A stretch of 64,000 nucleotides of DNA from NCBI GenBank assembly GCA_002794785.1, contig NBBA01000001.1, forward strand, positions 1,426,001 to 1,490,000, in the 5' to 3' direction. Source of the DNA: Coniferiporia sulphurascens. Its lineage: Eukaryota > Basidiomycota > Agaricomycetes > Hymenochaetales > Hymenochaetaceae. A model generated the notes under the pieces. It saw nothing but the letters and a program-made list of their open reading frames with translations. It searched no databases and was not told where the DNA came from. The position numbers were made by a program, and so were the translations under genes. Every line of letters begins with the position of its first letter. The first letter of the stretch is position 1. Positions 1-64,000 of the stretch are shown piece by piece.

Positions 1-988
1 ACCACCGGCATCCAAGTCGACCCCAACACCCTGATCCGCCCCTCAATCCCACTGTGATGGTTGGGGATATGGTGGGACCTGGGCCTCTCCTTCAAGCCCC
101 ATGTCGAGCACATGCGCTCCAAGGGGCTCTCCACCCTTGCCACCCTATGCATCCTGGGTAATACCCAACACGGCATCTCGGCCCTCCTCCTCCATTGCCT
201 GTACACCTCCTGCGTCCGCTCCATCCTGTCTTGGGGGGCGCCAGTCTGGTACCATGGCTGCCGCCAAAAAACCCTGGTAAACCGCTTACAGGATGTGCAA
301 AACACAGCCTGCCACTGGATTCTGGGTGTCTTCAAAGGTGCCTCCCCCCATTCCACTAATTTCCTTTGCTCTGTTCCCCCTCCCTCTTTCTATTTCAAAT
401 ATATAAAGACTACCCATTCTCTGCACCTATGGCGCACCCCTCACTCTATTGGCCATAAATTATTTAAAAACATAGCTAACAGACCTTTTTCCCTTTCTCT
501 GCAGGTCTGAGCCCCCCGGGTCCAACAGGTCCCTGCATACACGCATCCCCCATGGATGGACCCCCTGGCCTTCACCAATGGCCAAGTCCACTTCATCACC
601 CCCATTACCCTGGTCAGCGACAACACTCGCAAGCAATTCATGAGTGCCGCACAAGCCCTCGGCTCCACCCCCCATGTCCAAATATTCATGGACAGCTCGC
701 GCATTGACAACAAGTTGGGCTCTGCCATCTGTGCAATGCTAGGCCCCACCTGCCTCTGGTCACGCCAACTGGAGTCCCCCACCTGTGCCACCGCCACAGA
801 TGCCGAGGAGTTTTCACTTGCAACAGCCCCTGGCTGGGTGGTGCACCGCCTCCCAGCACAATTGTGTGTCGCATCAGATATCTTCTTTCTGTCTGATTCG
901 CTGACTGCATTGCACCTCTTCTGCATGTGGGCTGCCACACCAGGTGCCCACCTCCTCCACATCTGGAAAGTGGGTGTGGAGACTCTGC
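1..988 (+). pseudogene. ORF2: LINE ORF2 fragment (RT thumb to mid RNase H), L1
   Basis: One reading frame runs through the fragment. It covers the region after the RT catalytic core (LGIWWD, SALLLHCLY, VWYHG motifs shared by all copies), then RNase H with a TDG-like first catalytic motif (FMDSS near 690-705), the EEF glutamate and the LSDS aspartate. TGA stops at 55-57 and 508-510 interrupt it. The second sits where other copies have CGA (Arg) just after CTGCAGGTC, so it is a C-to-T change at a CpG. The frame is cut at 988 by the Gypsy insertion and continues at 8685. It cannot make a functional protein. Confidence 0.92.
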
Positions 989-1548
989 CGTTACATTTTT
1001 CCTTTACTTTCCCCTTACTGTGTTGACTCACTTCCTATTTGTCATCATCAGTCAGCACAACTCCCCCATTTCTCTCCATTACTCATTCTTATTAGCATTA
1101 CACCATAAGATGCCATGATGACGCCATATCACACCATCATGACATGCTTTGCTTACTGATACCTTCACTTGTATTACCAAGGCATTCCTTGGGTTTCCAT
1201 GACCTTCATTAGCCATGTAAATGACCTTATACATGACCCTACAGTAACAAACACATAGAGTAGCATATAAGCATGTAACTTCAGTAGCACAAGTCCTAAG
1301 CTTGTGCTCTTTGTTCATACAAGCCCATTATATGCGCCTCTGTGCCCTCTGTGTGCTCTACCTCATCATCTGGCACTTTGTCATAACCCAACTCCTCTAA
1401 GAAGACACTGTGTACCTTCTCGACGATCAGGAAGCCCCACCGTCGATTTACTTCATTACTGGCATCAGGAAGCCCCATTGCTGTCACTCTCAGCCTCGAT
1501 GATCAGAAAGCCTCGACGTCGATCACCACGTAATCATTGAGCTTAACA
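989..1548 (+). repeat. Gypsy 5' LTR
   Basis: 560 bp, same length as the 3' LTR 8120-8679 and about 96% identical by eye. It ends in CTTAACA. The expected first dinucleotide TG is CG in this copy but TG in the 3' LTR and in both solo LTRs. Most differences from the 3' LTR are CpG versus TpG or CpA. U3 runs to about 1297 and R begins at about 1298. Confidence 0.95.
1266..1308 (+). promoter_or_regulatory. LTR promoter: TATA box and predicted transcript start
   Basis: TATAA at 1266-1270 lies 32 nt upstream of AAGCTTGTGCT at 1298-1308. That 11-mer is the exact reverse complement of the primer site just downstream of the LTR, so the mRNA probably starts at or near 1298. The 3' LTR has the same spacing (TATAA 8397-8401, 11-mer 8429-8439), and both solo LTRs keep the motifs. 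Confidence 0.7.
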
Positions 1549-1550
1549 CT

Positions 1551-1561
1551 AGCACAAGCTT
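1551..1561 (+). other. Self-priming primer binding site
   Basis: AGCACAAGCTT lies 2 nt after the 5' LTR and is perfectly complementary to 1298-1308, the predicted first 11 nt of the element mRNA. Tf1 of fission yeast primes reverse transcription in this way, with an 11 nt 5' end folding back on the primer site (established for Tf1). I recognised no tRNA 3'-end match here. Confidence 0.75.
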
Positions 1562-1733
1562 TCCCAATTTTTTTTGCTGATGTATCAAACATCCAAGCAC
1601 CAACCCTCTGCCCAACCTGTCTATCAAGCAACCCATCCTGTCTCCTTCCTTCCTCCTTGTTGGGGGCACCTGGGACAGTGACCTCAAGTGTTTTAAAAAG
1701 AAACAAACCAACTCAAACAACTTCGATTACTAT

Positions 1734-2888
1734 TTGTGGTTACAGAACCAACACAGTGACTACCAGTGGTTAAAGGCTCTCGATGCTGAGGACGCCCAAT
1801 TAACCTTCACAACCAACATACCCAACTATCGTGACATCTTCCCACACCTTAAAACACCTGACACCTCTGACAAACCCAAAGAACAAAACATGTTGTCCAA
1901 CACACCAGCCCCAAAGGAAATCAACCTCGCCCGTCCCAATACCTTTGACAGGGACCGCAAGTATGCTAGATGCTTCCTCTCAAGCTGTGAAGCATACCTC
2001 CACATCAACCGACATGTCTATAACACAGATGAGTTGAAGATCAACTTTGTCCTCTCCTACATGCAGACAGGCACAGCAGGAGACTGGGCCATTAACTGTG
2101 AAACACTGGCATCAGTGTTTGCCAAAGACAAGAACGGTCAAACCCTCACTACCATCGTAGGATATGGGACTTGGGGCGACTTCAAATGCGACTTCTGCAA
2201 CATGTTCATCACCACCGATGACATCACCAAGGCCTCCCAGGAGATCATGACACTCCAGCAGACTGGCTCCACTGATGACTACAATAGTTGTTTCCAGTCT
2301 CTTGTCACCTGAGCTGGGATGTCAGGTGACAACAACCTCATCCCCATCTACAAGAAAGGCCTGAAACATGGCCTCCTGGCACATGTTCTATCTAACGCCA
2401 AGCCACCCACCACCATTGAGGAAGGGTACCACGAGGCCTCCAAACAGGACACAGTCTACCAATGCCTCAAGGCCCTTCGTGGCCCAGGACAAGCTCCCAT
2501 TAAACAAGAGAATCATTTCCGAAACCTCAGCAACCAGCAGTGGCGGCAATTTCAGCCCAACCAGCGTCATACACAGGTCGATACTACCAATCGCCCCCCA
2601 CACCTCACTGAGGAAGAACGAACCAAGTGCATGCATGAAGGACGATGCCTTGCCTGTCACAAAAAAGGCCACAATGCATGTGATTGCACCAAGTACAAAC
2701 AAGGCCCTAGCCAGCCTCATACCATGCACACCATCGATAATGTGTTCCCCATTGTCGAAACATCCGAACAGACTCCCGAGGAGGATACCCCCGAGTCCAT
2801 CGCTGCCAATATCCACCAACTGCTCAGCCAGCTCGATAAAAAGGCAATAAATGAGATGTTTGACATTCTGGACAAACAGGGTTTTTAA
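1734..2888 (+). pseudogene. gag: Gypsy Gag polyprotein, one in-frame stop
   Basis: Capsid-like helical region followed by a CX2CX4HX4C zinc knuckle (CLACHKKGHNACDC, near 2650-2691), the nucleocapsid RNA-binding motif. The frame is open except for TGA at 2310-2312. I see no in-frame ATG near the 5' end, and the first in-frame Met is near 1887, so the start codon is probably lost or lies in a mutated upstream segment. The given start is only where the clear frame begins. Gag would build the cytoplasmic virus-like particle that packages element RNA. Confidence 0.85.
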
Positions 2889-2926
2889 GGAGGAAGCTTA
2901 GATGGACGTTAAGTCTTCCTGTTACC

Positions 2927-3379
2927 ATGTCTCCAATTGTAAAATCCGATCCTTCGCTCCCCACAATGAAGATTCCCATTTCTATGATTGTGTATGACCA
3001 AACTGTCCCTACCAAAGTGCTTATTGATTCTGGCGCCGAAGGACAATTCATCGATGCTAAATTCATCATTAAGCATCACATCCCCACCAGACCACTCCCA
3101 CACCCCATAACCATCTTAAATGCGGATGGAACCAAGAACGAACACGGGACCATCACTCAGTACACCTAGCGATTGGCCAACATCGAAGGGAAATCCCTCC
3201 CTATGAAACTCCTTGTAACGTCCCTAGGCAAAGAAGACATCATCCTTGGCCTACCATGGTTAAAGAACCATAACCCAGTCATTGATTGGAATAAGGGCAC
3301 CCTCTCCATCACAAAGATCACCACCGCCACCTCGCTTGCTCAGGAGCAGGTTAAAGAAACGAAACCTGGGAAGACCTAA
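2927..3379 (+). pseudogene. pol: Gypsy aspartic protease, start of Pol
   Basis: Begins at an ATG 38 nt after the gag stop and in a different frame. It contains the retropepsin active site LIDSGAEGQF and the later ILGLPWL motif typical of Ty3/Gypsy proteases. A TAG at 3167-3169 breaks it. The frame then ends at 3379 while the downstream RT frame is already open by 3361, so one indel between about 3340 and 3365 separates protease from RT. In an active element this enzyme would cut Gag and Pol. Confidence 0.85.
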
Positions 3380-6273
3380 TTCCACCTGAATACCACCACT
3401 ACCTCGACATCTTCCGCAAAAAATCTGCGGAACGATTCCTGATCTCCAGACCATACAACTATGCCATTGATCTCAAACCAGATTTCATACCATGTGACTG
3501 TAAAGTCTACCCACTGGCACCTAAAGAACTGACAGCACTTGACAAATTCCTCGACAAAAACCTGCACAAAGGCTACATCTGCCCATCCAAATCACCGATG
3601 GTGTCTCCTTTCTTCTTTGTCAGGAAAAAGGACACCAGCCTTCACAGATGTCAGGACTACTGAGCTCTTAACGAAGGAACCATCAAAAACGCATACCTGT
3701 TACCCCTGATCAGTGATCTTATGGACAAACTCAAAGGAGCCAAGTATTTTATGAAACTTGACCTCCACTCGGGTTACAACAACATTTGGATAAAGGATGG
3801 CAACCAATGGAAAGCCATGTTTAAAACTCCTTGGGGACTATTTGAACCAACCATCATGTTCTTTGGCTTATGTAACTCGCCAGCCACATTCCAAGCTTTC
3901 ATGGACGACACTTTCCATTTCGTAATTCTCAAAGATGGAACCATGATTTACATGGATGATGTACTCATCCCGGCTAACTCGATTGACGAACTCTATCAGC
4001 GAACATGCCGAGTCCTCGATATATGCACCACCAACGATCTCTACTGCAAACCGGAGAAATGCCTATTTGGTGTACAATGCGTTGAATTTCTGGGAATGAT
4101 CATTACCCCAGATAACATCCACATGGATCCTGTCAAACTTGCCGGCATTGCCGACTGGCCCACCCCGCATACTGTCAAACAACTTAGAAGCTTTATGGGA
4201 TTCTGTAATTATTACAGACACTTCATCCCTAGTTTCTCAGATATAGTCTACCCGCTTAATGAGCTTACCTGCACCAATGAACCATGGAAATGGACACCTG
4301 AATGTGACCAAGCATTTTCTAAACTTAAAATGCTTTTCCTTGACAAACCGGCCTTACTCATACCCAACCCCACCAAACCGTTTATCCTTGAAACAGACGC
4401 ATCCAAGGTTGTGTTGGGAGCCGTTCTCTACCAAGCAAACTCCAATGGTGATCTTCAACCTTGCAGTTATATTTCTGAGACATTTGGACCAGCCCAACAA
4501 TGCTATGAAGTCTACAACAGAGAGCTTCTAGGAATCATATGTGGCCTCGAAGCATGGCGTCACTATTTACTTGGCAACCTGCATACTACCATGATTTGGT
4601 GCGACCACAAGAACCTTTCGTACTTCCGTTCTGAGCGCTGCCTAACCCCAAGACAATCGCGGTGGAATCTGTTCCTTTCCCAGTTCAATTGCGTAATCAC
4701 CCACCGCCTGGGAAAATCCATTCCCAGTGCTGACGCATTGTCTAGATGCCCAGACCATGGCGAAGAGCCACTGGAAGAATGCATTATGCTACCGGACATG
4801 CTATTTATCGGGACAATCAACATCAATCTCCAGAACCGCATTCGAGATGCGCAGGAGGGCGACTCATTTGCGAAAACTATCCGAGATGCACATGCACTAA
4901 AAATCCCATCTCCTTTCTGTTTCTCTCTTGAAGACTGGACAATTGATTCCAGTCTTCTCCGCTATCAGAAATGGGTTTATGTACCAGACAATGCAGAAAT
5001 CAAGCAAGAAATCTCACAAATGCTCCATGATCTTCCATCCTTTGGCCACCCAGGGCTATTCAAAACCTCCCAACTAGTGCGACAACACTATTGGTGGCCC
5101 GGCTTAATGGTAGCTGTGGGTAACTACGTCAAAGGATGCGCTGCATGCCAGCAGATGAAAATCAACACACACCTGACCAAGCCACCCCTTCTTCCGATCC
5201 CGGCAGACGCATCCATGCTTCCATTTCAATTGGTCTCTATGGATTTCATTACCGATCTACCCGCATCAAATGGATATGACTCCATAATGGTAGTAGTTGA
5301 CCATGACACTTCTAAGGGAATTATCCTTATTCCCTGCCATAAGACAATCGACGCCCTCGGAATGGCAAAGTGTTACCATGACAATGTTTACTGACAATTT
5401 GGCCTCCCCAAGCACATTATCTCTGACTGAGGACCCCAATTTGCGTCTCAGGTTTTCCAGACACTATGTACCCACTTAGGCATCAAGTCAAAGCTCTCCA
5501 CCGCCTATCACCCTCAAACGGATGGTCAAACTGAATGTGCCAATCAGGAAGTAGAAGCCTATCTGTGCATTTATTGCAGCACATCGCCTCACTCCTGGGC
5601 TGACTCACTTACAGACCTGGAATTCTCACACAATATCCAGACCCATTCAGTCACTAAGACATTGCCATTTACCATCATGCTTGGGTACAACCCTATACCT
5701 ATTCCCCCAGTGATAGAAGATACTGATCTCCCATCTCTCTCACAGTGCCTGCGTCTTCTTACATCAATCAGAAAAGAAGCACTCGCCACCCATGACCTAG
5801 CCCGTGCCCATATGGCACGATTTGGAACACAAGGCTTCAAACCATTCAAACTTGGCAACAAGGTTTGGTTAGAAGCCACCAATTTGCACTTCCCCAACTG
5901 CTCCCGCAAATTGTCACCTAAACGGGAGGGACCATTTCCCATCATTCAGGTACTATCACCCCTGAATTATCGCCTCAAGCTGCCAGACACATGGCGTATC
6001 CACCCCATTTTCCACGCCTCACTTCTTTTGGCTTACACAGAGACTGAGGCGCACGGACCTCCATTCAGTCAACCCCCACCTGACCTAATCAAAGACCAAC
6101 AGGAATACAAGATCGAGGCTATCATGTCCCACAAGGGTGCTGGAAACAGACAGCATTTCCTAGTCAAGTGGGCCAGCTACCCCTCTTCCGAAAACCAATG
6201 GCTTTCCGAAAAAGACCTTTCACATGCTCCTGACATCCTAGAAACATATAAAAACCTCAAAAAAATCACCTAA
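3361..6273 (+). pseudogene. pol: Gypsy Pol: RT, RNase H, integrase, chromodomain
   Basis: One frame interrupted by TGA at 3661-3663, 5392-5394 and 5428-5430. Domains in order: RT with [11 protein letters not shown], the KLDLHSGYNN palm motif and the YMDD catalytic box (about 3949-3960); RNase H starting LETDASKVVLGA (about 4390); integrase with an HHCC-type region (FGHPGLFKTS then CAACQQMK, about 5040-5160), catalytic Asp in SMDFITDLP, a second Asp just before the stop at 5428, and Glu in GQTECANQE; and a C-terminal chromodomain-like segment (about 6105-6250, FLVKWASYPSSENQWLSE). Chromodomains steer integration to modified histones (family knowledge). At least two stops replace an expected Arg, consistent with CGA to TGA. 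Confidence 0.93.
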
Positions 6274-6304
6274 CTTTCCTTCATCCTCTTCACCCCACTT
6301 GTAC

Positions 6305-7627
6305 ATGGTCACTGCCCACATCACCCATCACAACCACCTCTGGTACCTCACCATCATCATCCCCAGAGGTATCATCATCCTCATCTACACCATCAACCTC
6401 ATCACCCGCCCCCGCCCTACACCACCAGTCTCTTGCCTCAGATTCCCCACAATCGCCAACCGCCATCCCATATCCCCTCTGCTTCCTCTCCAAACCCCAC
6501 AACCTGCCATCTACCGTCAGGAATTCCAACCTCGCCTGACTGTCCCGACTCATGCAGACGTCCTTGTGCAACTCCAACGCACCTTCCCCCAGGATTTCCC
6601 AGCTGCATCTCACATAGCCCACATCGAAATCGAGATCGAGGAAGCCACCAACGAGCTACGTACCTTCGGAATACTGCCAATTGACCTCCTTCTCCGTCTA
6701 GCTGATCTCCACAACCAGGCTGTCTGACAACATGAGCAGCTCCATCAACAACACCAACAGCAACGAGAACGACTCCGAATACCACCAACGTCACCAACAC
6801 GCTACTTGGAGGTGATACCCCCAACCCCAGTGTCCGTCTATATGGCTCCCCCTCGGACCATCCTCCAGCATATCCTGGGGGCCCCAGACATGGACACAGA
6901 CATCAACTGTCTCCTCTCCACACACCTGAGAGCACACCAGGTCAACAGGATGCGCCAATGTCTTCAAATGGTGGAGGACATGCAGCACCTGGCATAGCAC
7001 GCCCAGGAACTAATGGAGATGCTTGAGTCCCGCTTAGGTAATCTGGTCGACGATCTGCGCCTCCTACGTAATACGGACTACAAATCACTCAAGGAGGAGG
7101 ACATTCATATGGTACTCGTTCTGCTTCACCCACAAGCTCACCTCTACCGTCTCGCCCCACGTCCTCCTCTCGTCCCCACAGCACCACCCACACCTGTGAT
7201 CACTCATCGCAACTTGTCCACCCAGACACTCCCAAACCCCGTCCGCATCCAACCACCGTTGCAAGCATCGTCCTCGTCATCCTCACTCTCACACTGCTCC
7301 ACATGCATGTCAACAGCACACCTCACAACGTACTGCGCCCAGTACATCTGCCCCTGGTGCAACAAGGCCACACCTGGTCACCCACCCAGCAACTGTCCCC
7401 AGCACAGTCGACAGTCGACATCACCCCCATCCCTCACACCAACGTCCACCCCAGATGAAAATCAACTGCCACCACCTACTGCACCGCATAGTGAGCGACG
7501 GACAGTACGTCTCTCTGATATTGGAGCACAAGTCCTGCTCCAATCATACATGGATGACATCATGGCAAGAGTCAACCATGATGATGTTGACATGGGGTCC
7601 AACAACAATGACAACCTCTCCAACTAG
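6305..7627 (+). pseudogene. Extra ORF after pol with two zinc knuckles, function unknown
   Basis: An ATG-started frame between pol and the 3' LTR, about 440 codons, broken only by TGA at 6725-6727 and TAG at 6995-6997 and lying entirely in one frame. The middle is Gln/His-rich and probably helical (QMVEDMQ, AQELMEMLESRL). The C-terminal half is Pro/Ser-rich around two cysteine-histidine motifs, CX2CX4HX4C at 7295-7336 and CX2CX6HX4C starting at 7349. The end is acidic and Asn-rich (DVDMGSNNNDN). It resembles a second, Gag-like nucleic-acid-binding protein rather than an envelope: I see no signal peptide and no convincing membrane span. I do not recognise the family. Confidence 0.6.
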
Positions 7628-8119
7628 AGAATCCTAGTCTGCAATGACAGAAAACTAGCATGTGTCCGCAATGACCCTAAACTACTACTCCGGGTAAGAC
7701 CTTAAACTGCCCACTAGTGCATTTTCCTTTTTCTTCTATGCCCATTTCCCTGCTTGTTATCATCCTTAGTTGGCAGCTTGCCTTTTCCTTATTGTTTATT
7801 GGCCTTTACTTGGCTGCTATAGGTGCCTATGACTCGCAATCTGGGTTAGGGATTCTTTTTGCATCTATTTTCCACTTCCTCGCCATCTTCTGACATCATA
7901 CCATTAATAATGGTGAGGGACCAGGATTAGGTACCAAAGAGCATGGTAACAAACTCTGCGGTGAACCTAGCATTACACTTAAAGACCTGCTAGGCTGGCT
8001 TCTTGATACACCTGGATTTTTATTTTCTTTCTCTTGTTTCATGATACACTAGTTGCTTCCTTTTTCTTTATTTTTGTTTTTGACAATTTGGTGACTTGTC
8101 GATCCTAAATGGGAGGCAA
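7628..8119 (+). other. Gypsy 3' untranslated region and polypurine tract
   Basis: About 490 bp, T-rich and pyrimidine-rich with no supported gene. It ends in the purine stretch AAATGGGAGGCAA (8107-8119) immediately before the 3' LTR, which would prime plus-strand DNA synthesis. Confidence 0.7.
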
Positions 8120-8679
8120 TGTTACATTTTTCCTTTACTTTCCCCTTACTGCACTGACTCACTTCCTATTTGTCATCATCAGTCAGCGCAACTCCCCCAT
8201 TTCTCTCCATTACTCATTCTTATTAGCATTACACCATAAGATGCCATGATGATGCCATATCACACCATCATGACATGCTTTGCTTACTGATACCTTCACT
8301 TGTATTACCAAGGCATTCCTTGGGTTTCCATGACCTTCATTAGCCATGTAAATGACCTTATACATGACCCTACAGTAACAAACACATAGAGTAGCATATA
8401 AGCATGTAACTTCAGTAGCACAAGTCCTAAGCTTGTGCTCTTTGTTCATACAAGCCCATTATATGTGCCTCAGTGCCCTCTGTGTGCTCTACCTCATCAT
8501 CTGGCACTTTGTTGTAACCTGACTCCTCTAAGAAGACACTGCATACCTTCTCGACGATCAGGAAGCCCCACTGTCGATTTACTTCATTACTGGCATCAGG
8601 AAGCCCCATTGCTGTCACTCTCAGCCTCGATGATCAGAAAGCCTCGACGTCAATCACCACGTAATCATCGAGCTTAACA
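8120..8679 (+). repeat. Gypsy 3' LTR
   Basis: 560 bp, TGTTACA to CTTAACA. Carries TATAA at 8397-8401. Differs from the 5' LTR mostly by CpG-type transitions, with about three exceptions, and is followed by the TCTGC target duplication (8680-8684). Confidence 0.95.
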
Positions 8680-8684
8680 TCTGC

Positions 8685-9470
8685 TAGACTTGTACCCCCA
8701 GATCACTGTTCACTTCATATGGTGTCCCAGCCACTCAGACATCCCTGGAAACGAATGGGCTGACACAGAAGCGAAACTGGCAACAGAGCTCCCTCCATCC
8801 GACCTCAAACTGTCCACCTCCGCCCTCAAGGAAGTCGCAGTCCACACCCTCATGAACCGCTGGACTATCTCGCTTGCCCACCCCCTAGCCTCAACCGCCG
8901 ACAAATACTTGGCAGTTCATGGCCTCCCCTCATGCCGCCCAAGGAATCTGCTAATGCATGCAGTCGACCACCCCCGAAGCGAACTATCTGCAGTTGTGCA
9001 GGTCCTCTGCCATGCCGGTCCCTATGGGGGCTACTGGCTGAGTTTTGACTCAGCCTACCAGCACAGGCATGGCCTGATTTCACACTGCAGGTGGCATAAC
9101 CACCCCCCCTGGCCTGCGCAGTCGACTGCCCACATCCTTGGCGGCTGCAGCACCTTCCACCCATGGATACAACATGTATGGCCACCTCAGGACCCTCTCC
9201 CAGTCCACCACTCAGAGTGGGCTGACAAAAACTGCCTCCCAGTTCTGCACCATTGGCTCAAACTAACAGGGCATTTGAACCGCCTTACAGACAGGACCAC
9301 AGGTGCCATCCAGCTAGCCTTTGCCACAATGGACCTCGACAGCCACCCCACCAACAAGGACATGGACCTGGACCTCCTAAGGGACTACATGCGTTATATG
9401 CTCGGACCCAGACCCAGGACTTGGACCCAGCCCTTTTGGAGCTATCAGGTACACTCCCCCCCTTCCCTCA
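8685..9470 (+). pseudogene. ORF2: LINE ORF2 C-terminus (RNase H end and C-terminal region), L1
   Basis: Continues the frame cut at 988. It contains the last RNase H motif (WCPSHSDIPGNEWAD), then the conserved LINE C-terminal region with a Cys/His cluster (CHAGPYGGYW, SHCRWHNH, AHILGGC) found in every copy. A 1 nt deletion near 9413 shifts the frame just before the LLELSG end motif. The 3' UTR, hairpin and tail follow to 9797. Confidence 0.9.
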
Positions 9471-9797
9471 CAATTAAGTGTCTGCCCTTCGGATTCCTAC
9501 AGATACGTCTTGGCCAGCACTCTTGCCCCCCCATTCTCACTTCTAAGCTTCTTACTTTAACCTGCCTTCACCTGCTTGGTTTGTTCGTAGCAATATGTAT
9601 CCCTCCCTCTCCATTTTCTTTCTCTGAATAGGGACTCTCCACACTTTGGCACCCCTTGGGGAGCAGAGTCCCTGCCCAGTTTTGTGTGATGTGCAATGAT
9701 GGGCACCTCCATTGTTATGTAGTTAGGGCCTCCCCTTCGGGGGGGCAGCTTGTAATTATGTAATACTGCAGGAATAATAATAAAATATAAAATATAA

Positions 9798-10433
9798 ATT
9801 TTTGTGGGCATGGTCCTCCAGTGCTTTCACCAAGCCGGCACCACAGCACTCGCATACATTGACGACCATTTACTAATAAGTGTTGGCCCCTCAGTAGCAT
9901 CCAACTGCCACCACCTGGCCAATGCCTATCACCAACTTGATGGCCTCTTTGGCGACATCAGTCTCAACATCAAAGCTGCCAAAACAGAGGCACTCCACTT
10001 TCACCCACCTCGGCACAGAACTGGCTATCATGGCTGGGACACTGCTGGGATCCAAATCGACCCCAACACCCTCATCTGACCCTCCTGTCCACTCCAGTGG
10101 CTTGGGATCTGGTGGGATCCAGGCCTGACCTTTAAGCCCCACATCGAATGAATGTGTTCCAAGGGACTCTCCACCCTTGCCACCCTCCGCATCCTAGGCA
10201 ACACCGAACATGGAGTATCAGCCCTCCTCCTCCAGTGACTATACACCAGCTGTGTCCACTCCATTCTAGCATGGGGCACTCCAGTCTGGTACCATGGCCG
10301 CCGCCAAAAAACCCTGATCAACTGCCTCCAGTCTGTGCAAAACACGGCCTGCTGGTGGATCCTGGGCATCTACAAAGGCGCCTCCCCTTTCTCTACTAAT
10401 TTCCTATGCTCAGTCCCTCCCCTCTCTTTTTAC

Positions 10434-10436
<3 letters not shown>
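9798..10436 (+). pseudogene. ORF2: LINE ORF2 fragment (RT palm to connection), L2
   Basis: Begins inside RT and holds the catalytic box as AYIDDH, then the post-RT region up to LCSVPPLSFYF. TGA stops at 10077-10079, 10149-10151 and 10236-10238 each sit where sister copies have CGA. It is cut at 10436 by the tail of antisense LINE L3. The right-hand continuation is not seen in the window. Confidence 0.88.
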
Positions 10437-10476
<40 letters not shown>

Positions 10477-10570
10477 CTGCAGTATTACATAATTACAAGC
10501 TGCCCCCCCAAAGGGGAGGCCCTAACTACATAACAACGGAGGCGCCCGTCATTGTGCAATGCACAAAACT

Positions 10571-11761
10571 ACCCTCCCCTCCCTCCCGGTCACCAGAGAC
10601 ACACACGATGAGTTCGTAAAAGCCACCCTAGACCTCAGCACCACCCCCCACCTCCAGGTCTTCACTGATGGCTCGCACATTGGTACGGCCTCAGGATCCA
10701 TCATCTGCGCCATGAGTGGCCTCACCAAACTATGGTCCCACCAACTTGCCTCCCCCACCCGCGCCACAGCCACGGACACAGAAATCTTCTCTCTCGCCAC
10801 TGCCCCTGGCTGGGCCACACACCGCCTCCGCACCCACCTGCCTGTCGCGTCGGACCTCTTCTTTCTGTCCGATTCGCTGACGGCACTGAACCTTTTCCAC
10901 ACTTGGGCCACCATGCCAGGCACCCATCTCCTCCACCTTTGGAAGGCAGGGGTCGAGATGCTTCTGGACTCGCATCCAGGCCTCACCATCCATTCCATGT
11001 GGTGTCCGGGTCACTCGGATGTCCCAGGGAATGAATGGGCTGATGATGAAGTGAAACTCACCACGGAGCTCCCCCCCTTGCAACTTGCACCCTCCATCTC
11101 CACCCTCAAGGAAGTGGCCACCAAGACCCTGGTCGAATGCTGGACACTCTCCCTGGCCCGCCCCCTCGCCTCCACTGCTGACAAATACCTGACAGTGCAC
11201 AGCATCCCCTCTCGTCGCCCATGGAAATTGCTCACCCACTCTGCGGACCACCCCTGCCATCACCTCTCTGCAGTAGCGCAGGTCCTCTGCCACGCCGGTC
11301 CCTATGGGGGCTACTGGCTGAGCTTCGACTCAGCCTACCGGCACAGGCATGGCCTGATCTCCCACTGCAGGTGGCATAACCACCCACCATGGCCAGCACA
11401 GATGACTGCCCACATACTAGGCAGGTGCACCACATTCCAACCCTGGATTCAGTGCGTATGGCCAGCCAAAATCCCCCTCCCAGTCCATCACTCAGAATGG
11501 GCCAAGGAGAACCTTATTCCGGTTTTGCGCCACTGGCTTAGGCTGACAGGGCACCTGAACCGCCTCTCTGACAGAACCGTCGGTACCATCCAGCTGGCCT
11601 TTGCCATGATGGAATTAGACGGTCACCCTACCAACGAGGAAATGGACCCGGACCTCCTTCGGGACTACATGCGTTGTATGCTTGGACCCCATACCCAGGA
11701 CTCGGACCTGGCTCTCTTGGAGCTTTCAGGTGCGCTTCCACCCTTTCTCTCTGATCTGTGA
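10571..11761 (+). pseudogene. ORF2: LINE ORF2 C-terminal fragment, uninterrupted, L4
   Basis: About 397 codons without a stop. RNase H has all expected acidic motifs (VFTDGSHIG, the TEIF glutamate, LSDS, GNEWADDE), followed by the conserved Cys/His C-terminal region and the LLELSG end. It lacks EN and RT because of 5' truncation and has no start codon of its own, so it is not a gene, but it is the best preserved RNase H segment of its subfamily here. Confidence 0.9.
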
Positions 11762-12052
11762 CCACCCTTCAGACCCCTTATTGTATGTCCCAGCCGGTGC
11801 TCTCACCTCCCCTTTCTCCATTCTAAGCTACCTCTTTTGCCTGCCCTTGTCCACTTGGTATTGACGTAGCGATATGTATTCCTCCCTCTTCAATTTTCAT
11901 GTACTAATAGGGGCCCTTCACACTTTGGCACCCTTCAGGGAGCAGGACCCCCACCCAGTTTTGTGTGTTGCATGATGATGGGCACCTCCGTTGTTATGTA
12001 GTTAGGGCCCCCCCTTTGGGGGGGGCAGCTTGTAATTATGTAATACTGCAGG

Positions 12053-12083
<31 letters not shown>

Positions 12084-12085
12084 CA
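10571..12085 (+). mobile_element. LINE copy L4, 5'-truncated, inserted into L3
   Basis: Starts inside ORF2 and ends in the 3' hairpin (near 12005-12030) and a TAA-repeat tail. CACAAAACT precedes it at 10562-10570 and follows its tail at 12086-12094. Allowing CpG decay (AATG against AACA, both from AACG) the duplication extends to about 13 bp. This is direct evidence of target-primed insertion into the 3' UTR of L3. Confidence 0.88.
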
Positions 12086-12289
12086 CACAAAACTGGGCGG
12101 GGGTCCTGCTCCCCAAAGGGTGCCAAGGTGTGGAGGGCCCCTATTAGTACATGGAAAAAGAAGAGGGAGGAATACATATTACTATGACAATACCAAGTGG
12201 ATGAATGCAGGCAAAGGAGGTAGCATAGAACAGAGAAAGGGAGGGTGAGAGCACTGGCTGAGACATATGTTTAGGAGTCCAAACGGCAT

Positions 12290-14271
12290 TCACAAATCAG
12301 AGAGAAAGGGTGGGAGCATACCTGAAAGCTCCAAGAGAGCCAGGTCTGAGTCCTGGGTATGGGGTCCAAGCATACAATGCATGTAGTCCCGAAGGAGGTC
12401 CAAGTCCATGTCCTCATCAGTAGGGTGGCTGTCTAGTTCCATTGCAGTGAAAGCCAAGCGGATGGTGCCCATGGTTCTGTCAGAGAGGTGGTTCAAGTGC
12501 CCTGTTAGCCTAAGCCAGTGGCGCAGAACCAGGATAAGGTTTTCCGCAGCCCATTCTGAGTGGTGGGCTGGGAGGGGGATTTTGGCTGGCCAAATGCGCT
12601 GAATCCAGGGTCGGAATGTCGTGTACCTGCCTAAGATGTGGGTGGTCATCTGCGCTGGCCATGGTGGGTGGTTGTGCCACCTGCAGTGAGAGATCAAACC
12701 ATGCCTGTGCTGGTAGGCTGAGTCGAAGCTCAGCCAGTAGCCCCTGTAGGGACCGGCATGACAGAGGACTTGTGCTACTGCAGAAAGGTGGTGGTGAGGG
12801 TGGTCCACAGAGTGAGTGAGCAGCTTCCATGGGCGGTGGGAAGGTATGCCATGCACTGCCAAGTATTTGTCGGCAGTGGAGGTGAGGGGGCAGGCCAGTG
12901 AAAGTGTCCACCATTCAACCAGGGTCTTGGTGGCTATTTCCTTGAGGGCAGAGATGGAGGGTGCAAGTTGTGAGGGGGGGAGCTCCATGGCGAGTTTCGC
13001 TTTGTCATCAGCCCATTCATTCCCAGGGATGTCTGAGTGACCTGGGCACCACACAAAATGGATGGTGAGGCCTGGATGCAAGTCCAGAAGTGTCTCAACC
13101 CCTGCCTTCCAAAGGTGAAGGAGGTGGGCACCTGGTACAGTGGCCCAGCTGCGGAAAAGGTTTAGTGCCATCAGCGAATCAGACAAGAAGAATAGGTCCA
13201 ATGCGACAGGCAGATGGGTGAGGAGGCGGTGCACAGCCCAGCCGGGAGCAGTGGCAAGGGAGAATATTTCCACATCCATGGCTGTGGCGCAGGTGGGGGA
13301 GGCTAGTCGGCGGGACCGTAGTTTGGTGAGGCCGTGCATGGTGCAGATAGTGGTTCCTGAGGTGGTTCTGATGCAAGAGCCATTGGTAAAGATCTGGAGG
13401 TGGGGGGTGGTGCTGAGATCTAGGGCGGCCTGTATGAACTCATTGCATGTGTCGCCTGTGACCGGGAGGGGAGGGTGAAGGTAACCTGTCCACCTGTAAA
13501 GGCCAGAGGATCCATCCAGGGGGGATGCGTGTATGCAGGGACCGGTTGTACCCGAGGGACTCGGACCTGCAGAGAAAGGGAGAATGGTCTATTAGTTACA
13601 TTGCGAAAGCATTTGTGGCCAATAGAGTGGGGGGTGCGCCATAGGCATAGGGAATGGGATGTTTTTAAGTATTCAAAGTAAAAAGAGAGGGGAGGGACTG
13701 AGCATAGAAAATTAGTAGAGAAAGGGGAGGTGCCTTTGTAGATGCCCAGGATCCACCAACAGGCCGTGTTTTGCACAGCTTGGAGTCAGCTGATCAGGGT
13801 TTTTTGGTGGCGGCCATGGTACCAGACTGGAGTGCCCCATGCTAGGACAGAGCGGACATAGTTGGTGTATAGTCACTGGAGGAGGAGGGCTGATGCTCCG
13901 TGTTCGGTGTTGCCTAGGATGTGGAGGGCAGCGAGAGTGGAGAGTCCCTTAGAACACATTTGCTTGACGTGGGGCTTAAAGGTCAGGCCTGGATCCCACC
14001 AGATCCCAAGCCACTGGAGTGGACAGGAGGGTCAGATGAGGGTGTTGGGGTCGATTTGGATCCCAGCAGTGTCCCAGCCATGATAGCCAGTTCTGTGCCG
14101 AGGTGGGTGAAAGTGGAGTGCCTCTGTTTTGGCAGCTTCGATATTGAGACCAATGTCGCCAAAGAGGCCGTTGAGTTGGTGATAAGCATCAGCCAGGTGG
14201 CAGCAGTTGGATGCTACTGAGGGGCCAACACATATTAGTAGATGGTCATCAATGTATGCAAGCACAGTGGT
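12290..14271 (-). pseudogene. ORF2: LINE ORF2 fragment (RT catalytic box to end), L3
   Basis: Reads leftward from LAYIDDH at about 14265 through the connection region to RNase H and the C-terminus, ending at 12290. The RNase H part (12290-13339) is open for 350 codons. A frameshift between 13340 and 13420 and stops near 14032 break the rest. The catalytic box is cut exactly at the L5 insertion and completed at 18510. Confidence 0.88.
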
Positions 14272-14590
14272 TTTTTTTTTTTTTTTTTAATTATTATTCC
14301 TGCAGTATTACCTAGTTACAAGCTGCCCCCCAAAGGGGGGGCCCTAACTACATAACAATGGAGGCGCCCGTCATTGCATAATGCACGAAACTGGGCGGGG
14401 GCCCTGCTCCCCAAAGGGTGCCAAGGTGTGGAGGGCCCCTATTAGTATGAGAGGAGAAGAAGGAGGGAGGAATACATTTCACTATGGCACAGCCAAATGG
14501 ATGAGAGCAGGCAAATGAGGTAGTTTAGAATCGGAAAGGGGGGGCGAGAGCGCCGGCTGGGACATATGGGGGGAGTCCAAAAGGTGGGCA

Positions 14591-14968
14591 CTAGACAGAG
14601 GAAAGGGGAGGAAGTGCACCTGAAAGCTCCAAGAGAGCTGGGTCCAGGTCCAGGGTTTGGGGTCCAAGCATATGACTCATGTATTCCCTGAGGAGGTCCA
14701 AGTCCGTATTTTCGTCAGTCAGGTGTTCCTCCAGCTCCATCGCAGCAAAGGCCAGGCATATAGTAGTGGAGGTACAGTCGGAGAGGCGGTTCAGATGTCC
14801 CATCAGCTTCAGCCAGCGGCGCAGAACCTGGAGACGGTTTTCATCGGCCCACTTGGTGTGGTGGGTCAGGAGTGGGTCATGGGGGGGCCAGACCTTGCGG
14901 ATCCAGGGACGGAATGTACGACACCCACCTAAAATGTGGGCGGTCAACTGGGCTGGCCAGGGGGGGTG
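14591..14968 (-). pseudogene. ORF2: LINE ORF2 C-terminal end, L5
   Basis: Encodes PPWPAQLTAHILGGC onward to the LLELSG end of ORF2. The reading frame is interrupted at 14968 by the LTR-like insertion and continues at 16321. Confidence 0.85.
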
Positions 14969-16315
14969 TGTTAGATTCGCTCCCTGATTAAGGGTTAGAA
15001 ACAAGTGATAACAGATTCACACAATAATACTAGTTAGTTTAGGGTAGGCTTGGTACCCTTCACTCGCTAGAGTGTTAGAGCTGATGATGGTGGTAAGAGA
15101 CAAGAGATGAATTAAACTGCTTTTTATCACAATTTTACATTGGGCTTTTATACCCTACATGTTGTAGCTTATTTACTATGTTCCGGTAGCTACTACAACA
15201 TACTACTCTTGATTTATAAGTCATAAGAATGTTCCGGTACAATCCTGTACATGCTATTTACTATTCTTAGCTTTCTTATGAGTCAGTTACATATTCCGGT
15301 ACGTTCTACAGCCTACTGTGCTATCTTTATCTTATGCCAGAACCTTCCCTGAGTTTCCATTGAGTCATACAGTATAATATCTAAGTTAACCATTCTTGGA
15401 TACTACTATACCTATGATGCTTCTCCTTATTTCCTAATTGGTTCTGCTGTGTGATGCGCTATACTTGGCTCCCATCAATTGCGTCTTCAATTGATCGCCA
15501 TGCTTCCATCGGCTATTCTTAGCCGAACACTTAGATATACTTGTGTGGCTCAGCTATTATGCTATCCTTCTTAATCTTATCTTGTTGTGGCTTGTTACTT
15601 ATTACCGTAGACTAATCTTGAGTCATTTCCATTATTGCGTTGAAAGGGGTTCATTCCGGTGTTCTATCGTCTACTGGCATAAAGAGCTCCTCAGGCCCTA
15701 TAGCGTTTATATTTGTTATCCTGCTATACCCGGGTGTGACTCTATATGATGGTTCATCATTGAACCATTGTATTATAATCTCCTTATCTATTGGTACTAG
15801 CTCCTGTCTTTGGTTTGGTTCCTTTCGATCTACTGTTGTGTGTCCTTTGGCTATGAAGTTGGCTTTGTATGTGAATAGTTGTTCTCGTAATTGTTTATTG
15901 ATAGTATGAACTATTTGGTGTGCCGCTTCTGCATAATCGGTTGATGTAATAACTGCCCTTTGATAACATAATTCATTATGTGGCTGATTATAAATCTTGG
16001 TTCTTGTGTAAGCACTGATTACATATCTATTCAATTGATATGAGAACATAGTTGCTCTATGTTCGATTATTACTTCTAGCCTTTCTGCCACTTGTTGTTC
16101 CCTTGTAGTATGATCAAATGTAATTTGACAGTTGTCATATCCTGCATTCTGTCCTACTGTTGCACATGCAATGTTAAACGCTTTCCATGCTACTTGATCT
16201 GCATCTTTACAGTGTTGGCATAGGTTCCTGGTATCAATTAGAGTTATGGGTCTTGCCATGTTGATCTTGATAATTCGTCAATCTGGCGATCACGATTTTC
16301 ATCAATTTACTAACA
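14969..16315 (-). mobile_element. LTR-like insertion (solo LTR candidate) of 1347 bp with internal ORF
   Basis: Begins TGTTAG and ends CTAACA, a 6 bp perfect terminal inversion of TG..CA type, and is flanked by the 5 bp duplication GGGTG (14964-14968 and 16316-16320). It is AT-rich, unlike the LINE around it. On the minus strand a TATAAAAG box (plus-strand 15145-15152) lies about 180 bp from the downstream terminus, as a U3/R boundary would. TTCCGGT recurs near 15180, 15232, 15294 and 15653. Best read as a solo LTR of an otherwise unseen element, in minus orientation. A short non-autonomous LTR element is the alternative. Confidence 0.75.
15651..16259 (-). CDS. Unknown 202-aa protein encoded inside the LTR-like element
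   Basis: Intact ATG-to-stop ORF on the minus strand starting 56 nt inside the element. The protein starts MARPITLIDTRNLCQHCKDAD, has a CX2C pair near the N-terminus, a predicted helical middle (VAERLEVIIEHRATMFSYQL) and an acidic, Pro-containing end. I see no membrane span and recognise no family. If the element is a solo LTR, the ORF lies in U3, so in a complete element it would sit at the 3' end of the mRNA, after pol. The internal TATA box is downstream of it and could not express it from this LTR alone. Confidence 0.5.
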   Translation of the reverse strand: MARPITLIDTRNLCQHCKDADQVAWKAFNIACATVGQNAGYDNCQITFDHTTREQQVAERLEVIIEHRATMFSYQLNRYVISAYTRTKIYNQPHNELCYQRAVITSTDYAEAAHQIVHTINKQLREQLFTYKANFIAKGHTTVDRKEPNQRQELVPIDKEIIIQWFNDEPSYRVTPGYSRITNINAIGPEELFMPVDDRTPE

Positions 16316-16320
16316 GGGTG

Positions 16321-18494
16321 GTTGTGCCACCTGCAGTGTGAGATCAAGCCATGCCGGTGCCGGTAGGCTGAGTCGAAGTTCAGCCAGTATCCCCCATAGG
16401 GACCAGCATGGCAGAGGACCTGGGCGACTGCAGAGAGTTTGTGGTGAGGGTGGTCGACCGACTGTGTGAGCAGTTTGTGTGGTCAGCAGGACGGGATACC
16501 GTTGACAGCTAAGTATTTGTTGGCTGTTGAGGCGAGTGGGTGGGCGAGTGAGAGGGACCAGTGCTCCATGAGAGTGTTGATGGCAGCCTCTTTCAGTGTG
16601 GAGGTGGAGGGTGCGAGGGAGGATGGGGGTAGGTTTGTTGCGAACTTCGCCTCATGGTCTGCCCATTCATTCCCAGGGATGTTGGAGTGACCCGGGCACC
16701 ATATGAAATGGACAGAAAGATCTGGGTAGGAGTTTAATAGGGTCTGGACCCCCGCCTTCCATTGATGGAGGAGGTGGGCACCTGGTACCGGCACCCATGT
16801 GCAGATGAGGTGGAATGCCATCAGTGAATCTGACAGGAAGAAGATGTCAGATGCGACTGGCAAAAGGTCCCAGAGGTGGTGTGCTGCCCAGCTCGGTGTG
16901 GAGGTGAGGGAGAAAATCTCTGCATCCGTGGCTGTTGCGCAGGTGGGGGAGGCCAGCCGGTGGGACTTAAGGTGGGTAAGGCCCTTCATGGTGCAGACAG
17001 CTGATCCAGATTTCGTGCCCATGCATGAGCCATCAGTGAAAACCTGGAGGTGGGGGAGGGTGCTCAGGGAGCGGGTGGCAGCCACAAATTCCTTGCAGGT
17101 GTCCTCGCTGACCGGGGTTATGGGAGTGGCAAACGAGACTCGTCTGGTTGTAAATGCCAGAGGGTCCATCCATGGGGGATGAGTGTATGCAGGGACCAGT
17201 TGAACCTGGGGGACCCGGACCTGCAGAGAAGTGGAAAAAGGATGGTTAGTTACGTTTTTGTAATAGCGTTTTCTACCAACGGAGTGCAGGGTGCGCCAGA
17301 GGCACAGAGAATGGAGGGTCTTAGCATACTCAAAGTAATAAGAAAGAGGGGGGAGGGAACAAAGAAAATTTGTGGAAAAAGGGGAGGCGCCTTTGTAGAT
17401 GCCGAGAATCCATCTGCATGCCGTGTTTTGCACAGCCCGCAGGCGGCTTACTAATGTTTTTTGGCGTTAGCCATGATACCAAATTGGTGCGCCCCACGTG
17501 AGAATGGAGCGGACACAGGCAGTGTACAGTTGACGGAGGAGAAGGGCCGAGATTCCGCATTCAGTGTTTCCAAGAATGTGGAGGGCAGCAAGTGTGGAGA
17601 GACCCTTGGAGTGCATGTGTTCCATGTGGGCCTTGAATGTGAGGGTGGGGTCCCACCATATTCCCAGCCAACAGAGTGGGATAGAGGGTCGGATGAGCAT
17701 GGTGGGGGCGACCCACACCCCAGCAGTGTCCCAGTTGGTGTAGGCGGCTGAACGGCATTGAGGTGGGTGGAAGTGTTGGCACTCCGTTTTGGCGGTTTCA
17801 ATGTTGAGGCCAATGGTGCCAAAGTGGGCATTGAGTTGGTGGTAGGTGTTAGACAATTGCTGGCAGTTGGATCCCACACTGGGTCCGACACACACAAGAA
17901 GGTGGTCATTGACATATGCAAGGGCGGTGGTGCCGGTTTGGTGAAATTTTCGGAGGACCATGCCTGCAAATATGGTCGAGAGGATCAGTGAGACTGGTGA
18001 CCCTTGAGGGGTGCCGAGGTCGGGTTTCTGGGCAGTTGGGAGGGTGGTGCCGTCAAAGGTGATGGCCACCTGCTGGTCTGTCATGAAGGACAGGCACCAG
18101 TCTGCCATATTAGGCAGGCACTGGAGGTCCAACAGTTGTCAGTGGAGGAGTTGTGGGTGAACCGAGTCGAAAAAACCCTGTATGTCGACCACTAGGACCG
18201 AGCATATGCAGCCCTCGGCATGGGCTTGTTCTGCAATCTGTAAGAGGTGCTGGGCGGCATCATAGACTGAATGTCCCTGACGCCCCCCATATTGGTTAGG
18301 TGGCAGCCAGTCCCTTGTATTAGCGAGGAACTGTAGCCAGTTAGCAATAATCTTTTCAAGGAGTTTCCCTAGGGTCTCCTTGAGGGTGATGGGCTGGTAG
18401 GAACACGGTGAAAAGGGGTCCTTCTTGTTTGGCTTCTGAAGCATCACAACTTTTGCCACCCACCAGCACTTGGGGTGGTGCCCCATGCGCAGGC
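16321..18494 (-). pseudogene. ORF2: LINE ORF2 fragment (RT N-terminal part to RNase H), L5
   Basis: One frame from about 18494 (RMGHHPKCWW) leftward: RT motifs LEKIIANWLQF, VDIQGFFDSV with the catalytic Asp present, GTPQGSPVS and the catalytic box as AYVNDH (Asp to Asn). The connection and RNase H follow. Stops: TGA inside the H-stop-QLLDL motif at about 18136-18138, TAA at 17464-17466 and a stop at 16483-16485. The YVND change is a catalytic loss. Confidence 0.87.
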
Positions 18495-18509
18495 TGCGAG
18501 CACAGTGGT

Positions 18510-20206
18510 GCCGGCTTGGTGAAAGCACTGGAGGACCACGCCCGCAAAAATTGTTGATAGGATGGGGGAGATGGGCAATCCTTGGGGGGTGCCGAAGTCG
18601 GGTTTCGGGGCAGTTGGGAGGGTGGTGCCGTCGAAGGTGACTGCAACCTGCCTGTCCGTCATGAAGGAGAGACACTGGTCTGCCATGTCAGGTGGGCACT
18701 GGAGCTCCAGCAATTGTCAGTGGAGGAGGTGGGGGTGTACCGAGTTGAAGAAGCCCTGAATGTTGACCGCTAGGACTGAGCACACAAGGCCCTTTGCATG
18801 GGCATTCTCTGCTATTTGTAAGAGGTGTTGGGCAGCATCATAGACTGAGTGTCCTTGACACCCCCCATACTGGTTAGGTGGCAGCCAGTCCCACTTGTTA
18901 GCAAGGAACTGGAGCCAGTTAGCTATAATCTTTTCGAGGAGTTTCCCTAAGGTCTCCTCAAGGGTGATGGGCCGGTATGAGCATGGCAAGAACGGGTCCT
19001 TTTTGTTAGGCTTTTGGAGCATAACCACTTTTGCCACCCGCCAGCATTTGGGGTGGTGCCCCATGTGCAGACAGTTGTTGAAAAGTGTTAGAATCTCTTC
19101 GGGGTAAGCTTCCACCACCCATTTCAGGGGGCGGTAGCCTATTCCCAAGAGGCCTGGAGCCGACAGATTGGAGGTGTCGGACAGTGCCCCCATGAGCTCG
19201 GTGAGGAGGATCGGTGGGGCAGCTGATTGGGGGGGTGGGGGCGGGTTTTGGTCTGCTGGCAGGGGAGGGGGAGGCATGAAGAAGGTTTTGCGGAATAGCT
19301 CACCTTTCTCATCGTCTGACTGGGTGAAGGTGCCATCTCGTCGCTTGAGGGATGGGATGGGTGTGGGGCGGGTGCCGAGGCCTTGTTTGTCCCAGGTCCA
19401 GATGTTGGAGGCATCCGCTTCGGCCGCCTGATCGGCATAGAACTGCCGCTTGGCCGTGTGCACTCCTTGTTTGAAGGTGCGATGTGCTGACGCATGTTGG
19501 AGGGGGGTGGTAGCTGTTGAAATGGCGGTCAGCAGGTTTTTGCATGTTTGCATCCACCATGGGACCTCCATCTTCAACGGTTTTGAGAGGTGGGTGAATG
19601 GCTCAAGGGCTGCCACCATGGCTGTTACCATGGCATCGGCTTTGTTGTCCAAGGTGAGGGTGTCGTGGACTGGGAGGTTGAAGGCAAGGTCTAGTAGAGG
19701 GAAGGCAATGTCGGTCCATTCCTCCTTGTTGGCTGGTAAAAGCCGGTGGGTCTTGAGGACCAGAGGTGGGGGCCAAAAAGGGATAGACCAGCGCAGGATT
19801 GTGTGATCTGACAGCAGGGAAAGGTCGGAAGTGGCCGAGTCCATGATGGTGTTGGGGTTAATGGAGGGGGGGGCCCAGATCATGTCTATGGGGCATCTCA
19901 GGCGGTTTCTGTTGGGCCTTGAGTCAGAGTCAGGTAAATGGGCAGGTGCTAGGCCGTGCCCATGGAAAAAGTCGTCGAGGGGTTGTGCCCTCAATTCCTC
20001 TGGCTGTGAGGCAGAGAGTTCGGACCATGTGGGGTGGCGATGGTTGAAGTCACCCGCCACAAGGAGGGTGGTGGCTAGTGCCGAGGGAAGCGAGAAGAGG
20101 AATAGCTCACCTGGGTACTGTGGGAGGGCCCCAGCCCGGTCTGGGGGTGACATGCCATAGTAATTGCACACCTGGACCATGAGGGAGGATCATATTTCCA
20201 CAGTGA
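18510..20206 (-). pseudogene. ORF2: LINE ORF2 fragment (endonuclease end to RT), L3
   Basis: 18717-20180 is open for 487 codons. It holds the APE endonuclease C-terminal half (GDFNHRHPTW, PIDMIWAP, LSDHTILRW), the linker with PFTHLSKP and FYADQAAEADASN, and RT up to INIQGFFNSV, where the first catalytic Asp is Asn. TGA at 18717-18719 breaks the frame before the piece ends at GTTVLA, next to the L5 duplication. The 5' end of the piece (TVEI) abuts the tail of L6. Confidence 0.88.
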
Positions 20207-20805
20207 GGGTTTTTATTATTATTATTATTATTCTTATTCTTGCAGTATTACATAATTACAAGCTGCCCCCCCGAAGGGGGGGCCCTAACTACATAACAAT
20301 GGAGGTGCCCGTCATTGTGCATCACACAAAACTGGGTGGGGGCTCTGCTCCCCAAGGGGTGCCAAAGTGTGGAGAGCCCCTATTTAGTATAACAGACTTG
20401 GAGAAGGAGGAGTACATATCACTATGAACCAACCAAGCGGGTGGGGGCAGGCAAAGTAAGAAGCTTAGAATGGAGAAAGGGATGGCAAGAGTGCTGGCCA
20501 GGACATATTCCAAGGAATTCGAAAGGCAGGCTCTAATCGGAAGGGAAGGGAGGAAGCATACCTGATAGCTCCAAAAGGGCTGGGTCCAAGTCCTGGGTTT
20601 GGGGTCCAAGCATATGACACATGTAGTCCTGTAGGAGGTCCAGGTCCATATTCTCATCGGTGGGGTGGCCGTCTATGTCCATCACAGCAAAAGCTAGCTG
20701 GATGGCGCCTGCGGTGCAGTCAGAGAGGCAGTTTAGGTGCCCTGTCAGCTTAAGCCAATGGCACAAAACTGGGAGGCAGTGTTCGTCAGCCCACTCTGAG
20801 TGGTG
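20207..20805 (-). mobile_element. LINE copy L6, 3' fragment
   Basis: TTA-repeat tail, 3' hairpin and 3' UTR, then the last ORF2 codons (20533-20805, LKLTGHLNCLSD to LLELSG). Severely 5'-truncated. It is joined at its 5' end to the start of chimera X1. I found no clear target duplication. Confidence 0.8.
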
Positions 20806-21443
20806 GCCTCTTGGGTGGGTTGGACCCCCTTGAGGTGGTTAGTATCCCTCACTCCCTGGGACAGCTTTGCCACTGGGGTCGGGTATGTGAGACAGAGATC
20901 CTGGTACGATTGCAGATCCAGAAGTGGGGCTGGGGGCTGACTGGGCACTTGTCCCATGACCTTGGTTCCTGGGTATTCCAGCTGTAATGGCTGTTTCTGA
21001 AGTGCATGCCAGGGCATGGGAAAGGGCCTGCATGGAGTGTGTGTCAGCATCCCGGCATGCAGAAGTGTAGTGTCTCGGGCCGTAGCGCTGTGGGAGAGTT
21101 CCCCTCAGTGGCTCCAGAGGACTAAATCCTCTGTCGGTTCGTGTGGGGGTAATTCCCACTATGGGCTTAAGTTGATTCCCAGAAGCACAGCAGTACTCTA
21201 CAGGACCTCTATGGTCAGGGGGGGAGTGTGTAGGGTAGGGGGGTTGTTCCATATGGGTGGGGTAGTGCCTACAGTGCCACGACCCTCACCCGGGATGGCC
21301 TCCTGGCACGGCATGCCTTACCCTAGTGCTCCAATATAGCGCCCATATGTCATAGAGGACAGCGGGAGCAGTTTAGGTTGCTGCATATCCCGAGGAAGGT
21401 ACACGCATTGTTTGAGTCCCACAAGGGCGCTCTTAATTCTGGC
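20806..21443 (+). repeat. R-module, 5'-truncated copy
   Basis: About 640 bp without LINE, LTR or recognisable protein homology. Closely similar to 59405-60045 and to the reverse complement of 49004-49645. The 3' terminus, CTCTTAATTCTGGC, is the same in all three copies. I see no conserved sense ORF beginning with ATG. Confidence 0.85.
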
Positions 21444-22039
21444 CCACTCGCCTCGACAGCCAACAAATACTTAGCTGTCAACGGTATCCCCTCTCACCAT
21501 CCCCAAAAGCTTATCACGCAGTCGGTCGACCACCCCTGCTGGGAGCTCTCCACAGTCGCCCAGGTTCTCTGTCATGCCGGTCCCTATGGGGGCTACTGGC
21601 TGAGCTTCGACTCAGCCTACCGGCACAGGCACAGCCTGATTTCACACTGCAGATGGCACAACCACCCCCCTGGCCAGCCCAGTCGACCGCTCACATACTG
21701 GGCGGATGTCGCACATTCCGACCATGGATCCGCAAGGTCTGGCCCCCCCGTGACCCACTTCCAACCCACCACACCAAGTGGGCCAACGAAAACCATCTCC
21801 AGGTTTTGTGCCACTGGCTGAAGCTGACAGGGCATCTTAACCACCTCTCTGACCATACCTCTGCCGCCATCCGCTTGGCTTTCAGTGCAATGGAGCTGGA
21901 GGGACACCCGACCGATGAAGATATGGACCTGGACCTCCTCCAGGATTACATGAGTTGTATGCTTGGACCCTGTTCCCAGGACCCGGACCCGGCTCTTTTG
22001 GAGCTTGCAGGTGCGCTCCCTCCCTTTTCCTCTGACTAG
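21444..22039 (+). pseudogene. ORF2: LINE ORF2 C-terminal fragment in X1
   Basis: Starts at LASTANKYLAVNG within the region after RNase H and continues through the Cys/His region to LLELAGALPPF. Loss of one C in the run after AACC near 21660 shifts the frame midway. Confidence 0.85.
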
Positions 22040-22372
22040 TGCCTGCCCTTTGGACTCCCACATGTATGTCCTGGCCGGCGCCCTCGCCCACCCTTTCCTA
22101 TTCTAAGCTACCCCCTTTTGCCTGATATCATCTGTTTGGCCTGGCAGTAGTGATATGTATTCCTCCCTCTTTCTTGTTCTTTCCCACTAATAGGGGCCCT
22201 TCCCACCTTGGCACCCTTCAGGGAGCAGGGTCCCTGCCCAGTTTCGTGTGTTGTGCAATGACAGGCGCCTCTGTTGTTATGTAGTTAGGGCCCCCCCTTT
22301 GGGGGGGCAGCTTGTAATTATGTAATACTGCAGGAATAATAATAAAAAATAATAAAAAACAATAAAAAAAAG

Positions 22373-22788
22373 TATACCCTGTTCCTCTTGAGGAGGCGTG
22401 CTTGGGTTTGCCCATCCAGGTCGACAAAGGTGAAGGATACTGGGCAGGTCTTCAATAGAGGGAGCTTCTCTGGTAGTGTTGCATAGTGTGGTGCCACCAC
22501 AAAGTCGAGGTGGCAAAGGGAGGGGTTTTGTCGGACCTCCTCAAGGAGTGTTGCTTTGGTGATTGGGTGGGGGTTCTGCCCAAAGAAGACATCCATGCAG
22601 GGCACCATGGAGATGCACAATGTCGATCTGGGGCGAACTCTGGAGGGGGTTAGTTGGAATCGGTCCGAGATGGGCCGATCCGCTGGGCGGGCTAGGCAGT
22701 GATCACGCATATACTTTGTGAATGCATCCGCATGGCGATCTATGATTGCCGATGTGGTGGGAGTGGAGGAGGCGGGTCTTTCTGCAAA
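22373..22788 (-). pseudogene. ORF1: LINE ORF1 (Gag-like) fragment
   Basis: Reads leftward as an internal ORF1 segment matching L9 ORF1 around DRHSAAYASHM to LLKR (shared motifs LTPSRVRPRSTLCISMVPC and LDFVVAPHY). It comes from a diverged subfamily. No zinc knuckles are included, and the rest of the element is not adjacent. Confidence 0.8.
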
Positions 22789-24131
22789 GGTTTTTTTTTT
22801 TTTTAAATTATTCCTGCAGTATTACATAATTACAAGCTGCCCCCCTGAAGGGGGGGCCCTAACTACATAACAACAGAGGCGCCTGTCATCGTGCAACGCA
22901 CGAAACTGGGTGGGGGCCCTGCTCCCCGGAGGGAGCCAAGGTGGGGAGGGCCCCTATTAGTAAAGGCGCGGAAAGAGGGAGGAGTACATTTCACTACAGC
23001 AAAGCCAAATGGACGACATCAGGCAAATGGGGTAGCTTAGAATAGGTAAGGGAGGGCAAGAGTGCCAGCTGGGACATACGTGGGAGAGTCCGAAAGGCAG
23101 TCATAGATCAGAGGAAAAGGGGGGAGCGCACCTGACAGCTCCAAGAGAGCCGGGTCCAGGTCCTGGGTGTGGGTTCCAAGCATACGACTCATGTATTCCC
23201 TGAGGAGGTCCAAGCTTTGTTGGTCAGGTGTCCTTCCAACTCCATCACAGCGAAGGCCAGGCGGATGGTGGCAGAGGTGCAGTCAGAGAGGCAGTTAAGA
23301 TGCCCCATTAGCTTCAGCCAGTGGCGCAAAACCTGGAGGTGGTTTTCGTCGGCCCACTCAGTGTGGTGGGTCGGAAGTGGGTCATGGGGGGGCCAGACCT
23401 TGCGGATCCAGGGTCGGAATGTGCAGCATCTGCCCAACATGTGAGCAGTTGACTGGGCTGGCCAGGGGGGGTGGTTGTGCCATCTGCAGTGTGAAATCAG
23501 GCTGTGCCTGTGCTGGTAGGCTGAATCGAAGCTCAGCCAGTAGCCCCCATGGGGACCGGCATGACAGAGAACCTGGGCAACTGCGGAGAGCTCCCGGCGG
23601 GGGTGGTCCACCGACTGCGTGATGATCTTTCGAGGACGGCAGGAAGGGACCCCGTTAACAGCTAGGTATTTGTTGGCTGTTGAGGAGAGTGGGCGGGCGA
23701 GTGAGAGGGACCAGTGCTCCATGAGTGTGTTGACGGCAGCCTCTTTCAGTGCTGAGGTGGAGGGTGCAAGGGAAGATGGGGGTAGGTTCGTTGCAAACTT
23801 CGCCTCGTGGTCTGCCCATTCATTCCCGGGGATGTCGGAGTGTCCCGGGCACCACACGAAGTGAATGGAGAGGTCTGGGTATGAGTCCAATAGAGTCTGG
23901 ACCCCTGCCTTCCATTGGTGGAGGAGGTGTGCACCTGGAACTGGTGCCCATGTGTGGATCAGGTGGAGTGCCATCAGTGAATCTGACAGGAAAAAGATGT
24001 CAGAAGCATCCGGCAGGAGCTCCCGGAGGTTGTGTGCAGCCCAGCTTGGTGCGGAGGTAAGAGAGAAGATTTCCACATCTGTTGCTGTTGTGCAGGTGGG
24101 GGAGGCTAGCCGGCGGGACTTGAGGTGAGGG
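22789..24131 (-). mobile_element. ORF2: LINE copy L7, 3' part
   Basis: T-run tail and 3' hairpin at 22789-22865, then 3' UTR and ORF2 from within RNase H (24076, TDAEIFSL-type motif) to near its end. The ORF is open over 23189-24076, but a deletion of about 10 nt near 23215-23225 frameshifts the last part. 5'-truncated at RNase H, where the tail of L8 begins. Confidence 0.85.
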
Positions 24132-26037
24132 GTTTTTTTTTTTTTAATTATTATTCCTGCAGTATTACATAATTACAAGCTGCCCCCCCAAAGGGGGGGC
24201 CCTAACTACATAACAATAGAGGCGCCCGTCATTGTGCAATGCATGAAACTGGGTGGGGGCTCTGCTCCCATGAGGGTGCTGAAGTGTGTAGGGCCCCTAT
24301 TAGGTTCGAAAAAGAGGGAAGGAGAAGGAGGAGTACATATCGCTATAAACTAACCAAGCAGGCGAGGGCAGGTAAAGTAGGAAGCTTAGAATTGAGAAAG
24401 GGATAGCGAGAGCGCCGGCCGAGACATATCCGTAGGAGTCCGAAAGGCAGACGTTAAGTGTGAGGAAATGGGGGGAGCGTACCTGAGAGCTCCAAAAGGG
24501 CCGGGTCCGAGTCCTGGGTTCGGTTTCTGAGCATATGATGCATGTAGTCCCTTAGGAGGTTCACGTCCATATCCTCGTTGGTTGGGTGTCTGTCGAGGTC
24601 CATTGTGGCAAATGCTAGCTTTATGGCCCCCACGGTGCGGTCCGAAAGGCGGTTTAGGTGCCCCGTTAGCCTTAGCCATCAGCACAAAACCGGGAGGTGG
24701 TTCTCGTCTGCCCACTCAGAGTGGTGGACTGGGAGGGGGTCTCGTGGTGGCCATACTTGTCATATCCATGGTTGGAAAGTGCTGCAGCCGCTGAGGATGT
24801 GGGCGGTCAACTGGGCAGGCCATGGGGGGTGGTTGTGCCACTGGCGGTGAGAAATCAGGCCATGACATTGCCGGTAGGCCGAGTCAAAGCTCAGCCAGTA
24901 GCCCCCATAGGGACCGGCGCGGCAGAGGACCTGAGCTACTGCGGAGAGCTTGCTTCATGGGTGGTCGACCAAGTGCATGAGCAGCTTTCGAGGTCGGTGT
25001 GACGGGGTGCCGTGTACTGCCAGGTATTTATTGGCAGTTGAGGTGAGGGGGTGGGCAATTGCGAGAGTCCACCTGTCCATGAGAGTGCGGATGGCGGCTT
25101 CTTTTAGCACAGAGGTGGATGGTTTTAAGTAGGATGGGGGGAGCTCTGTTGCCAGTTTCGCCTCCATGTCAGCCCATTCATTGCCAGGGATGTCCGAGTG
25201 TCTGGGGCACCACATGAAATGAATGGTGAGCTGGGGGAACGAGTCCAGTAGAGTCTCCACTCCGGCTTTCCAGATGTGTAGGAGGTGGGCGCCAGGGGCG
25301 GCTGCCCACGTATGGAAGAGGTGGAGGGCAGTCAGTGAATCGGAGAGGAAGAAGATGTCCGATGCGACATGCAGTTGAGCTGGGAGGCGGCATGCTACCC
25401 AGCCTGGAGCCGTTGCAAGAGAGAACTCCTCGGCATCTGTTGCTGTAGCACAGGTGGGGGATTTCAGTCGGCATGACCAGAGTCGGGTGTGGCCTAGCAT
25501 CACGCAGATGGCCGAACCCGACTTATTGTCAATGCGGGAGCCATCTGTGAATACCTGGGCATGGGGGGTGGAGCTGAGTTGGTGTGTGGCCGTTGCGAAA
25601 GACTTTTGCATGTCCGTGATAACTGGGGTAGTGGGGGTGGTGAAGCTGACTCGGCCTCGTGTGAAGGCTAAGGGGTCCGTCCAAGGGGGATGCATGTATG
25701 CAGGGACTTGTTGAACCTGGGGAGCTCGGACCTGCAGAGAAAGGGAGAAAGGTCTGTTAGCTATGTTTTAAAAAAAGTTTACGGCCAATAGAGTGAGGGG
25801 TGCGCCATAGGCACAGAGAGTGGATCGTCTTTATATATTCGAAATAGAAAGAAAGAGGGGGAATGGAGCAAAGAAAATTTGTGGAATGGGGGGAGGCACC
25901 TTTAAAGACGCCTAAGATCCAGTGACAAGCCGTGTTTTGCACAGCCTGCAGGCGGTTTACCAAGGTTTTTTGGCGGCTGCTGTGAAACCAAACTGGTGCT
26001 CCCCATGAGAGAATGGAGCGTACACAGGAGGTGTAGA
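24132..26037 (-). mobile_element. ORF2: LINE copy L8, 3' part
   Basis: Tail and hairpin at 24132-24205, then 3' UTR, C-terminal region, RNase H (24955-25695 open, VFTDGSRIDNKSGSA, LSDS and GNEWADME motifs) and the post-RT region up to LYTSCVRSILSWGAP at 26037. Stops at 24955 and near 25757 interrupt it. Its 5' end is cut by the start of L9. Confidence 0.87.
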
Positions 26038-26095
26038 CATCCTTCTTGACCAGTAACCACCACCATCAACTAGTGCGGGCAGCTAAACCTCCCCC

Positions 26096-28156
26096 ATGTC
26101 GAACCCAGGTGACTACAGGAACACTCTCTGTCGTACAAACCGAACCAACCCCCCACCCGCCCCATTGGCCAACGCCAATCCAGACCAGGTCGCCAGGATG
26201 GCCGCCAACTGGGCCTCTGCCAGCACCGCAGCTGCCGCAAGGTACAATACGGCCGCCCCAACCACCCCCAACAACAACCCCCCCCAAGACCTGACGTCCT
26301 CCCCAGACGTCCTCACCCCCTCCCCAGCCATCGTCGACTCCCAGTTGATCTCCGCCTATGACTTCACTGCCCAAGCACATGCGGAATCAAGGGCAGCATC
26401 CTGTGTCGGCTCACCAGCCGCCTCGGTAGGGTCGACCCATGGCTCCAATGAATTCGGTGAGACAGCCCCAGAGATGGTGGTTGACCCCCATACCCCCCCT
26501 CAACAGGTGGGAGGCGCAAGCCTCGAGCGGAAATGCTCCTCTGCCGCCATGTCGCCTCTCACCCCGAGAGGACCCCCAGCATGACAACATGAACAGTACA
26601 CCGCAGGGTTCATGTACTCCCTTACCAGGGCCTTGGATGACTTCGACCAGCAAACCAAGGACGCCAACACCGAGACGATCGACATCAAGGCCGCGCAATT
26701 TGTGGGCGACCTCCTCTGGAACGTCCAACAAATGCTGGCAAAAATTGAGCAAGACAGGACCTACCCCGACCACATCATTCACCACAATGCAGTGATGGCC
26801 TACAACTTCACAAGGGAGGGGGCGGTAATAGCCCTCCTGGAACCCTTCGCCCCAGCTCGCCCCCCCCAAAGGGCCCCAACCACCACCGGGACCCCAGGCA
26901 CCGCCCCCATAACCCCAGAAATGAGGGCGCTGACAGATGCAGTCAAGCGCCTGACAACTGATGTAGCTTCTATTTCACGTCAGATGGCCTCCATCAGCTC
27001 TAGACCCACCCCCCGACAACAGCAACAACAACAACAACAACAGCAACCCGCTCCACAGGCCGCCACCCAGGCCGCCCCCACATCCTATGCGCAAGTCGCT
27101 GCAGCTGCAGCCCCCCCGACAGCCAGCAACCCATCTCTGGTGGCCCCAGCCGCTGGAGTGGTCATCAACCCAGGGCAGAAAAAGAAGAAACGCCAGAGGA
27201 AGGTGCCACCACCACCCACAATGTATGCCAAGGACCCAACCTTGGTCCTCACCCCTACAGTCGGCATTCAGGCCGAGAACCAGAAGTCAGCAATGGCTCT
27301 AACAAAAACGTCCCGTGAGTTCTTCACTTCCCTCCCCACCGCAGACCAAGTCCCGGTCCTGTCCTCCTCCTACAACATAAAGGGGAACATCGTGACCACC
27401 TTTGCGGCGCACCCATCCTCGGCTAACCCAACCACGGAAACGATCATTGATCGCCACTCTGCGGCTTATGCCTCCCATATGCGCACAGAGTGCACTGTGG
27501 CGGGAATTAACATCCCAGCCACATTCTCCCTAACCCCCTCCAGAGTCCACCCCAGGTCCGCACTATGCATCTCCATGGTGCCCTGCAAGGACTTTTTGTT
27601 CGGCCAAAACGGACACACCATAAACGAGAAGGCCCTCATGGCTGAAATCCAGCACAACCCGGCACTCCGTAACCTCGACTTTGTAGTCACCCCCCACTTC
27701 ACCACCACTGAGGATCACCTGCCGACACTCGACAGATGCCCAGTGGTATTCTCCTTCATCGACCCCGATGGTTCCATCCACGAGCGCCTCCTTAAGAGGC
27801 CCCATGTCTGGATGTTCGGATCCGCCCTCTGCCTCTCAGTCCCACCTGTCCGCCCCACCCTCATGCAATGTGAATGGTGCCAGGGCCTCAGCCACGGAAC
27901 CAAGGGCTGCCAAGCCCAACCATGTTGCGCTGATTGCGTGGGAGCTCACCTCTCCCGCAACCACCGCAAATCGTGCGCCCACTGCGCGACAGACGCAGTG
28001 CCCGAAGGCGACACATGTCCACACCCTCGCCTCTGCAATAACTGCAAGGGCGACCACCCTGCCACCCTGCCGGCCTGCCCCAAGAAGAGGCGTTACCGCC
28101 AAATCGAAGAGGCCCTCACTGCCGACCCTACCAATGACCAGATGGAGGAAATATGA
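26096..28156 (+). pseudogene. ORF1: LINE ORF1, Gag-like RNA-binding protein, one stop
   Basis: About 686 codons from ATG, broken once by TGA at 26582-26584 (next codons CAA CAT, expected Arg). Order: Pro/Ala/Thr-rich disordered N-terminus; a central helical segment with heptad-like spacing (MRALTDAVKRLTTDVASIS) before a polyglutamine run (about 27019-27047); a basic patch (GQKKKKRQRK); a conserved globular region; then Cys/His motifs, CX2CX4HX4C (CEWCQGLSHGTKGC), CADCVGAH, and CX2CX3HX6C (CNNCKGDHPATLPAC). Role by family: binds LINE RNA in the ribonucleoprotein. Its stop overlaps the ORF2 start as ATGA. Confidence 0.92.
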
Positions 28157-31100
28157 TAGAGACGATCTCTGTCTTGCAGTGGAATGCCACCCGCTCTCTA
28201 GCGGCAATACATTCCCTAATCCCTGTCCTTACAACTGACCCCTCCCCCCCACACCTAATTCTTATTCAGGAACCCCCCTGGTACCAAATAGGACTGCAAC
28301 CATCACTCACCGACCCAACCGGCACCCCAGTCTTCAACGTCCCCACCATCCCAGGCTACACACCGGTCCTACCACCAGAGGCTCGCCCTCGGGTAGTCAC
28401 GTATGTATCCAGGGCCCTCCCCCCCACCTCCTGGTCGATCCCCAGAGCCGCATCCAATGGCACTGATGTACTGATGGTGGAGGTACGATCCCAACTCACC
28501 CTCCGGGTGTGCAACTACTACGGCATGCACCCCCCGGACCGTGAGAACACCTCCTCCCAGTACCCAGGTGAGTCCTTCTTATTCTCACTCCCCTTGGCAC
28601 TAGCCACCACTCTACTCGTGGCAGGCGACTTCAACTGTCGCCACCACATGTGGTCCGATTTCTCCATCCCACGATGGGATGACTTGGGGGTGCAACCCCT
28701 CGATGACTTCTTCCACGGGCATGGCCTTTCGCCTGCCCACCTCCCTGACTCTGACTTGCGACCCGATGGCAAACGCCGCCGGTGTCCCATTGACATGATC
28801 TGGGCCCCACCCGTGGTCAACCCAGACTCTATTTTAGACTCAGGCTCCTCCGACCCCTCCCCATTGTCCGATCATGCCATGCTGCGGTGGATGGTGCCAT
28901 CTCGACTCCCCCCTCCTGTCCTAAAGACATGCCGGCTTCTCCCAGCCGACAAAGAGGAATGGACCAAGATAGCCTTCCCTCTCCTCGAAACAGCCTTCGG
29001 TCTTTTGGGGCACAGCACCCAGGTCCTGGACATCAAAGCTAAAGTGGTTATCGACTCCATGGTCGCCACCCTCCAGCCGTTCACCCGCCTATCAAAGCCG
29101 TCGAAAACAGAAGTCCCATGGTGGTCACCCCACTGCAAGACCCTCCTATCTGCCATTACAACGGCAACCACCCCCCTCCAGCATACATCAGCAAGAAGAG
29201 CCTTTAAGAGAGGCGTCAGGACAGCCAAATGGCAGTTCTATGCTGACCAGGCATCGGAAGCAGATGCCTCCAACATTTGGAACTGGGCCAAACATGGCCT
29301 AGGTAACCGACCCACCCCTATCCCATCGCTGAAATGACGAGATGGTACCTTCACCCAAATGGACAAGGAGAAAGGTGAGCTCTTTCGCGAAACTTTCTTT
29401 ATGCCCCCCCCACCTAGAGCAGCGGCCAACACCCCGCCGCCACCACCACAACCAGCTGCCCCGCCCATACTCCTTTCGGAGCTTACAGGGGCACTGTCCG
29501 ACACGTCCAACTTGTCAGTGCCGGGCCTCTCAGGAATAGGGTACCGCCCCCTGAAATGGGTGGTGGATGCCTACCCTGATGAGATCCTTACACTTTTCAA
29601 TGACTGCTTGCGTTTGGGGCATCACCCCGAGTGCTGGCGGGCGGCAAAGGTGGTAATGCTCAGGAAGCCAAACAAGAAGGACCCCTTCTCGCCACAGTCA
29701 TACTGGCCCATCACCCTCGAGGAAACCCTAGGGAAACTCCTGGAAAAAATTATTGCTAACAGGCTCCAGTACCTCGCAAATACGAGGGACTGGCTGCCAC
29801 CCAACCAATATGGGGGACGCCAAGGCCATTCGGTCTACGACGCTGCCCAACACCTCTTACAAATCGCGGAACACGCCCACTCAGAGGGCCTTGTGTGCTC
29901 GGTCCTTGCGGTCAACATTCAGGGCTTCTTTGACTCGGTACACCCACGACTCCTCCACCAACAACTGTTGGACCTCGGCTGTGCCCCGGACATGGCCAAC
30001 TGGTGCCTGTCTTTCATGACGGACCGGCAGGTAGCTGTCGCCTTCGACGGCACCACCCTCCCAACCGCCCCTAAACCTGACCTTGGCACCCCCCAGGGGT
30101 CGCCAGTCTCTCCCATCCTGTCAACGATATTCGCAGGGGTGGTACTCCGGCGCTTTCACCAAGCCGGCACCACTGCCCTAGCCTATGTTGATGACCACTT
30201 ACTTATATGTGTAGGAACTTCAGTGGCATCCAATTGCTGAGAGCTCGCACGCGCCTACCAACAACTCGACACCCTCTTTGGCACCATCAGACTCAACATT
30301 GAAGCCACCAAGACAGAGTGCCTCCATTTCCACCCCCCTCGGTGATGCACCAGCTATAACGGCTGGGACACCGCCGGCGTACAGGTCAACCCCAACACCC
30401 TCATCTGCCCCTCAATCCCACTTAGGTGGTTGGGGATATGGTGGGACCCAGGCCTCTCATTCAAGCCCCATGTTGAGCGAATGCACTCCAAGGGGCTCTC
30501 CACCCTTGCCGCACTACGCATCCTGGGTAACACCCAACGGGGCATATCGGCCCTCCTCCTCCACCGCCTTTACACCTCCTGTGTCCACTCTGTCCTGTCA
30601 TGGGGAGCGCCAGTATGGTACCATGGCCACCGCCAAAAAACCCTGGTAAACCGCCTCCAGGCCGTACAAAACACGGCTTGCCACTGGATCCTGGGTGTCT
30701 TCAAAGGTGCCTCCCCCCATTCCACTAATTTCCTTTGCTCCGTTCCCCCTCTTTCATTCTATTTCAAATATATAAAGACTACCCATTCCCTTCGCCTCTG
30801 GCATACCCCTCACTCTATTGGTCACAAATTATTTAAAAACATAGCTAATAGACCCTTCTCCCTTTCTCTGCAGGTCCGAGCCCCCCGGGTTCAACAGGTC
30901 CCGGCATACATGCATCCCCCATGGATGGACCCACTGGCTTTCACGAAAGGCAGAGTCCAGTTTACCACCCCCGTCACCCCAGTTAGCGCGGACACCCGGA
31001 AATCTTTCGTAACAGCCACACGCCAACTAGGCTCCACCCCCCACATCCAGGTCTTCACAGACGGCTCCTGCATAGACAATAAGACAGGTTCGGCCATATG

Positions 31101-32151
31101 TGCAATGCTGGGCAACACCCGTCTCCGGTCACGCCGACTGGAGTCCCCCACCTGTGCCACAGCCATGGACGCCGAGGAGTTCTCCCTCGCTACAGCCCCG
31201 GGCTGGGTAGCATGCCGCCTCCCATCGCAACTGCGTGTCGCATCGGACATTTTCTTTCTGTCTGATTCGCTGACTGCTCTACACCTTCTCCGAACTTGGG
31301 CCGCCGCCCCCAGCGCCCACCTCCTTCACATTTGGAAAGCGGGTGTGGAGACTCTGCTGGATTCGTACCCCCAACTCACCATCCATTTCATATGGTGCCC
31401 CGGACACTTGGACATCCCTGGAAATGAATGGGCTGACATGGAAGCAAAGCTGGCGACTGAGCTCCCCCCATCTGACCTAAAACCCTCCACCTCCGCCCTA
31501 AAAGAAGTGGCTGTCCGCACCCTCATGGAAAGATGGACACTCTCACTAGCCCGCCCCCTAGCCTCGACTGCCGATAAGTACCTGGCAGTCCATGGCCTAC
31601 CATCACGCCGACCTCGAAAGCTCCTGATGCATTCGGTCGACCACCCACGCAATGAACTATCTGCAGTCGCACAGGTCCTCTGCCATGCCGGTCCCTACGG
31701 GGGATACTGGCTGAGCTTCGACTCGGCCTACCGCCGCAGACATGGCCTGATCTCGCACTGCAGATGGCACAACCACCCCCCATGGCCAGCGCAGTCGACC
31801 GCCCACATCCTCGGCGGCTGTAGCACCTTCCACCCATGGATACGACGCATGTGGCCACCTTGGGACCCTCTCCCAGTCCACCACTCCAAGTGGGCTGACG
31901 AAAACTGCCTCCTGGTTCTGCACCGCTGGCTCAAGCTAATGGGGCATCTTAACCGCCTTTCGGAACACTCCGTGGGTGCCATCCGGCTGTCTTTTGCCAT
32001 GATGGACCTGGATGGGCACCCCACCAATGAGGATATGGACTTGGACCTCCTATGGGACTACATGCATTGTATGCTCGGACCACGAACCCAGGACTCGGAC
32101 CCAGCCCTTTTGGAGCTCTCAGGTATGCTCCCTCCCTTCCCCATCGAGTAA
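28153..32151 (+). pseudogene. ORF2: LINE ORF2: APE endonuclease, RT, RNase H
   Basis: 1333 codons in one frame with TGA at 29335-29337, 30238-30240 and 30343-30345. Endonuclease residues 1 to about 245: QEPPW near 39, GDFN near 158-161, SDH at 239-241. RT: LLEKIIANRLQ, the palm motif as VNIQGFFDSV with Asn at residue 588 where sister copies have the catalytic Asp, GTPQGSPVS, and YVDD with Asp 680-681. RNase H: Asp 970 (FTDGS), Glu near 1009, Asp 1038 (LSDS), Asp 1095 (NEWAD). A Cys/His C-terminal region follows. Role by family: nicks target DNA and reverse-transcribes the element RNA. The start ATG overlaps the ORF1 stop by 4 nt. Confidence 0.94.
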
Positions 32152-32463
32152 AAGCCTGCCTTTTGAATCCCACATGATACGTCTCGGCCGGTGCTCTCGC
32201 CCTCCCTTACCTCTTCTAAGCTTCCTATTCTAACCTGCCCTCAACCGCTTGGTTTGTTTGTAGCAATATGTATCCCTCCCTCTACCATCTTCCATACTAA
32301 ATAGGGGCTCTTCACACTGTGGCACCCTCCGGGGAGCAGAGCCCCACCCAGTTTGGTGCGATGTGCCATGATGGGCGCCTCCGTTGTTATGTAGTTAGGG
32401 CCCCCCTTCGGGGGGGCAGCTTGTAATTATGTAGCACTGCAGGAATAATTTAAAAAAAAAAAA
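32152..32463 (+). other. LINE 3' UTR, terminal hairpin and tail, L9
   Basis: No gene. It contains the conserved stretch ending GTTAGGG, then a GC stem with a TTCG loop (about 32400-32417), GCAGCTTGTAATTATGTA and GCAGGAATAATTT followed by A. The same arrangement ends every LINE of the main family here, near 9728, 10480, 12005, 14325, 20270, 22290, 22845, 24185, 40440, 47660, 53730, 55955, 57130, 60490 and 63350. It is the likely RT recognition structure. Confidence 0.8.
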
Positions 32464-34325
32464 ATGAAGGACAAGAACCAGTTGGCCATGTCTGGGGCAC
32501 AACCAAGGTCCAGCAGTTGTCGGTGGAGGAGTCGTGGGTGCACCGAGTCAAAGAAGCCCTGTATGTCGACCGCAAGGACCGAGCACACACGGCCCTCTGA
32601 GTGGGCATGTTCTGCAATCTGTAAAAGGTGTTGGGCAGCGTCGTAGACCGAATGGCCCTGACATCCCCCATATTGGTTAGGTGGCAGCCAGTCCCTCATG
32701 TTCACGAGGTACTGGAGCTGGTTAGTGATAACTTTTTCGAGGAGTTTCCCTAGGGTCTCCTCAAGGGTGATGAGTCAGTATGACCATGGCGAGAAGGGAT
32801 CTTTCTTGTTTGGCTTCCGGAGCATTACTACCTTTGCCGCCCGCCAGCATTCGGGGTGGTGCCCCAAATGTAGGCAGTCGTTGAAAAGCGAAAGAATCTC
32901 GTCGGGGTAGGCGTCCACCACCCATTTCAGGGGGCAGTAACCTATTCCGAGAGGCCTGGTGCTGACAAGTTGGATGTGTCGGACAGTGCCCCATAAGCTC
33001 TGAAAGGAGTATGGGTGGGGCAGCTGGTTGTGGTGGTGGTGGCGGGGTGTTGACCGCTTCCTGGGGGGGGGGGGCATAAAGAAAGTTTCGCGAAAGAGCT
33101 CACCTTTCTCCTTGTCTGTTTGGGTGAAGGTGCCATCTTGCCATTTTAGTGATGGGATGGGAGTGGGTCGGTTGCCTAGACTGCGCTTGGTCCAGTTCCA
33201 GATGTTGGAGGCGTCTGCTTCCGATGCCTGGTTGGCGTAGAACTGCCGTTTGGCCGTCCTAACGCCCCTTTTAAAGGCTCTTCTTGCTGATGCACGCTGG
33301 AGGGGGGTGGTTGCCATTGTTATGGCGGATAGGAGGGTCTTGCAGTGGGGTGACCACCATGGGACTTCCATTTTCGATGGCTTTGAGATGCGGGTGAACG
33401 GCTGTAGGGCGACGACCATGGAGTCGATTACCACTTTAGCTTTGGTGTCCAGGGCATGGGTGCTGTGCCCCAAAAGACCGAAGGCTGTTTCGAGGAGCGG
33501 GAATGCTATTTCGGTCCATTTCTCCTTGTCGGCTGGAAGTAGCCTGCATGTCTTTAGGACAGGAGGGGGGAGTCGAGATGGCACCATCCACCACAGCATG
33601 GCATGATTGGACAATGGGGAGGGGTCAGAGGAGCCCGAGTCTAGAATAGAATCTGGGTTGACTGTGGGTGGGGCCCAGATCATGTCAATGGGACACCGGT
33701 GGTGGTTACTGTCGGGTCGCAAGTCAGAGTCAGGGAGGTGAGCGGGTGCTAGGCCATGCCCACAGAAGAAGTCGTCAAGGGGTTGTGCCCCCAAGTCCTC
33801 CCGCCGTGGGACGGGGAAATCGGACCATGTGTGGTGGCAACGGTTGAAGTCGCCCGCCACAAGTAGAGTGGTGGCTAGCGCTGCAGGGAGTAAGAGTAGA
33901 AAGGACTCACCGGGGTACTGGGGGGATGCGTTCTCTCGATTCAGGGGGTGCATGCCGTAGTAGTTGCACACCCTGAGGGTGAGTTGGGCTTGTACTTCCA
34001 CTGTCAGTACATCAGTGCCATAAGATGCGGCTCCGAGGATCGACCAGGAGGTGGGGGGGAGGGCCCTGGATACATATGTAACTACCCAAGGGCGAACCTC
34101 TGGTGGTAGTACAGGGATGTAGCCCGGGATGGTGGGGACGTTGAGGACTGGGGTGCTGTTTGGGTCGGTGAGTGATGGTTGTAGGCCAATTTGGTACCAG
34201 GGGGGTTCCTGTATGAGAATTAGGTGTGGGGGGGAGGGGTCAGAAGTAAGGACAGGAATTAGGGAATGTATCGCTGCTAGCGAGTGGGTGGCGTTCCACT
34301 GTAGGACAGAGATTGTCTCTATCAT
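32464..34325 (-). pseudogene. ORF2: LINE ORF2 N-terminal part (endonuclease to RT), L10
   Basis: Starts at ATG 34323-34325 and runs leftward. The endonuclease is nearly intact (QEPPWYQ, GDFNRCHHTW, PIDMIWAP, LSNHAMLW, where the SDH motif is SNH). The linker and RT follow down to IQGFFDSVHPRLLHRQLL, with the first RT Asp retained, and the piece ends at MANWFLSF beside the L9 tail. A frameshift near 32960-33070 and a stop at about 32772 interrupt it. The His-adjacent Asp-to-Asn change would inactivate the endonuclease. Confidence 0.88.
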
Positions 34326-34766
34326 ATTTCCTCCATCTGGTCGTCGGTAGGGTTGGCGGCGAGGGCCTCTTCGATTTGGCGGTATCGCCTCTCTTTAGGG
34401 CAGGCTGGCAGGGTGGCAGGGTGGTCACCCTTGCAGTTGTTGCATTGATGGGGGTGGGGGCAGGTGTCGCCTTCGGGTACTGCATCCGTTGTGCAGTGGG
34501 CGCAGGATTTGCGGTGGTTGCGGGTCAGGTGGGCCCCTGTGCACTCAGCGCAGCAGGGTTGGGCTCGGCAGCCCTTGGTTCCATGTCCGAGGCCTTGGCA
34601 CCGCTCACATTGAGTGAGGGTGGGGCGGACAGGTGGGACTGAGAGGCGGAGGGCGGATCCGAACATCCAGACACATGGCCTCTTGAGGAGGTGCTCGCAG
34701 ATGGAGCTGTTGGGGTCGACAAAGGAGAATGCCACTGGGCATCTGTCGAGTGTTGGCAGGTGGTCC
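34322..34766 (-). pseudogene. ORF1: LINE ORF1 C-terminal fragment with zinc knuckles, L10
   Basis: Begins at DHLPTLDRCPV and runs through the knuckles CX2CX4HX4C (CERCQGLGHGTKGC), CAECTGAH and CNNCKGDHPATLPAC to the stop at 34322-34324, which overlaps the ORF2 ATG as ATGA. Upstream it is joined in frame to an unrelated part of ORF2 (L11), giving a 192-codon open chimeric frame (34322-34897). Confidence 0.87.
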
Positions 34767-35468
34767 TTGGTGCACTGGAGGGGGGTGGTAGCTGTCTGAA
34801 TAGCGGATAGGAGGGTCTTGCAGTGGGGTGACCACCATGGGACTTCTGCTTTTGACAGTTTTGATAGGCATGTGAATGGTTGTAGGGTGGCGACCATAGC
34901 ATTGATGACCGCCTTAGCCTTGATGTCCAGGGCATGGGTATCGAGCCCTGATAGTCAGAAGGCTGATTCCAGAAGGGGGAAGGCTATGTCGGTCCATTCT
35001 TCCTTGTCGGCTGGGAGCAGCTGGCATGTCTTTACGACTGGAGGGGGGGGCCGAAATGGCATTGACCACCGTAGGATTGTGTGGTCAGACAGAGGGGAGG
35101 GGTCGGAGGTAGCCGAATCTAGGATAGAGTCGGGGTTGACTGCGGGTGGGGCCCAGATCATGTCAATGGGGCACTGGCAGCGATTGCCGTTGGGCTGTGA
35201 GTCAGAGTCAGGGAGATGGGCAGGTGCTAGGCCATGCTCACAGAAGAAATCATCGAGGGGTTGAGCCCCCAAGTTGTCCCGTCGTGGGATGGAGAATTCG
35301 GACCATGTGTGGTGATGATGGTTGAAGTCGCCCACCACAAGTAGAGTGGTGGCTAACACTGAGGGGAGTGAGAATAGAAAGGACTCACCTGGGTACTGAG
35401 GGGAGGTATTCTGTCGGTCCGGTGGGTGCATGCCATAGTAGTTGCACACCCGGAGGGTGAGTTGGGAA
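34767..35468 (-). pseudogene. ORF2: LINE ORF2 endonuclease and linker fragment, L11
   Basis: Reads leftward from LRVCNYYGMHPPDR through GDFNHHHHTW, PIDMIWAP and LSDHTILRW to TATTPLQCT. TGA near 34955 interrupts it. It meets L10 ORF1 sequence at 34766 and sense LINE L12 at 35468, so neither end is a natural LINE end. Confidence 0.85.
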
Positions 35469-37576
35469 GTACCTCGCTAACATGAGGGACTGGTTGCCAC
35501 CTAACCAATATGGGGGACGACAGGGCCATTCGGTCTACAATGCCGCCCAACACCTTTTACAGATTGCAGAACGTGCCCACTCAGAGGGCCGTGTGTGCTT
35601 GGTCCTTGTGGTCGACATACAGGGCTTCTTCGACTTGGTGCACCCACAGCTCCTCCACCGACAGCTGTTGGACCTTGGTTGTGCCCCAGACATGGCTGAC
35701 TGGTGTCTGTCCTTCATGACAGATCGGCAGGTAGCTGTCGCTTTCGACGGCACTACCCTCCCAACCGCCCCTAAACCCGACCTGGGCACCCCCCAGGGAT
35801 CCCCAGTCTCCCCCATTCTGTCAACTATATTCGCAGGGGTGGTCCTCCGGCGCTTTCACCAAGCCGGCACCACTGCCCTGGCATATGTTGATGACCACTT
35901 ACTAATTTGCATAGGACCTTCCATGGCATCCAACTGCCACGAGCTCGCACACGCCTACCAACAACTTGACACCCTCTTCGGCACCATCGGTCTCAACATC
36001 GAAGCTGCCAAGACAGAGTGTCTCCATTTCCACCCCCCTCAGCAACGCACTGGCTATGATGGCTGGGACACTGCTGGTGTACAGGTCGACCCCAACACCC
36101 TCATCTGCCCCTCAATTCCACTGCAATGGCTGGGGATATGGTGGGACCCAAGCCTCTCCTTTAAGCCCCACATGGAATGCATGCGCTCCAAGGGGCTCTC
36201 CACCCTCACCGCACTCCGCATACTAGGCAACACCCAACGCGGCATATCGGCCCTCCTACTTCGCCACCTATATACCTCCTGCATTCGCTCAGTCCTATCA
36301 TGGGGAGCGCCAGTCTGGTACCATGGCCACCGCCAAAAAACCCTGGCAAACTGCCTGCAGGTGGTACAAAACACGGCCTGTTGTTGGATCCTGGGCGTCT
36401 TCAAAGGCGCCTCCCCCCATTCCACTAATTTTCTTTGCTCCATTCCCCCTCTCTCTTTCTATTTTGAGTATATAAAGACAACCCATTCTCTGCGCCTCTG
36501 GTGCACCCTGCACTCCGTTGGTCATAAATTGTTTAAAAACATAACTAATAGACCCTTCTCCCTTTCTCTGCAGGTCCGAGCCCCCGGGTTCAACAGGTCC
36601 CTGCATACACGCACCCCTCATGGACGGACCCACTGGCTTTCACGAAGGGCCGGGTTCACTTCACCATCCCCGTCACCCCAGTTAGCGCTGACACCTGAAA
36701 ATCTTTCGTAACAGCCGCACGCCAACTAAGCTCCACCCCCCACGTCTAGGTATTCACTGATGGCTCCCACATTGACAATAAGTCAGGCTCAGCCATCTGC
36801 GCTATGCTGGGCAACACCCAACTCCGGTCACGCCGACTGGAGTCCCCCACCTGCGCCACAGCCACGGACACTGAGGAGTTCTCCCTCGCCATGGCCCCGG
36901 GCTGGGTAGCATGCCGTCTCCCAGCGCAACTGCGTGTCGCATTGGATGTCTTCTTTTTGTCCGATTCGCTGACTGCCCTCCACCTTTTCCAAACTTGGGC
37001 TGCTGCCCCTGGCGCCCACCTCCTCCACATTTGGAAAGCAGGTGTGGAGACTCTGCTGGACTCGTACCCCCAGCTCACCATCCATTTCGCGTGGTGTCCC
37101 AGACACTTGGACATCCCTGGAAATGAATGGGCTGACACGGAAGCAAAGCTGGCAACTGAGCTCCCCCCATCTGACCTCAAACCCTCCACCTCCGCCCTAA
37201 AAGAGGTCGCCATCTGCACCCTCATGGAAAGATGGACACTCTCACTAGCCCACCCCCTCGCCTCGACCACCGACAAATACCTGGCGGTCCAGGGCCTACC
37301 ATCATGCCGACCCCGAAAGCTCCTCATGCATTCAGTTGACCACCCACACAATGAGCTATCTGCAGTCGCGCAGGTCCTCTGCCATGCCGGTCCCTACGGG
37401 GGTTACTGGTTGAGTTTTGACTCAGCCTACCACCGCAGGCATGGCCTGATATCGCACTGCAGATGGCACAACCACCCCCCCTGGCCTGCACAGTCGACCG
37501 CCCACATCCTAGGCGGCTGTAGTACCTTCCACCCGTGGATACGATGCGTGTGGCCACCTCAGGACCCTCTCCCAGT
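35469..37576 (+). pseudogene. ORF2: LINE ORF2 fragment (RT to RNase H), L12
   Basis: Starts in RT at MRDWLPPNQYGG. 35482-36590 is open and has the palm Asp (VDIQGFFD), GTPQGSPVS and AYVDDH all intact, making it the best-preserved RT core in the window. Loss of one C near 36592 shifts the frame, TGA follows near 36698 and TAG near 36748, then RNase H is open again from 36804. It is joined at about 37576 to a second LINE piece (L13) that restarts inside RT. Confidence 0.88.
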
Positions 37577-40535
37577 CCGCCCATCTCCCCCATCCTATCA
37601 ACGATATTTGCGGGGGTGGTCCTCCAGCGCTTCCACCAAGCCAGCACCACTGCCCTGGCATACGTTGATGACCACTTACTTATCTGTGTAGGACCCTCCG
37701 TGACATCCAACTGCCGTGAGCTAGCCCATGCATACCACCAACTAGACACCCTCTTTGGCACCATTGGTCTCAACATCGAAGCCACCAAAACGGAATGCCT
37801 CCACTTCCACCCCCCCAGCAAAGAACTGGCTACGAAGGCTGGGACACAGCCGGGGTCCAGGTCGACCCCAACACCCTCATCCGCCCCTCAATCCCCCTCT
37901 GGTGGTTGGGGATATGGTGGGACCCGGGCCTCTCCTTCAAACCCCATGTCGAGCACATGCTGTTACGATTTTCCTTTACTTTTCCCCTACTGCACTGACT
38001 CACTTCCTCTTCATCATCATCAGTCAGTGCAACTCCCCCATTTCTCTACCTTACTCATCCTTATTCGCCTTACACCATAAGATGCCATGATGATGCCATA
38101 TCACATCACCATGATGTGCTTTGCTTACTGATAGCCCTACTTGTATTACCAAGGCACTCCTTGGGTTTCCATGACCTTCCATAGTCAGGTAAACTACCCT
38201 ACACAGGCTGCTACAGTAGCAAACACATAGAGTAGTATATAAGCATGTAACTTCAGTAGCACAAGCCCTAAGCTTGTGCTCTTTGTTCATACAAGCCCAT
38301 TATCTGCTACCACCAGTCTACTGTGCACTGTCGAGCCATCAGTCGCTTCGTCATAACCCGACTCGCTATAAGAAGCCTACTGTGTCACATCGTCAATCAG
38401 GAAGCCCCGCTGACGATCACCCTTGACTTACGACATCTAGGAAGCCCCGTTGCCATACCATCAGTTCCGACGATTTGGAAGCCCCAACGTCGATCACCAT
38501 GTAACCATTGAGCTTAACACATGCACTCCAAGGGACTCTCCACCCTCGCCGCCCTCCGCATACTAGGCAACACCCAACGCAGAATTTCGGCCCTCCTCCT
38601 CCACCGCCTGTATACCTCTTGCGTCCGCTTGGTGCTTGCATGGGGGGCACCAGTATGGTACCATGGACGCCACCAAAAAACCTTGGTAAACTGCCTACAA
38701 GCCGTGCAGAACACAGCTTGCAGATGGATCTTAGGTGTCTTTAAAGGCGCCTCCCCCTACTCCACAAACTTTCTTTGCTCTGTCCCCCCTCTTTCTTTCT
38801 ATTTCGAATATATAAAGACGACCCACTCCCTACACCTATGGCGAACCCCCCACTCTATTGGCCGAAAACTTTTTAAAAACGTAGCTAATAGACCTTTTTC
38901 CCTTTCTTTGCAGGTCCGAGCCCCACGGGTTCAACAGGTCCCAGCATACACACATCCCCCATGGACGGACCCCCTGGCCTTTACAAAGGGCCATGTTCAC
39001 TTCACCACCCCCGTCACCCCAGTCAGCGCCAACACTCGGAAGTCATTTGTGGCCACTGCGTGCCAACTAGGCCTCACCCCTCACGTACAAGTGTTCATGG
39101 ATGGCTCCCACATTGACAATAAGTTGGGCTCGGCCATCTGTGCCATGCTTGGCCACACCCGACTCCGATCCTGACAACTGGAGTCCCCCACCTGTGCCAC
39201 AGCCACGGATGCCGAGGAATTTTCCCTCGCTACGGCCCGGGCTGGGTAGCATGCCGCCTCCCAGCACAACTGTGTGTCGCATCGGACATCTTCTTTCTGT
39301 CTGATTCGCTGACCGCCCTCCACCTCTTCCACACATGGGCCACTGCTCCGGGCGCCCACCTCCTTCACATTTGGAAAGTGGGTGTGGAGACTCTGCTAGA
39401 CTCGTACCCACAACTCACCGTTCATTTTGTGTGGTGCCCTGGACACTCAGACATCCCCGGAAACGAATGGGCTGACATGGAAGCTAAGCTGGCGACAGAG
39501 CTCCCTCCATCCGACCTTAAACCCTCCACCTCCGCACTAAAAGAAGCCACCGTCCGAACTTTAATGGAATGATGGACGCTCTCTCTAACCCACCCACTAG
39601 CCTCGACCACTGACAAATTCTTGGCAGTCCACAGTCTACCTTCACACTGACCCGAAAGCTCCTCATGCATTCAGTCGACCACCCATGCAATGAGCTATCT
39701 GCAGTTGTGCAGGTCCTCTGCCATGCCGGTCCCTACGGGGGATACTGGCTGAGCTTTGACTCAGCCTACGCCTGCAGACATGGCCTGATCTCACATTGTA
39801 GATGGCACAACCACCCCCCCTGGCCCGCGCAGTTGACCACCCACATCCTAGGCGGCTGCAGTACTTTCCATCCATGGATACGGCGCGTGTGGCCACCTCG
39901 AGACCCTCTCCCAGTCCACCACTCAGAGTGGGCCGATGAAAACTGCCTCCCAGTTTTGCGCCGCTGGCTAAAGCTGACAGGGCATCTTAACCACCTCTCT
40001 GACCATGCCGTGGGCGCCATCCGGCTGGCCTTCGCCACGATGGACCTCGACGGCCACCCCACTGACGAGGATATGGACCTGGACCTCCTAAGGGAATACA
40101 TGCACTGTATGCTTGGACCCCAAACTCGGGACTCGGACCCAGCCCTATTTGAGCTATCAGGTACGCTCCCCCCTTTTCCATCTGACTAATGCCTGCCTTT
40201 CGAATTCCCCATGATACATCTCAGCCGGCACTCTTGCCCTCCCTTTCCACTTCTAAGCTTCTTACCTTAACCTGCCCTCACCTGCATGGTTTGTTCATAG
40301 CGATATGTATCCCTCCCTCTCGAAGCTGTTTCTCACTAAATAGGGGCTCTCCACACTTCGGCACCCTTCAGGGAGCAGAGCCCCCGCCCAGTTTTGGTGC
40401 GATGCGCAATGACGGGCGCCTCTGTTGTTATGTAGTTAGGGCCCCCCCTCTGGGGGGGCAGCTTGTAATTATGTAATACTGCAGGAATAATTTAAATTAA
40501 ATTAAAATTAAAATTAAAATTAAAATTAAAATTAA
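37577..40535 (+). mobile_element. ORF2: LINE copy L13 with nested solo LTR
   Basis: Begins at PISPILSTIFAGVV in RT, has AYVDDH, is split by the solo Gypsy LTR 37961-38519, and continues through the connection, RNase H and C-terminus to about 40189. It ends in the 3' hairpin (about 40440) and an unusual AATTA/AAAATT-repeat tail to 40535. Stops at 39172 and 39570 (both TGA for CGA), one near 39650, and a 1 nt deletion near 39238 break the frame. Confidence 0.87.
37961..38519 (+). repeat. Solo LTR of the Gypsy family
   Basis: 559 bp, TGTTACG to CTTAACA, flanked by the 5 bp duplication CATGC (37956-37960 and 38520-38524). Retains TATAA and the AAGCTTGTGCT start motif. It formed by LTR-LTR recombination of a full element inserted in L13. 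Confidence 0.95.
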
Positions 40536-41008
40536 AAACTCCCCACCAATAATAACCTTGACTTGGATACCCTCTGGGGCTATGTGTGCAGGTTGCTTGG
40601 ATCCAGGACTCAGGACGCGGACCCGGCCCTTTTGGAGCTCTCAGGTATGCTCTCCCCATTTCCCTCTGACTTGTGACTGCCCTTCAGATTCCCCATCAGT
40701 TTCTTCTATGGCAATTGCAGCCACTCCTTGCTGCTTCTAAGGGACTCTCTTTTCCTGACCTAGCTCTAACTTGTTTGGGTTCTCTGTAGTTGTGATATGT
40801 ATGCCTCCCTCTCCCCCTCCCCTATTTATCCCTAATAGGGCGTGTAAGTACACTAGGCCTCCTCAGAGGCATGCACCCCACCCAGTTTCACTTGATGAGC
40901 AATGACGGGTGCCTCAGTAGTTAGGTAGTTTACAGGCGGCCCCTATGGGGCCGCAGGTGTATTACATAGCACAGTAGGAATAATAAATAAAAATAAAAAT
41001 AAAAAAAA
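40536..41008 (+). mobile_element. Divergent LINE family, 3' end fragment L14
   Basis: Contains the final ORF2 codons (DPALLELSGMLSPF-like, about 40600-40672), a 3' UTR diverged from all other copies, a different GC hairpin (40936-40954), GTATTACATAGCACAGTAGGAATAATAA-type ending and an AAATA-repeat tail. It represents a second, related LINE family. Confidence 0.75.
40936..40954 (+). other. 3'-terminal hairpin of the divergent LINE
   Basis: GCGGCCCC pairs perfectly with GGGGCCGC around a TAT loop. The position matches the main-family hairpin but the stem sequence differs on both arms, so structure rather than sequence is conserved. Confidence 0.7.
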
Positions 41009-41701
41009 AGTAAGGGCAGGTTAAGTAGGAAGCTTAGAAAAGGAAAGGGGGGGCGAGAGCACCTGCTGGGACGTATCCGTAGGAATTCAAAAGACGGGCG
41101 CTAATCAGAGGGAAAAGGGGGGAGCGTACCTGATAGCTCCAAAAGGGCTGGGTCCGAGTCCCGAGTTTGAGGTCCAAGCATACGATGCATGTATTCCTGT
41201 AGGAGGTCCAGATTCATATCCTTGTCGGTAGGGTGTCCATCAAGGTCCATTGTGGCAAATGCCAGCCAGATGGCGCCCTCAGTGCGGTCAGAAAGGCAGT
41301 TCAGATGCCCCGTCAGCTTAAGCCAGCAGCGCAGAACCGGGAGGTGGTTTTCAGCAGCCCACTCTGAGTGATGGACTGGGAGAGGGTCCTGAGGTGGCCA
41401 CATGTGCCATATCCATGGGTGGAAGGTGCTGCAGCCGCCTAGGATGTGGGCGGTCAACTGCGTGGGCCAGGGGGGGTGGTTGTGCCACCTGCAATGCGAG
41501 ATCAAGCCATGCCTGCGATGGTAGGCCGAGTCGAAGCTCAGCCAGTAGCCCCGTAGGGACCAGCGTGGCAGAGGACCTGTGCAACTGCAGACAGCTCACT
41601 GCATGGGTGGTCGACTGAATGCATGAGCAGCTTTCAGGGTTGGTGGGCGGGGAGGCCATGAACTGCCAAGTACTTGTCGGTGGTTGAGGCAAGTGGGCGG
41701 G

Positions 41702-41960
41702 TCTTAAAATCTACGCACGTTGTGGTAGACGATGAGGTGCAGTGGTGTAGTTGAGGTGAAGGTGGGTTATCAGTGTAAACCAATGTATTTCATGGTAGAG
41801 ACCAGCTCTCCTTATATACATCTACCGTGAGCTATGTATACTATAACTATCATAGCTCCTATTTGTATGGTGTTATCATTGCGTTATTGTTTACTTAGTA
41901 AGATGGTTGTTCATATGACCATCCATTATTTATATTGTAACATTTATATTTATTTTAATA
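41702..41960 (-). repeat. Copia 3' LTR
   Basis: 259 bp. On the minus strand it runs TATTAAAAT to ATTTTAAGA, identical in extent to 46858-47116. Lies next to the polypurine tract. Confidence 0.93.
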
Positions 41961-41975
41961 CTCCCCTTCAAACTT
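41961..41975 (-). other. Copia polypurine tract
   Basis: On the minus strand AAGTTTGAAGGGGAG immediately precedes the 3' LTR. The pol stop TGA (41968-41970) lies within it. Confidence 0.75.
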
Positions 41976-44900
41976 TTACTAGGTGGAGTAGACTTGTAAA
42001 ATGTTTGATTAATTCGATCGTTAGTGCTTTCGTCATAATATCAGCTTTTTGCTGTCCAGTTGGAATATATGAAACTGATATGGTTTCATTTTCAATATAA
42101 TCTCTTAAAAAATCTTTTTGTATATCAATATGTTTCGTTTGTTGTGTATATTTTTGTTCTGTTGAGTTTACTATAGTTATGGCTGCTTGATTATCACATA
42201 ATATTTTCATAGGTGTATCCAAGGTCTGCAGTACCTCTTCAACCAGTCTTCTTAGCCATATAGCTTCTTTTACTCCATGAGTTAAAGCTTGTAATTCAGC
42301 TTCGCATACTGATAATGACACTAGTTCTTGTTTTTTACTTGACCATGATGTTGTTGCGTTTCCAATTTGGAATATATATCCTGATATTGCTTTATGGCCT
42401 TCTTGTGTCATTCCATCGGCATCGGTATATCTGATTAACTCAATTGGTTCTGTACCACCAAGTATTAACCAATAATCGTTCGTTCCTTTTAAATATTTAA
42501 AGCAGTGTTTTACTGCATTGTAGTGTTCAATACTAGGTTTGTTTAAATGCCTAGCAAATTGACCTGTTGCAAATGATATGTCAGGTCTTGTACAATCTGC
42601 TGCATATCGTAATGCTCCAACCATGTTCATATATGGTATTTGTTGCATAAATTTTAATTCTTCATTAGTTGGATTTTCAATTGATTTTAACACTTGTCCT
42701 GGTGTCATTGGTATTTGTACCATTGCAGCGTCTTTTAATTTATATTTTTCAATTATATTATCAATATAATTCTTTTGTCTTAGTTTTATAATTCTTTCTT
42801 CTCAGTTTCTTTCAATTTCAATTCCGAGTAACCAATGTATATCGTTTCCGTCAGTAAATTTTATGTGTTTTCCAATTTCATCTTTAAAGGCTTTTATTAT
42901 TAATAAATTTAAGCCACATATCATTATATCGTCAACATGTATAAAAAGTACTAGGATTGTTTTTCCTTTTACTTTTCTAAAAAATACTGCATTGTCTTGG
43001 ACTGCTTGTACTAGTCCAATTCCTATTAGAATTTCTGATAATTTTTTATACCATTGTCTGCCTGCTTGTTTTAATCCGTATAAGGCTTTATTTAATTTTA
43101 AAACTTGTCCAGGTTTTGTTTCGATTAAATTTCCTGGTGGTGGTTTTATGTATATATTTTCGTCTTTTTCTAATTCACCATATAGGTAAGCTGATTTGAT
43201 ATCAATTTGGTGAATTTCATAATTATTTGTTGTGCTCCAACTTAATATAGTTCTTACTGTGGCTAATCTTGCCACTGGAGCAAATGTGTCATTTGAATAG
43301 TAGTCAATGCCTTCCATTTGGGCGAATCCTTGTACTACTAATCTTGCTTTGTATCGTTCAATTTCTCTGTTTGCTAATCATTTTGTTTTATAAACAAATC
43401 TTGTTCCAATTACATTTATATCTTTTGGTGGATCAATGATTGTCCATGTAGATCTTTCGATTAACATTTTTATTTCTTCTTTCATTGCCGTGATCCACTG
43501 ATTTGCGTCAATTCTATTGATTGCTTGTTGATATGAATTCGGATCGCCTATTAATTCCGTATTGAATTGATTAAATTCTGTAAGATAAGCAACTGTATTT
43601 TGTTTGTCGAAGTTAAGACCTAATGATCGTTTTGTTGGTTTCATTGTTCTTACTGGTCTTTCATTTGTTAATTCTTTTATTTGTTTGTTTTGTTTTTCTG
43701 TTATATTCTCCCCTTCAATTTTAGATGGTGGGGAATCTAAAAATTGTAGATTTCGTTTGACTGAAATTTTTCTATTATGATAGGTTCTATGACCTTTGCT
43801 TTCTTCGTCAAATCCTAGCCATTGTGCATATATTCCTTTTGGTTGTAATTTGTTAACATCTTCTTGTCGTATTATGCAGTATTGGCCGAATTCTTTTAAA
43901 TCATCTATTTTGTAATTTTCGTTATATCTTTTGAAATATGGTGTTTTAAAATCAATAGCACTCTTTGGCGTTCTATTGTAAACATAAGTGCTGTATTTTA
44001 CAGCTTCACCCCATAAACTGGGTGGTAATTTTGCTTGTAGCAGATTAACTCATGTATTATTTAGTATTGTTTGATGTGATTGTTCTGCTACTCCATTTTG
44101 TTGTGGCATATCGTGAACAGTCAGCTTTCATATTGTTCCATGTTTTTCTAAATATTCAGTGAATTGTTTACTTAAAAACACTGTATCATTGTCACTTTGT
44201 AATATTTTTATTTTTATATTATGTTGTGTATTGAGCATTGTAGCCCATGTCATATAAGCATTAAAACCCTTGTCTTTTGTTTTTAATAAAATCATTTTTA
44301 TCCATCTTGTAGCATCATCTACAAGTGTTAGAAGATATTTATATCCTCCTATAGCATGTGTGGATGCTGGACCCCATATGTCCATGTGAATATGATCGCC
44401 AAATTTTTCTGCTAACTTTGAAATATGTAATTTTGGGATTTGCATTCTTTTTATATTTGCTTCAAGGCAAATTGTACATTGAGTTTCATCATAATTTGTA
44501 ATTTTATAATTTGTAATTTGATCTTCTTTTAGTAATCACTTAATATAAGCATAGCTTATATGTCCAAGTTTTTTGTGGAGTTCGAATAAAGTTACATTTT
44601 TCGTAGCTGCTTGTACATCGTTGTTAAATATACTATACAATCCATTTCTGTTTTTAATTTTTCTGCATAAAGATCCATTAGGATACTTTATTGTACATTC
44701 ATTTTCTTTATAAATAAATTCGTAACCGTCTTGACATAGAAGTCCTTGAGAGACTAATGTCATGTTCATTTTAGGATTGTAATATACATTTGATAATGTT
44801 ATGACACTTACTGAGTGTCCGTTGGGGATGTAAAGCTTAAGATCCCCTACTATGTTTGCCATAAACGTTGTTTTGTTTGTGGCCGTTATTGTTATTGCAT

Positions 44901-46788
44901 CAGTTTTGTAAGTATTTTGTAATCGATTTAGATATGGTGTTAAATGTATTGTTGCACCAGTATCAATTATATCCATTGAAGAATAAATGTTGTTAGCAAA
45001 TTTTTCTGTTGTTATAGTGTTAATGCTTATGTCTAAATTATTATCATCCACATCTTCCATGGCGCTATCGTGATTCCCTATAGCATCAAGGAAATCGTTA
45101 TATGAATATATTGGGAATTCTCCCATGTCGAAGTCATTGTCGTCGATTTTGGTTATAAAGGCGGTTTCGCCCTGGCCAATTATGGTGCTTAACTCGATTT
45201 GAGAGCTTGATGTGACATTTGTTGCTGCTGCTGCTGCAGTATGTTTAGCCTGGGCTGCACTTGCCCCAGTCATTGTTGGTGCCGCTGATGCACCCATTTC
45301 CTTCCCTTTTCCTTTGTCATCATTCACGTCCTCTTTCTTTTTCTGAGCTGCCTTCGTCCATTCCGTTTTTGGTGCCCAGCAGTCTCGACTAAAGTGCCCT
45401 AGCTTGTTACAGTTATAGCACTTGATTATGTGTGATTGTTGGTTAGGGGAATATCCCCCTCGTCCTTGTCCTCGCATATATCCGCCACAGCCCCTGTAGC
45501 CGTGACCTTGTGGTTGTACTCCACAGCTAAAACCACATCCGCAGCCCCTAAAATAAGGGTGAGTCTGCTCGTCCTTGGGCAGGTGATTAGCCACCGCTCC
45601 TGTTCTCTGATGATTTTTACGCCACCCCTCAAAGGCATTTCGTAAGGTGGTTAATAAGAATTGAGGGGTTAGTTCAATTTCATCTTTGTCTGGATTTGTT
45701 TCGTTAATCGTTTTAATATATAACTCACTCTGTGTGAGTATGTATTGATATTGTTTGGGCGTTGCCCTCATAATAGCCGATATATAAGTCGACTCTGAAA
45801 CTTTTACCCCTTGGGCTATTAGTTCCTCGTATTTATTGCTGAGGTTATTGAGTGTTCCATCGAAATGGCTGACATGACCTCTGATATCAGAAAGGGCAGC
45901 CTCGTTAAAGCCCTTTGTAATTGTTGTCTGGACATTATATCGTCCATCAAGCACTTTGAGTAGCGCTGGAATATCTTTAGAGAAATTAAGATAATAAGCC
46001 AATATTTTGTCGGGCATAGTGCGCATAATGCCATTATATAAAGCGCTTGATATACCAGTCTCTCCAGTTCCTGGGGAGTTAATGAGCAGGTTACCGTAAC
46101 CTGCACTCTCGATTGCACTTTGGACTCTGTAGTTCCAGAGTTTGTAGTTTCTGTGCCTGTCGAGTTTCTCAATTCCGTCGAAGAATTTCTGGAGTTCCGC
46201 AAGTTTAGTTGCCATACTTGGTTCATCTTCCTCAGTATCGTTAGCATCTGAATCGTCAGGATCAGATGGTTCTGATGGCTCACGTGATGGGTTATTTTTG
46301 GATTCTTCGGTATTTTCTTCTTTGTTATTTTCTTCATCTTCTTTTTCTGGCTTAATATAAGGGTTGTCAACTTTAAATTGTTCTTTTTCATTTGGGTCTG
46401 ATATACCCAAATACATACTGATTTGATATCTGATTTCGGATGATTTTCCTTGATCTGATATTCCTAAGTCTTTAGCGTGATTTGTTAATTCCATTTTATA
46501 GTCAGCTTTTATTTTTAGTTTTTCATTGTTGGTAGAATTATCATACCTGTTAATTCGGTCTTGGATTTGTTGTTCTGTACCATTTATAGGTATTTGTCAT
46601 AAATTACATTGAACTATTAGGTCAACTAACCTTTTGCTATCTTTAGCTTTTTGAATTTTTTCTTCGAGTTCTTCGATAGTAGATGACTGTGTATATGTTA
46701 TTTTTAGTTCATTAGCTATTATTCATAATCCTGATAGTTTTTGCAAACGTGTTTGCTCACGAGTGTTAGGTTTCTGTCCGTCAGACAT
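41968..46788 (-). pseudogene. gag-pol: Copia Gag-Pol polyprotein, seven TGA stops, no frameshift
   Basis: 1607 codons in one frame from ATG 46786-46788 (MSDGQKPNTREQ). TGA stops at 46723-46725, 46597-46599, 44536-44538, 44128-44130, 44050-44052, 43378-43380 and 42802-42804; no TAA, TAG or indel seen. Domains: Gag with acidic and Gly-rich segments and zinc knuckle CYNCNKLGHFSRDC; protease DTGA (about 44968); pre-integrase LHKKLGH; integrase Asp in HMDIWGP, Asp in LQSDNDT, Glu in QQNGVAEQ; RT with KSAYLYGE and the HVDD box; RNase H with YTDADG and the CEAEL glutamate. At least five stops fall where the family usually has Arg, consistent with CGA to TGA. Confidence 0.93.
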
Positions 46789-46846
46789 AGTTTCGTTATT
46801 CGAGGATTTATAAATTTGTTAATTGTTTCATTAGTTATAGAGTCAA

Positions 46847-46857
46847 GGCTCATAACC
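46847..46857 (-). other. Copia primer binding site (initiator tRNA fragment)
   Basis: On the minus strand GGTTATGAGCC directly follows the 5' LTR. Its complement GGCTCATAACC is the anticodon-loop sequence of eukaryotic initiator Met tRNA (CAU anticodon). Drosophila copia is known to prime from an internal initiator-tRNA fragment in this way. Confidence 0.75.
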
Positions 46858-47116
46858 TCTTAAAATCTATGCACGTTGTGGTAGACGATGAGGTGCAGTG
46901 GTGTAGTTGAGGCGAAGGTGGGTTATCAGCGTAAACTGATGTATTTCATGGTAGAGACCAGCTCTCCTTATATACATCTACCGTGAGCTACATATACTAT
47001 AACTATCATAGCTCCTATTCGTATGGCATTATCATTGCGTTATTGTTTACTTAGTAAGATGGTTGTTCATATGACCATCCGTTATTTATATCGTAACGTT
47101 TATATTTATTTTAATA
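46858..47116 (-). repeat. Copia 5' LTR
   Basis: 259 bp. Comparison with 41702-41960 shows ten CpG positions altered in one or both copies (13 nt) and no other difference. Confidence 0.93.
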
Positions 47117-47598
47117 GCAGGCTAGTGAGAGTGTCCATCTCTCCATGAGGGTGCAGACAGCAATCTCTTTTAGTGCAGAGGTGGAAGGTTTGAGGTCAGA
47201 TGGGGGGAGCTCTGTAGCCAGCTTCGCTTCCATGTCAGCCCATTCATTTCTGGGGATGTCCGAGTGGCTGGGGCACCAAATGAAATGGACAGTGAGCTGG
47301 GGGTACGAATCCAGCAGAGTCTCCATGCCTGCTTTCCAGATGTGGAGGAGGTGGGCACCAGGGGTGGTGGCCCACATGCAGAAGAGGTGGAGGGCAGTCA
47401 GTGAATCAGATGGAAAGAAGATGTCTGATGCGACCTGCAGCTGTGCCAGGAGGCAGCATGCTACCCAACCCGGGGCTGTGGTGAGGGAGAACTCCTCGGC
47501 ATCTGTGGCTGTGGCACAGGTGGGGGACTCCAGTCGGCGAGACCAGAGTCAAGTGTGGCCGAGCATTGCGCAGATGGCCGAACCCAACTTATTGTCGA

Positions 47599-47630
<32 letters not shown>

Positions 47631-47923
47631 CCTGCAGTATTACATAATTACAAGCTGCCCCCCAGAGGGGGGCCCTAACTACGTAACAACGGAGGCACCC
47701 GTCATCGTGCATCACACAAAACTGGGCAGGGGCTCTGCTCCCTAGTGGGTGCCGGTGTGTGAAGAGCCCCTATTTAGTAAGAAGACAATGGGAGAAGGAG
47801 GAGTACATATCGCTATGAACAAACTGGGCGGTTAAGGGCAGGTAAAAGTAAGAAGCTTAGAATTGGAAAGGGAGGGCGAGAGTGCCGGCCGGGATGTATT
47901 CAAGGGAATTCGAAAGGCAAGTG

Positions 47924-49003
47924 CTATTCATGAGGAAAAGGGGGGAGTGTACCTGAAAGCTCCAAAAGGGCTGGGTCCGAGTCCTGGGTTCTGGGTCCGA
48001 GCATACAACACATGTATTCCCTTAGGAGGTTCACGTCCATATCCTCGTCAGTCAGGTGTCCGTCTAGGTCCATAGCGGCAAAGGAGAGCCGTATGGTGCC
48101 TGTGGCATGGTCAGAAAGGCGGTTTAGGTGCCCCATTAGCTTAAGCCATCGGCGCAAAACCGGGAGTCGGTTTTTGTCAGCCCACTCTGAGTGGTGGGTT
48201 GGGAGAGGGTCTCTCAGTGGCCACACCCATCGTATCCATGGGTGGAATGTGCTGCAGCCGCCTAGAATGTGAGCAGTCGACTGTGCGGGCCAGGGGGGGT
48301 GGTTGTGCCACCTGCAGTGCGAAATCAGGCTGTGTCTGCGACGGTAGGCCGAGTCAAAACTCAGCCAGTATCCCCCGTAGGGACTGGCATGACAGAGGAC
48401 CTGTGCGACTGCAGATAGCTCGTTGCATGGGTGATCGACTGCGTGCATGAGTAGCTTTCTTGGGCGGTGTGAGGGGGGCCGTGAACTGCCAGGTACTTGT
48501 CGGCAGTTGAGGCTAGGGGGCGGGCTAGTGAGAGTGACCAGTGTTCCATGAGGGTGTGTACGGTGACTTCTTTTAGTGCAGAGGTGGAAGGTTTAAGGTT
48601 GGATGGGAGGAGCTCTGTAGCCAGCTTCGCCTCTGTGTCAGCCCATTCATTCCCAGGGATGCCTGTGTGGCCGGGACACCATATGAAGTGAATTGTGAGC
48701 TGGGGGTACGAGTCCAGTAGAGTCTCCATGCCCGCTTTCCAGATGTGCAGGAGGTGGGTGCTGGGGACGGTGGCCCATGTGCAGAAGAGGTGGAGTGCGG
48801 TCAGCGAATCAGACAGGAAGAAGATGTCCGATGCGACACGCAGTTGAGCCGGGAGGCGGCGTGCCACCCAGCCTGGGGCCGTTGCGAGGGAGAACTCCTT
48901 GGCATCCGTGGCTGTGGCACAGGTGGGGGATTCCAGTTGTCATGACCAGAGTCTGGTGTGGCCCAGCATTGCGCATATAGCCGAACCCGACTTATTGTCA
49001 ATG
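47924..49003 (-). pseudogene. ORF2: LINE ORF2 C-terminal fragment in X2
   Basis: RNase H from the Asp-Asn motif after FTDGS onward. 48361-48867 carries LSDS, WCPGHTGIPGNEWADTE and the start of the C-terminal region. A frameshift near 48475 and a change near 48450 break it, and 47924-48448 then reads to LLELSG. The first RNase H Asp is absent because it lies upstream of the joint. Confidence 0.85.
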
Positions 49004-50264
49004 CCAGAATTAAGAGCGCCCTTGCGGGACTCAAACAACATGTGTACCTTCCTCGGGATATGCAGCCGACCAAAACTGCTCCTGCTGTCCTCTACGACAT
49101 ATGGGCACTATATTGGAGCACTAGGGTAAGGCGTGCCGCACCAGGAAGCCACCCCGGGTGAAGGTCGTGGTGCCATAGGCACTACTCCACCCATATGGAA
49201 TGACCCCCCTACCCTACACATTCCCTCCCCAACCATAGAGGTCCTGTAGAGTACTGCTGCACTTCTGGGAATCAACTTAAGCCCGTAGTGGGAATTACCC
49301 CCACACGAACTGACAGAGGATTTAGTCCTCTGGAGCCACTGAGGGGAACTCTCCCACAGCGCTATGGCCCGAGACACTACACTTCAGCATGCCAGGATGC
49401 CAACACATGCTCCATGCAGGCCCTTTCCTGTGCCCTGGCACGCGCTTCAGAAACAGCCATTACAGCCGGAATACTCAGGAACCGAGGTCATGGGACAAGC
49501 GCCCAGTCAACCCCCAGCCCCCGCTTCTGGATCTGCGATTGTACCAGGATCTCCATCTCGCAGACCCGACCCCGGTGGCAAAGCCATCCCAGGGAGTAAG
49601 GGCTACTAACCACCTCAAGAGGGTCCAACCCACCCAAGAGGCCCATGGTGCCCTGTCGCTTTTCAGCGTCGGGTGGTTCTTACTGCCATGCCATGTGTTA
49701 TGAGCCCCCTATCTCCTTTTAGCACAAGGTGCTGTCATCAGAGACCCTTTTGGGAATTTGGGGGGGCAGTTTTTGATTTGTCATGCCAGGGACAGCGCGG
49801 GCCCCGAGGTGCCCAGAAGGGTATTGCTCAGCACCCAAAGGCATGATCCGAGTTGCCCTGAACCAAGATCTCCCGACCGAAGTCGCCCGCTGCGAGGCAG
49901 GGGGTTTCCCCCCCCCCTGTGAGGACGTTAACGTCGTGTCCCCCCCCACCAAGCCCACATACAATGCAGGCCCAACGAGCACGCCACCCCGAGAGGACAG
50001 CGCAGACGCCAGAAGGATTGCAAGCTCACCAAGAATCCGACCAGTAGCAACATTTTCGACGGGTTGCCAAGACCGCCGGTGAGCTCCGCACCCGTTCCCT
50101 GCCGCATTATGGCAACCAACGACCAACCTCGGCACACCAGGGTGAGTCGGAACCTTCTCTCGTACAATGCCCAGTCCCAGAGAGTCCAGACAAGGTCGGG
50201 TAGCTGCGACTTCCCCCCACTGACCCCAGTCGCAAAACTGAGATGGTGGTGGTAAGAGGACAAG
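49004..50264 (-). repeat. R-module, nearly complete copy
   Basis: 1261 bp, colinear with 58216-60045 minus the solo LTR inside that copy. No recognisable domain. An ATG-started frame antisense to the module (49364-49609, MARDTTLQHARMP, 81 codons) has a counterpart in X3 (ATG at 59682-59684) but its start is ACG in X1, so coding is doubtful. Confidence 0.85.
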
Positions 50265-53200
50265 ACCAGAATGAAAGAGGAGTGGACCAACATCACCTTT
50301 CCACTACTTGAAGCCGCCTTTACAATACAGATGGACAACACCCTCACCCTCAACATCAAAGTGCAGGCCGTGGTCGACTCCATGATCTCAGCCCTCGCCC
50401 CCTTCACCTGAATCACAAAGCCGTCCAAAACCGAGGTCCCCTGGTGGACCTCGACATGCAAAATGCTCCTACGGGCGATTTCAACAGCCTCCACCCCCCT
50501 TCAATGGTCAGCAGCCCACTGTGCCTTTAAGCGGGGCATATGGGCGGCAAAGCGAAATTTTTATGCTGAGCAAGCCGACCAGGCAGATGCCTCCAACATC
50601 TGGGGCTGGGCCAAACATGGCCTAGGCAACCGTCCTACACCGATACCCTTGCTCAAAAAGAGTGATGGCACCTTCACCCAATCTGACAATGAGAAAGGTG
50701 AGCTCTTCCACACCACTTTCTTCACACCCCTGCCACCACAACAAGCGGCAGACACACAGCCACCCCCCCCTCAACCGGCTGCCCCGCCCATCCTCCTCAC
50801 GGAGCTAATGGGGGCACTGTCCGACACCTCCAACTTGTCGGCTCCGGGCCTCTCAGGGATCGGATACCGCCCTCTAAAGTGGGTGGTAGATGCTTACCCG
50901 GACAAGATCCTTGCCCTTTTCAATGACTGCCTGCACATGGGGCACCACCCTAAGTGCTGGTGGTTGGCAAAAGTGGTCATGCTCCAGAAGCCAAACAAGA
51001 AGGACCCTTTCTCACTGCACTCATACCGACCCATCTCCCTCGAAGAGACCCTTGGGAAACTCCTCGAAAAGATCATTGCTAACCAGCTCCAATTCCTTGC
51101 TAACACGAGAAATTGGCTGCCACCTAACCAATACGAGGGGCGTCAAGGACATTCTGTCTACGATGCCACCCAGCACCTCCTTCAGATTGTGGAATGCGCC
51201 CATGCTGAGGGCCGCATATGCTCGGTCCTTGCGGTCAACATACAAGGTTTCTTTGACTCAGTAAACCCTCAACTCCTCCACTGGCAACTGCTGGACCTCC
51301 AATGCCCGCCAGACATGGTGGATTGGTGTCTGTCCTTCATGACAGATCGGCAGGTAGCCATCGCTTTCGACGGCACCACCCTCCCAACCACCCAGAAACC
51401 AGACCTCGGCACCCCCCAAGGGTCGCCAGTATCCCCGATCCTCTCGACCATATTTGCTGGTGTGGTCCTCCGGAAATTTCACCAAACCGGCACCACCACC
51501 CTAGCATATGTCGACAACCACCTTCTTGTGTGCATCGGACCCAGTGTAGCATCCAACTGCCAGCAACTGTCTAATGCCTACCACCAACTCAATGCCCATC
51601 TCGGCGCCATTGGGCTCAATATCGAAACCGCCAAAACGGAGTGCCAGCACTTCCACCCACCTCGATGCCGCTCAGCCGCCTACAATGACTGGGACACCAC
51701 CAGGGTTTGGGTGGCCCCTACCACGCTAATCCGACCCTCCATCCCGCTTCGCTGGCTGGGAATATGGTGGGACCCCGCCCTCACCTTCAAGGCCCATGTA
51801 GAGCACATGCGCTCCAAGGGCCTCTCCACGCTAGCCGCCCTCTGCATCCTCGGTAACACGGAATGTGGAATTTCGGCCCTCCTCCTCCGCCGACTATATA
51901 CCGCCTGCGTTCGCTCTGTTCTCACATGGGGCGCCCAGTTTGGTACCATGGCCAGCGCCAAAAAACATTAGTAAGCCGTCTGCAGGCTGTGCAAAACACG
52001 GCATGTAGATGGATTCTGGGCGTCCATAAAGGCACCTCCCCCTTCTCCACAAATTTTCTTTGTTCCCTTCCCCCTCTTTCTTACTATTTTGAATATACTA
52101 AGACTCTCCATTCTCTTCACCTCTGGCATACCCTGCACTCCGTCAGTAGAAAACGATATAACAAATCAGTAGCTAACCGTCCCTTCTCCACTTCTCTGCA
52201 GGTCCGGGTCCCTCGGGTACAACCGGTCCCCACATACACTCATCCCCCATGGACAGACCCTCTGGCATTTACGAATGGTCAAGTCTCGTTTGCCACTCCT
52301 ATCACTCCGGTCAGCGAAGACACCCACAAGGAATTTGTGGGTGCCACGCACTCCCTGAGCACCCTCCCCCATCTCCAGGTTTTCACCGATGGCTCCCACA
52401 TCGGCTCAAAGTCTGGGTCAGCAGTCTGCGCCATGGAAGGCCTTACAAGCCTCAAGTCTCGCCGGCTTGCCTCCCCCACCTGTGCTACTGCTATGGATGC
52501 AGAAATCTTCTCCCTCACCTCCGCACCAAGCTGGGCCACACACCACCTCCAGGAGCACCTGCCTATCACATCCGACATCTTCTTTTTGTCGGATTCGCTG
52601 ATGGCACTCCACCTGATCTGAACATGGGCGCCAGTTCCAGGTGTGCACCTCCTCCACCAATGAAAGGCAGGGATCCAGACTCTATTGGACTCATACCTGG
52701 ATCTCTCCATGCATTTTGTCTGGTGTCCGGGTCACTCTGACATCCCAGGGAATGAATGGGCAGACTGTGAGGCGAAGTTTGCAACAAATCTCCCCCTGTC
52801 TCCCCTTGCACCCTCCATCTCCGCACTGAAAGAGGCTGCCATCAACACCCTCATGGAGCGATGGACCCTCTCTCTCGCCCGCCCACTTGCCTCGACAGCC
52901 GACAAATACTTAGCTGTCAACGGCGTCCCTTCCCGCCGACCCCGAAAGCTTATTACTCAATCAGTCGACCACCCCTGCCGGGAGCTCTCAGCAGTCACCC
53001 AGGTCCTATGCCATGCCGGTCCCTACAGGGGTTACTGGCTGAGCTTCGACTCAGCCTACCGACACAGACATGGCCTGATCTCACACTGCTGTTGGCACAA
53101 CCACCCCCCCTGGCCAGCCCAGTCGACCGCCCACGTCTTGGGTGGATGTTGCACTTTCCGACCATGGATCCGCAAGGTCTGGCCCCCCCATGACCCACTT

Positions 53201-53482
53201 CCGACCCACCACACCAAGTGGGCCGATGAAAACTGCCTCCAGGTTCTGTGCCGTTGGCTTAAGCTGATGGGGCACCTTAACCGCTTTTCCGACTGCACCT
53301 CTGCCACCATCCGCCTGGCCTTCGCCATGATGGAACTGGAGGGGCACCCGACCGACGAAGATATGGACTTGGACCTCCTCAGGGGATACATGAGTCATAT
53401 GCTTGGACCCCGTACCCAGGACCCGGACCCGGGCCTTTTGGAGCTTTCAGGTGCGCTTCCTCCCTTTTCCTCTGATCTATGA
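50265..53482 (+). pseudogene. ORF2: LINE ORF2 (linker, RT, RNase H, C-terminus), L16
   Basis: 50463-51930 is open: linker FYAEQADQADASN, RT with LEKIIANQLQ, palm motif VNIQGFFDSV (Asp to Asn), GTPQGSPVS and the catalytic box as YVDNH (second Asp to Asn). A 1 nt deletion near 51934 shifts the frame; RNase H and C-terminus follow in the new frame with TGA at 52619-52621 and 52661-52663. TGA at 50409-50411 lies upstream. RNase H keeps FTDGSHIG, LSDS and GNEWADCE. Two RT active-site Asp residues are lost, each by a G-to-A change on the sense strand. Confidence 0.9.
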
Positions 53483-53806
53483 CTGCCTTTCGGACTCTCC
53501 ATGGTATGTCCCAGCCGGTGCTCTCACCCTCCCTTTCCAATTCTAAGCTACCCCCTTTTTGCCTGATGTCATCTGTTTGGCTTGGCTGTAGTGATACGTA
53601 TTCCTCCCTCCTTCCATGTACTTACTAATAGGGGCCCTCCCCACTCTGGCTCCCTCCGGGGAGCAGGGCCCCTGCCCAGTTTTGTGCATTGCACAATGAC
53701 AGGCACCTCCATTGTTATGTAGTTAGGGCCCCCCCTTCGGGGGGCAGCTTGTAATTATGTAATACTGCAGGAATAATAGAATAATAAAATAAAATAAAAT
53801 AAAAAA
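50265..53806 (+). mobile_element. LINE copy L16, 5'-truncated
   Basis: Begins in the ORF2 linker at KEEWTNITF next to the 5' end of the R-module of X2 (head to head). ORF2 runs to 53482, followed by the 3' UTR, hairpin (about 53728-53750) and a TAA/AAAATA tail to about 53806. Its protein sequence groups with L5 and L7 as a subfamily (SALLLRRLYTACVRS, LHQ, FATNLPP motifs). Confidence 0.87.
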
Positions 53807-55228
53807 GTCCTGTCATGGGGCATGCCGGTGTGGTACCATGGCTGCCGCCAAAAAACCCTGGTAAACCGCCTCCAGAGTGTGCAAAACACTGCCTGCTGGT
53901 GGATATTGGGCGTCTTCAAAGGCGCCTCTCCCCATTCAACTAATTTTCTCTGCTCTGTCCCTCCCCTTTCTTTCTACTTCAAGTATATAAATACCACCCA
54001 TTCCCTGCGACTATGGCGCACCCCCCACTCTATTGGCCGAAAATTATTTAAAAATGTAGCTAACAGACCTTTTTCACTTTCTCTGCAGGTCCGAGCCCCC
54101 CGGGTCCAACAGGTCCCCGCATACACGCATCCCCCATGGACAGATCCCCTGGCCTTCACTCAGGGCAGGGTTCATTTCACCATCCCTGCCACACCAGTTG
54201 GCGCTGACACGCGAAAATCATTCGTAATGGCCGCACACCGACTCGGCTCCACCCCCCATGTCCAGGTATTCACAGATGGCTCCCACATCGACAATAAGTT
54301 GGGTTTGGCCATATGCACGATGATCGGCCATACTCAACTCCGGTCCACCGACTGGAGTCCCCCACCTGCGCCACAGCCATGGACACCGAGGAATTCTCCC
54401 TCACCACGGCCCCAGGCTGGGCTGCACGCCACCTCCCTGTGCAGCTGCTCGTCGCATCGGACATTTTCTTTCTGTCCGATTTGCTGACTGCCCTCCACCT
54501 TTTCCGCACATGGGCCACCGCCCCAGGCACCCACCTCCTCCACACCTGGAAAGTGGGTGTGGAAACTCTGCTGAACTCATACCCCCAGATCATGGTTCAC
54601 TTCGTATGGTGCCCTGGCCACTTGGACATCCCCAGTAATGAATGGGCTGACACAGAAGTGAAGATGGCAACAGAGCTCCCCCCATCCGATCTTAAACCAT
54701 CCACCTCCACACTAAAAGAACTCGCCGTCCACACCCTCATGGCACGATGGACTCATTCACTAGCCCGCCCCCTCGCCTCAACTGCCGACAAATATCTGGC
54801 AGTTCATGGCCTCCCATCTCGCCGACCTCAAAAGCTACTCATGCATTCAGTCGACCACCCTTGAAGTGAGCTATCTGCAGTTGTGCAGGTCCTCTGCCAC
54901 GCCGGTCCCTACGGGGGCTACTGGCTGAGCTTTGACTCAGCCTACCGCTGCAGGCATGGCCTGATATCGCATTGCAGATGGCACAACCACCCTCCATGGC
55001 CCATGCAGTCGACCGCCCACATCCTAGGCGGCTGTAGTACCTTCCACCTGTGGATATGGCGCATGTGGCCACCTCGGGACCCTCTCCCAGTCCACCACTC
55101 AGAGTGGGCTGATGAAAACTGCCTCCTGGTTCTGTGCCATTGGCTTAAGCTGACAGGGCACCTGAACTGCCTCTCGGACCGCGCCTCAGGCGCCATCAGG
55201 CTCTCCTTTGCCGCAATGGACCTCAACA
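53807..55228 (+). pseudogene. ORF2: LINE ORF2 fragment (post-RT to C-terminus), L17
   Basis: Starts at VLSWGMPVWYHG and runs through the connection and RNase H to MDLN near the end. A small deletion near 54345 frameshifts after the LRS motif, and TGA at about 54862 breaks the C-terminal region. It is joined at about 55228 to an earlier part of ORF2 (L18), so it lacks the 3' UTR. Confidence 0.85.
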
Positions 55229-55903
55229 TCGGCCCCCCCCTCCTGTCCTAAAGACACAGTGGCTACTCTCAGCCGACAAGGAGGAATGGACTGACATAGC
55301 CTTCCCTCTCCTCGAATCAGCCTTCGGTCTTCCGGGGCACGACACCCATGCTCTGGACATCAAAGCCAAGGCAGTCATTGATTCCATGGTCACCGCCCTC
55401 CAGCTGCTCACCCGCCTCTCAAAGCTGTCGAAAACGGAAGTCCCGTGGTGGTCACCCCACTGCAAGACCCTCCTATCCGCCATTACAATGGCAACCACCC
55501 CCCTTCAGTGTGCAGCAGCAAGAAGAGCCTTCAAAAGGGGCGTACAGACGGCCAAACGGCAGTTCTACGCGGACCAGGCATCGGAAGCAGACGCCTCCAA
55601 CATCTGGAACTGGGCCAAGCGTGGCCTCGGAAACCGACCCACTCCCATCCCATCGCTGAAATGGCGAGACAGCACCTTCACCCAAATGGACGATGAGAAA
55701 GGTGAGCTTTTTTCACAAAACCTTCTTTATGCCCCCCCCACCCCAGACAGCAGCCATCACCCTGCTGCCACCACCTCAACCAGCTGCCCCACCCATACTC
55801 CTCGCAGAGCTTTTGGGGGCACTGGCTGACACATCCAACTTGTCAGCTCCGGGCCTCTTGGGAATAGGTTACTGCCCTCTGAAATGGGTGGTGGATGCCT
55901 ACC
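55229..55903 (+). pseudogene. ORF2: LINE ORF2 linker fragment (endonuclease to RT), L18
   Basis: Reads SADKEEWTDIAFPLLESAF, the FYADQASEADASN linker and on to LGIGYCPLKWVVDAYP, where the tail of antisense L19 interrupts it. One frame is open from 55386 to about 55710, and a change near 55710 shifts the remainder to the 55693-55900 frame. Confidence 0.83.
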
Positions 55904-56600
55904 CCTTTTTTATTTTTATTTTTATTATTCCTGCAGTATTACATAATTACAAGCTGCCCCCCCAGAGGGGGGGCCCTAACTACATAACAATGGAGGCGCC
56001 CGTCATCACACAACGCACGAAACTGGGTGGGGGCCCTGCTCCCCGAAGGGTGCCAGAGTGGGAAGGGCCCCTATTAGTAGGTAACAAAAAGAGAAAGAGG
56101 GAGGAATACGTGTCACTACAGCCAAGCCAAACAGACGACATCAGGCAAAAGGGGGTAGCTTAGAATTGGAAAGGGAGGGCGGAGTGCTGGCCGGGACATA
56201 CGCAGGAGAGTCTGAAAGGCAGTCATAGATCAGAGGAAAAGGGTGGAAGCGCACCTGAAAGCTCCAAGAGAGCTGGGTCCGGGTCCTGGGTGCGGGGTCC
56301 AAGCATATGACTCATGTATTCCTGGAGGAGGTCCAAGTCCATATCTTTGTTGGTTGGGTGTCCCTCGAGCTCCATCACAGCGAAGGCCAGGCGGATGGCG
56401 GCTGTGGTACAGTTGGGGAGGCGGTTGAGGTGCCCTGTCAGCTTAAGCCAGCGGCGCAAGACCTGGAGGCGGTTTTCATCAGCCCACTCGGTGTGGTGGG
56501 TTGGGAGTGGGTCACGGGATGGCCAGACCTTTCTGATCCAAGGTTGGAATGTGCAACACCCGCCTAGTACATGGGTGGTCGATTGGGCCAGCCATGGGGG
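55904..56600 (-). mobile_element. LINE copy L19, 3' fragment
   Basis: TTTTTA-repeat tail, hairpin (about 55953-55975), 3' UTR, and ORF2 C-terminal codons 56223-56600 (PPWLAQSTTHVLGGC to LLELSG). 5'-truncated. On its right, L20 restarts at LAYVDDH, so about 600 bp of LINE sequence is missing between L18 and L20 if they were once continuous. Confidence 0.83.
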
Positions 56601-57078
56601 GTGGTTATGCCCCTGGCATATGTTGACGACCACTTACTTATCTGCGTAGGACCCTCAGTAGCATCCAACTGCCATGAGCTCACACATGCCTACCAACAAC
56701 TCGATACCCTCTTCGGCACTATCGGTCTCAACATCGAAGCCGCCAAGACGGAGTGTCTCCACTTCCACCCTCCTTGGCGACGTACTGGCTACAACGGCTG
56801 GGACATGGCCGGCGTACAGGTTGACCCCAACACCCTGATCCACCCCTCAATTCCACTCTGGTGGCTGGGGATATGGTGGGACCCAGGCCTCTCCTTCAAG
56901 CCCCATGTCGAGCAAATGCACTCCAAGGGGCTCTCCACCCTCGCCGCACTCCACATCCTGGGCAACACCCAATGTGGCATATCGGCCCTCCTCCTCCGCT
57001 GCCTATACACCTCCTGCATCCGCTCTGTCCTGTCATGGGGAGCGCCAGTTTGGTACCATGGCTGCTGCCAAAAAACTC
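56601..57078 (+). pseudogene. ORF2: LINE ORF2 fragment (RT catalytic box onward), L20 part 1
   Basis: LAYVDDHLLICVGPSVASNC through VWYHGCC without a stop; open frame 56571-57119. The catalytic YVDD is intact. Interrupted at 57078 by L21. Confidence 0.87.
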
Positions 57079-57393
57079 TTTTTTTTTTTAAAAAAAATTA
57101 TTCCTGCAGTACTACATAATTACAAGCTGCCCCCCGAAGGGGGGGCCCTAATTACATAACAACGGAGGTGCCCATCATCGCACATCACACGAAACTGGGC
57201 AGGGGCTCTGCTCCCTAGAGGGGTGCCGGAGTGTGGAGAGCCCCTATTTAGATGAAAGACGTAGAAGGAGGAGTACATATCGCTACAAACAAACCATGTG
57301 GGTGAGGGCAGGTTAAAATAAGAAGCTTAGAATTGGAAAGGGAGGGCGAGAGCGCCGGCCGGGACGTATTCCAAGGAATTCGAAAGGCAGTCG

Positions 57394-58215
57394 CTAATCA
57401 TTAGGAAAGGGAGGGAGTGTACCTGCGAGCTCCAAAAGGGCTGGGTCCGAGTCCTGGGTTCGGGGTCCGAGTATACGACACATGTAGTCCTGTAGAAGGT
57501 CCAAGTCCATATCCCCATCGGTTGGGTGTCCATTGAGGTCCATCATGGCAAAAGCTAGTCGGATGGCTCCGGATGTCCGGTTGGAAAGGCAGTTTAGGTG
57601 CCCCGTCAGCCGAAGCCAGCATCGCAAAACCGGGAGGTGGTGTTCATCAGCCCACTCCGAGTGGTGGACTGGGAGAGGGTCCCTGGGAGGCCATACACAT
57701 TGTATCCATGGTTGGAAGGTGCTACAGCCGCCTAAGATGTGGGTGGTCGACTGTGTGGGCCAGGGGGGATGGTTGTACCACCTGCAGTGCGAGATCAAGC
57801 CATGTCTGCGTCGGTAGGTCGAGTCAAAACTCAGCCAGTATCCCCCATAGGGACCTGTGCGACAGAGGATTTGAGTGACTGCTGATAGCTCACTCTGGGG
57901 GTGGTCGGCCGAGTGCATGAGTAGCTTTCTCGGGCGGCATGTGGGGGGGCCCTGTACTGCCAAGTATTTGTTGGTGGTGGAGGCGAGGGGGCAGGCTAGT
58001 GCGAGGGTCCACCTGTCCATGAGGGTGCAGATGGCGACCTCTTTTAGCATGGAGGTGGACGGTTTAAGATCGGATGGGGGGAGCTCCGTGGCTAGTTTCG
58101 CTTCCAAGTCAGCCCATTCATTTCCGGGGATGTCCGAGTGGCTGGGGCACCATACGAAATGAACAGTGAGCTGGGGGTATGAGTCCAGAAGAGTCTCCAC
58201 ACCCACTTTCCAGAT
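57394..58215 (-). pseudogene. ORF2: LINE ORF2 C-terminal part, L21 part 1
   Basis: Open for about 272 codons from KVGVETLLDSYPQ: last RNase H motif WCPSHSDIPGNEWADLE, the Cys/His region (ILCRTGPYGGYW, SHCRWYNH, THILGGC) and the LLELAG end. Confidence 0.88.
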
Positions 58216-60045
58216 CATCCTTCTTGTCCTCTTACCACCACCATCTCAGTTTTGTGACTGGGGTCGGCTGGGGGAAGTCACAGCTACCCGACCTTGTCTG
58301 GACTCTCTGGGACTGGGCATCGTATGAGAGAAGGTTCCAACTCACCCTGGTGCACCAGGGTTGGTCATCGGTCACCGTAATGCAGCGGGGAATGGGCACG
58401 GAGCTCACTGGCAGTCTTGGCTGTTACAATTTTCCTTTACTTTTACATTACTGCGCTGACTCACTTCCTCTTTGTCATCATCAGTCAGCGCAACTCCCCC
58501 ATTCCTCTGCCTTACTCATCCTTATTTGCCTTGCGCCATAAGACGCCATGATGACACCTTCCTGCACCATCATGACGTGCTTTGCTTACTGATCACCATA
58601 CTTGTATTACCAAGGCCTTCCTTGCATTTCCATGACCTTCCATAGGCTGGTAAACATACCTAACCAAGTCGCTACAGTAACAAACACATAGAGTAGCATA
58701 TAAGCATGTAACGTCAGTAGCACAAGCCCTAAGCTTGTGCTCTTTGTTCATACAAGCCCATTATCTGCTACCACCAGTCTACTGTGTGCCAGAAGGGCCA
58801 CTAGTCGCTTCGTCACAACCCGACTCACCTCAGAAGCTTACCACATCCACATCGCCGATCAGGAAGCCCCATCGCCGATCATCCTCGACTTACGACATCT
58901 AGGAAGCCCCGTTGCCATACCATCAGTTCCAACAATCAGGAAGCCCTGACGTCGATCACTGCATAACCGTTGAGCTTAACATTGGCAACCTGTCGAAAAC
59001 ATTGCCCCTGGTTGGATTCTCAGTGAGCTTGCATCCTTCTGGCGTCTGCACTGCCCTCTCGGGGTGGTGTGCTCGTTGGGCCTGCATTGTATGTGGGCTC
59101 AGCAGGGGGGGACACAACGTTAATGTCCTCACAGGGGGGGGGAAACCCCCTGCCTCGCAGTGGGTGACTTTGGTTGGGAGATCTTGGTTCGGGCAACTCG
59201 GATCATGCCTTTGGGTGCTGAGCAATGCCCTTCTGGGTACCTCAGGGCCCGCGTTGTCCCTGGCATGACAAATCAAAAACTGCCCCCCCAAATTCCCAAA
59301 AGGGTCTCTGATGACGGCACCTCGTGCTAAAAGGAGATAGGGGGCTCATAACACATGGCGTGGCGGTAAGAACCACCCGACACCAAAAGGCGACAGGGCA
59401 CCATGGGCCTCTTGGGTGGGTTGGATCCCCGGGAGGTGGTTAGTATCCCCTACTCCCTGGGATGGCTTTGCCACCGGGGTCGGGTCTGCAAGACGGAGAT
59501 CCTGGTATGATTGTGGATCCAGAAGTGGGGCTGGGGGTTGACTGGGCGCTTGTCCCATGACCTCGGTTCCTGAGTATTCTGGCTGTAATGGCTGTTTCTG
59601 AAGCGCATGCCAGGGCACAGGAAAGGGCCTGCATGGAGTGTGCATCAGCATTCCGGTGTGCTGAAGTGTAGTGTCTCGGGCCATAGCGCTGTGGGAGAGT
59701 TCCCCTCAGTGGCTCCAGAGGACTAAATCCTCCGTTGGTTCATGTGGGGGTAATTCCCACTACGGGCTTAAGTTGATTCCCAGAAGCGCAACAGTACTCT
59801 ACAAGACCTCCATGGTCGGGGAGGGAATGTGTAGGGTAGGGGGGTTGTTCCATATGGGTGGGGTAGTGCCTACGGCACCACGACCCTCACCCTGGATGGC
59901 CTCCTGGCGCAGCACGCCTTACCCTAGTGCTCCAATATAGCGCCCATATGTCGTAGAGGACAGCGGGAGCAGTTTTGGTCGGCTGGATATCCTGAGGAAG
60001 GTACACGTGTTGTCTGAGTCCCGCAAGGGTGCTCTTAATTCTGGC
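58216..60045 (+). repeat. R-module, complete copy (about 1265 bp plus solo LTR)
   Basis: Starts CATCCTTCTTG directly after the target duplication. That 11-mer and the later ACCACCACCATC also begin LINEs L9 and L23. The interior is unrelated to ORF1, ORF2 or the LTR elements. It includes a G-rich/C-rich stretch near 59100-59160 and ends CTCTTAATTCTGGC. No ATG-started sense ORF of note. Confidence 0.85.
58422..58981 (+). repeat. Solo LTR of the Gypsy family, inside the R-module
   Basis: 560 bp, TGTTACA to CTTAACA, flanked by TTGGC (58417-58421 and 58982-58986). Removing it restores colinearity with the R-module of X2. Confidence 0.96.
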
Positions 60046-60240
60046 CTTTCTGACCACGCCACAGGCGCCATCCGGTTGTCTTATGCCGTGATGGACTTTG
60101 ATGGACACCCAACTGACAAAGATATGGACTTGGACCTCTTACAGGAATACATGCGCTGTATGCTTGGACCCCGAACCCAGGACTCGGACCCAGCCCTTTT
60201 GGAGCTATCAGGTATGCTCCCTCCTTTCCCGCTCGAGTAA
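60046..60240 (+). pseudogene. ORF2: LINE ORF2 last codons in X3
   Basis: SDHATGAIRLSYAVMDFDGHPT through LLELSGMLPPF to the natural stop, only about 64 codons. The LINE 3' UTR follows. Confidence 0.85.
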
Positions 60241-60566
60241 CGCCTGCCTTTCGAACTCCCACATGATATGTCTCGGCCAGTGCTCTTGCCCTCCCTTTCC
60301 ATTTCTAAGCTTCTTATCTTAACCTGCCCTCACCCGCTTGGTTTGTTTGTAGCAATATGTATCCCTCCTTCTCAAAGTGCCTTCTTACTAAATAGGGGCT
60401 CTCCACACTTCGGCTCCCCTTGGGGAGCAGAGCCCCTGCCCAGTTTTGTGTGATGCGCAATGACGGGCGCCTCTGTTGTTATATAGTTAGGGCCCCCCCT
60501 TTGGGGGGGCAGCTTGTAATTATGTAATACTGTAGGAATAATAATGATAAAACCTGCTTTCCAGAT

Positions 60567-61575
60567 GTGGAGGAGGTGGGCACCAGGGGTGGTGGCCCAC
60601 ATGCAGAAAAGGTGGAGGGCAGTCAGCGAATCGGACAAGAAGAAGATGTCTGATGCGACACGCAGTTGTGCCGGGAGGCAGCATGCCACCCAGCTGGGGG
60701 CCATGGCAAGGGAGAACTCCTAGGCATCCATGGCTGTGGCGCAGGTAGGGGACTCCAGTCGTCATGACCGGAGGTGGGTGGTGCCCAACATGGCGCAGAT
60801 GGCCGAGCCCAACTTATTGTCTATGCGGGAGCCATCCATGAATACCTGGATGTGTGTTGTGGAACCGAGGGCTCTTGCTGCACTAACAAATTGTTTGCGT
60901 GTGTTGGAGCTGACTGGTGTGATAGGGGTGGTGAAGCTGACTCAGCTGTTGGTGAAAGCCAGGGGGTCTGTCCATGGGGGATGCGTGTATGTGGGGACCT
61001 GCTGAACCCGGGGGGCTCGGACCTGCAGAGAAAGTGAGAAAGGTCTGTTAGCTATGTTTTTAAATAATTTTCGGCCAATAGAGTGAGGGGTGCACCATAG
61101 GTGCAGGGAATGGGTTGTCTTTATATATTCAAAGTAGAAAGAGAGAGGGGGAACAGAGCAAAGAAAATTTGTGGAATGGGGGGAAGCACCCTTAAAGATG
61201 CCAAGAATCCACCGGCAGGCCATGTTTTGCACAGTCTGGAGGTGGTTTACCAAGGTTTTTTGGCGGTGGCCATGGTACCATACCGGCACACCCCATGACA
61301 GGACTGATCGGACGCAGGAGGTGTACAGGCGGCAGAGGAGGAGGGCCGAGATGCCGTGTTGGGTGTTGCCCAGGATGCGGAGGGCGGTGAGGGTAGAGAG
61401 CCCCTTGGAGTGCATTTGCTCGACATGGGGCTTGAAGGAGAGGCCTGGGTCCCACCAGATCCCTAACCATTGGAGGGGGATTGAAGGGCGGATCAATGTG
61501 TTGGGGTTGACCTGTACTCCAGCGGTGTCCCAGCTGTCGTAGCCAGTTCGTCGCTGAGGGGGGTGGAAGTGGAGT
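60567..61575 (-). pseudogene. ORF2: LINE ORF2 fragment (post-RT to RNase H), L21 part 2
   Basis: Reads from LHFHPPQRRTGYDSWD at 61575 (open 60942-61580) through VWYHGHRQKTL and the SLSLQV segment to RNase H, then LSDSLTALHLF and HIWKAG at the X3 duplication. A TAG at about 60721-60723 and an indel near 60760-60775 break RNase H. Confidence 0.87.
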
Positions 61576-61589
61576 GCCAAAAAAAACTC

Positions 61590-63097
61590 TGGTAAACCGC
61601 CTCCAGGCTGTGCAAAACACGGCCTGCCGATGGATCCTGGGCGTCTTCAAAGGCGCCCCCCCCCATTCCACTAATTTTCTTTGCTCCATTCCCCCTCTCT
61701 CTTTCTACTTCGAATATATAAAGACTACCCATTCTCTGCGCCTCTGGCGCACCCCGCACTCCATTGGTCATAAACTTTATAAAAACGTAACTAATAGACC
61801 CTTCTCCCTTTCTCTGCAGGTCCGAGCCCCCCAGGTTCAACAGGTCCCTGCATACATGCATCCCCCATGGACGGACCCATTGGCATTCTCAAAGGGCCGG
61901 GTCTGCTTTACCACCCCCATCACCCTGGTTAGCGCTGACACCCAGAAATCCTTCGTAACAGCCGCGTGCCAACTAGGCTCCACCCCCCACATCCAGGTAT
62001 TCACCGACAGCTCCCGCATTGACAATAAGTCGGGCTCGGCCATCTGCACAATGCTGGGCCACACCCGACTCCGGTCACGCCTACTGGAATCCCCCACCTG
62101 CGCCACAGCCACGGATGCCAAGGAGTTCTCCCTCGCAACGGCCCCTGGCTGGGTGGCACGCCGCCTCCCAGCGCAACTGCATGTCACATCGGACGTTTTC
62201 TTCCTGTCCAATTTGCTGACTGCCCTCTACCTTTTCCACACCTGGGCCGCCGCCCCTGGTGCCCACCTCCTCCACATCTGGAAAGCGGGTGTGGAGACCC
62301 TGCTGGACTCATACCCCCAGCTCACCGTTCATTTCGTATGGTGCCCCAGCCACTTGGATATCCCTGGGAATGAATGGGCTGACATGGAGGCGAAACTGGC
62401 CACGGAACTCCCCCCATCTGACCTCAAACCCTCCACCTCCGCACTAAAAGAAGTCGCCATCCACACCCTTATGGAGCGATGGACACTCTCGCTAGCCTGC
62501 CCCCTGGCCTCAACTGCCAACAAGTACCTGGCAGTCCATGGCCTCCCCTCATGCCGACCATGAAAGCTGCTCATGCATTTGGTTGACCACCCACACAACG
62601 AGCTATCTGCAGTCGCACAGGTCCTCTGCCATGCCGGTCCCTACAGGGGATACTGGCTGAGTTTTGACTCGGCCTACCATTGCAGGCACGGCCTGATATC
62701 GCATTGCAGGTGGCACAACCACCCCCCCTGGCCCGCACAGTCGACCGCCCACATCCTAGGCGGCTGCAGCACCTTCCACCTGTGGATACGACGTGTGTGG
62801 CCACCTCAGGACCCTCTCCCAACCCACCACTCAGAGTGGGCTGATGAAAACCGCCTCCTGGTTTTGCGCCGATGGCTTAAGCTGATGGGGCATCTAAACC
62901 GCCTCTCTGACTGCGCCGCGGGTGCCATCCGGCTGTCTTTTGCCATGATGGACCTCGACAGACACCCAACCAATGAGGATATGGACCTGGACCTCCTACG
63001 GGACTACATGCATCGTATGCTCGGACCTCAAACTCGGGACTTGGACCCAGCCCTTTTGGAGCTATCAGGTACGCTCCCTCCTTTCCCGCTCGATTAA
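61590..63097 (+). pseudogene. ORF2: LINE ORF2 (connection, RNase H, C-terminus), L20 part 2
   Basis: 61574-62563 is open: VQNTACRWILGVFKGA, SLSLQVRAPQ, RNase H with VFTDSSRIDN, AKEFSL (the first Glu is Lys), LSNLLTALYLF (catalytic Asp to Asn) and GNEWADME. TGA at 62561-62563 (expected CGA), then open again 62573-63097 to LLELSG. Two RNase H active-site residues are lost. Confidence 0.9.
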
Positions 63098-63420
63098 TGC
63101 CTGCCTTTCGGACTCCTACGGATACGTCTTGGCCGGCGCTCTCGCCCCCCCTTTCCACTTCTAAGCTTCCTACTGTTACCTGCCCTTAACCACATGGTTT
63201 GTTTGTAGTGATATGTATCCCGCCTTCTTTCCTTTTTCTCACTCAATAGGGGCTCTACACACTCTGGCACCCTTTGGGGAGCAGAACCCCCACCCAGTTT
63301 CGTGCAATGCGCGATGATGGGCGCCTCCATTTTTATGTAGTTAGGGCCCCCCCTTCAGGGGGGCGGCTTGTAATTATGTAATACTGCAGGAATAATTAAA
63401 AATTAAAAATTAAAAAAAAG

Positions 63421-63768
63421 AGGTCTGGTTGGTGATGTGGTTTAGGTGCCCCATCAGCCTAAGCCAACAACACAAAACCGGGAGGCGGTTTTTGTCAGCC
63501 CACTCTGAGTGGTGGACTGGGAGAGGGTCCTGAGGCGGCCATACACGTTGTATCCATGGCTGGAAGGTGCTGCAGCTGCCTAAGATATGGGCGGTTGACT
63601 GTGCGGGCCAGGGGGGATGGTTGTGCCATCTGCAGTGTGAGATAAGGCCATGTCTGCGCCGGTAGGCTGAGTCGAAGCTCAGCCAGTAGCCCCCGTAGGG
63701 ACCGGCACAACAGAGGACCTGCGCGACCGCAGATAGCTCACTGCATGAGTGGTCGGCTGGGTGCAGGG
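63421..63768 (-). pseudogene. ORF2: LINE ORF2 C-terminal fragment, L22
   Basis: Antisense fragment of the Cys/His C-terminal region (GPYGGYWLSFDSAYRRR, HILGSC-type motif) with neither natural end. Its right edge is cut by the 5' end of L23. Confidence 0.8.
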
Positions 63769-64000
63769 CATCCTTCTTGACCAGTAACCACCACCATCAA
63801 CTAGTGCAGGCAGCTAAAACTCCCCCATGTCGAACCCCAGTGGATACAGGAATGCTCTACATTCGACTCGACCACCCCTCCCACCTCCCTCATTGGCCAG
63901 CACCAATGCCAACAGGGCTGCCAGAGCCGCTGCCAACTGGGTGGCCACTGGCAATGTTGCCGCTGCCATGCATGGTATGACCCCCACCCCTGCCCAAATC
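63769..64000 (+). mobile_element. ORF1: LINE copy L23, 5' end, runs off the window
   Basis: Starts CATCCTTCTTGACCAGTAACC like L9. A 58 nt leader, then ATG at 63827-63829 opens ORF1 (MSNPSGYRNALHSTRPPL), aligned with L9 ORF1 through the Ala/Asn-rich N-terminus (AAANWVATGNVAAAM) with no stop before the window ends. This second full 5' end fixes the LINE start. Confidence 0.88.

Follow-up and report, generated by a model that had tools for sequence, protein, structure and literature searches.

The question raised by this locus is how one module of about 1.27 kb, here called R, came to be joined by its 3' end to LINEs at three different LINE positions. Both ends of R are fixed (CATCCT...TTCTGG(C)), and in the window, that is the whole 64-kb stretch of DNA analysed, all three copies placed there by an earlier sequence-only reading were recovered. 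The X1 copy (20806..21443, + strand) is a 5'-truncated member of R family A; it consists of the last ~640 bases, ends with TTCTGGC at 21443 and is 90.5-90.6% identical to the other two. The X2 copy (49003..50265, - strand) lacks only its first 6 bases. The X3 copy (58216..60045, + strand) is full-length and starts with CATCCTTCTTG, but is split by a solo LTR of 560 bp (58422..58981, no strand assigned; TGTTACA...TTAACA, target site duplication (TSD) TTGGC) that resembles positions 987-1554 and 8120-8680 of the window (78%). The R 3' end, CTCTTAATTCTGGC, matches the window three times with 0 mismatches. In shuffled controls the mean was 0.43 matches at ≤2 mismatches, and three matches were reached in 1 of 100 shuffles.

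LINE positions are counted from position 26038 of the window, the first base of a reference LINE (26038..32480, + strand) with EN, RT and RNase H domains and a 5' head resembling that of R. As the sequence-only reading had also proposed, each R 3' end in the window adjoins a LINE of the same orientation at a differing position. The joint lies at LINE position ~5517 in X1, where the fused part (21444..22365, + strand) extends to the LINE 3' end and an A-rich tail, at ~5034 in X2 (47117..49002, - strand) and at ~5919 in X3 (60046..60551, + strand, up to the tail). In X2, a second 5'-truncated LINE (48981 to ~47600, - strand) starts 21 bases past the R/LINE joint, and the fused LINE continues from 47599. 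This tandem start does not reflect two jumps at one hot spot, because an 18-bp TSD with 1 mismatch identifies the inner LINE as a nested insertion. To the left of R, a LINE of opposite orientation is present in X1, X2 and X3; in X3 this LINE represents the insertion target.

The same arrangement recurs throughout the genome. A pattern for the R 3' end matched 70 places at ≤3 mismatches (1 for the reversed pattern), all of which were read; in 69 a sense LINE follows directly, and 1 is undecided. Together with 15 ends of family B and 11 further ends of family C (1 of the 70 being of family C), 96 R 3' ends were read, and in 95 a 5'-truncated LINE of the same orientation follows, including 15 of 15 joints in family B and 12 of 12 in family C. 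None of the 96 belongs to a free-standing R (1 undecided). A search with an R core motif for a solo source gene gave 147 matches, and the 100 listed, part of which were read, lie on LINE-bearing stretches or small contigs. Of the 69 family-A joints, 67 could be placed, and these fall on 54 LINE positions ranging from 7 to 6282; the 46 that aligned exactly (alignment beginning ≤3 bases from the joint) fall on 34. The many breakpoints next to a fixed R 3' end that had been put forward as a test were thus found, and neither a single shared LINE breakpoint nor a longer transposon continuing beyond the R 3' end was observed.

Some LINE sites were used repeatedly. Since the LINE parts at such common sites mostly diverge by 10-35%, most chimeras sharing a site appear to stem from separate events, and re-copying of fixed chimeras is disfavoured as the main source of copies. 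Near-alike LINE parts are the exceptions (L019/L023, 100%; L051/L055, 97%; L082/L093, 96%; L090/L092 and L092/L095, 91%) in this comparison, which covered the shared sites apart from L038/L100, L025/L098 and X1/L101. Family C occupies just 4 LINE sites in 12 copies, so some R-LINE chimeras may have multiplied as intact units.

Did R and LINE enter together? In 8 of 22 independent loci (L010, L012, L017, L019, L020, L024, L028 and X3), a TSD of 13-15 bp with 0-2 mismatches encloses R, LINE and tail, and in these loci the two therefore entered as a single LINE insertion. The X3 repeats (58201..58215 and 60552-60566, + strand) measure 15 bp with 2 mismatches and include 10 exact bases. In L020 a solo LTR that inserted later obscures the TSD; the 5-bp repeat CCAAC that marks this LTR rules out a three-part chimera. 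No TSD was found in the remaining 14 loci, X1 included. Distance cannot explain all of these cases, because in 9 of the 14 the sequence read reaches a LINE 3' end, in X2 and L013 only beyond a nested LINE. These observations bear on the view that R is an independent transposon that landed in LINEs already present, or else makes up the 5' part of a single longer element. LINE sequence does flank R on either side in the window, but the two parts are oppositely oriented, TSDs surround R plus LINE and not R alone, and the LINE breakpoints are many. This view is extremely improbable overall, and for the 8 TSD-bearing copies a DNA transposon or an insert within a LINE is refuted.

A short motif in the LINE, YY-G|C-Y, marks the joints. 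At -3 and -2, pyrimidines are present in 56 of 63 family-A joints (a set that precedes the 6 joints read last) versus 33% expected, and in 22 of 27 joints of families B and C. The pattern YYNHY was found in 50 of the 63 versus 16% expected (p=2e-28); it should be noted that the LINE context at the joints was taken from LINE relatives and not from the true parent LINE. In R-less LINE truncations, YY occupies these positions in just 3 of 12 cases, in a control that is small, contains one A-rich TSD and has an uncertain register where LINE and target share bases. R and LINE overlap at the joint by 1-2 bases. The shared GC noticed earlier is indeed present in the LINE relatives of X1, X2 and X3, but it is not the whole rule, as the LINE-side YY motif, which R does not share, is stronger. 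Pure microhomology is ruled out: R has G at -2, yet in the nearest LINE relative G was found there at 0 of 90 joints. A fixed R end with varying LINE positions could also arise if an R exon were trans-spliced to cryptic acceptor sites in the LINE RNA; just before the joint, however, the LINE mostly reads YG or YA/YC, and the lack of the AG of an acceptor makes this explanation hardly credible.

Template switching during target-primed reverse transcription (TPRT) of LINE RNA onto a structured R RNA is, in our judgement, probably the right explanation. The fixed R end, the variable LINE breakpoints and the TSDs around the whole unit support this interpretation, which had already been suggested for the window; the switch step itself we infer. 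Accordingly worded as a model, the nascent cDNA would halt at YY-G|C-Y and then be extended with an R RNA as template, from its 3' end and usually through to its 5' end, and the product would be TSD - R - LINE 3' fragment - tail - TSD. The model presumes a discrete R RNA ending in ...UUCUGG(C), which would be transcribed from its own LINE-like 5' head, and a jump of the reverse transcriptase rather than prior RNA ligation. The same anatomy would result from ordinary TPRT of a fusion RNA made beforehand by ligation, with the R RNA 3' end joined to a LINE RNA fragment at the 5' end of the latter. Such ligation has been described for U6/L1 in the available portion of PMC13174262. The YY at -3 and -2 lies on the LINE side that is lost, which would suit a site of LINE RNA cutting, as would its rarity in R-less truncations. 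The base after TTCTGG, in contrast, varies between R families (in family A, C at 51 of 69 joints; in family C, A at 10 of 12), which fits annealing of the cDNA end to the last base of R, although this is not decisive. We regard prior ligation as rather unlikely, and retain template switching.

What kind of RNA, then, is R? Its copies form three families, A, B and C, which are 65-75% alike. Covariation was pronounced, with 99 double-changed cells against 33.7 after shuffling, a value as high being reached in 0 of 500 shuffles, and the last six bases of R are part of a conserved 3'-terminal helix. The first ~33 bases resemble the LINE 5' end (scores of 22-30 versus shuffled maxima of 13-16). R is apparently non-coding, judging from its sequence: in 29 copies the longest frames span 109-214 aa, and their shifting place, frame and strand between copies speak against a coding function. 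Rfam gave no match up to E=1 (window positions 48500-50800), which rules out an rRNA, snRNA or known ribozyme. Hammerhead-like letters at one place were judged on inspection not to fit. A telomerase RNA was rejected as well, as four telomere-type words are absent, the telomere repeat presumably being TTAGGG.

R may tentatively be viewed as a self-perpetuating RNA parasite, with a LINE-type promoter in its 5' head and a conserved fold whose 3'-terminal helix would present the acceptor end. Its sole means of replication would be to cap truncated LINE cDNAs at YYG|CY; it would then be a tail-less non-autonomous retroelement. SINEs are non-autonomous and LINE-dependent elements that carry their own fixed 3' tail, which they have in common with the partner LINE. 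R shares the first two properties, but has no fixed 3' tail, and the LINE 3' part differs from copy to copy. Quite possible too, though short of even chances, is that R copies derive as pseudogenes from a normal non-coding RNA of the host, one without replication of its own, a view compatible with template switching. Covarying structure is expected of a functional RNA, and U6 and 5S behave in this way in mammals, as far as the accessible text of PMC13174262 goes. The majority R sequence has a mildly low CpG content (94 CpG, 0.81 of expected), as if the sources escaped the decay seen in copies. Against this view stand the absence of R outside LINE fusions among the ends read, the LINE-like 5' head, the three diverged families and the lack of an Rfam match.

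The likeness to MINE elements (WEIRD-MGL) of Magnaporthe grisea that had been pointed out earlier was borne out in architecture by the accessible part of Gogvadze et al. 2007 (PMC2104539). There, a full-length non-coding RNA of ~1.1 kb at the 5' side precedes a 5'-truncated LINE at the 3' side, with TSDs of 10-20 bp in 19 of 31 cases, no solo copies, and many breakpoints with re-used sites. R-LINE chimeras likewise combine a truncated LINE of the same orientation with variable, re-used breakpoints, a TSD around the chimera, no solo copies and a short LINE motif. They differ in their basidiomycete host and in the joint: the MINE switch motif given in that text is GCC*A/U, to which the YYG|CY of the joints here is related but not identical, and the 1-2 base overlap seen for R was not found for MINE in the same text. 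WEIRD has been proposed, in what is available of that account, to consist of pseudogenes derived from a normal non-coding host RNA. R is likened to it by architecture and not by sequence; the three lineages, covariation, 3'-terminal helix and LINE-like 5' head are features on the R side.

In U6/L1 chimeras, U6 is also full-length (PMC13174262, accessible text). Unlike the partners in these and other mammalian 5' chimeras, R measures 1.27 kb, lacks an Rfam match and is no known snRNA, snoRNA or rRNA. Unlike in U6/L1, moreover, the pattern count for R 5' ends (259) comes close to that for one type of LINE 5' end (292). For R2 of Drosophila, the part of PMC3414825 available to us describes jumps of the reverse transcriptase from LINE RNA to another RNA in a few cases (snU12, tRNA). 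The SIDEs of R2/R1 treated there are, like R, non-autonomous and keep the LINE 5' end, but they are internally deleted LINEs.

In the literature searched, as far as its accessible text extends, such chimeras are reported from one ascomycete, mammals and a few Drosophila R2 cases, with the partner RNA read as cellular, and no basidiomycete case was found. R, the partner RNA here, forms a family that is diversifying, has a covarying structure and carries a LINE-like 5' end. It thereby raises the questions of whether an element can replicate routinely by template switching, and of which features of LINE RNA set the site of the jump. R-LINE joining may also illustrate how a LINE acquires a new 5' end; in L060, R is joined to the LINE at position 7.

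The three R copies that had been claimed in the window from the sequence alone were borne out by self-comparison. The genome searched, of which the window forms part, comprises 39.3 Mb in 31 contigs. In the 20 loci taken with flanks and in the window copies, R starts with CATCCTTCTTGTCC and ends with CTCTTAATTCTGG(C), and its majority length is 1267 bases. In 18 of the 20 copies taken with flanks, the sequence begins at or adjoining the first base of R; 5'-cut copies are L017 (from R base 21), L021 (from base 115) and the window unit X1 (from about base 623). The mean likeness among 19 copies was about 91%, with 22-26% of CpG bases changed and at most 3.4% of other bases per type of change. 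The longest reading frames in 29 copies measured 109-214 aa and varied in place and strand, and an Rfam search of R gave no match up to E=1. Pattern counts, for which not each place was read, yielded 259 R-type 5' ends and 147 copies of the R core motif. Besides family A, 41 stretches at least 80% alike to a diverged R copy form family B (best 40 of 291 candidates scored), and 18 stretches at least 87% alike to another copy form family C (best 40 of 295 candidates scored). The head and tail of both families are of the same kind as those of family A.

A pattern for the R 3' end, allowing up to three mismatches, had 70 matches in the genome versus 1 in the reversed-pattern control. The stretches read cover all 70: the window has 3, loci L009-L028 have 20, L029-L068 have 40, and the remainder lie in L094 and L096-L101. 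The claim that a fixed R 3' end runs into a sense LINE held genome-wide, as 69 of the 70 matches have a sense LINE directly 3' of R; L062 is ambiguous, with about 13 bases after R and then an antisense LINE tail. Leaving out L094, a family C locus, 69 joints were available for breakpoint mapping, and 67 of these could be placed in sense on the reference LINE (26038-32480), with the match starting near the joint. The sequence in L029 matches this LINE only from base 46, or else matches other LINE copies. The 67 mapped joints represent 54 LINE positions in the range 7-6282, where extrapolation over an unaligned start may introduce an error of a few bases; 34 positions are obtained when only the 46 joints with an alignment starting within 3 bases of the joint are counted. 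Different LINE breakpoints at one R 3' end, as proposed from the window, are thus a property of the genome-wide set, and the R-LINE fusion is real. While L029-L048 were picked for an exact TTCTGGC end, L049-L068 include variant ends (A, T, other), and the whole joint set is therefore free of this choice bias. In L060 (G000:C4:672270-672729), the joint lies at LINE position 7, just inside the LINE 5' end, which may have provided ORF1 with an R leader (400 bases read). In L047, L067, L048 and L040, the fused LINE ends after 90-170 bases and other LINE pieces follow, possibly as a result of double switches or nested insertions.

Ten LINE sites recur in family A. Site 5633 has four joints and site 4617 has three; 5320, 5509, 5517, 5534, 5919, 5931, 4472 and 4775 have two each, one member of site 5931 being extrapolated over 34 bases. 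In family C, site 5990 has six joints, 5537 has three and 6067 has two. Where compared, the LINE parts at shared sites are mostly 65-90% alike and the R parts about 90-94%. Since the LINE parts are less alike than the R parts, most of these joints represent separate events. More similar LINE parts were found at 5509 (100%, a duplication), at 4775 (97%) and within 5990 (96%, 91% and 91%).

The LINE side lost at the joints was reconstructed from the nearest LINE copies for 63 joints, the six read last being left out. These joints follow the pattern YY-G|C-Y: by weight, pyrimidines occupy positions -3 and -2 in 93-94% and position +2 in 89%, and position +1 holds C in 72% but G in only 1%. The nearest LINE relative carries YYNHY in 50/63 cases (16% expected), YYGCY in 20/63 (1.4% expected) and YY at -3,-2 in 56/63 (33% expected; 46/53 with each shared site counted once). 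This YY does not stem from overlap with R, because R carries G at -2, a base that the LINE side has at this position in 0/90 joints of families A, B and C. Among 12 R-less, 5'-truncated LINEs with a duplication from the same loci, YY was present in 3 (Fisher p=1.5e-5 versus R joints) and YYNHY in none, although the register is less certain in several of these controls, where LINE and target share bases. The base after GG varies by R family, being C in 51/69 joints of family A and 12/15 of family B, and A in 10/12 (3 of 4 sites) and G in 2/12 of family C. Our reading is that, in addition to the LINE motif, the last base of R overlaps the LINE by 1-2 bases (few family C sites, Fisher p=0.007).

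Target-site duplications (TSDs) of 13-15 bp with 0-2 mismatches lie directly before R and directly after the LINE tail in seven loci (L010, L012, L017, L019, L024, L028 and X3). L020 has one as well; the solo LTR there carries a 5-bp duplication of its own and is a later addition. This brings the total to 8 of 22 independent loci, L023 being counted with its segmental duplicate L019. No TSD was found in the other 14, and this weighs mildly against the model. A LINE 3' end lies within the stretch read in 9 of these 14, two of which (X2 and L013) reach it only past a nested LINE; age, R truncation and nesting are likely behind the missing TSDs. The R-LINE units of L019 and L023 lie on two contigs yet are identical and share one TSD, which points to segmental duplication. 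L038 and L100 have a joint in common. A 5'-truncated LINE with an 18-bp TSD (1 mismatch) occupies 47600-48981 of the window, 21 bases into the LINE portion of X2.

The fold of R's 3' part of about 360 bases was examined in 24 full-length copies (10 A, 8 B and 6 C). Across the 85 predicted pairs, 98.8% of cells were paired, 99 cells were changed on both sides versus 33.7 after shuffling (0/500 shuffles), and sliding the pair partners lowered pairing to 47-54%. Both controls flatter the structure, because the copies are related to one another and the alignment tested also served to predict the fold. A double change was present in 14 pairs versus 11.3 (15/500 shuffles), and further pair types showed no excess (55 versus 56.0). 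Stronger support for the fold comes from the double changes between families. When 29 copies were folded separately and compared with shuffled columns, the 3' part and the core were most prominent, and the 5' part of about 400 bases had no excess of compensating pairs (13 versus 10.8). The terminal six bases of R (UUCUGG) pair with an internal CCAGAA. Because this pairing is kept in family C, where UCGUGG faces CCAUGA, and in L078, where UCUUGG faces CCAAGA, the R end that joins the LINE sits on a conserved predicted helix.

Gogvadze et al. 2007 (PMC2104539) describe 31 WEIRD-MGL elements in Magnaporthe grisea, with full-length WEIRD (1113 nt) and a truncated LINE, TSDs in 19 of the 31, and 28 switch sites across 33 chimeras, six of them re-used. 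The same paper reports no solo WEIRD and quantification of WEIRD RNA by quantitative RT-PCR; WEIRD transcripts were observed under stress in PMC3978060. The systems differ in the switch motif (YY-G|C-Y for R, GCC*A/U for WEIRD-MGL) and in the 1-2 base overlap at R joints, whereas WEIRD-MGL joints lack microhomology (PMC2104539). For U6/L1 chimeras, PMC13174262 offers template switching or RNA ligation as the origin. A switch from LINE RNA to R RNA during target-primed reverse transcription, as put forward in the sequence-only reading, is the best explanation of R-LINE so far. R-LINE adds a second MINE-type system in fungi, and no MINE-like case in a basidiomycete was found in searches of open-licence papers. 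Given the features of R-LINE, one may ask if the RNA captured here is the parasite itself.

The first 33 or so bases of R resemble LINE 5' ends from two subfamilies (alignment scores of 22-30; best of 500 shuffles 13-16). We infer from this likeness that R and the LINE may have a promoter in common. Pattern counts gave 292 LINE 5' ends of one type and 646 exact LINE tails, again without each place being read. Coniferiporia belongs to the hymenochaetoid agaricomycetes. Among named proteins, those closest to the LINE ORF1 are from Coniferiporia weirii with 46-49% identity, and those closest to a protein 0.6 Mb away are from the same species with 73% identity (in each case the best 2, with 7996 candidates scored). 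On this basis, the host is probably a member of the hymenochaetoid agaricomycetes.

Among the matches listed on contigs C1-C18 (the first 100 per search), places with LINE and R cluster on each large contig, mostly within a single region a few hundred kb long (C1 1.31-1.58 Mb, C2 1.49-1.73 Mb, C3 2.04-2.32 Mb and C7 0.97-1.33 Mb). R also shows strong CpG decay, and these regions are possibly LINE-rich centromeres. In the window, LTRs of about 560 bases (987-1554 and 8120-8680) flank gag-pol-like frames that are Ty3-like by eye. Two further copies of this LTR lie at 58422-58981 and 37959-38519, and an element that is Copia-like by eye spans about 41700-47117.
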